Positions 1-28,296 of a stretch of DNA of 28,296 bases are shown here, one piece after another (the stretch's first letter is position 1; each line of letters starts with the position of its first letter). The notes beneath the pieces are model-generated. The model searched no databases, was not told where the DNA came from, and saw only the letters and a program-made list of their open reading frames with translations. Source of the stretch: a virus. A program made the position numbers and the translations under genes. The stretch spans positions 1-28,296 of IMG/VR virus record IMGVR_UViG_3300032285_000096; one strand, written 5' to 3'.

Positions 1-124
1 CGAACCACCATGCGGGTTCGGAAGGTGCTTGTAATTCGCGCTCCAACTGCCATGCTTTACCGCAGCGAATCCAAGATGTTAGCGATGAAAAACTTCTGTG
101 TGCTACTAATGTTTCTTTTTTCAT
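1..124 (-). CDS. N-terminal fragment of a probable PD-(D/E)XK (RecB/Cas4-like) nuclease, cut by the window edge
   Basis: Only the first 41 codons are inside the window, read from an ATG at 124 and open to the left edge. The peptide contains SFSSLTSWIRCGKAWQLER followed by PAWWF. I recognise this as the usual opening of phage RecB/Cas4-like PD-(D/E)XK nucleases: a Ser-rich strand, a Cys in place of the CP motif, an aromatic/Leu helix, then a double-Trp loop before the first catalytic His. The catalytic residues would lie outside the window. Such nucleases usually work in phage DNA recombination or replication. No clear Shine-Dalgarno precedes the ATG. It sits just after a terminator (141-171), so it probably begins a transcription unit separate from the late operon. 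The competing plus-strand frame here looks random. The call rests on motif likeness alone. Confidence 0.55.
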   Translation of the reverse strand, partial: MKKETLVAHRSFSSLTSWIRCGKAWQLERELQAPSEPAWWF

Positions 125-140
125 GGGATAACTGTAGCAC

Positions 141-171
141 AAGAACAAAGGCCCACCCCGTAGGGTGAGCC
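141..171 (-). terminator. Rho-independent terminator with UACG loop
   Basis: Read on the minus strand, GGCTCACCC, loop TACG and GGGTGGGCC form a 9-bp stem with one G-U pair. It is followed by TTTGTTCTTG. The UNCG tetraloop and T-rich tail fit an intrinsic terminator. It lies 25 bases before the nuclease start codon, so it would separate that gene from upstream transcription. Confidence 0.65.
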
Positions 172-217
172 CGTGTCCAGCACTCAAGTAGGTACTTAGG
201 TTTCCCTACTCCAGTTT

Positions 218-234
218 GTTAAGATTGTCTTAAC
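218..234. promoter_or_regulatory. Perfect inverted repeat, operator-like
   Basis: GTTAAGA-TTG-TCTTAAC is an exact 7+7 inverted repeat with a 3-base centre, in non-coding DNA between two terminators. The short centre makes a stable RNA hairpin less likely than a dimeric repressor site. A smaller palindrome, AAGTA-GG-TACTT, lies at 186-197. No regulator gene is visible in the window, so the binding protein is unknown. Confidence 0.4.
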
Positions 235-296
235 GCGTGAAGCATAACAGATGGTTGATTCCGACACGCCGAGACATGCGCTAATGTGGATTCAAC

Positions 297-326
297 TTGA
301 CAAGATTTTGCAACTGGGGTTAAAAT
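297..326 (+). promoter_or_regulatory. Sigma-70-like promoter on the plus strand
   Basis: A perfect -35 box TTGACA (297-302), an 18-base spacer and a -10 box TAAAAT (321-326, 5 of 6 matches) predict a start near 333. It faces right, against the entire gene-bearing strand, toward a hairpin at 353-371 and the terminator at 423-440. A chance match is possible, but it falls in the only long non-coding stretch of the window. Confidence 0.4.
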
Positions 327-352
327 ATGAGCGAAGCGAATTCAATTAACGG

Positions 353-371
353 GGGAGCCTTAAGGGCTCCC
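353..371. other. GC-rich hairpin without U-tract
   Basis: GGGAGCC (353-359) pairs with GGCTCCC (365-371) around a 5-base loop. Neither strand has a T-rich tail after it, so it is not a standard terminator. It would lie inside any transcript from the plus-strand promoter at 297-326, and just beyond the late-operon terminator on the minus strand. Confidence 0.4.
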
Positions 372-404
372 AATGGCGCGGCTATGGTGATAGCGCCTAA
401 TAGT

Positions 405-440
405 AAAACAAAAACAAAAAAAGCGCCCCCGAAGGGGCGC
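405..440 (-). terminator. Strong intrinsic terminator after the lysis genes
   Basis: On the minus strand GCGCCCC-TTCG-GGGGCGC (7-bp stem, UUCG tetraloop) is followed directly by seven Ts, then GTTTTTG and more Ts. This is a textbook Rho-independent terminator. It begins 24 bases after the holin stop codon and should end the late transcript. The plus-strand side has only a weak CTCTCTTGCTATT tail, so any bidirectional action would be weaker. Confidence 0.9.
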
Positions 441-463
441 CTCTCTTGCTATTAAATTATTGT

Positions 464-712
464 TTAGTTTTTAACTGACTCATCTGCTGCTACTAGAGCA
501 TGTGATGGTAGTGGGAATGTATCGCCTGGGTTTACATAGCGGTACACCAATGGCGCTAGTGCAGAGATACCTGCAGCACCAAGTGCTTTAAGTGATGTTG
601 TGTGGTGCATGATGTACTCAGTAAGGACTCCGCCTACAACTACATGGAACCATGCTGATGCTACTGTCCATACCTTTGGTGGTACGTTAATAAGATACTT
701 TTGCTTAGCCAT
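464..712 (-). CDS. Putative holin
   Basis: 82 residues. Two hydrophobic stretches, about residues 13-33 and 42-58, are separated by a short HH-containing linker. The sequence then continues with VYRYVNPGDTF and a polar tail. A 'P-x-x-Y-R-x-x-x-P-x-D-T' ending after the last membrane segment is common in small actinophage holins as I know them. Its start codon shares one base with the stop of the endolysin gene (TAATG) and GGAG lies six bases upstream. The role would be to permeabilise the membrane at the end of infection so that endolysin can act. The gene is the last of the late operon, 24 bases before a strong terminator. The holin call rests on size, hydrophobicity and adjacency to the endolysin. 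Confidence 0.75.
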   Translation of the reverse strand: MAKQKYLINVPPKVWTVASAWFHVVVGGVLTEYIMHHTTSLKALGAAGISALAPLVYRYVNPGDTFPLPSHALVAADESVKN

Positions 713-1209
713 TAATTACTCCATTTCGGTTTGCCGAAACCAACTACGAATACTGGCAAGTGTTTCTTATTGGTCGAACGGTATGCACGAATTCTCTTGC
801 ACACTTCTCCACCATTAGCCTGGCTTCCAGTTGGTTTAGTTTCGGGCACTGTGTTGCCTTCTACTGTAGTTATAGTACCATCACCGTTGTCTTGAATGAC
901 GATGCCGACATGCCCTACACCCTTACCATCAAAGGAAAAGAATACGATATCGCCAGGTGCTGGGGTGGCTGTCTCATGGTTAGCCCATCTGCCAAGGCCC
1001 TGGAATCCTGATACACCTGCTGGTGTATAGACGCAGTTGGGCATCTTCACTACTGGCTTAAGTTGTGCTGCACACCACATGACAAATGAACCGCACCATG
1101 GCTGTCCGTCGTGTCCTGTAAACTTACCATACTTTGTCTTGTTGTCTGGAACCTCAACAGTTCCAATCTCTTTCACAGCAATTGCTAAGAAATCTTGTGC
1201 TTGTGTCAC
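712..1209 (-). CDS. Endolysin, CHAP-type peptidoglycan amidase/endopeptidase
   Basis: 165 residues with a CHAP (NlpC/P60-fold) layout. The catalytic Cys is residue 39 in QPWCGSFVMWC, the catalytic His is residue 100 in GVGHVGIV, and the third polar residue lies in TVEGNT (117-120). PAPGDIVFF (84-91) is the usual strand before the His. The enzyme would cleave peptidoglycan peptide bonds or the amide link. No separate cell-wall-binding domain is obvious; the basic C-terminus may serve. No signal peptide is present, so export needs the holin. The start is GTG and overlaps the preceding stop by four bases (GTGA). The gene stands between the membrane/coiled-coil protein and the holin, a standard lysis cassette. 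Confidence 0.88.
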   Translation of the reverse strand: MTQAQDFLAIAVKEIGTVEVPDNKTKYGKFTGHDGQPWCGSFVMWCAAQLKPVVKMPNCVYTPAGVSGFQGLGRWANHETATPAPGDIVFFSFDGKGVGHVGIVIQDNGDGTITTVEGNTVPETKPTGSQANGGEVCKRIRAYRSTNKKHLPVFVVGFGKPKWSN

Positions 1210-1517
1210 TGCTCCGCCTTTGCTTTCATTACTTCAACATCTACTTTGATTACCTGTTGGTTATCCAGTAACTCTTCTACCTTATTGATGAGGCCAGTCT
1301 TGCCATCGTTGTAGAGTGCGTACTCGATACGAGTAGTGCGCTTATCCATTTCACCCATAAGGTCCATCAATGGCTTGAGTTCTGCTCTGAGTTCATTCAG
1401 ATGAGTCTCGACAGACTTATGTACGCCATGTTGAAACAGGCGCCATAAGCCTAAGCCAGTTGCTGCTACTACGAAAAAGAAGCCATAGATAGTATTGGAC
1501 CAATCAGGTAGAGTCAT
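1206..1517 (-). CDS. Small membrane protein with C-terminal coiled coil (lysis cassette)
   Basis: 103 residues. One hydrophobic segment (about residues 9-28, IYGFFFVVAATGLGLWRLF) is followed by a long charged, heptad-like helix (about 34-100). This resembles XhlA-like or DUF2746-like lysis accessory proteins, which sit at the membrane with a cytoplasmic coiled coil. It immediately precedes the endolysin and overlaps it by four bases, so a role in holin/endolysin function is likely. It could itself be a second holin or an antiholin. Its ATG is preceded only by a weak GGA, 19 bases after the upstream tail gene, so its level may depend on translation of that gene. Confidence 0.6.
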   Translation of the reverse strand: MTLPDWSNTIYGFFFVVAATGLGLWRLFQHGVHKSVETHLNELRAELKPLMDLMGEMDKRTTRIEYALYNDGKTGLINKVEELLDNQQVIKVDVEVMKAKAEQ

Positions 1518-1536
1518 TTGCGGTATTCCCTATGTG

Positions 1537-3753
1537 TTAGACGGTACGGAACTGGGCGATAAGCATTCCACCAAAGCCCTTGAAGCGACGCTCAGGTGGA
1601 GTCATGCGGATAAAGGTAATGCTTTCAATAACTCCACGAATAGTTTCGTTATTGGTAAAGTCCTGCAAGATGACAACATCTCCATTGGACTCAACTGTTT
1701 CAAGGCTAGAGACACGTTCAGATGCACGGCCTTCATAGCCAGTGGTCATGTTGTATCTGTCACCTTCAAAGTCATAACACATAAGTGGAAGGGTGATGAT
1801 GCGCTGACGGCGTACCGCAGGCAAGGCCTTTAACTGGTAGCCGTTAAATGAATCTTCTGTGCCTACTGTCTGCCCTGCTGATGGGTAGAGTGTGAAGCGT
1901 AGGGCGATAGATTCCTTTGGTGTCAAGTCAAACTGGTCAAGGCCAGTGATGTCCTGAGTAAAGTCAAAGTTGTTATCTACTGTAATGATATCTGCAGCAG
2001 CACCGTTAGCATCAACTGATGTCAACTTCAACTTGCCCACCATTGGCAGGGTCTGACGTAACTTAACCAACTCAAAGTGCTTATCTTCAAGGGTGAAGTA
2101 ACGAATCTGTCCTGTCTGTAGGTAGCCAGATGTAACGAGTGTGTTGTTCTGGAAGTAGATACCAGTGGCTGCTGAACCAATTGCCAACTTGTTTGTTGAA
2201 CCAATCATGCAGACTGCAGATGCTTCGTTAGTTGTAGGAATCTGTAGGTGTGTTGCATAACCCATCTGGTTAGGTGCAATTTCCTTGCTCAAGTCAATCT
2301 TGACTAGGCCAGATTTCATTGTGCCGTCACCGTCTGAGTCAATGTAATTTGTGACTGTGCAGTATGCATAACGGTCATTGAATGTGATGGACTTACATGG
2401 CTGACCTGTCAGGGTCAAGCCTGAAGCGGGGTCATAGCCGTTGGTAACTACAGTCAATGGACCATAAGTAATGTAACCAGATGATACGAAGCCTGATGTA
2501 TCAATGGTGCCTACGCGGATACCTTTGTTGGTACCAAAGACCATGTACTTGCCAATGTATGAACCAATGGCATAAATCAATTCACCCTTTGGCATATCGG
2601 CTGCAGTAACTGCCTTGGTTAGGAGTGGGACTGCACCATTTGTATCGAGGGAAAGACGATACACAGTTGATGAATCCCCTGCATAGCCCGCTGTATAAAT
2701 AGCATTTGGACCTTCGCAAATACCAGTCCACTTCCATGTTGTGTTTGGATGAGCATAAATGGGAAGGTTATTGTTAGATGCAAGGACTGCAGTACCTGTC
2801 ATACCAGTTGCATACTGTTGGTCTGTATAGTTGTGGTAGTAAGAAAACTCTGTAGCAGATGGGACTGCAGTTACTGAGAAGGTACCGTTGAATCCAGAAC
2901 TGATAGAAGCAACTGTTACTTGACTACCTACTGCAAAGTTGTGTGCTGTAGAAGTCTTGAGCGTGGCTACGTTGTTTGCCAACTGACCAGCAACTACTGT
3001 GTAAGAAGTAATTGGAGTTACTTCAAAGATGTAGTTATTAACTCCAGCAATAAGGCGTTGCTTGACCCAAGATAGGGCTACGTTGGTAACTGTACCTACT
3101 GCTGCTGGGTGGGTAAATACTGATGTGCCTGATGTTGCACCTGTCAGTGGACCCTTGTAGATACCAGTTGCATTTGCTGCGTAGTAGTTAACGCCATCTT
3201 GCGCAAGGGCTAAGATAGTTCCAGAGCCACCCCATGTAAGAGTAGTCGTAGCATTGGCTGCAGTAGTGCGGTAAAGGTTTGCACCATCTGACCAGATAAC
3301 TACATCTACTCCAGCAGTATCTGTACCGCCAACCATAATCGGTCCGTTAGATGCAGTATGTACTCTAGTTACATCTGGTAGTAGTGTTACTCTACCTACG
3401 TTAAATACTTCTACACCAGCAGACTTGTTAAAGCGGGCTGATACTGTTTGTCCTGATATTGGTTCTTCGTAACGGATACCAGCGCCATAGTCAAAGGTAG
3501 ACTGGCTGCGTAGCCACCAACCTGTAAGTGTCTGCTCGCCTGGTTCCTTCTGTTGGTCAATCTGCTGCTTACGATATTGCGCTGTCTCACGCTTGTAAGG
3601 GTACTGTTGGTTAGGCCCAATGAAGAATGGTAGCCCTGCTACTGCAACGTCATAGTTGTTGCTAGTATTTTCAAATGTATTACCTGAGTTAGATGGTTGT
3701 CCAATTGGTACAACTGGCCTCTCGGCAATATGTGCGTAACCGTCTAGTGCCAC
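1537..3753 (-). CDS. Large tail protein with propeller-like repeats (possible tail tube/nozzle component)
   Basis: 738 residues, rich in Gly, Thr and short beta strands. Repeated WSDGANLYRTT / DGVNYYAANATGIYK / GPNAIYTAGYAG / GSYIGKYMVFGTNKGIRV units look like beta-propeller blades. Around residues 262-330 there is an Ig-like insert with TAHNFAVGSQVTVASIS and FNGTFSVTAVPSATEFSY, a motif I know from many phage tail proteins. In short-tailed phages a protein of this size near the end of the tail genes is usually the tail tube B/nozzle protein; that assignment is inference. The start is GTG with AAGGAG five bases upstream. A strong terminator (3763-3794) stands immediately upstream, so the gene is probably expressed by readthrough. 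It is the last structural gene before lysis. Confidence 0.65.
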   Translation of the reverse strand: MALDGYAHIAERPVVPIGQPSNSGNTFENTSNNYDVAVAGLPFFIGPNQQYPYKRETAQYRKQQIDQQKEPGEQTLTGWWLRSQSTFDYGAGIRYEEPISGQTVSARFNKSAGVEVFNVGRVTLLPDVTRVHTASNGPIMVGGTDTAGVDVVIWSDGANLYRTTAANATTTLTWGGSGTILALAQDGVNYYAANATGIYKGPLTGATSGTSVFTHPAAVGTVTNVALSWVKQRLIAGVNNYIFEVTPITSYTVVAGQLANNVATLKTSTAHNFAVGSQVTVASISSGFNGTFSVTAVPSATEFSYYHNYTDQQYATGMTGTAVLASNNNLPIYAHPNTTWKWTGICEGPNAIYTAGYAGDSSTVYRLSLDTNGAVPLLTKAVTAADMPKGELIYAIGSYIGKYMVFGTNKGIRVGTIDTSGFVSSGYITYGPLTVVTNGYDPASGLTLTGQPCKSITFNDRYAYCTVTNYIDSDGDGTMKSGLVKIDLSKEIAPNQMGYATHLQIPTTNEASAVCMIGSTNKLAIGSAATGIYFQNNTLVTSGYLQTGQIRYFTLEDKHFELVKLRQTLPMVGKLKLTSVDANGAAADIITVDNNFDFTQDITGLDQFDLTPKESIALRFTLYPSAGQTVGTEDSFNGYQLKALPAVRRQRIITLPLMCYDFEGDRYNMTTGYEGRASERVSSLETVESNGDVVILQDFTNNETIRGVIESITFIRMTPPERRFKGFGGMLIAQFRTV

Positions 3754-3762
3754 CTATGCTCC

Positions 3763-3794
3763 TTAAAAGTAAAGGGGGGCAATTAAGCCCCCCT
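3763..3794 (-). terminator. Intrinsic terminator inside the late operon
   Basis: On the minus strand AGGGGGGC-TTAATT-GCCCCCCT gives a perfect 8-bp, nearly all G-C stem with a 6-base loop, followed by TTTACTTTTAA. The T-rich tail overlaps the leader of the 738-residue tail gene and ends at its AAGGAG. I see no promoter between the hairpin and that gene. It therefore looks like an attenuator that lowers expression of the distal tail and lysis genes. Confidence 0.8.
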
Positions 3795-3796
3795 GG

Positions 3797-3877
3797 TTAA
3801 AACAGTATTGATTGTTCCCAATCATCCACAGCATCATCTATGGTGCGTGGTTGGTACTCGGTAATGCAGTCAAGCAT
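3797..3877 (-). CDS. Possible 26-residue ORF
   Basis: ATG at 3877, three bases after the preceding stop codon (TAAGTAATG context), encodes MLDCITEYQPRTIDDAVDDW followed by EQSILF. It stops two bases before the terminator stem. The acidic, non-repetitive composition looks like protein, and the position exactly fills the space between stop codon and terminator. There is no Shine-Dalgarno, so it would depend on coupling to the preceding gene. Function unknown. It could equally be non-coding. Confidence 0.35.
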   Translation of the reverse strand: MLDCITEYQPRTIDDAVDDWEQSILF

Positions 3878-3880
3878 TAC

Positions 3881-4111
3881 TTAGTTAAGCGCAGCGATTT
3901 CGTCTGCTGTTAAACCGAGTGCTGCTAACTTAGCCTCGGCTGAAGCCTTTGCTTCTGCCTTAGCCGCTGCAATAGCATCTTCCTCAGACTTGCGAGTAGC
4001 GGCTTCAATCGCTGCTAGTTCACGTTGCTGGATTTCTTCAGCAGTTAGTGGGCGCTCTGTTACTTCACCTGTAGCGCAGTTAATCTCAACTGCTGTAAGT
4101 GCTTCTGACAT
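3881..4111 (-). CDS. Small Ala/Glu-rich protein, tail region
   Basis: 76 residues from the ATG at 4111, chosen because AAGGAG lies eight bases upstream. An in-frame ATG at 4159 would add 16 residues and overlaps the previous stop (TAATG) but has no Shine-Dalgarno. The N-terminus EALTAVEINCATGEVTERP is followed by LTAEEI, then an Ala/Glu/Lys helix (about 29-65), then LGLTADEIAALN. Short 'INCATGE..ERPLT.EEI' proteins occur near phage tail-fibre genes in my experience and may be fibre-assembly or attachment factors, but no function is established here. It is the last gene before the internal terminator apart from a possible 26-codon ORF. Confidence 0.7.
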   Translation of the reverse strand: MSEALTAVEINCATGEVTERPLTAEEIQQRELAAIEAATRKSEEDAIAAAKAEAKASAEAKLAALGLTADEIAALN

Positions 4112-4158
4112 TGTTGTTTCTCCTTGGTTAGTTGAGGTATTGCGTTTGAATAGACCCA

Positions 4159-4671
4159 TTACGAATTCTTAATTCCGTATAGGGAAAAGGATGAATACTG
4201 CAATAAAGTTCCTTGCGACATAGTTAAAGTAATAGAAGTAATGGCCGAAGTACTACTCCATAGTTCGGCAATTAAAGTTTGCAAGGCAGCAGTTCCGTTA
4301 TTTTCAGTTACTCCATCAATAGCAATAGATTTGTAATTACTGCTTGCATAATTTGGAATATAAAATTCAATGTTGCTAAAGGTATTAGAAGTTGCCGCAG
4401 CATTTGTAGCATATCCAGATGACCCACCAAGATTTCCGCTACCAGCACCAGAACCAATACCATACAAAGTTATATCTGAGGAAAGATTGGAACCACCGTT
4501 AAATGCTAAAGAAAAAGTTGTCCAAGGATTTGTAGTTGAAAAATTACATCTTCCAGATATGACAATTTTTAAGTCTGTATAAGTTCCTGATATAGATGAA
4601 AAAGTCCAGGAAGCCTCACCACCTGAAGCAGTAGTATGACTAGCAATTAATACTTGTGTTGGGTTAGCCAT
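4159..4671 (-). CDS. Tail/receptor-binding domain paralog 1
   Basis: 170 residues making up one copy of a domain that occurs six times in this region. Hallmarks are an opening strand (ASWTFSSISGTYTDLKIVIS), a central Gly/Ser-rich loop, 'NYASSNYKSIAIDG', 'AELWSSTSAITSITL' and a C-terminal 'SSFSLYGIKNS'. It has no signal peptide or membrane segment. The all-beta, Ser/Thr/Gly-rich composition and the position among fibre genes suggest a carbohydrate- or receptor-binding jelly-roll-like fold; this is inference. It starts two bases after the stop of the neighbouring paralog. It is the most divergent copy at the N-terminus and lies farthest downstream in the array. Confidence 0.7.
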   Translation of the reverse strand: MANPTQVLIASHTTASGGEASWTFSSISGTYTDLKIVISGRCNFSTTNPWTTFSLAFNGGSNLSSDITLYGIGSGAGSGNLGGSSGYATNAAATSNTFSNIEFYIPNYASSNYKSIAIDGVTENNGTAALQTLIAELWSSTSAITSITLTMSQGTLLQYSSFSLYGIKNS

Positions 4672-4673
4672 AA

Positions 4674-5195
4674 TTACGCCGCCTTAATTCCGTATAGAGT
4701 GTAAGTATTACCGATTGCAATTGAATTTGTTGTAGGAGCATAAATATCAATGCGTGTAATTGGCGAAGTTGAACGATATAAATAACTAATAAGTCCTACG
4801 TATGGATAAGTAACACTTTCTTGATGAACTATTCCAGATTTGTAAATTGATGATGATGAATAATTCATAATATCAACGCTGTTAAAAGCATAAGTACTTG
4901 TATTAACTTCTGAACCAAAATACCAAGCGTTAGCATTTGAACTGCGAGATGAAGATGCAGTTGAACCATCTCCGCTTAAAATAGTACGAGAGTAAAGTGT
5001 ACTACCTGAAGTATCATTATTAAATCTAAGCATTTCATAATAGTTAGAATCATTTACTGAAGCAACTAATCTTAATCCAGTATAAGTTTGTGGAATAGAA
5101 TTAAAAGTTACTTGGCTTTGAGTAGTTGTTGCTGTGTATGTTGCAATAGGCACCATTGTTGAACCAGCATTAGCGGTTGATGTAGTTACTCCCAT
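4674..5195 (-). CDS. Tail/receptor-binding domain paralog 2
   Basis: 173 residues, one full domain copy. The MGVTTST start, 'VTFNSIPQTYTGLRLVASV', 'IMNYSSSSIYKSGI', 'YLYRSTSPITRIDIY' and the ending 'NTYTLYGIKAA' place it in a subtype with the 6505-7026 gene, which shares start, length and ending. The other copies have 'GLWQST' or 'ELWSST' where this subtype has 'YRST' or 'WRST'. The gene begins one base after the stop codon of the upstream 435-residue gene, so translation is probably coupled. The likely role is a component of, or adaptor in, the host-recognition apparatus, inferred from context. Confidence 0.7.
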   Translation of the reverse strand: MGVTTSTANAGSTMVPIATYTATTTQSQVTFNSIPQTYTGLRLVASVNDSNYYEMLRFNNDTSGSTLYSRTILSGDGSTASSSRSSNANAWYFGSEVNTSTYAFNSVDIMNYSSSSIYKSGIVHQESVTYPYVGLISYLYRSTSPITRIDIYAPTTNSIAIGNTYTLYGIKAA

Positions 5196-5196
5196 A

Positions 5197-6504
5197 TTAG
5201 TTTACTCCGTAAAGTTCAAAGGTTGAGTACTGGGTAAAACTTTTTGCACTATTAGGTGTTAAAGTAATTGAAGTTACAGCAGCAGTAGATTGCCATAATC
5301 CTGAAATAAGTTCTACTGCACCTGAACCATTAGCATCGTATCCATCAAGCGCCCTAAGAGTTTTATATTTATTAGTATTAGAATAATCAGTAATTGATGT
5401 AATATTTGGTGCAAATACATTGGAAATTGCTGGTACTCCCATATCCCAATATAAGCCTAATGAAGCACGGGAAGTTGAAGCAGAACCACCAGCAGCAGAA
5501 CCACTACCATATAGGAAGTGAAGTGCATAATTGTTTCCTGTATCGCCATTAAGTTGCATAAGTATTGCTTCGGCTCCAGTATTTATTTGTGCGTTGCAAC
5601 GAAGTTCTAGATGCTTGTATCCTTGCGGAATATTACTAAAGGTAACACTAGAAGCACCACTAGCATCAACAGTTGCAGTAGCAATAGCAACAAAGTCACC
5701 AGCAACGGTAACGCTGTTAGATGCAGAACTTGCAGTACCTGGGCCATAAGCAAAGTTATATGGCTTGACGGTAAAGGTGTAGGCAGTACCTGTTGTTAAA
5801 CCAGTTACGGTTAGCGGTGAGGTTGTGCCTGTTGCTGTCAATCCGCCTGGGCTTGATGTGGCTACGTAGTAACTTGCATCAGTTCCTGAGTAGGTAAACG
5901 GTACGTTAGCCGAAGTGTTACCTGATGAGTAGGCAGTACCGATTGTGGTTGTACCTGCTGGGGCTGCGGTTGCAGGTTGGTTGGAGATGCCGTACAACTC
6001 AAAGGTTGAGTACTGGACAGCATTTTGTCCACCAAAATAAATTGTTATTGAAGTAATAGGGGCAGTGTTATTCCAAATGCCAGCATCAAAACCTGCATTA
6101 GCAGAAGTTGAATTATCTTCGCCTACCCAATCGCTTGACAATGGCTTGTAATTAGAATTTGTATAATTTGGAATAGTGTAGTTAAAAGATGAAAAAGTAT
6201 TAGCAGTATTACCAGCAGTGTCTAATCCGCCATAACCATTTAATGGCATAAAAGTTGCAGTTGAATTACTGCTTGAACTTGCAGCGCTTCCATTGCCAGA
6301 AATCCAAAGAGCAGGATAAGCATTTGCACTTGAATCTCCGTTAAAACGAATAAATGCACCAGCATTATTTGCTGTTGCGTTATCGCTTCTAAAAGAACCT
6401 TTAATAATTAAATCAGTATAAGTTTGATTAACATTGCTAAAAGTCACAGATGCAACGCCGCCAGCACCTACGGTATAGGAATCAAGTAATTTGTAAGTTG
6501 CCAT
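5197..6504 (-). CDS. Two-domain tail protein: two paralogous domains joined by an FN3-like linker
   Basis: 435 residues. Residues about 1-172 form one copy of the repeated domain ('VTFSNVNQTYTDLIIKGSF' ... 'STFELYGISN'). Residues about 175-265 look like a fibronectin type III or Ig-like module ('GTTSPLTVTGLTTGTAYTF', 'VKPYN'). Residues about 267-435 are a second copy ('VTFSNIPQGYKHLELRCNA' ... 'STFELYGVN'). The second copy is closest to the 188-residue gene at 7027-7593 ('YKHLQIR', 'SGLWQST'). A fusion of two receptor-binding-like domains on a flexible FN3 linker would suit a branched or elongated fibre tip. The start codon lies directly after the stop of the upstream paralog (TAAATG). Confidence 0.72.
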   Translation of the reverse strand: MATYKLLDSYTVGAGGVASVTFSNVNQTYTDLIIKGSFRSDNATANNAGAFIRFNGDSSANAYPALWISGNGSAASSSSNSTATFMPLNGYGGLDTAGNTANTFSSFNYTIPNYTNSNYKPLSSDWVGEDNSTSANAGFDAGIWNNTAPITSITIYFGGQNAVQYSTFELYGISNQPATAAPAGTTTIGTAYSSGNTSANVPFTYSGTDASYYVATSSPGGLTATGTTSPLTVTGLTTGTAYTFTVKPYNFAYGPGTASSASNSVTVAGDFVAIATATVDASGASSVTFSNIPQGYKHLELRCNAQINTGAEAILMQLNGDTGNNYALHFLYGSGSAAGGSASTSRASLGLYWDMGVPAISNVFAPNITSITDYSNTNKYKTLRALDGYDANGSGAVELISGLWQSTAAVTSITLTPNSAKSFTQYSTFELYGVN

Positions 6505-7026
6505 TTAAGCCGCCTTAATGCCGTAGAGGGTGAAAGTAGAGCCTGCCAAAAGGTTATATCCATTTGAGTTAAATACTTGAATTGTATTTATTGCAGCAGT
6601 TGAGCGCCATAAGTAAATATTTGCTTGAACTGTGTTAGCGGTTGTGTTTCCGTTTCTGTCTATAAATGTTTTATACACAGAAGTATTAGAGTAATTCATA
6701 AATTGTGTTACTGAATTTGCTACAAGATTTGTAGATGAGTTTGCTGTATTTGCATAGGTTTGACTTGTTTCTCTAAAAGAAGCAATTGCAGAGCCAGTAC
6801 CATACACGCAAGTTCTTGAATAATTACTTCCAGTATCAACTGTTCCATTGCCTACTCTAATAGTAAACGGTCCTGCTGTTGATGTTCCAAAATTAGATAC
6901 AAGAATTAAATCAGTATAAGTAGTTGGAATGGAAGTAAATGTATATGAAGTAGTTGCGCTAGGTATTGTATAAGTAGCAATAGCAGTATAAGTGCTGGCA
7001 GAACCAGTAGTTGTAGTTACGCCCAT
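6505..7026 (-). CDS. Tail/receptor-binding domain paralog 4
   Basis: 173 residues, the same length as the 4674-5195 copy and the same subtype: start MGVTTTTGSAS, 'YTFTSIPTTYTDLILVSNF', 'FMNYSNTSVYKTFIDR', 'YLWRSTAAINTIQVF', ending 'STFTLYGIKAA'. The stop and start with its neighbours are adjacent (TAAATG), so it is translated in series with the other paralogs. The loops between conserved strands differ strongly from the other copies, which is expected if they contact variable receptors. Function is inferred from location and composition only. Confidence 0.7.
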   Translation of the reverse strand: MGVTTTTGSASTYTAIATYTIPSATTSYTFTSIPTTYTDLILVSNFGTSTAGPFTIRVGNGTVDTGSNYSRTCVYGTGSAIASFRETSQTYANTANSSTNLVANSVTQFMNYSNTSVYKTFIDRNGNTTANTVQANIYLWRSTAAINTIQVFNSNGYNLLAGSTFTLYGIKAA

Positions 7027-7593
7027 TTAGTTTGCTCCGTAAAGTGCGAATTTGCTGTATTGATTATAGTTAGAACCATTGCCAAAAATTTTAATAGTAT
7101 TAATTGCTGAAGTAGATTGCCATAGACCTGAAGCAAGTTCTATAAATTGACCATCTGCTCCACCATTGGTATCAAAACCGTTTAAGGCTCTTACAGTTTT
7201 GTATTTGTTTGTGTTAGCATAATCTAAAATATCTATAACACCTGAACCAAAGTAATTGCCTGAACCTAATCCACCTCCTGACATAACTATTGCACTATAA
7301 CTTGAACCAGGCAAAGCAGAACCGCCAGCGGCCGAACCAGTACCATAGAGATTATGACCGTAATAGTCAGCACCAGTTGTATCTGAATTAAATTGAATTT
7401 TTTGATACGTATTGCTAGTATTATTAGCAATAAATCTAATTTGCAAATGCTTATATGTACTTGGAATAGATGAAAAAGTAATGCTTGATGCACCAGCAGC
7501 ATCTACCGTAGCCGTAGCAATCTGATAGAAGTCAGTTGAGTAAGAGTATAGATGCCCGCTAATCTGCGAGGATAAAATACCAGGAAGTATCAT
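7027..7593 (-). CDS. Tail/receptor-binding domain paralog 5 with PGI-type N-terminus
   Basis: 188 residues. It begins MILPGILSSQISGHL, a short segment I have seen at the N-terminus of phage fibre proteins and a plausible virion-anchoring peptide. It then carries one copy of the repeated domain: 'SSITFSSIPSTYKHLQIRF', 'LYGTGSAAGGS', 'ILDYANTNKYKTVRALNG', 'ASGLWQSTSAINTIKIF', 'SKFALYGAN'. It is the first copy transcribed and the only one with the PGI segment, so it may be the base of the array. Its ATG shares a base with the preceding stop (TAATG). The receptor-binding role is inferred. Confidence 0.72.
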   Translation of the reverse strand: MILPGILSSQISGHLYSYSTDFYQIATATVDAAGASSITFSSIPSTYKHLQIRFIANNTSNTYQKIQFNSDTTGADYYGHNLYGTGSAAGGSALPGSSYSAIVMSGGGLGSGNYFGSGVIDILDYANTNKYKTVRALNGFDTNGGADGQFIELASGLWQSTSAINTIKIFGNGSNYNQYSKFALYGAN

Positions 7594-7952
7594 TAGGCTA
7601 AGTCTCCCAACACTAGCCAGTTATTGGCTGAGGTTTGGATAGCAGTAGCACCTGAATACTGTACGCGAGTCTTTGGGGTAGCAGCAGTTCCACCTGTTGA
7701 TGTAACTGTTACTCCGCTTGCTCCCGACAAAGTAACCTGTCCTGCTCCTGTTTGGGCGAAGTTAAGAATCGCACCGACAGGTAGCGCCACAGAAGCATTA
7801 GTTGGAATTGTTACTGCGATAGCGGAAGCATTAGCCAAGGTAACAAGTGTGTTGTTTCCATCGGCTAGCGTAAAGGTATATGTGGTTCCTGTCTGTGCAT
7901 TGACAGCAAGAACTGGTGTGACAGCAGTATTAGTTAATAGTGTTACAGCCAT
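7593..7952 (-). CDS. Small fibre-associated protein, stand-alone version of the 8266-8991 C-terminal domain
   Basis: 119 residues. From residue 18 it reads VNAQTGTTYTFTLADGNNTL ... 'GAGQVTLSGASGVTVTSTGG' ... 'RVQYSGATAI' ... 'WLVLGDLA'. This parallels residues 149-241 of the 241-residue protein at 8266-8991, including the same GDLA ending, so the two share a domain by duplication. The motif is common at the C-termini of phage fibre proteins and probably forms a small beta-rich trimeric cap or adhesion domain; this is inference. It is joined to both neighbours by TAATG overlaps. Confidence 0.7.
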   Translation of the reverse strand: MAVTLLTNTAVTPVLAVNAQTGTTYTFTLADGNNTLVTLANASAIAVTIPTNASVALPVGAILNFAQTGAGQVTLSGASGVTVTSTGGTAATPKTRVQYSGATAIQTSANNWLVLGDLA

Positions 7953-8266
7953 TAGAGTGTTACTCCTGTCGCAGTGAAGTCTGTGTTTCCTGTTGTTGAA
8001 TAAACCTTTAGGATGTCACCACTGGCTAGCGTCCAACCTGGAGTCTCCTGCAAGGAGCCATTGGCACCTAGAGTTAAGTCGTAGTATTGGTAGTAAGCAG
8101 AGCCACCTGACTTGGTGATTGATACTCGGATAGCATCGTTGGTTCCGCCCTTATTGCAGGCGGTAAATGATGAGATGATTGAACCGTTAGTTGAACCTGT
8201 AACCAGTGTGGTTAAGGTTGTAACTGAAGGGGTTGCTTGTCCTAGGACTACGTATGCTGTTGCCAT
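7952..8266 (-). CDS. Small tail-associated beta protein, function unknown
   Basis: 104 residues, Ser/Thr/Gly-rich. The pattern 'VLGQATPSVTTLTTLVTGST', 'SFTACNKGGTNDAIRVSITK', 'QYYDLTLGANGSLQETPGW', 'SGDILKVYSTTGNTDFTATG' resembles small single-domain beta-sandwich proteins coded beside phage tail fibres. No catalytic motif, membrane segment or coiled coil is visible. It is linked by one-base stop/start overlaps to fibre genes on both sides, so equal production with them is likely. It may be a fibre-to-tail adaptor or decoration protein, but I have no direct evidence. Confidence 0.62.
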   Translation of the reverse strand: MATAYVVLGQATPSVTTLTTLVTGSTNGSIISSFTACNKGGTNDAIRVSITKSGGSAYYQYYDLTLGANGSLQETPGWTLASGDILKVYSTTGNTDFTATGVTL

Positions 8267-8991
8267 TACGCTAAGTCTCCAATCAACTGGAATGTATTAG
8301 AAGCGGTACAGAGGATTGTTGCTGCGCTATATTGAGTACGTAGTTTGGTACCAGTGCCAGTTACGGTTACTCCCGTATCTCCAGCAACAGTTACTTGACC
8401 TGCTCCAATTGCTTGGATGTTTACGTATTGCCCTGCACTGTAAGTGCTTGCTGGGACTGTTACTGTAATTGGGTTAGCGTTATACAGGGTAACCATCTTG
8501 TCTTGGTCTGTTGCTACCAGTGTATAGGTAGTTCCAGTTTGAGCATTGATTCCAAGAGTTGTCTTTGGAGTAGCAATAGTTGGAGTGTTAATGGTTGGTG
8601 TGGTAAGAGTTTTATTTGAAAGAGTTTGAGTATCCGTTGTACCTACAATGTTGCCAGTTAGTCCGTGTACTGGGCCAGTGGCAAAGATATGGTCAGAGAA
8701 GTCCGTTGCATCCTGAGCAATAAGTACGTGGCGTACTACAGCGCCAGCATTGTGAGATGCTGCCGATGTGCCGTTATAGCCACGAGTAATGTTTAGCGTG
8801 CTACCTGAAGCATTTGTAACAAGTACCAATTCCTCGGAGGCTGTATTGTAATCAAGGGCAACTACGTATGGGTAGGTGCTTGGAAAGCCAACTGGTGCTG
8901 CTGACAAAACAACTGTTGTTGAAGTGCTGTTAATAAAAGAGTTAACAGTGTTGTCAACCGCATTGGCGGAGTAGTAGCGTTTGGTTGCCAT
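8266..8991 (-). CDS. Tail fibre protein
   Basis: 241 residues in three parts. Residues about 22-90 are an N-terminal module ('VALDYNTASEELVLVTN', 'ITRGYNGTSAASHNAG') that resembles residues 27-96 of the upstream connector protein. Residues about 118-143 are the TDTQTLSNKTLTTPTINTPT segment, a well-known beta-helical or shaft motif of phage tail fibres. Residues about 149-241 form a C-terminal domain duplicated as the separate 119-residue protein downstream. The start ATG has AAGGA six bases upstream. The N-terminal module probably docks on the virion and the C-terminal domain forms the tip; both are inferences from order and known fibre design. Confidence 0.8.
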   Translation of the reverse strand: MATKRYYSANAVDNTVNSFINSTSTTVVLSAAPVGFPSTYPYVVALDYNTASEELVLVTNASGSTLNITRGYNGTSAASHNAGAVVRHVLIAQDATDFSDHIFATGPVHGLTGNIVGTTDTQTLSNKTLTTPTINTPTIATPKTTLGINAQTGTTYTLVATDQDKMVTLYNANPITVTVPASTYSAGQYVNIQAIGAGQVTVAGDTGVTVTGTGTKLRTQYSAATILCTASNTFQLIGDLA

Positions 8992-9000
8992 TGGCCGTCC

Positions 9001-9891
9001 TTAAGAGGTGTAGTGGGTACGAGGAGGGAATTGTTCTTGCAGGCGACGTACTTCTACAAGTAGACGTTGCTGGTACATTTGTTGCAATACTCTGCCGATG
9101 TTTACTGCAGAGCCGATTGGGTCATTGCCTTGCTGTGCATCTGCTTCAGCAGTAGCAGCAGGGACACGTCCAAGGTCAAGGTACATTGCTGTACGGTATG
9201 CAGCACCAAGAATAATTACTTCTCGTGCTGAGTCTGGCAAGCCAGTCATTGTGAAATCATCTGTATCGTATTGAAGCACTGATGGCTTCTTGGTGTAGGT
9301 AACCATAACTGGACGTCCAGGGATGATACCTTCACGAATAGATACTGTTTTACCTGAGTTCCAGTAAACTGGGTTAGCCATACGGTCTACACGGTAGTGA
9401 CGGACTGGTAACCATTCTTTAGATGGACCAATGGTTTGCCAAGAGCAACCTAGAATATCAATTGCTTCTTGTGGAAGTTGATATGTAGTACGGGCTGCTT
9501 GCCAGTTAAAAGTTGTGTAATAGGTACCGAACAAGTCTGGGTAAACACCATCAATAGCAAGGTTTAGATTGCGTCGGATAACGCTACGCGGAAAGGAAGG
9601 CGCGATAGTTACACGAGTACCAGCAGTGTGACTTGTTGCTACCGTGTCACGAAAACCTCTGCCATATGCAGGGATAGTTGCCGTATTAGATGTGCGGTCA
9701 AACTTGTCTACCCAGATTAGTTCGTCGTCAATTTCTACTAGACCACGAGTTAGTACTGTTCCATCTGCTACAACAAAGGTTAAGTCTGTTGCAGTCATAG
9801 GAGAAGTCAGGTACGTAGCCTGGTCCTGGCGGTTAGTGTAACCAGTCAGGGCTAGGTTAGTTTCGTTGATTAAGTCAATGAATGTTGCCAT
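9001..9891 (-). CDS. Head-tail connector or tail tube A-like structural protein
   Basis: 296 residues. The N-terminus (MATFIDLINETNLALTGYTN) is followed by a beta module (27-96) with EIDDELIWVD and AYGRGFRDTVATSHTAGTRV. Then comes a segment 'FPRSVIRRNLNLAIDGVYPD' (99-119) and a C-terminal helical part with 'PDSAREVIILGAAYRTAMYLD'. Proteins of this length and style, coded between head and fibre genes of short-tailed actinophages, are usually adaptors that close the portal and build the upper tail; T7 gp11 is the functional analogue I have in mind. No enzyme motif is visible. The ATG shares a base with the upstream stop. Confidence 0.6.
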   Translation of the reverse strand: MATFIDLINETNLALTGYTNRQDQATYLTSPMTATDLTFVVADGTVLTRGLVEIDDELIWVDKFDRTSNTATIPAYGRGFRDTVATSHTAGTRVTIAPSFPRSVIRRNLNLAIDGVYPDLFGTYYTTFNWQAARTTYQLPQEAIDILGCSWQTIGPSKEWLPVRHYRVDRMANPVYWNSGKTVSIREGIIPGRPVMVTYTKKPSVLQYDTDDFTMTGLPDSAREVIILGAAYRTAMYLDLGRVPAATAEADAQQGNDPIGSAVNIGRVLQQMYQQRLLVEVRRLQEQFPPRTHYTS

Positions 9892-10223
9892 TAGGATGCA
9901 ATAGTCCTTAATGCGGTAACCGCTTCAATGTACTTACTAGGGTCTGTGAAAATTCCAGCCAATTCGTTACATACTTTTGTTGTGTCTGTAAATCCTGCAG
10001 GACTACGTGATGAACTAACCTTGTAGTTCAAAGCACCAACTGTTTGCTTACCAGTTGTTCCAGCCCATTTATTAGCAGCACCTGCTTCTTCCAGGTATAT
10101 TGCTCTATTAGGATACTCGCCACCATTGGCAAGGCGATTTAATTCGTCAACAAAAGTTGAGCCTGGTTGCCCATACAAGTTGTATGTTGTTCCATTGTAT
10201 TTAACCGTGCCATATACAGTCAT
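9891..10223 (-). CDS. Hypothetical small protein, connector region
   Basis: 110 residues beginning MTVYGTVKYNGTTYNLYGQP. The sequence is mixed alpha/beta with one Cys (in KVCNELAG) and the segment 'LNRLANGGEYPNRAIYLEE'. I do not recognise the family. Its ATG has GAAAGGA about eight bases upstream, one of the better ribosome sites in this block, and its stop overlaps the connector gene start by one base. Context suggests a virion or assembly protein made with the connector. It shows no signal peptide or membrane segment. Confidence 0.65.
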   Translation of the reverse strand: MTVYGTVKYNGTTYNLYGQPGSTFVDELNRLANGGEYPNRAIYLEEAGAANKWAGTTGKQTVGALNYKVSSSRSPAGFTDTTKVCNELAGIFTDPSKYIEAVTALRTIAS

Positions 10224-10245
10224 CGGGTATCCTTTCTAAATTGAA

Positions 10246-10362
10246 TTACTTAGTTCCGCCAACGCCTTCGTATTCACCGTATGGTGATTTTGTAGGCTTG
10301 CCTGATAGTTTGTCGTTTATTTTGCCAACTGAGTTAGCATTGCAACCACATTCAACGCACAT
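10246..10362 (-). CDS. 38-residue Cys-rich small protein
   Basis: ATG at 10362, with AAAGGA seven bases upstream, encodes a peptide starting MCVECGCNANSVGKINDK and ending in YGEYEGVGGTK. Three Cys (residues 2, 5 and 7) at the very start suggest metal binding. Very short proteins starting MC-x-x-CGC are common in actinophage structural operons as I know them. Its start lies one base after the stop of the 54-residue gene (TAATATG). It is too short for routine gene finding. Function unknown. Confidence 0.65.
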   Translation of the reverse strand: MCVECGCNANSVGKINDKLSGKPTKSPYGEYEGVGGTK

Positions 10363-10363
10363 A

Positions 10364-10528
10364 TTATTTTCCTTTCACGTTCTTGAGTTTTGGGTTTGCT
10401 TTCTTTGCTGCTGGGCTAGCCTTACGGGTAGCAGATGCTAGAATCGCACCAGCACGTTCTTCTGAAATACCTTGCTTCTTAGCAATCTTTGCTTGGACCT
10501 TTGCGAATCCTGGATGCTTGGCAGCCAT
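10364..10528 (-). CDS. 54-residue basic protein
   Basis: ATG at 10528 directly follows the TAA of the 41-residue gene; AAGG lies about eight bases upstream. The protein (HPGFAKVQAKIAKKQGISEE, then RAGAILASATRKASPAAKKA, then NPKLKNVKGK) is strongly basic. I recognise this pattern as a small conserved phage protein found beside portal, capsid or tail genes: a short helix pair with 'GISEERAGAILA', then a Lys/Ala tail. A role in DNA or virion packaging is possible but not established. It is flanked by two more tiny genes, all translated in series. Confidence 0.75.
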   Translation of the reverse strand: MAAKHPGFAKVQAKIAKKQGISEERAGAILASATRKASPAAKKANPKLKNVKGK

Positions 10529-10654
10529 TTACTTAGCCTTCTTCTTTAGCATAGCCATACCCTTTTTAAGTTCCTTAGCCTTCTCAGCCTTAGACTCAAC
10601 TTTCTCTGCTGCGGCGTAAGCCTTAGCCTTTGTAATTTTCTTTGCTGCTGCCAT
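10529..10654 (-). CDS. 41-residue Lys/Ala-rich protein
   Basis: ATG at 10654 shares a base with the preceding stop (TAATG) and has AGGAG seven bases upstream. The peptide begins MAAAKKITKAKAYAAAEKVE and ends GMAMLKKKAK. It is an almost pure amphipathic, strongly basic helix, reminiscent of histone H1-like tails. Nucleic-acid or membrane binding is plausible from charge alone. It stops exactly where the 54-residue basic protein begins. Function unknown. Confidence 0.7.
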   Translation of the reverse strand: MAAAKKITKAKAYAAAEKVESKAEKAKELKKGMAMLKKKAK

Positions 10655-10989
10655 TAGATGTCTCCTGTGTGTTTCAATACCGAAGCACTTTGCTTGGTAA
10701 TATCTTTCGCTGCTGGCATTACGTCAGCGTTATATGCCGCACCCAACCTATCGCTGGCATCTCTTGCTTCATTGATAGCCCGCATAGTTGTACCTGCTGG
10801 CTGTATACCCTCTGCTCTGGCTGCTTTATAGGCATCCAATTCTTTATCCCACTTCTTAGCAGTCATAGAAGACTGCGCTCTACCAGCATCGCCAGTATTA
10901 ACGTGAAGGTTGGAATCTCTTAAACATTCAATGTAGGTTTCGTGGTTCTTTTCTTTGCAACCAGTTCTACAGTTTTCGCCCAATGGCAT
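10654..10989 (-). CDS. Small Cys/His protein of actinophage type
   Basis: 111 residues. The N-terminus MPLGENCRTGCKEKNHETYI followed by ECLRDSNLHV places Cys7, Cys11, His16 and Cys22 in a plausible zinc-binding arrangement. The rest reads 'KKWDKELDAYKAARAEGIQP' and 'AINEARDASDRLGAAYNAD'. I recognise this layout (C-x3-C, then H-x-x-Y-x-x-CLR, then W-x-x-EL-x-x-Y-x-x-AR-x-x-GIQP) from proteins encoded in actinobacteriophage structural clusters. Their function is unknown to me. The start has GAGGAG six bases upstream, and the gene overlaps the end of the glycosyltransferase gene by 23 bases. This gene is the main sequence-level hint at an actinobacterial host. Confidence 0.75.
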   Translation of the reverse strand: MPLGENCRTGCKEKNHETYIECLRDSNLHVNTGDAGRAQSSMTAKKWDKELDAYKAARAEGIQPAGTTMRAINEARDASDRLGAAYNADVMPAAKDITKQSASVLKHTGDI

Positions 10990-12037
10990 CCTTGACTCCT
11001 CTGAAAAAATCTAAGTTACGCTTTATGCGTTCGTTTTCTGGACCATTTGCTTTGACGGCTTCCTCTGTAAAGAGGATTGCTTCATCAATATGCTTGAGGT
11101 TATACGCTGCGATTCCTGCCAAGTCGTAGGCTTTCCAATCCCAGACAGCGGATTCGTAGCAGTAATGGTTGGAGCGAGGAGACTCCAAAGCGTTGAGAGC
11201 AGCATCTAGGCAACGCTGCCATTCTTGTTTTCTGTAAGCATCCATTGCCACACCAAATTGCGGCTCACCTTGCAAGGGAAGAATATCTCGGCCTTTGTCA
11301 TACCAAACTCTTGCATCTTCTGCTTTACCGAGTTGGTGAGATGCTTCTCCTGCCCATCGGCAAACTGCTGCAGATTCAACATCCCAACCACCACATTCAA
11401 TTTTCTTAGTTGCGCAATCTATAACTTCTTGCCACTTATCGTAGAAGAAATATTCTCTACACATATATGTCCACATACGTGCATCTGTTGGGTATTCCTT
11501 GACTGCCATCTCTAGCATTCCAAGGTATTGCCCACGTGATTTACTGCTATCTGGTAGATGTTCTATGACAGCATTGCGTATGTCACAGTCTCTTGGCTCG
11601 TGAGAGCCGTACCAAACTTGTACTTCGTGACAGGGATACTTCCAAGTCCAACCATTGCGGGAGTGGATTCTATCTCTTTCCCATTTATTGGAATCTGTCT
11701 TCATTGTTATCCAGGCACTATCAAATCCTGGTTGCCACTTCTTACGTACCTTGTCATAAAACTTTGGCTCTGGAACTTCATCCATATCCAAAATCAAACA
11801 TATGTCTGCGTCCTTTGGGACTAGCCCTAACGCAATGTTTCTTGCCATATCAAACCTAAAAGGTTCTATATGTGCTTGATGAACTGTTACTCCCAGTTCC
11901 TTAAGTTTTTCTTGTGTACCATCTGTGCTACCTGTGTCAACAACGATACGATAATCGCTACCTTTAGTAGCCTTCGCCCAGCGTTCAACATGAAGTATCT
12001 CATTTTTTGCTATTGCGTAGGTTGCTATCTTGACCAT
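10967..12037 (-). CDS. Family 2-type glycosyltransferase with TPR-like C-terminal region
   Basis: 356 residues. The N-terminal GT-A domain has 'YAIAKNEILHVERWAKAT' (7-24), 'RIVVDTGSTDGTQEKLKELG' (30-49), the FDMARNIAL helix (62-70) and the metal/nucleotide-sugar motif LDMDE (83-87). 'KYPCHEVQVW' (133-142) supplies the His-Glu typical of this subgroup. Residues about 160-350 are helical and repeat-like ('DARMWTYMCREYFFYDKW', 'GEASHQLGKAEDARVWYDKG', 'IAAYNLKHIDEAILFTEEAV'), resembling TPRs that bind a protein acceptor. The product would transfer a sugar from a nucleotide-sugar donor. Its gene starts 12 bases after the collagen-like fibre gene and overlaps the next gene, so a virion protein substrate is plausible. 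The Shine-Dalgarno is weak. The sugar and acceptor are unknown. Confidence 0.85.
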   Translation of the reverse strand: MVKIATYAIAKNEILHVERWAKATKGSDYRIVVDTGSTDGTQEKLKELGVTVHQAHIEPFRFDMARNIALGLVPKDADICLILDMDEVPEPKFYDKVRKKWQPGFDSAWITMKTDSNKWERDRIHSRNGWTWKYPCHEVQVWYGSHEPRDCDIRNAVIEHLPDSSKSRGQYLGMLEMAVKEYPTDARMWTYMCREYFFYDKWQEVIDCATKKIECGGWDVESAAVCRWAGEASHQLGKAEDARVWYDKGRDILPLQGEPQFGVAMDAYRKQEWQRCLDAALNALESPRSNHYCYESAVWDWKAYDLAGIAAYNLKHIDEAILFTEEAVKANGPENERIKRNLDFFRGVKDAIGRKL

Positions 12038-12049
12038 TGCGCAATTGTA

Positions 12050-13626
<1,577 letters not shown>

Positions 13627-13634
13627 GTCTCTCC

Positions 13635-13892
13635 TTAAACTTCTGTAATGTTTGCGCCGTAGCCAGCGTTAGTTAAAATTGTTTTTTCTACTTCTGTTAT
13701 GTAGTAAATGTGCCCACCTTGGTATGTGTAATCTGCATCAAGGGTTTGGTCTACACCTGGGGTGCGGAGTCGTTCTACTGCTGTTCCATAAACAAGGAGG
13801 GTATCTCCGCGAGCAATTCTATAACGCCACATCAAACGGCCAAAGCCACCTGGTGTCTCATCAACATTTGGTGGTATGAATTGATATGCCAT
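13635..13892 (-). CDS. Small head-associated protein, function unknown
   Basis: 85 residues (MAYQFIPPNVDETPGGFGRL ... ILTNAGYGANITEV). AAGGAG lies five bases before the ATG, a strong site. The gene is the first after the major capsid gene and the 13909-13937 hairpin. Its size, its Tyr/Gly-rich beta content and its location fit a head decoration, head-completion or collagen-fibre attachment protein, but no motif decides this. It ends nine bases before the GTG of the next gene and is probably co-translated with it. Confidence 0.65.
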   Translation of the reverse strand: MAYQFIPPNVDETPGGFGRLMWRYRIARGDTLLVYGTAVERLRTPGVDQTLDADYTYQGGHIYYITEVEKTILTNAGYGANITEV

Positions 13893-13908
13893 ATTTCTCC
13901 TTGTTAGG

Positions 13909-13937
13909 GTTAGCCCCCGCCGAAGCGGGGGACTAAC
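13909..13937 (-). terminator. Hairpin after the capsid gene (partial terminator or mRNA-stabilising stem)
   Basis: GTTAG-CCCCCGC (13909-13920) pairs with GCGGGGG-A-CTAAC (13925-13937) as a 12-bp stem with one bulged base. On the minus strand the loop is UUCG. No T-run follows; the sequence goes straight into AAGGAG of the next gene. It begins 15 bases after the capsid stop codon. A role in stabilising capsid mRNA or partly reducing downstream transcription is likely. Confidence 0.6.
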
Positions 13938-13952
13938 GTCTACTTAATTAAC

Positions 13953-14990
13953 TTAAGCGTTGTGAATTGAAGATGTTGATTCAATACGGACTAGAGAAGC
14001 GTCACGGTAACGTGCCCATCCTAGAACGCCGTACCATCCGATTGGACGGAAACGCATCAACTTGTCAACAACTGGTCCGAACACTACGTGTGGTTCTTCA
14101 GCAACTGCTTCAGCAAGTGCTTGCTTACCAGCAAGAAGTGTACGGAATACGCGAACGCCACCTGTAGCGTTTACGTATGAAGATGTACCGAATGTACCTG
14201 ATGCTGTACCAGCACCTGTACCATCAGCAAAGTTAGCCATACGTGGAGACTCAACGAACATAGCACCTTCGTATGTTCCGATTGTTCCTGGCCAGAACTC
14301 AGATGAACCTGTCTCTGAGTACTTGTGGTCATCGCGCCAAGCGTTTGCACCAGTCTCAGCACGCAAGTCGTGTGAAACTTCTGGGTGGATTCCACACCAG
14401 TAGTATTCGCCTTGACGTGGAACAGCCTTGTTTGCACGCAACTTAGCAACACCTTGACGGATTGCTGCAGCCTTGATGTAGTCAGTTCCGAGGATTGACT
14501 TTTGGGTTGTTCCATTTGTGTATGTACCTGCATAGGTAGATACTAGGGCATTGTTAACTGTAGCAATTGCGTTTGGTCCACCGATAAGGGTAGCAAGTGC
14601 AACTGTGTCAAGTGAGTCAGCCATATTGAACGCGATGATGTCAGCAATTGCTGGGTCAACATCTGATAGTGAGAAAAGTTCCAACTTACGTGTAGCAAGT
14701 GAAGCATTTCCGTATTCTTGTAGGGTAACAGGAATTTGTGTTGTGTTACCAAGTGCAACTGCATCTGGGTCAGAAGTTTCTGATAGTGCGGTTGTTGCTG
14801 CTGCTAGGTCTGTGTAAATCTGGAATACAACAGAAGAACCTGGCATTGCTTGTTGTACTGGACGCTTGTCTGCTACATCGCGGACTAGAGGTACAGCACG
14901 GAGTGCAAACTCTACATAACGGTCATACGCGGTTTGTACTAGATAATTACCTAGGGAACCTGACGAGGTATCTGTATATGCGTTTGTCAC
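13953..14990 (-). CDS. Major capsid protein (HK97-fold, N4-gp56-like)
   Basis: 345 residues, the usual size for a phage capsid protein. 'GSSVVFQIYTDLAAATTALS' (51-70) is followed by 'QIPVTLQEYGNASLATRKLE' (85-104), 'LFSLSDVDPAIADIIAFNMA' (105-124) and later 'YYWCGIHPEVSHDLRAE'. This order (E-loop-like strand, LxEYGN, long spine helix, I/V-HP-x-V) is that of the N4-gp56 family of capsid proteins. It follows the scaffold gene and precedes a stable hairpin, both typical for a highly expressed capsid gene. The start is GTG with AAGGTG about five bases upstream. It would form the icosahedral shell. Confidence 0.85.
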   Translation of the reverse strand: MTNAYTDTSSGSLGNYLVQTAYDRYVEFALRAVPLVRDVADKRPVQQAMPGSSVVFQIYTDLAAATTALSETSDPDAVALGNTTQIPVTLQEYGNASLATRKLELFSLSDVDPAIADIIAFNMADSLDTVALATLIGGPNAIATVNNALVSTYAGTYTNGTTQKSILGTDYIKAAAIRQGVAKLRANKAVPRQGEYYWCGIHPEVSHDLRAETGANAWRDDHKYSETGSSEFWPGTIGTYEGAMFVESPRMANFADGTGAGTASGTFGTSSYVNATGGVRVFRTLLAGKQALAEAVAEEPHVVFGPVVDKLMRFRPIGWYGVLGWARYRDASLVRIESTSSIHNA

Positions 14991-15030
14991 TGTGTCACCT
15001 TCTTTCTTTTAAGGGTTGTGCGGATGGGTT

Positions 15031-15513
15031 TTAGCCACGGAAGCGGCTTGTTGGATTACCTGTCAACGCATTTAATTCGTCTATTGACTTTACTCCATTG
15101 AGTTTAGACATTAAGTCTGCATCTCTTGTTGGAGTTGTTGCGCTTGAGGTAGATGCGTTAATGCGTTGATACGCAGCAACATTAGCCTGAGTTTCCTCGG
15201 CTGCTTGAGCACTCTCTGTTGACTTAGCGAATCCGAATACATCGGCGTTCTCTGTTAGCCAAGCATCTACTTGCTCTGGTGTAGATACGTCACTAGGAAT
15301 AAACTTAGCAACCTTATCTGGTACACCTTTTTGTGCCAATACATCTTTGACGCTACGACTGCGTAGGTCTGATTGAATCTGTGCCAATTGCTCGGACAGT
15401 TCTTTCTTTTCTTTCTCTGCACGCTTTAACGCCTTGCGGAGATTGGCTGGACCATTATCTTGAGTTTCCTCAACATCGTAGTCATCTTCGTCATCTTCAT
15501 ATTGGTTTGCCAT
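15031..15513 (-). CDS. Capsid scaffolding protein
   Basis: 160 residues from the ATG at 15513, chosen because GGGAG lies about seven bases upstream. The N-terminus is acidic (YEDDEDDYDVEETQDN), followed by a charged coiled coil (about 23-52, 'LRKALKRAEKEKKELSEQLA'), a middle 'DKVAKFIPSDVSTPEQVDAW' segment, and a polar C-terminus ending NPTSRFRG. Acidic head, coiled coil, disordered basic end and placement just before the major capsid gene are the standard marks of phage scaffolds. Some relatives carry a linked protease, but none is seen here. The same frame remains open upstream to a GTG at 15603, giving a 30-residue extension discussed separately. Confidence 0.8.
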   Translation of the reverse strand: MANQYEDDEDDYDVEETQDNGPANLRKALKRAEKEKKELSEQLAQIQSDLRSRSVKDVLAQKGVPDKVAKFIPSDVSTPEQVDAWLTENADVFGFAKSTESAQAAEETQANVAAYQRINASTSSATTPTRDADLMSKLNGVKSIDELNALTGNPTSRFRG

Positions 15514-15604
15514 TTGGCACTCCCTTTCGTGTTGTCGGATGCGCAGGCCACAAGTCATCTCAGGGGAAAGATGGTTGGCTCCCACTACCAGTCTGTAATA
15601 CACA

Positions 15605-15626
15605 TCAGGACGCTGGCGGGTCCTGA
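15605..15626. other. Short inverted repeat in the scaffold leader
   Basis: TCAGGA (15605-15610) pairs with TCCTGA (15621-15626) around a 10-base GC-rich loop, inside the 123-base space between the 382-residue gene and the scaffold start. No T-run follows. It could be a leader structure controlling scaffold translation or a partial terminator. Confidence 0.35.
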
Positions 15627-15636
15627 CGGAACTTAA

Positions 15637-16785
15637 TTAGGAAAGTCCTTCTTGTGTTCCTTGGAGGCTTCCCTTTTGTACTCCAGATGAACCAGAGAAC
15701 TCAGATATTTCTTGAGTCTTTAGTGCATTGAGTTGTTGCATTGCTTGAGCAGCACCTGAAGTTCCAAGTGTCTCAGCAGCAATTGCTGAACCTACGCTAG
15801 TTGTTGGGCCAAAGGCTCCGTAGCGTGTGGCTAATTCTTGAGTAGGTACTACATTCATAGCCATATTGATAGCGGCTTGTTGTGCTTGCTGTTGGGTAAT
15901 ACCTTGAGCAGCGTACTGTTCAGCGGTACCCATTCCAATGCCAACACCTTGGCGTGCAAACTCTGCACCCAACTTAGCGGCTGTTACCTTTTGGGCTACT
16001 ACGGTTGAAGCCTTTTCTGGGTCAAGAATATGTAGAATCATATCGCCAGTTGTTAGGCCGAACTCTTGTTGTAGTTGTTGCTTTATGTATGGGTCCTCGT
16101 TAGCAACTGCAAACTTAGCAGCATCTACGCGCTGTTGAACTTCAACTGGAGATACATCCTTAGCAATTAAAGTACCTAGGTATGTTGTATCATTTACAAC
16201 TGAGTTAGATACGCCAGCCTGTAGAAGTACATCCTTGTAAGCGGATTCTGTAGCAAGATAGGTTGCTGGGTCTAGGATTGGAAGTCCTTGTTTTAAGCGA
16301 GATTCATTGGCAGAGAAGCGTTGCTTCCATTCAGGAGTAGATTGAAGTTCCAACATTGCTGTTGATTGGTCTAGACCTTTTGTTGTAATAAGGTTAACGT
16401 AAGCGTTACCAAGAGCAGCCACATCGTATTGGGCTAGTAGTTGCTTTCCAGCCTCAATCCAGTTAGTCTGCTGTGTTTGCTTGGCAGCAGCGGCTTGAGT
16501 TGTTTGAGCGTTAACCAAAGAATAAAGTTGATTTGTTGCTGCAGTATTTTGTGTCTGCATTGTATTGATTTGATTTTTCAAATCTGTAATTTGAGAATTA
16601 GCAACATCAAAATTAAGGTTTGATGGCACGGATGCACCTGGTGTTACAGGAGTAGTACCTGCTGATTTCTCAGATGCTGCCTGAGTAGCAGCAGCCTTTG
16701 TCTCAGCAGCCTTTAGATTAGCCTGTGCTAATTGTGTGGCTGTTTGGTACGCAGGAACAAACGCATCTAATGGATTATATGCCAT
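15637..16785 (-). CDS. Structural/internal virion protein, helical, function unknown
   Basis: 382 residues. An Ala/Gln/Thr-rich helical N-terminal half (about 13-110, 'QLAQANLKAAETKAAATQAA') is followed by a more ordered region with 'LELQSTPEWKQRFSANESRL', 'LPILDPATYLATESAYKDVL' and 'LGTLIAKDVSPVEVQQRVDA'. The C-terminus is Ser/Gly/Gln-rich. I have seen the 'TPEW..RF..NE.R...G.P.L.P..YL..E' pattern in actinophage structural proteins. The neighbouring 574-residue protein has an analogous segment ('WAKNHSSTWQAAETARLSAP'). Its position between portal and scaffold suggests an internal (ejection) or portal-associated protein. It overlaps the preceding stop by one base (TAATG). Confidence 0.6.
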   Translation of the reverse strand: MAYNPLDAFVPAYQTATQLAQANLKAAETKAAATQAASEKSAGTTPVTPGASVPSNLNFDVANSQITDLKNQINTMQTQNTAATNQLYSLVNAQTTQAAAAKQTQQTNWIEAGKQLLAQYDVAALGNAYVNLITTKGLDQSTAMLELQSTPEWKQRFSANESRLKQGLPILDPATYLATESAYKDVLLQAGVSNSVVNDTTYLGTLIAKDVSPVEVQQRVDAAKFAVANEDPYIKQQLQQEFGLTTGDMILHILDPEKASTVVAQKVTAAKLGAEFARQGVGIGMGTAEQYAAQGITQQQAQQAAINMAMNVVPTQELATRYGAFGPTTSVGSAIAAETLGTSGAAQAMQQLNALKTQEISEFSGSSGVQKGSLQGTQEGLS

Positions 16786-18509
16786 TAACTAACCTTTCCT
16801 AGCATCTTGAGTAAGCCACCAACGCCACCCATTACAGTGTCGCGTGCATTGTTAGTCATACCCCAGCGAGGGTCCTGCTTAACTTGTTGCTCAAATTGGC
16901 TTAATGTCATAGACACTGGATTTGCTGGGTCTGAACCCATAAGGGCATTAGAAACCATTTTACCGTATCCAGTAGCCTGTGACAAATCAACAGTGTCTGG
17001 TGGAATTTCAAGAAGATTAGCAATGGTATTGATATACGGAGAAGCAATTGACTTCAAGGTAATACCAGCATCTAGTTGAGCAGCATAAGGCTTGTAGTTT
17101 TGCTTTGCTGTATTTACAATATCTTGTTTCCAAGTATCAACTGTTGACTTACCTAGCAAGATGCTTTGAGCAGCCTCTGAGAAGTAATTGCTTCCTGGAA
17201 CGTTTAGGCTGTTTAGGCCGTAATCATTTGCAATAGACTTTAATTGGCTCATTACGTTAGCGGCTTCGCCACCTGGCAACGCAAGGTTAATCTTTCCAAC
17301 TTGAGCAAGGTGTTGTTGGATAGCAGCGGCATCAATGCCCTTACCCCAAGATTGGGCTAAAGCCCATTGAACTAAATCGCTTTCCTTTGATGCAACTGTG
17401 CTGTAGTTACCATTAGCATCTGGCTTAATTTCTGAGCCAAGTTGTTCTGGAGAAATTGTTTCACCCATTGCAACTGCTGTACGAGCAAGATAATCACGCA
17501 TACGGTTATATGAATTAGCATATTCACCTGGAGCAGATAGACGTGCAGTCTCTGCAGCCTGCCAGGTTGATGAGTGATTCTTAGCCCAAGATGTATTCAG
17601 GAATTCTGATTGGAACTTTTTAGCGTCCCACATTCCAGTCATTGCATCTTTGAATAATTTTTGTAGTGCTGGGTCTGAGTTTACAAGGGCTGCTTGAACT
17701 CCATACTTAGCAAGAAAATCTTTACCAGTAGTTGTATCCGTGCTACCAGTAGCGGCTTCAGCAGCCTTCTTCTTGTCAGCGGCGCTGATTGCTGGAAGTT
17801 GTGCTGCAACTACAGGCTTACCCTTAGCACCTGAAGCGCCAGTTGTAGTCTTTGTTGGAGTAACTGCTTTTGGACCTTGAATGCCTGATTCTTTACCAGC
17901 GATAAATCCGCCAGTTGCGCCAGTTCCTGCTAGTTGGTCTGCAGTAGTTTTCTTTCCACGCAATTCATCAATTTTTGATTGAATGCTTGTGGTGTCTTTA
18001 CCTAAATCTTGAGCCTTAGTTAACTTATCTTGCAGACTAGCAATTTTCTTTGAAGTATCTGCAGATGTTTCGGTTGCTTGAATTGCATTTATTTGTGCTT
18101 GAAATTGGTCAACTCTAGCAAGGGCTTCTATTCTTTTAGCCTTTGCTTCCTGGTATGCAGGGTTAGTTGAAGACAGTCCAGCCATTGTAAGTTCAGCAAG
18201 GCCAGCATCATTTTGGGCTTGATTTAACTGTTGGTCAATACGACTAAGTTCTGATTCATTTACATCTGCTGGGCGCTTAGGTTCCGTAGATGCGGTTTGT
18301 GCTTTAACAGTTTTCTTTGGCTTTGGAGTTGCAGCATCTACGGCATCTTGAAGTTTATTAACATCTCTGATGGCTCCATCATTGTCTGCTTTAATCTCAG
18401 CATAGTTCTCTGCATAAGATTTAGTATTCTGGTACTTCTTGGTAGCCTTCGCCGCCTTAGCCTTAGCGGCTGCTAGGTCTGCTTTTAACTCAGCAAGAGT
18501 CTTAGCCAT
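16785..18509 (-). CDS. Large helical structural protein, possible internal virion (ejection) protein
   Basis: 574 residues. Residues about 1-60 are a Lys/Ala coiled coil ('ELKADLAAAKAKAAKATKKY'). Residues about 85-190 are further heptad-rich helices ('DKLTKAQDLGKDTTSIQSKI'). A Gly/Thr/Pro/Lys-rich linker follows (about 195-265), then an ordered C-terminal half with 'TSWAKNHSSTWQAAETARLS', 'NYKPYAAQLDAGITLKSIAS' and 'SQFEQQVKQDPRWGM'. Strong GGAGG six bases before the ATG predicts high expression. It is coded in series with the 1527-, 167- and 382-residue proteins, a layout like the internal-core proteins of short-tailed phages. No lytic or protease motif is visible. Confidence 0.6.
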   Translation of the reverse strand: MAKTLAELKADLAAAKAKAAKATKKYQNTKSYAENYAEIKADNDGAIRDVNKLQDAVDAATPKPKKTVKAQTASTEPKRPADVNESELSRIDQQLNQAQNDAGLAELTMAGLSSTNPAYQEAKAKRIEALARVDQFQAQINAIQATETSADTSKKIASLQDKLTKAQDLGKDTTSIQSKIDELRGKKTTADQLAGTGATGGFIAGKESGIQGPKAVTPTKTTTGASGAKGKPVVAAQLPAISAADKKKAAEAATGSTDTTTGKDFLAKYGVQAALVNSDPALQKLFKDAMTGMWDAKKFQSEFLNTSWAKNHSSTWQAAETARLSAPGEYANSYNRMRDYLARTAVAMGETISPEQLGSEIKPDANGNYSTVASKESDLVQWALAQSWGKGIDAAAIQQHLAQVGKINLALPGGEAANVMSQLKSIANDYGLNSLNVPGSNYFSEAAQSILLGKSTVDTWKQDIVNTAKQNYKPYAAQLDAGITLKSIASPYINTIANLLEIPPDTVDLSQATGYGKMVSNALMGSDPANPVSMTLSQFEQQVKQDPRWGMTNNARDTVMGGVGGLLKMLGKVS

Positions 18510-19012
18510 TAGTAGCCTCCTCTAAATGAACCCATTGCGGTACGCATAGCGTCAAAGTATGTTGTTGCTGCCTTGTATTCCTTGGCATCTGAGCCTTGGG
18601 CTACAATGTTTGTAATAAAGTCTGTTTCAGACAATGGGCTTCTTTGAGCCGCAATGCTTCTTACTGGAGTTCCAGTAGTATCATAACTGGTTGTGCTTGT
18701 TTGGACTGGGTGAGTCTTTGCATAGTCAGTAAATAGTTGATGATACTTGTCAATATCAGCCTTGGTTGCATTTTGGCCCATAAGGTTTTGATATACAGCA
18801 TTAGTAATAAACTGTGTGGTTGTGTAGTCAGGCTGTTGGATAACCTCTTGGTATGTAGGAGTACGTCCTGTGCCAGCAACTGCAGCGCCGCCAGTAGTAA
18901 GAGTTGACTTGTATCCAGATGTAGTAATTCCGCCGCCTGTTGTAATTTGGCTATCAGTCTTTGGTGTTAATCTACTTGTTGAGGCATTAACATTACCTTT
19001 AGTAGTTGCCAT
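18509..19012 (-). CDS. Hypothetical structural-region protein
   Basis: 167 residues. The first 50 or so are Thr/Gly/Ser-rich and probably disordered ('SQITTGGGITTSGYKSTLTT'). A short helical segment follows ('QFITNAVYQNLMGQNATKAD', 'IDKYHQLFTDYAKTHP'), then a polar loop and a C-terminal helix ending MGSFRGGY. I do not recognise the family. It starts two bases after the stop of the 1527-residue gene (AGGA six bases upstream) and overlaps the next gene by one base. It is presumably part of the same virion sub-assembly as its large neighbours. Confidence 0.6.
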   Translation of the reverse strand: MATTKGNVNASTSRLTPKTDSQITTGGGITTSGYKSTLTTGGAAVAGTGRTPTYQEVIQQPDYTTTQFITNAVYQNLMGQNATKADIDKYHQLFTDYAKTHPVQTSTTSYDTTGTPVRSIAAQRSPLSETDFITNIVAQGSDAKEYKAATTYFDAMRTAMGSFRGGY

Positions 19013-19014
19013 TA

Positions 19015-22000
19015 TTATCCTAACCTTGCAAACACGGAATTAACCACTGTATTTAAGCGGCCATCTTGACTTACTCTGTCCTTGAGATAATTAGTCCAAG
19101 CATCCTTTTCAGCCTTAACGGCTTCTGAAGCACCTGCTGCTCTGTATTGAACTACTGCTGAGTTATGTTCAACCCAGTCATTCATCAATCCCTTGATAGC
19201 ATCTGCTTGCTCGCCAGTAGGTATTTTTACTGGCTTGCCTTGAGAATCTTTACCAGAAAACATTTGTTGGAAATCAGCCATCGCTTGTTCTGCTAGGTGA
19301 GTCTTCTTTGTTGAAGAATAATCATCCCACCAAATAGGGTTTGACTGGCCGTAAGCATTAACGAATGCACTCCATTGAGCACGCTCTGCTTGCTGTGATT
19401 GACCAGCATCTGCTAAAGTCTTCATTGCCTTATCGTGTTCTGCACGTTGAGCAGCGATAAAGTTATTACCAGCGGCTGTATAGTATGAAGCCAAGAAAGA
19501 CTCTGGAGTCTTATTAGCACGCAAGTGCATCTTAATAACTTCATCGTGGATAGCCTGAGCATCACCTGAAAGACTTGGAGTTTGAGGTACTAAGAATGCT
19601 GCACCTACAGCCTGTGGGCTGTATAGCAAGTCCTTGTTACTTTCAATCCAGTTTATGGCTTCGTTTGTATAAGGCATTGTGGCGCCAGGAACGGCACCTT
19701 CAGAACGGGCTACTGTGTATGAGATAGCGCCTGTTCCGTGCTCAGTAATAAACTTATCAATTGCTTCTGGGTAAGTCATTAACTTGCCAGTTGCAGGAGA
19801 TACAGTCTTTAATAATTTGTAGAACTCATCACGTAAGCCTGGGTCCTCTTGACTTACTGCAGGAGATAGTGGGCTGATTGCTCCGACTAGCGCCTTCATA
19901 ATCATAATTGATTTAGCGTTATTCTTAATGCGGTCAATAAATGCTTGTTTTTCAATTGGTGAAGCATCTGCAGCAGGAACCTTACCGTGGTATCCAGCAG
20001 ATGCTAGAGCAGCAATAGTTGCATTGAAGAATGAAGACTCTGTTTCCTTAGCATCTATTGCGTGATACACAGTACGAGCAATAGCGTTTGGCATTAGTTG
20101 GTCAAACATACTCTTAGAGAATCCAGCACCACCAGTAATCTTTTTGATTTCACGGTCTAGTGTTGGGTCAATTGCTCCAAGTGTATTGGCCGCTATTGAT
20201 ACGAAAGGTGAGATTCCAGGAACGTTCATTTCTGGAAGAACAGTTTTTAGAGATTCAAGGTTTCCAGTTACATTTACTGGTAGTCCACCAACTACTGGCA
20301 TTCCAAGTGCGCTTGCAGCGTTTAGGAATGAAGCACCCAACTCTCCAATGAGAGGAAGTGTGATGTGCTTTGCGCCAGATGAATCTGTTTCAACGAATCC
20401 TGGGTTGTTAATACCTTGTTGGATAAGTTGGAACTTACGGAAAGCCTCTGGGTTAGTAGCAATTAATGAACCAGCACGACGCATAGCCTGCTCTTGAGCA
20501 AAGTAGAATGGCAAGTAGTTACGAGCCAATACTGCAAACTGTGTTTTTAGCGCAGTGTTGTGAATTTGAGGAACCATTGCATAAGATGCACGAGTCATAG
20601 CAATACGAGTTGCTTCTTCTTCGCTAATGAAACCCTTGTCTAGTGCGTACTGAAGGCTTTTCATTTCATTCTTAACGTGGTTAAAGAATAGAGGTTGGCG
20701 AGATAGGTTGTTGATGATTGGGTCAATAACCTTCTCAAAGCCAAAGTTAGTAATGCGCTGTGTTAGATTTGGACCAGGCATCCACTCATAGTCTTGACCA
20801 GCAACAGCCTTTGGACGATATGATTCTTCAAGAGATTTAATTTTGTCAAGAGGAATCTTCTTGCCTTTAGCAATGTCTTCCATAAACTTAAGGTTTACTG
20901 TATCTGCGGTGTCACCTGTAAATAAGTTACGCATAATATCCATACGACGAGCAGAGAATGATTCTGGAGTTTCATTAACATATCCAGCCATTGTCTTGCG
21001 CTCATCAGCGTATGGGTCAAACTTGACAGGCTTACCCATTTTTGTTGGGCTAGCCTCATCATATTCAACTTTGCGAATACGTGCTTCGTCCTTTAGACGA
21101 GCAACTTCCCAAGCCTCATCGGCTGTAGCACCATTCTTTAATTCAGCAAGTGCGTCAGCAACAATAGTCTTGCGAGATTCAGTTGTAGCAGACTTTGATA
21201 ATTCAACGTGGTAGTTAAGGTCAAACTTTGGGTTAGACTTTTCAAAGTGTGAATATTCGCCAGTCTTTACTGGAATGCGACGCTTTGAATTTTGTCCCAT
21301 TATATCTGTAAGTTGACGATAAAATTCTTTTTGCTCTGCAGGAATGCCGTAACCTGTAAAGGTTGCACCTGAAGCCATATGTCCGCGAGTAGCAATAGCA
21401 ATACGAGCAGCCAAATCTAAATCTTCTTCAGAGGCTAACTTATTTAATCCCTTGGCAACAGTCTTACGTATCTTCTTACCAGATACATCTGCTGCAGCAT
21501 TAGCAAGGTACTCTGCTGGGTCTGTTCCATTATGAACAGCGTGAAGCGCATTTTCAATGATTGCTTCATCTTCGCCAGCGGCAAGTTTATAGTTCATCTT
21601 TGCAGCAGCGCCAGCAACTTTGGACTTAGCAATATCCATAGAGCCAAAACGAAATATTGCTGGAATCATTTCAGATGCAGCAATACGTAAACCAAAACCA
21701 CCAGTTAAAAGAGCCAGAGGCTTAAAGATACCATCGGTATAACGAGCAGCAAAGTCATCAATACGGCCATATAGTTTGCCGTATGTACCTAAGTCGCGCA
21801 TAGCGCCTTTAACTACACGAAAGTCTGGCATAGAAAACATACCGCGTTGGTCTAAGAAAGCACCTTGAGTAGTTGTGCGTCCATTAAGTGCTACCTGAGA
21901 AGCACCTTCGTTTGATACATAGCCTGGGCCATAGTCGGTTGACTTAAGAGAACGGTGAACCATTTGGGCTGACTTATCCATAATAGTTTTTGCAAATTCT

Positions 22001-23598
22001 TCATCATTAGGTAAGCCAGCAGCCTTAAACATTTCAGAAATAAGACTTGAATAAACATCTTTTTTCTCACCTAAATTGCCAAGCATAAATTCCGTAGTCT
22101 TTTGACGAGCCATTTGGTCTGACAATGAGAAGCGTGCAATACGATAAATAGATACAGCAGACGCTGGGTCAGATGGGTCAAACTTGGTATTAGAAAGTTC
22201 TAGTGTTTTGCTATCAATTGTGTATGGTAGATAGCCAGAGAAGGTACGAGTCTTGCCAGCAATGGCAGACTTCCAAGCATCTCCACTAAATGGACGTAGT
22301 GCAACTGGAAGAATTGTTTGCATTTGTCCAGTTTTGACAACTTGACCTGCTTCATCAATAACTAATTGCTCTGCCTTACGAGGCAAGAAGAAATTTGCTT
22401 GATTTCCGCGTAGGTATAGTTCATCATTAGCATCCCATTGACGCAACTTATCTGCAGCCTTGGAAGCAGCAGCACGAAGTACAGTTCTATTAGGAACCAT
22501 TGAAGCACCGTTGATTGAGAAGTTCTTCATCATCTCAGTATCGTGAGTTGTAGACAAGAAAACTTTGTGTAAATCATCGGTTGTTACTTTGCCTAATGGC
22601 TTTGTAAAGTATTGAACCATACCTTGTAGGCCAGGATACTTTAGAGCAACATCCATAGATGCTAACTCTGGAGTCTTGGCTTCATTAAGAATGTTCTTGA
22701 TGTCTTCTAGTGCACGAACATAACGCTTACCGCTATTACCAGTTAAAACATCACCAAGGCTTGGGTTCTTTCCAGCCTGATATAGTGAGTCTAGTTGGTC
22801 TGGTGAGTAAATCTTTAGGCTGTTACGCTCAAAGAAACCTTGTGTCGCAGCGCCAAGGCTACGAAATGGGCCCTTGAGGGTAGTAATTACTTTGCCATCT
22901 TCAGTCGTTAGGTACTTACCTTGCTGAATGGATGAGCGTGCTTTGAATCCTACGTTAAGTGGGTCAAAGTTAAAGTCAAATGCTATGTCAGCAGTGCCAG
23001 AGATAACTTTACCTAAACCTTTATCGGTATTACGTAAGTCACCCATACCTGGAACTTGTGAAAGAGCATTAGCAAAATCGCGGCCAAATGAAACTTTGTA
23101 ATTTGCGTTGTTAGAGTCGTTAACAGAATCTCTAAATGAAGAACCGAAGCGAGTCAAGAGATTGCGCTCAATAGATGCGGCAATGTCTGCTCCAGCAACG
23201 GCTCCTTCTGGGCCTAGTAGTGAGCCAATTGCTCCACCACCTACGACACCAGCGGTTGCCATAAAACCATTAAATATACCGTGACGTGCATATACAGAGT
23301 GAATGAACTTATAGTCACGTTGAACTTCTTGTAGAGGCTTTGCAAGCCAAGCAAGGCTATTTGTTACAACTTTTGCGGCGCCACCAAATACACGTTGCCA
23401 TATATTTTCAGAACCATTTTCTGCTTGGTGGTCCTGAAGTGATTGTTGTAAAGCCATACCGTTTGATGCGTGAGAAAGCGCAGTAGCAGCAGAACCTGGG
23501 TCTGACGAGTTAAGTGCATCGCCAACAAGTGCTGGAGAGTTAACTAGGTGTGGATTGTCAGCAAGTGTTTGGTTAAGATTATTAACACTACCTGCCAT
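19015..23598 (-). CDS. Very large (1527-residue) probable internal virion/ejection protein
   Basis: The longest gene in the window. Near the N-terminus lies a Gly/Ala-rich hydrophobic stretch (about 109-141, 'GFMATAGVVGGGAIGSLLG'), suited to membrane insertion. Long charged helical regions follow. Around residue 1024 is 'ARNYLPFYFAQEQAMRRAGS', then 'GFVETDSSGAKHITLPLIGE'; I know comparable 'PF-x-FAQ-x-Q-x-x-RR' segments from large proteins of actinophage structural clusters. No lysozyme, transglycosylase or polymerase motif is evident to me. Position between portal and scaffold and length (compare T7 gp16, about 1300 residues) favour a protein stored in the head and ejected with DNA; this is inference. 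The ATG overlaps the previous stop by one base. Confidence 0.65.
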   Translation of the reverse strand: MAGSVNNLNQTLADNPHLVNSPALVGDALNSSDPGSAATALSHASNGMALQQSLQDHQAENGSENIWQRVFGGAAKVVTNSLAWLAKPLQEVQRDYKFIHSVYARHGIFNGFMATAGVVGGGAIGSLLGPEGAVAGADIAASIERNLLTRFGSSFRDSVNDSNNANYKVSFGRDFANALSQVPGMGDLRNTDKGLGKVISGTADIAFDFNFDPLNVGFKARSSIQQGKYLTTEDGKVITTLKGPFRSLGAATQGFFERNSLKIYSPDQLDSLYQAGKNPSLGDVLTGNSGKRYVRALEDIKNILNEAKTPELASMDVALKYPGLQGMVQYFTKPLGKVTTDDLHKVFLSTTHDTEMMKNFSINGASMVPNRTVLRAAASKAADKLRQWDANDELYLRGNQANFFLPRKAEQLVIDEAGQVVKTGQMQTILPVALRPFSGDAWKSAIAGKTRTFSGYLPYTIDSKTLELSNTKFDPSDPASAVSIYRIARFSLSDQMARQKTTEFMLGNLGEKKDVYSSLISEMFKAAGLPNDEEFAKTIMDKSAQMVHRSLKSTDYGPGYVSNEGASQVALNGRTTTQGAFLDQRGMFSMPDFRVVKGAMRDLGTYGKLYGRIDDFAARYTDGIFKPLALLTGGFGLRIAASEMIPAIFRFGSMDIAKSKVAGAAAKMNYKLAAGEDEAIIENALHAVHNGTDPAEYLANAAADVSGKKIRKTVAKGLNKLASEEDLDLAARIAIATRGHMASGATFTGYGIPAEQKEFYRQLTDIMGQNSKRRIPVKTGEYSHFEKSNPKFDLNYHVELSKSATTESRKTIVADALAELKNGATADEAWEVARLKDEARIRKVEYDEASPTKMGKPVKFDPYADERKTMAGYVNETPESFSARRMDIMRNLFTGDTADTVNLKFMEDIAKGKKIPLDKIKSLEESYRPKAVAGQDYEWMPGPNLTQRITNFGFEKVIDPIINNLSRQPLFFNHVKNEMKSLQYALDKGFISEEEATRIAMTRASYAMVPQIHNTALKTQFAVLARNYLPFYFAQEQAMRRAGSLIATNPEAFRKFQLIQQGINNPGFVETDSSGAKHITLPLIGELGASFLNAASALGMPVVGGLPVNVTGNLESLKTVLPEMNVPGISPFVSIAANTLGAIDPTLDREIKKITGGAGFSKSMFDQLMPNAIARTVYHAIDAKETESSFFNATIAALASAGYHGKVPAADASPIEKQAFIDRIKNNAKSIMIMKALVGAISPLSPAVSQEDPGLRDEFYKLLKTVSPATGKLMTYPEAIDKFITEHGTGAISYTVARSEGAVPGATMPYTNEAINWIESNKDLLYSPQAVGAAFLVPQTPSLSGDAQAIHDEVIKMHLRANKTPESFLASYYTAAGNNFIAAQRAEHDKAMKTLADAGQSQQAERAQWSAFVNAYGQSNPIWWDDYSSTKKTHLAEQAMADFQQMFSGKDSQGKPVKIPTGEQADAIKGLMNDWVEHNSAVVQYRAAGASEAVKAEKDAWTNYLKDRVSQDGRLNTVVNSVFARLG

Positions 23599-24050
23599 TA
23601 GTACACCTGGTTAATACGCTGTGCTAAGAATCTTGCTGCTGGGGAAGCATCTGGATGTGCAGCATATGCTTGCAATCCTTCTTTAACTGTTTGATATTGT
23701 GTAATATCAGGGGCACCAAGGTTTAATGCTTCTGGACCTGGGCCTGCTCCAAGAGCAGCACCTGAAGATACGGGCTCAAAAGGCTTTTGTGTATCTGCTG
23801 TCAGAGGCGTTACCGCAGGTTGAACAGTTTGTCCATCTCCTGCTGTTGGTGTTAATGGAAGTGCTGGAGTTGCGGGTGCTGCAGCCATTGGTGCTCCACC
23901 TTGAATATCCATAACTTGTTGTCCATCTCCATAATTAGGCATACCTGAGATATACCGTTGTGCTTGCTTTGATGCAATTCCGCCATCGGTTCTTGTGCTA
24001 TTAGCACCTGGGAGTGAAGGTGTTGTTGCTGGCTTTTTTGGGGCTGGCAT
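23598..24050 (-). CDS. Pro/Ala/Thr-rich low-complexity protein
   Basis: 150 residues from the ATG at 24050, which has AAGGAG seven bases upstream. A GTG two codons earlier would be only one base from that site and is less likely. Most of the chain is Pro/Ala/Gly/Thr-rich and disordered ('PAPKKPATTPSLPGANS', 'PATPALPLTPTAGDGQTVQP'). The last 35 residues form an ordered helix pair ('TVKEGLQAYAAHPDASPAAR', 'FLAQRINQVY'). Such a layout suits a flexible tether in the head or portal region. The family is unknown. It precedes the 1527-residue gene with a TAATG overlap. Confidence 0.65.
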   Translation of the reverse strand: MPAPKKPATTPSLPGANSTRTDGGIASKQAQRYISGMPNYGDGQQVMDIQGGAPMAAAPATPALPLTPTAGDGQTVQPAVTPLTADTQKPFEPVSSGAALGAGPGPEALNLGAPDITQYQTVKEGLQAYAAHPDASPAARFLAQRINQVY

Positions 24051-24052
24051 TG

Positions 24053-24274
24053 TCACTCTCCTTCTTTTAATGTCTCAATGGTTCGGGCTGCATACTCGTG
24101 GAACGATTTTTTGTCATCCACGAAACTTGCTTGCGTATCTAACATATGTGTTAGAACCGTAAAAAAATTTGTTATTACTGCAAAAATATCTGATACTGAA
24201 TCGGAAAGCAGAGCGAAAAAATCCCAGGCATTTATAGTGCGTGGGGGAATCTCGCTCTGCTCGTCGTTATTCAA
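24053..24274 (-). CDS. Small amphipathic/hydrophobic protein, TTG start
   Basis: 73 residues from a TTG at 24274. 'INAWDFFALLSDSVSDIFAV' and 'ITNFFTVLTHMLDTQASFVD' form a long hydrophobic or amphipathic helix (about 14-48). A charged tail follows ('KKSFHEYAARTIETLKEGE'). It is in the same frame as the preceding 68-residue gene, separated only by TAA CAA, and there is no good Shine-Dalgarno. It may be made by reinitiation or readthrough. The family is unknown. The composition is protein-like and the stop overlaps the next gene's leader, so I regard it as real. Confidence 0.55.
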   Translation of the reverse strand: MNNDEQSEIPPRTINAWDFFALLSDSVSDIFAVITNFFTVLTHMLDTQASFVDDKKSFHEYAARTIETLKEGE

Positions 24275-24277
24275 TTG

Positions 24278-24484
24278 TTACTTCATTGGCTTTCCAGCAG
24301 TAGTGCCTGAGCCTTTTGTTCCTGAAGGTTGCTTTGTGTAAAGAACTGAAGATGCACCTGGCTTAGAAGCGCCAGCCTTTGACTGAATACCAGTCTTTTG
24401 TGTTGTTGCATCAGATGAACCGTGTCCACCTTGATTCTTTGGTGAAGGAACCTTTGTTGTCAATGATGACTTAAGTGTTGCCAT
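24278..24484 (-). CDS. Small basic Ser/Thr/Gly/Lys-rich protein
   Basis: 68 residues, low complexity and basic throughout ('MATLKSSLTTKVPSPKNQGG', 'SGTKGSGTTAGKPMK'). AGGAG lies seven bases before the ATG. It is likely disordered and may bind DNA or act as a tether near the portal. No known family. It is the first gene after the portal gene (44 bases downstream) and ends two codons in frame before the 73-residue gene. Confidence 0.6.
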   Translation of the reverse strand: MATLKSSLTTKVPSPKNQGGHGSSDATTQKTGIQSKAGASKPGASSVLYTKQPSGTKGSGTTAGKPMK

Positions 24485-24528
24485 TGTTATTCTCCTATAG
24501 GGATTAGTTTACGACAAGCAAAACGCGT

Positions 24529-26319
24529 TTATATTGCTTGCCTTCTGGAAACTGATGCCGCTAATTGCGGTGCTCCAGAAGAATTGATTCCTGCTAAGAG
24601 ATTCTGTAAAGCAGAACCTTGTGGTTGTCCACCAGCAGGCATTGTTGCGCCACCTTGCGGTGCGCCAGCAGGGCCCCCTGAAGGAACCTGACCTGGGGCC
24701 TGTGCCTCACCAGCGGCTGCAACTTCAGGGGAAACTTCAGGAGCAAATGCTTCCGCGATAACATCTTCAATGTTATTGCCAGCCATACGGCCTTTGATTG
24801 CATCTGCTATTGAGTTGATAATCTTAGTTGGGTCCTGACCTTGCGAAGCAAGTTGAGGAATCGCCTGTGCGTAAGAAGCAACTGCGGACACTAAAGCGTC
24901 ACGTAGTCCTTCTACTTCAACACGTTCTTCTTCTTGTGTTACATTCATTTCCCAAGGCATTTGACGACGTAGGAAATCACGAGAAATAAGTTTATCACCA
25001 CGAGCCTGAAGCCCGAAGATTAGTGCGCGGTTTGGGTCAAGTCCAGCCATCATACCGTATGAAACATCACACCAGTAATCGCCTTGGATGTCCTTGCTAG
25101 GGATGTAGTTAATTTCGTAAGGAGCACCAGCGTTAACGCCACGTACTTCCTTCTCAACATCACCAAATAGTTCTTCATCCATCTTAAAACATAGACGCAT
25201 TACGTGACGGAAAACTTCAGCAAATACTGCTTGTGCAGTTTTAACTTGAGTATCAAATCCACCCATCAGTGCTTCTACACCACGGCCTGTGACGATAGAA
25301 CCTGATTGCTGTCCTAGGCGTCCTTGAGGATAACGTGAACCAACACGTAGTTCCTGGTCAAGAAGCGCAGACTCTTGGAAGATTCCGTTAGGAATATCTA
25401 GACCAACGCGACGAATCTTCTCTGGATTAGCAGAACGGATTGTTGCATCTGGTCCGATTTCAAGTACGTTAACATCTGAAGGTAGAGCGAAAGGAGCCTG
25501 TACAGACTTCTGTGCTGCTTCTAGTTGTAGTGTTGCAAAGCGTGAGCGTGCAACCTGAACCCACATAATGTCATCAAATTGACCACGTTGGTTCTCATCA
25601 GAATCAAGTCCTGGGCGTACAGCAATAACTACTGGGATTTCACCAATGAAGTTCTTAGCACGGTCAAGGATAAGGTTTTTGCGTTCTGGAACGAATAGGA
25701 TAACTTCGTCTTTGTCTTGATAGCGGAATACTTCAAGTACACGCTCAGAGTTGCGATTTTCATATTGGCCACGGATGTTGCCTTCGTACTCAGGGTATTC
25801 GTTACATAATTCGCGTACAGTCTTTTGGTAGCGGCGTGTGTAGGAAAGCAACTTGCCGAACCTATCCCATTCAGGATAAGCACCAATTGGGTTGTCCATA
25901 CGAATCATTGGACGATTGTTTTCAAAGTCTGGCTCAATTACAAATGCTAGCATTCCGTAGGTTAAATAACGGTCAGCACCTGTGTACATCTGAGTTTGAA
26001 GGTTACAGGTATCGCGGTAACCAGCAGCAATCATTGTGCGCTTGTCAGCCTTCTTGCGAGCACGGTCAGAGATAGCATCTGTTGTGTCGCAGTTGAATGC
26101 TGGTAGTGGAGCGATAACTTCTGCTACGTCGCGGGCAGCGATGTCAATAAAGTTAGCCACCATTGGCTTAGGAAAGTCTGATGAGAATAGTTCTGGGAAT
26201 ACTTGTTGGATGTTACCTTGACGAATTGAAAGCAGGTCAGCCCAGCGGGCATCACGAAGGTGGTAATGGTCCCGCAGTTTGCGGACCTTTACTCCTAAGT
26301 CATCTATATCCATTGCCAT
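24529..26319 (-). CDS. Portal protein
   Basis: 596 residues from the ATG at 26319, chosen because GGAGGA lies seven bases upstream. Two earlier in-frame ATGs exist, at 26334 and 26364. The body has the mixed portal pattern: 'FPKPMVANFIDIAARDVAEV' near the N-terminus, 'NPIGAYPEWDRFGKLLSYTR', 'VIAVRPGLDSDENQRGQFDD', a helical stem-like region ('SRFATLQLEAAQKSVQAPFA'), and the 'GSRYPQGRLGQQSGSIVTGR' loop. The C-terminus (about 535-596) is Pro/Gly/Ala/Gln-rich and probably disordered. It follows the terminase gene with a 20-base overlap, the standard packaging order. The ring forms the DNA channel at one capsid vertex and docks the terminase. Confidence 0.87.
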   Translation of the reverse strand: MAMDIDDLGVKVRKLRDHYHLRDARWADLLSIRQGNIQQVFPELFSSDFPKPMVANFIDIAARDVAEVIAPLPAFNCDTTDAISDRARKKADKRTMIAAGYRDTCNLQTQMYTGADRYLTYGMLAFVIEPDFENNRPMIRMDNPIGAYPEWDRFGKLLSYTRRYQKTVRELCNEYPEYEGNIRGQYENRNSERVLEVFRYQDKDEVILFVPERKNLILDRAKNFIGEIPVVIAVRPGLDSDENQRGQFDDIMWVQVARSRFATLQLEAAQKSVQAPFALPSDVNVLEIGPDATIRSANPEKIRRVGLDIPNGIFQESALLDQELRVGSRYPQGRLGQQSGSIVTGRGVEALMGGFDTQVKTAQAVFAEVFRHVMRLCFKMDEELFGDVEKEVRGVNAGAPYEINYIPSKDIQGDYWCDVSYGMMAGLDPNRALIFGLQARGDKLISRDFLRRQMPWEMNVTQEEERVEVEGLRDALVSAVASYAQAIPQLASQGQDPTKIINSIADAIKGRMAGNNIEDVIAEAFAPEVSPEVAAAGEAQAPGQVPSGGPAGAPQGGATMPAGGQPQGSALQNLLAGINSSGAPQLAASVSRRQAI

Positions 26320-28237
26320 ACCAGGTTCCTCCATTAGCAGCCAACTCCTCTTGGAGTTTTGCATATTCTTCTAAGTTAACAACTCTGCGCTTGGCAAGTT
26401 GTCCCTTTGTTACGAATGGGTTCTTTACAAAAGAACCACCGTATGCGCCTATCTGATTGATGTAGTCGCGCATCTGTGTCTCTGCAAACCAAAGAGCCAT
26501 AGGTCCGTCTTGCTTACCTTTGGTTCCAGCAGACCACGTAATCAATTGCTCAATGAGAGCCTTGATGTGTTCGTTATCGGCACGAGGAAACTCCAGTAGG
26601 TTTGAACCTTTTATATGTTTGCCTTGGTTGTCCACCGTGCCGAAAAGCGGTGCCATAGATGCGACACCGAACTCGGCATCCATCTTGTTTGAACCCGTAT
26701 AGTGTTGAACTAATCGGATTCCGCGTGTGGCTAAAAATTTGTTTATTTGTTCGTCTTGAGTCAAGAACAACTGGAAAGCGTTCTTTTCAATTACCCAGAC
26801 CTTAGGCTTATACTTCTCAGTCCAACTGAAGATAAGTTCACGAATCATTGCTGGGGTAGGAGCAGGCATTCTTGATGCCTCTAGCAAATAACGCTTTTGG
26901 GTAGTTCTATCACCAGCGATGATGACAGAGAATGTATCACCTGACATAGCAGGGTCCATAGAGGCTACGATGTATTGGTCATTAAGTTGAGCAGGCTGTC
27001 CTGGCGCTCCAGGAATCAATGGACCTATTGGCCTCATACCTGAAACAGAACCGCGTACACATTCAGGAGCGAAGATGGCAGTTGATTCAACATCTTGCTG
27101 TTGGTAAACCATAGCCCAAGTCTTTGGGTCTAAAACACCGCGACGCTTCTTAAGGTTGATGCCATCCCAGCGAGGATATAAACCATTCTCATCAGGCTCA
27201 GTGTCATCACCATTCCAAGGACGGTCAGACATTGGCCAAAGAGTGTGCCAGTCTTTTGCTTCATCTGCAAACTCAAGGACTGCTGGCATAGCCAAGTAAG
27301 TCCAAGGCGAGACGTTATCTGGGTAACGGTCTGGGTTACGCATCTCGCGGTACATATCAACTGGGTCAACTCGCGTACCAACTACAAGGATTTTACCTGT
27401 AGGGCCAACACGAGTTAAGACTTCCTGTTGAATCCAGCGAATCTGCTTTTCATACTCGTTAGAATTTGAGAGAGTAACACAGTCGTCCAAAATAATGAGG
27501 TCCGCACGTGCGCCGTAGATTTGGCCACCAATACCCAGAGCCTGAAGTGTAGGGTCTTTTTCCCCTGAGTCGCGTTCAATATAGATAGCGTCTTGCGTCC
27601 ACTTTTCGGCAGTAGCCTTAAATCCTTCAACAGGTGCATATCGTCTTTGTAACTCAGCCCACTGAGGCGATGTAAGACGTTGCTTGACTGCATAGAGGAA
27701 CTCCTTAGCCATCTGCTGGGTCTTAGACACCAACTTGATACGGACGTTTGGGTCTGTGACGATGCGATAAGTCACATAGTCAATTGAGACTGTCATAGAC
27801 TTGGCGTGCTCGGGAGGCATATTGCAAAGGACGTAGTTCTTGAAGCCCTTTTCGTAAATCATATTTGGATGGAGCCAAGCAGGCTCTCCAGCCTCAAGGA
27901 GAGAAATTATGTTTCTCTGATGAGGGAAGGTCTTAGAGTCCAGGTACTTAGCCCGAAAGTCTTCAAAGGAAATATCTTTATCTTCGTCAGATACCTTGCC
28001 AGCACGTTTCTTGATAACGCGTGCTAAGTCAATCGCTTCCTTGAATTGTGGGTCAGAGGCGCGGTAGTACTCATAAGACTTGACTGATTTGCCAACAGCG
28101 CGGCAAGCGTCCTCAACTGTCACGCCTTCTTCAATCAGCGCGAGAAGGCGTTTCTTGGCATCTGGGGCGGACAAGGTAGCACCTGGGGCTAACTTGTACG
28201 AACCGCGGTCAGTTACCTCGCTGAGTTTCTTTGCCAA
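26300..28237 (-). CDS. terL: Terminase large subunit (packaging ATPase and nuclease)
   Basis: 645 residues from a TTG with AAAGGA seven bases upstream; no in-frame ATG fits. Residues about 31-76 look like a helix-turn-helix ('EEGVTVEDACRAVGKSVKSY'). The ATPase has Walker A PPEHAKS (141-147), with Ala where Gly is usual, Walker B LIILDD (247-252) and coupling motif VVGTR (285-289). The RNase H-like nuclease has Asp428 (SMDPAMSGD), Glu484 (WVIEKNAF) and a third acidic residue probably at Asp577 (GKQDGPMALWF). The protein pumps DNA into the procapsid through the portal and cuts the concatemer. No separate small subunit is visible; it may lie upstream, beyond the window. Confidence 0.92.
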   Translation of the reverse strand: MAKKLSEVTDRGSYKLAPGATLSAPDAKKRLLALIEEGVTVEDACRAVGKSVKSYEYYRASDPQFKEAIDLARVIKKRAGKVSDEDKDISFEDFRAKYLDSKTFPHQRNIISLLEAGEPAWLHPNMIYEKGFKNYVLCNMPPEHAKSMTVSIDYVTYRIVTDPNVRIKLVSKTQQMAKEFLYAVKQRLTSPQWAELQRRYAPVEGFKATAEKWTQDAIYIERDSGEKDPTLQALGIGGQIYGARADLIILDDCVTLSNSNEYEKQIRWIQQEVLTRVGPTGKILVVGTRVDPVDMYREMRNPDRYPDNVSPWTYLAMPAVLEFADEAKDWHTLWPMSDRPWNGDDTEPDENGLYPRWDGINLKKRRGVLDPKTWAMVYQQQDVESTAIFAPECVRGSVSGMRPIGPLIPGAPGQPAQLNDQYIVASMDPAMSGDTFSVIIAGDRTTQKRYLLEASRMPAPTPAMIRELIFSWTEKYKPKVWVIEKNAFQLFLTQDEQINKFLATRGIRLVQHYTGSNKMDAEFGVASMAPLFGTVDNQGKHIKGSNLLEFPRADNEHIKALIEQLITWSAGTKGKQDGPMALWFAETQMRDYINQIGAYGGSFVKNPFVTKGQLAKRRVVNLEEYAKLQEELAANGGTWYGNGYR

Positions 28238-28296
28238 TGGGTAATCCTTTAGTGGGGCGGCCCCCTAGGGGCGCAACTGGGTTATGGTATGGGGGC
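28238..28296. other. Leader of the terminase gene at the window edge
   Basis: 59 bases to the right edge. They hold the terminase ribosome site (AAAGGA on the minus strand) and the palindrome CCCCTAGGGG (28262-28271) inside a GC-rich run. No T-run follows on either strand, so it is not a clear terminator. A minus-strand frame remains open through the region and could be the end of an upstream gene, but there is too little to judge. Confidence 0.5.

Follow-up and report, generated by a model that had tools for sequence, protein, structure and literature searches.

Absence of GATC, AGCT and CCGG from a 28,296-nucleotide phage sequence and turnover of missing palindromes among its relatives

The stretch of DNA analyzed here (the window; 28,296 nucleotides) is an IMG/VR virus record that covers the structural half of a phage, with the main genes on the minus strand, and it lacks GATC, AGCT and CCGG throughout. 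Relatives of the phage lack other sets of such words, and the pattern of loss and retention differs from word to word, with repeated switches on the family tree. We consider it probable that changing restriction by its acI hosts has purged the phage genome of several type II sites. The features of the window are listed in Table 1.

Table 1. Features of the window and the evidence on which they rest
Feature	Coordinates	Strand	Evidence
Whole window, without GATC, AGCT and CCGG	1..28296	.	Markov and codon-shuffle counts
Probably imported block: CATG 20, TCGA 4, no GATC, AGCT or CCGG	1..3744	.	Identity to G001 and counts
Block without five of the 16 palindromic tetramers, save one CATG at 11989	3745..28296	.	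Counts versus expectation
738-aa gene (phrog_11667); the imported block stops at its 5' end	1537..3753	-	
Glycosyltransferase-like gene, containing the lone CATG (11989) of the five-word-free block	10967..12037	-	phrog_13126, E 1.3e-77
Tail fibre/collagen-like protein	12050..13285	-	Several PHROG tail fibre families, best E 9.6e-49
Major capsid protein	13953..14990	-	phrog_1357, E 7.3e-75
Portal protein	24529..26364	-	phrog_104, E 1.6e-26
Large terminase subunit	26300..28237	-	phrog_38, E 1.4e-65

The original prediction, a reading by eye, had claimed that the three words are missing, and exact counts over all 28,296 bases returned 0/0/0. A second-order Markov model of the window expects 77.0 GATC, 149.6 AGCT and 31.7 CCGG. 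Synonymous codons of 29 genes (26,661 coding bases) were then shuffled 1,000 times with proteins and codon usage held fixed, which gave mean counts of 86.9, 170.9 and 43.3 in this coding part and minima of 66, 138 and 29, respectively. Since these minima are well above 0, chance and codon use both fail to explain the zeros, which lie far under both expectations in the comparison that had been proposed as a check. It had further been claimed that the other palindromic tetramers are present. This holds for GGCC, GCGC, CGCG, CTAG, GTAC and TGCA (0.70 to 0.96 of the Markov expectation in the window) and not for TCGA, which is depleted as well, with 4 copies versus 30.4 expected over the whole window. 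CATG, whose depletion had gone unmentioned, occurs 21 times versus 102.4 expected. No other 4-mer, 5-mer or palindromic 6-mer of the window reached the same depletion cut as the three words. The observation is thus real, and stronger than had been stated.

Words could in general be lost from a sequence through biased composition or codon use, or through artefacts of assembly or library preparation, and the CCGG expectation is low in this phage group, so that some short loci are uninformative. These explanations are scarcely credible here and were rejected. In addition to the codon shuffles, word counts are normal in relatives whose proteins and base composition are similar; contigs from the same sample differ in their profiles (for example, L033, L057 and L090 of 3300032284); and isolates sequenced from culture show the same word loss.

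Homologous capsid and terminase proteins place the window in the family of the phages LanE43-AprE7 and LanE43-AprF5 (OX376640 and OX376641), for which passages of Kavagutti et al. 2023 (PMC10202952) give 'Ca. Planktophila landstejnensis' LanE-43 as host. These two are the nearest named relatives, and Streptomyces phages come next. The Planktophila phages resemble the window in terminase (47%), in capsid (about 60% identity, over 90% of the length for AprF5) and in a GC content near 45%. AGCT, CATG, CCGG and GATC are missing from them genome-wide; unlike in the window, GGCC is absent too and TCGA is kept, so that five words are absent over 39 kb. Streptomyces Beephvirinae (Manuelvirus, e.g., WRightOn, NC_048684) share helicase, primase, capsid and terminase genes with this family, with 53% identity to the window in capsid and 43% in terminase, but no such palindrome depletion was found in WRightOn. 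The relative G001 encodes a WhiB (E 1.4e-14) and a sigma70_r4 protein (E 4e-11) in a region beyond the reach of the window. Judging from the nearest named relatives and from these two genes, the host is most likely a freshwater actinobacterium (Actinobacteriota) of 'Ca. Nanopelagicales' (acI). The phage is probably lytic, and no relative of its capsid was found in the bacterial genome collection. The acI Actinobacteria are abundant in freshwaters worldwide, and their defences are little known. Their genomes are described as streamlined and devoid of CRISPR-Cas in passages of PMC10202952.

The leftover sites are clustered: 20 of the 21 CATG (binomial p 5e-17) and all 4 TCGA (p 3e-4) fall within positions 1-3744, and outside this segment we counted 1 CATG versus 77.8 expected and 0 TCGA versus 25.3 expected. 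The same segment shares 89.96% DNA identity with G001, versus 79.1% for the terminase-portal DNA of the two phages. G001 avoids GATC, AGCT and CCGG, and over its whole length does not avoid CATG or TCGA; its longest CATG-free stretch (25466-30273) ends just ahead of the homologue of window 1-3744. At the other end of the window, positions 16303-28260 are 99.98% identical to locus L082, which avoids all five words (CATG, 0 of 40 expected; TCGA, 0 of 13 expected). Because avoidance profiles and identity both change there, we placed a boundary near 3,744, and the segment before it was probably imported with the word set of G001, its nearest relative. The block boundaries in the window and in G001 coincide with the jump in identity. 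A block of the same kind was found in the relative G008, the first 5.4 kb of which holds 13 of its 14 AGCT and 4 of its 5 CCGG.

To describe the family, the best 80 relatives by capsid and the best 80 by terminase were taken, some loci across the two lists sharing a contig. Exact zeros among the capsid relatives were found for GATC in 30/80, AGCT in 25/80, CCGG in 41/75, TCGA in 22/67 and CATG in 5/80 of the scorable loci, and GATC, AGCT and CCGG were all absent from 20 of the 80 best capsid relatives and 17 of the 80 best terminase relatives. In complete or near-complete relatives, exact zeros extend over 33 to 40 kb and the sets differ: GATC, AGCT and CCGG in G001; AGCT, CATG, CCGG, CGCG and TCGA in G012; and a single word in G004 (GATC), G007 (TCGA) and G010 (CCGG). 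Some of these five genomes also have half-depleted words. As many as seven words are avoided, each at no more than a tenth of expectation, in two contigs, namely, L610 and, if GTAC is counted, L592. Almost every word lost in relatives is a palindrome; further words avoided in some of them are GWGCWC, GANNTC/GANNCC and the nonpalindromic CCTCC.

The family tree was built from the large terminase subunit (91 rows, 78 of them different; G017, with no usable terminase, was left out), and motif states at 0.1 to 0.5 of expectation and expectations below 6 were left uncounted. The minimum number of state changes on this tree is 3 for GATC, 6 for AGCT, 9 for CCGG, 8 for TCGA and 5 for CATG, and rows L145 to L147 avoid none of the words. 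A set of loci was also picked through a lysis-type gene of the Planktophila phages, and of the scorable loci in it 75/80 avoid GATC, 80/80 AGCT and 67/67 CCGG; loss of the three words is near universal in one large clade.

The words avoided in the window are palindromic type II specificities. Phage populations would meet many acI strains, each with few or no restriction systems but differing ones. An unmodified genome would be at risk even from a few sites, so that loss would proceed until zero, and words would be lost and regained as the encountered hosts change. Recombination would shuttle blocks of unlike history between phages, and such blocks would leave a window without three words throughout and without five except in its first 3.7 kb. 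We infer that these sites are cut by the present host of the window phage or by a host of its recent ancestors, and that it is the loss of sites that enables the phage to grow. The original prediction had named restriction by hosts, and it remains the best fit in view of the palindromes, the lineage-wise turnover, the imported block, HpaII genes in 2 of 296 host-order genomes and a Sau3AI-like methyltransferase class in the same order. On the other side, no AGCT system was identified in the host order. Matching host genes are rare even though one large clade has lost GATC, AGCT and CCGG almost throughout, which counts against restriction, and so does the tracking of GATC and CATG loss with phage genes.

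In LanE-43, the one cultured host examined, none of the three methyltransferase families searched (PF00145, PF01555 and PF02086) has a gene in the genome, and 200 kb sampled from it hold AGCT at 1.07, CATG at 0.83, CCGG at 0.94, GATC at 0.93 and GGCC at 0.94 of expectation. These counts are ordinary for the five words absent from its phages, and the phages therefore do not copy the vocabulary of their host. The suggestion that missing words could serve as a host-matching fingerprint accordingly fails in its simple form for the pair AprE7/AprF5 and LanE-43, and under restriction-driven loss other or past hosts must be invoked. Restriction enzymes of LanE-43 are mentioned in passages of PMC10202952, which place them in the supplement. 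That an isolation host without the searched methyltransferases yields phages without five words would also suit a cost of the sites other than restriction, such as host methylation or a repair system. We hold such a cost to be very improbable, as the word set varies between close relatives and consists nearly entirely of palindromes, and we know of no single repair process that acts on all the avoided words.

Of 296 genomes of the host order, 46 have a match over the cut-off to PF00145 (C5 methyltransferase), 10 to PF02086 and 24 to PF01555, and a DpnII-type endonuclease was found in 0/296. Passages of a methylome survey (PMC6329791) report 0 methylated motifs and 0 methyltransferases for three draft genomes of the hgcI clade, none of them complete. 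Both the DpnII result and this survey count against restriction-driven loss. Endonucleases adjoining methyltransferases in the order are EcoO109I-, EcoRV-, NotI- and BglII-like, and PADLOC, NCBIfam and solved structures gave no recognition word for the other host systems. Among 31 C5 loci fetched, the largest class holds 9 and a class of about 420 aa holds 7. Two neighbor genes of the latter class were compared with BglII endonuclease; both match it, the first above the cut-off and the second below. A member of this class is identical to a Mesomycoplasma methyltransferase at 189 of 395 residues (48%) and, within the stretch 200-340 that we take to contain the target-recognition part, at 47 of 133. 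The Mesomycoplasma enzyme adjoins two genes annotated MutH/Sau3AI and Sau3AI family; an Exiguobacterium relative of the class has no Sau3AI neighbor. We regard the class as Sau3AI-like and as a candidate GATC methyltransferase class of the host order. GATC stands at 0.59 to 0.77 of expectation in 7 hosts with this class (4 of them assigned by score only) versus 0.69 to 0.96 in 12 others, with a one-sided p of 0.0017, which becomes 0.03 when only the 3 verified hosts are used, kinship being uncontrolled in both. Eight hosts of other C5 classes, sampled later and standing outside the test, have GATC at 0.77 to 0.96 of expectation. AGCT is low in some hosts of mixed methyltransferase classes.

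Besides restriction, the original prediction had allowed for an unknown system, and a phage-encoded cause is a rival that we judge unlikely: small site-specific nucleases of the phages would hit host or competitor DNA, and the phage's own genome would have been purged for self-protection. Relatives of the window carry a variable cassette after the Toprim primase, in an early region that the window does not cover, and two candidate genes of this cassette track word loss, phrog_13596 (about 125 aa) with GATC and a PD-(D/E)XK protein (127 to 131 aa) with CATG. Among whole-cassette contigs (n = 145, from 205 contigs minus rows of the same primase and same state, gathered partly by searching for these two genes), GATC was avoided in 70/70 scorable carriers of phrog_13596 versus 63/74 others, and CATG in 61/61 carriers of the second gene versus 11/81 others; motif states at 0.1 to 0.3 of expectation and expectations below 6 were left uncounted in all cassette analyses. 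The associations speak for self-protection, and the 63 GATC avoiders and 11 CATG avoiders without the respective gene speak against it. Across the 62 full records, phrog_13596 is present in 30, and several GATC avoiders, the two Planktophila phages among them, do not carry it.

No link of phrog_13596 with AGCT, CCGG or TCGA comparable to that with GATC was found in the 145 contigs. In the best 80 of 164 loci matching phrog_13596, GATC is avoided in 78 (exact zeros in 76), while AGCT is present in 23/80 and CCGG in 27/68 scorable loci. In the two exceptional carriers, L510 and L516, all GATC lie in the section of the contig remote from the gene, and these two do not enter the 70 carriers as counter-cases. 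A tail-type gene occurs twice in L516, which may be a chimera. For the CATG-associated gene, CATG is avoided in 64/64 loci, but GATC and AGCT are avoided in 64/64 each as well, so that much of the pattern is shared by the clade. This gene is also slightly linked with GATC and AGCT in plain counts, and with GGCC (43/52 versus 7/68), the last link being gone in independent pairs. When 127 gene clusters, each present in 8 to 130 contigs, were scanned against 8 motifs at a chosen cut, these two were the sole clusters listed for GATC and for CATG. For AGCT and CCGG, the scan gave weak hits with lysis-type or function-unassigned genes and, for TCGA, nothing, which counts against self-protection. The primase tree offers few independent pairs: for GATC, 3 same and 0 opposite of 7, and for CATG, about 2.7 same and 0 opposite of 4, not significant alone. 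Their small number, together with the partial selection of contigs by these genes, also counts against it.

Invariant residues are E19, E33 and K35 in phrog_13596 and E4, D28, E39 and K41 in the CATG-associated protein, among them the E, D and ExK residues that favor self-protection. The model of the latter (pLDDT 89.9) has the core helix-strand order of PD-(D/E)XK and matches Hjc resolvases best (Foldseek E 2e-4; Z 11.9; rmsd 2.8 over 104 residues), with DpnI and PvuII at lower ranks; it is predicted to be a PD-(D/E)XK nuclease nearest the Hjc resolvases. The model of phrog_13596 (pLDDT 80.3) has the homing endonuclease I-Ssp6803I as its best, weak match (E 0.078). Fold and catalytic residues of PD-(D/E)XK nucleases (Hjc, DpnI, PvuII and I-Ssp6803I) are common to the predicted CATG-associated protein, and phrog_13596 matches more weakly. 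Two points argue against self-protection: the structure matched best belongs to a structure-specific resolvase and not to a restriction enzyme, and the match of phrog_13596 is weak.

A more specific proposal, which we consider rather doubtful, is that the cassette is a replaceable set of PD-(D/E)XK nucleases, one per 4-bp palindrome, which would destroy host or rival DNA, the cognate sites being deleted from the phage genome with no self-methylation. If so, self would be marked by missing words, gene content would predict genome vocabulary, and vocabulary would limit recombination between phages of unlike cassettes. Such causation by cassette nucleases would amount to a self/non-self principle, one that we know of in no phage. 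Among the publications listed in our literature search, none was found on a phage that uses a PD-(D/E)XK enzyme with its own genome purged of the cognate sites.

Under restriction-driven loss, which we prefer, a family with different lost word sets may be a record of restriction pressure that is legible in sequence alone. Word sets could predict the systems of hosts not yet cultured, place host switches in temporal order and reveal recombinant blocks with no need for alignment, and the mismatch with one cultured host suggests a record of the host community, not of one strain. Restriction-site avoidance itself is already a known strategy: passages of Rusinov et al. 2018 (PMC6286503) describe how DNA phages lose type II sites, with complete or almost complete elimination in about one-tenth of viral genomes. 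The loss of orthodox type II sites is common to their account and ours. Set against those passages, several words are lost together here (three, five and up to seven in relatives) and combinatorially within one family, blocks of different sets share one genome, and the known host lacks the searched families. The anti-restriction discussion in the passages of PMC10202952 consulted concerns an ArdA-like protein and glycosyltransferases, and site avoidance is not discussed in them. Open-licence sources, to the extent of their accessible text, yielded for these phages no account of stacked word loss, turnover, mosaic blocks or host mismatch.

Several minor observations were made. The most over-represented tetramers in the window are AGCA (z 10.5) and CATC (z 9.0), each a single base away from some lost or depleted word. 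Their excess would fit erasure through single changes; it is partly an arithmetic result of the zeros, and we therefore gave it no weight as evidence of erasure. For half-depleted relatives, 8 genomes gave a hint of even spacing of the leftover sites. Over 28 loci, some of the same contig, the mean z is -0.69 below 0.45 of expectation and 0.06 at 0.45 to 0.6, and short gaps between leftover sites number 108 versus 114 and 218 versus 231, so evidence for even spacing is weak. Two further gene candidates were rejected. RusA-like gene subfamilies fail to explain the loss of either AGCT or CCGG, and phrog_32486, at first linked with AGCT and CATG loss, was taken as hitchhiking; it lies beside a small holin-like gene and presumably encodes an M15-type peptidase. 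With regard to phage methyltransferases, PF02086 and PF01555 each matched 0/30 phage records over the cut-off, with one weak match below it, and C5-methyltransferase-like genes were seen in the relatives G005, G007, G009 and G011.

The terminases of two phage loci, L108 and L114, are very close, yet the words that have been lost from them differ. ACGT was absent from L108 (0 versus 27 expected), which retained CCGG, while L114 retained 6 ACGT and CCGG was almost gone (2 versus 25 expected). The difference between the two loci probably reflects recent switching or recombination.

Differences were also observed within single genomes. TGCA was missing across 7.8 kb of the phage relative G007 (18680-26474), versus 140 TGCA in the rest of that genome, and this segment is probably a further block with a separate avoidance history. 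Furthermore, two contigs carrying the GATC-associated phrog_13596 exhibited a sharp GATC boundary, with the first site at 12014 in L516 and the last at 5363 in L510. Two similar tail-type genes are present in L516, and this contig may be an assembly chimera.

Longer or interrupted words were lost from phage relatives as well. In G010 (L182, L183), GANNTC and GANNCC, which together represent an interrupted, partly non-palindromic word, occurred 0 times versus 97 expected and once versus 187 expected, respectively; the observation also covers L077, L078, L081, and G005. We know of no restriction specificity that matches them. GWGCWC was missing or almost so in G003, G004, G007, G008, G012, and G016-G018 (0 to 3 versus 21 to 41 expected from base composition). 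In half-depleted phage genomes (G003, G005, G007, G011, G015, G017, L054, L056, and L058), the leftover AGCT, CCGG, or GATC sites tended to be evenly spaced, an effect that was weak in a second set of loci.

Methyltransferase-like genes were found in phage relatives and in genomes of the likely host order, acI. In the acI-order genomes that carry a 294-aa N6/N4 methyltransferase, TTAA occurred at 0.11 to 0.40 of expectation; the remaining sampled hosts showed 0.82 to 1.10. The low TTAA counts in the carriers suggest that a TTAA system is active in these genomes.

Methyltransferase and methyltransferase-like genes in host-order genomes and phage relatives
Feature	Genome or locus	Position	Remark
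294-aa N6/N4 methyltransferase, low TTAA	Host loci L331-L332, L359-L361, L363-L366 (genomes G268, G270, G242, G262, G219)		
C5 methyltransferase-like gene	G005	10990-12023	PF00145 match, 9e-54
C5 methyltransferase-like gene	G007	15861-17142	Inside cassette (variable gene set after Toprim primase)
C5 methyltransferase-like gene	G009	20133-20792	Inside cassette
C5 methyltransferase-like gene	G011

Follow-up and report, generated by a model that had tools for sequence, protein, structure and literature searches.

To our knowledge, the receptor-binding tips of phages are mostly homotrimers. In the long tail fibre of phage T4 (gp34-gp37), several consecutive fibre genes contribute to one recognition structure. 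A 1:1:1 heterotrimer has been described for the virophage DSLV2, in which three consecutive related tail proteins assemble and bind host-surface material (PMC12724248, 2025). The cultured phages E7 and F5 (OX376640, OX376641) infect freshwater Ca. Nanopelagicales. Their 5-kb variable island, a metagenomic recruitment island close to the tail fibre, holds 'three proteins encoding DUF2541' as well as tail-fibre and collagen-like genes, and a role in host recognition has been proposed (PMC10202952). Here we analyzed a 28.3-kb record of a lake virus of bacteria (the window, i.e. the whole stretch of DNA under study) that contains an array of paralogous genes. The array comprises two copies of a conserved three-gene cassette, the triad, and we consider it probable that each triad encodes a 1:1:1 heterotrimeric receptor-binding head. 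We favor this reading because the genes form a fixed 1-2-3 set in which a single chain is anchored and the chains lacking an anchor can bear tips, and because the start codons look coupled and the chains are predicted to pack jointly.

The array consists of five minus-strand ORFs, across which a domain of ~170 residues occurs in six homologous copies. Four ORFs carry one domain each (4159-4671, 4674-5195, 6505-7026, and 7027-7593), and the fifth (5197-6504) encodes a 435-aa protein with two domains and an FN3-like linker. All 15 domain pairs scored 11-46 standard deviations above 200 shuffles, with identities of 29-51%, and the 7027 protein, searched against the window, matched at exactly six places, confirming the six copies in five adjacent genes that a first-pass annotation had reported. 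The closest pair was the 7027 protein and the C-terminal half of the 5197 protein (50% identity), followed by 6505, which paired with 4674 at 41%, and the N-terminal half of 5197, which paired with 4159 at 40%; all remaining pairs shared 29-37%. Because of these pairings the repeat unit is a triplet and, judged by sequence comparison, the array holds a triad of three subtypes twice, transcribed in the order 1-2-3-(FN3-like)-1-2-3. The two alternating subtypes of the first-pass annotation thus become three.

In the first triad, chain 1 (gamma, 7027-7593) bears the anchor peptide MILPGILSSQISGHL at its N-terminus ahead of the domain, chain 2 (beta, 6505-7026) has no anchor and begins its domain ~10 residues past the methionine, and chain 3 (alpha, 5977-6504) is the N-terminal domain of the 435-aa protein. 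An FN3-like linker (5701-5976; Pfam fn3 E = 0.0028, below the curated cut-off) connects it to chain 1 of the second triad (gamma, 5197-5700), the C-terminal domain of the same protein, which lacks an anchor of its own and is held via the fusion. Chain 2 (beta, 4674-5195) and chain 3 (alpha, 4159-4671) of the second triad were assigned by domain comparison. Pfam and PHROG profile scans of the domain returned no family above the cut-off and no tail-fibre family match. Within positions 4001-8000, the GC content falls to 36-41% over the array, against some 45% in the surrounding sequence, in keeping with an acquired island.

IMG/VR was searched with queries from each of the three subtypes, and subtype 1 was also run against genome contigs. 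Because the beta protein alone had no matches in viral contigs, a beta alignment served as the query instead. Merging overlaps left 204 distinct loci. Complete arrays read 123 in 137 cases, 123123 in nine, and 123123123 in one, such that every complete array, by strong matches, held 3, 6 or 9 copies in the order 123. A further 32 triads or double triads lay close to where the stored stretch ends; the remaining loci were truncated there or had an extra weak or split match. The window agrees with the family in its adjacent paralogues ordered 1-2-3 and its multiple-of-three copy number. Most relatives carry a single triad, so what had been called a six-copy expansion is better described as a conserved unit present twice in the window, as two unrelated triads. 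In a 90-row maximum-likelihood tree, the three positions formed exact clades of 30, 30 and 30 rows (SH-aLRT 98/100/99), in place of the two subtypes expected, and in a larger unsupervised FastTree, 89/90, 90/91, and 86/86 sequences fell into the clade of their own position. Gene conversion among chains was ruled out, as subtypes were no more similar within one locus than between loci.

The family also has outlying members. One locus (L318, 5359-10104) contains three complete consecutive triads with an anchor on each chain 1. Divergent triads in L018 (7051-9060) and L333 (7453-9034, from an Acidimicrobiaceae MAG) consist of three genes with poor subtype fit, the middle one scoring as subtype 1, and Streptomyces phage Microdon (L168) has one distant copy of the domain. 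Weak single-domain matches near triads (L083, 6922-7407; L252, 9543-10016; L311, 13121-13585; L322, 9064-9564) sit in longer ORFs of 243-265 aa and are possibly distant single-chain relatives.

Chain anatomy differs by position. N-terminal extensions were confined to chain 1, where they comprised a short anchor (e.g. MPILGIxASQISGHL), a longer one (MAISRxSTSS...LWDG), or fibre N-termini with FN3 domains, whereas the domain of chains 2 and 3 mostly starts within about ten residues of the methionine. The window follows this pattern in that gamma1 is anchored and gamma2 is fused instead. C-terminal extensions were found on chain 3 in 24 cases, on chain 2 in 13, and on chain 1 in one; Gly_rich_2 domains at this end belonged mainly to chain 3, with further cases on chain 2 and one on chain 1. 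The window chains have no glycine-rich tip. Here, and in relative L053, which has the same alpha-FN3-gamma fusion, the extension of chain 3 is FN3 plus the next chain 1 rather than a glycine-rich domain. A TAATG stop/start overlap occurred at 106 of 204 junctions between chains 2 and 3 and at 50 of 207 between chains 1 and 2, which suggests coupled translation. Since chains 1, 2 and 3 of the first window triad lie in one reading frame with single TAA codons between them, stop-codon read-through fusing the chains was considered and rejected: only eight other loci were in-frame, and the junction types seen most frequently are short overlaps or gaps that shift the frame.

These features bear on two other ways of using the genes. 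Chains 1, 2 and 3 could each be homotrimeric and stacked from proximal to distal on one fibre, with gene order reflecting position as in T4; the anchor on the first gene, the C-terminal extensions commonest on the last, and the fixed gene order would all fit, and the chain3-FN3-chain1 fusion of the window is compatible with stacked homotrimers and with heterotrimers alike. We nevertheless regard such stacking as unlikely, because the tips of chain 2 would need to exit mid-stack, and one fold for all three domains with equally short N-termini on chains 2 and 3 suits side-by-side packing. Alternatively, the tandem genes could encode separate homotrimeric receptor-binding proteins, each with a specificity of its own. 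The high divergence of the chains and their location in a hypervariable island speak for such a multi-specific array, as do stand-alone glycine-rich proteins adjoining the array of E7; it is nonetheless quite improbable given that neither chain 2 nor chain 3 has an anchor, copy number changes in threes and never by one, and the three deep clades keep a fixed order with no conversion. The first-pass annotation had left multi-specific and heteromeric recognition side by side, and the fixed 1-2-3 order, the single anchor per set, the tips, the joint fold, and the variable island favor the heteromeric option. Its host-recognition proposal thus stands in heteromeric form, while its expansion and pair duplication do not.

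Structure prediction gave related evidence. AlphaFold2 modeled chain 1 alone as a confident 11-strand beta domain (beta-sandwich; pLDDT 85.7, pTM 0.81). Chains 1, 2 and 3 of the first triad (5977-7593) were then submitted as one 539-residue chain with TAA read as glycine, and this read-through construct, whose alignment was shallow for chain 3 (9 rows), reached a pTM of 0.82 and a pLDDT of 81.2. By our own estimate, a pTM of ~0.4 would be expected for three domains with unsettled relative placement. The model supports a confident, specific joint packing of the three chains, as distinct from a stoichiometry or geometry; under the stacked-homotrimer alternative this packing could in principle be end-to-end. 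A viral protein of 391 residues aligned with the joint model across 415 columns (TM 0.59, normalized to the length of the viral protein), which hints that a comparable packing of two domains exists within a single chain. For the fold of chain 1, no PDB structure matched at E ≤ 0.001; galectin and jelly-roll lectins were weak matches (TM about 0.27-0.38 on query length, Foldseek E 0.01-0.05), and GlmU in a PDB sequence search (E about 0.01) was taken as chance. Among predicted viral proteins there were 115 matches at E ≤ 0.001, several of them phage proteins annotated as tail fibre, FN3, glycine-rich or collagen. Mean-field DCA carried no usable signal on contacts between chains, as its intra-domain positive control correlated at only 0.12-0.14, and the mirror-tree correlation was low (about 0.25). 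Neither unrelated folds nor relatives with these genes as fixed single-copy components of unrelated sequence were found. In chain 1, mean entropy was equal in strands and loops, with variability peaks at residues 53-68 and 93-113, which qualifies the earlier description of divergent loops between conserved strands.

Chains appear to have been exchanged singly between viruses. Triads within one array were not closer than unrelated triads, and between-subtype identity within one locus did not exceed that between loci. The two window triads were no more similar to each other than to triads of other phages (beta pair 37%, rank 188 of 193), which, with the three subtypes, contradicts the previously suggested duplication of a pair. 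Arrays were therefore stacked from separate triads, without recent local duplication. In a set of 193 triads, at least one chain was ≥65% identical in 33 pairs, and 31 of these shared that chain alone. For example, L075 and L060 have upstream flanks 98% identical and chain 1 at 94%, with chains 2 and 3 at 47% and 45%; L248 and L261 share chain 2 at 97%, with the other chains near 50%. Several pairs had both flanks 87-97% identical and most of the triad unalignable, and L049, which holds a single triad, matched the window at 90% over positions 1-3744 and not at the triads.

Putative endonuclease genes occupy some of these junctions. In relatives, HNH_3 ORFs were located at the 1-2 junction in nine cases, at the 2-3 junction in five plus L049 (coordinates within the 2-3 gap), and at the 3-1 junction in one. 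Other array-linked copies comprised one in L018 and three directly after an array (L228 counted), compared with two elsewhere in 1,724 kb. Because the profiles derive from junction copies, these numbers exclude other HNH families elsewhere. All four junction ORFs of relatives that were tested exceeded the curated cut-off of HNH_3 (PF13392). No HNH_3 ORF was seen in the gene junctions of the window itself, and most arrays lack an endonuclease gene. We propose chain-wise exchange on the basis of the single-chain mosaicism and the junction endonucleases, the latter suggesting that homing drives it. A purely structural or decorating role, in which the triad is a conserved tail component and its variability reflects host-independent turnover or selfish spread of homing endonucleases, would draw on the facts that receptor binding is here a prediction from context and that homing endonucleases can cause turnover without benefit. 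It is very unlikely, as triads are replaced while their flanks remain 94-98% identical, chains are fused to glycine-rich tip-type domains and fibre N-termini, and most arrays have no endonuclease gene.

The neighborhood of the array, also on the minus strand, is that of a tail. A tail-fibre-type protein adjoins it (7593-7952; PHROG minor tail/tail fibre module), followed by a tail-fibre base protein (8266-8991; PHROG tail fibre), syntenic with a 559-aa tail-fibre gene of phage E7, and a structural protein upstream of the fibre genes (9001-9891; phrog_7578), syntenic with a 305-aa protein in E7. The 119-aa protein at 7593-7952 is similar to the C-terminal module of the fibre protein at 8266-8991 (241 aa), with PHROG matches in common. 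Farther along the minus strand, a collagen-like protein (12050-13285; Pfam Collagen) has two Gly-X-Y blocks separated by a non-collagen insert of ~130 residues that looks C1q/TNF-like by eye, and a 1527-aa protein (19015-23598) lies within the virion gene region. The terminase was most similar to those of the cultured Planktophila phages E7 and F5 and of Streptomyces phages. E7 (LanE43AprE7) has one triad, and its locus (L167, 5669-7402) includes two glycine-rich genes with a chain-1-type N-terminal anchor; stand-alone glycine-rich proteins in triad loci likewise have anchors similar to that of chain 1. Judging by synteny and count, the three 'DUF2541' genes of E7 are apparently its triad; a Pfam-A scan found no DUF2541 match for the window or E7 proteins. 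Receptor binding by the triad is predicted from this context, because no family library names the domain, and from the island proposal for E7 (PMC10202952).

In the heterotrimeric model, three paralogous beta-sandwich chains would assemble 1:1:1 into a pseudo-threefold head at the phage tail fibre. Chain 1 would attach the head to the virion by its N-terminal anchor or, as in the second window triad, by an upstream fusion. The anchorless chains 2 and 3 would rely on chain 1, and in some relatives would present glycine-rich C-terminal tips. In the window, two heads would be joined in series through the chain3-FN3-chain1 fusion. With every chain encoded by its own gene, recombination at gene junctions could replace single chains independently, and HNH homing endonuclease genes lie at those junctions in several relatives. 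We infer the geometry and stoichiometry of the trimer, homing as the driver, and an effect on host range. More tentatively, junction HNH enzymes might promote replacement of one chain of the heterotrimer during co-infection, so that freshwater actinophages mix three repertoires. If so, new specificities would arise from chain mixing, sometimes with two or three whole heads stacked. A widespread heterotrimeric head with singly exchanged chains would give phages that are believed to infect abundant freshwater Actinobacteria a further, combinatorial way of changing host range. Cultured phage E7 offers a direct test system.

Parallels with described systems are partial. For E7 and F5, the main text (PMC10202952) describes neither a triad of orthologous classes nor a heteromer. 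A literature search, with most subscription journals outside its coverage, found no heterotrimeric tailed-phage tip of this kind. The tripartite tail of DSLV2 resembles the triad in keeping three consecutive related fibre genes as a set, and its heterotrimer is a precedent in principle, by analogy, with a different fold: DSLV2 has a T4 gp37-tip-like needle in a virophage, whereas the window domain is no such needle and the triad encodes compact beta-sandwich domains of 11 strands in tailed actinophage-type contigs. Triads also differ from DSLV2 in forming arrays of up to three, exchanging single chains, and carrying junction endonucleases. The T4 long tail fibre differs in that its segments are mostly homotrimeric and are not equal-sized paralogues. 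Gly_rich_2 fibre tips likewise have a glycine-rich C-terminal domain, which in triads is optional on chains 3 and 2; such triad tips are presumably comparable to T-even-like gp38 adhesins. Free-standing HNH homing endonucleases of phages are, as in triad relatives, intergenic HNH_3 genes at the edges of exchanged genes, but those of triads recur in the junctions of a putative receptor-binding cassette, where they may home.
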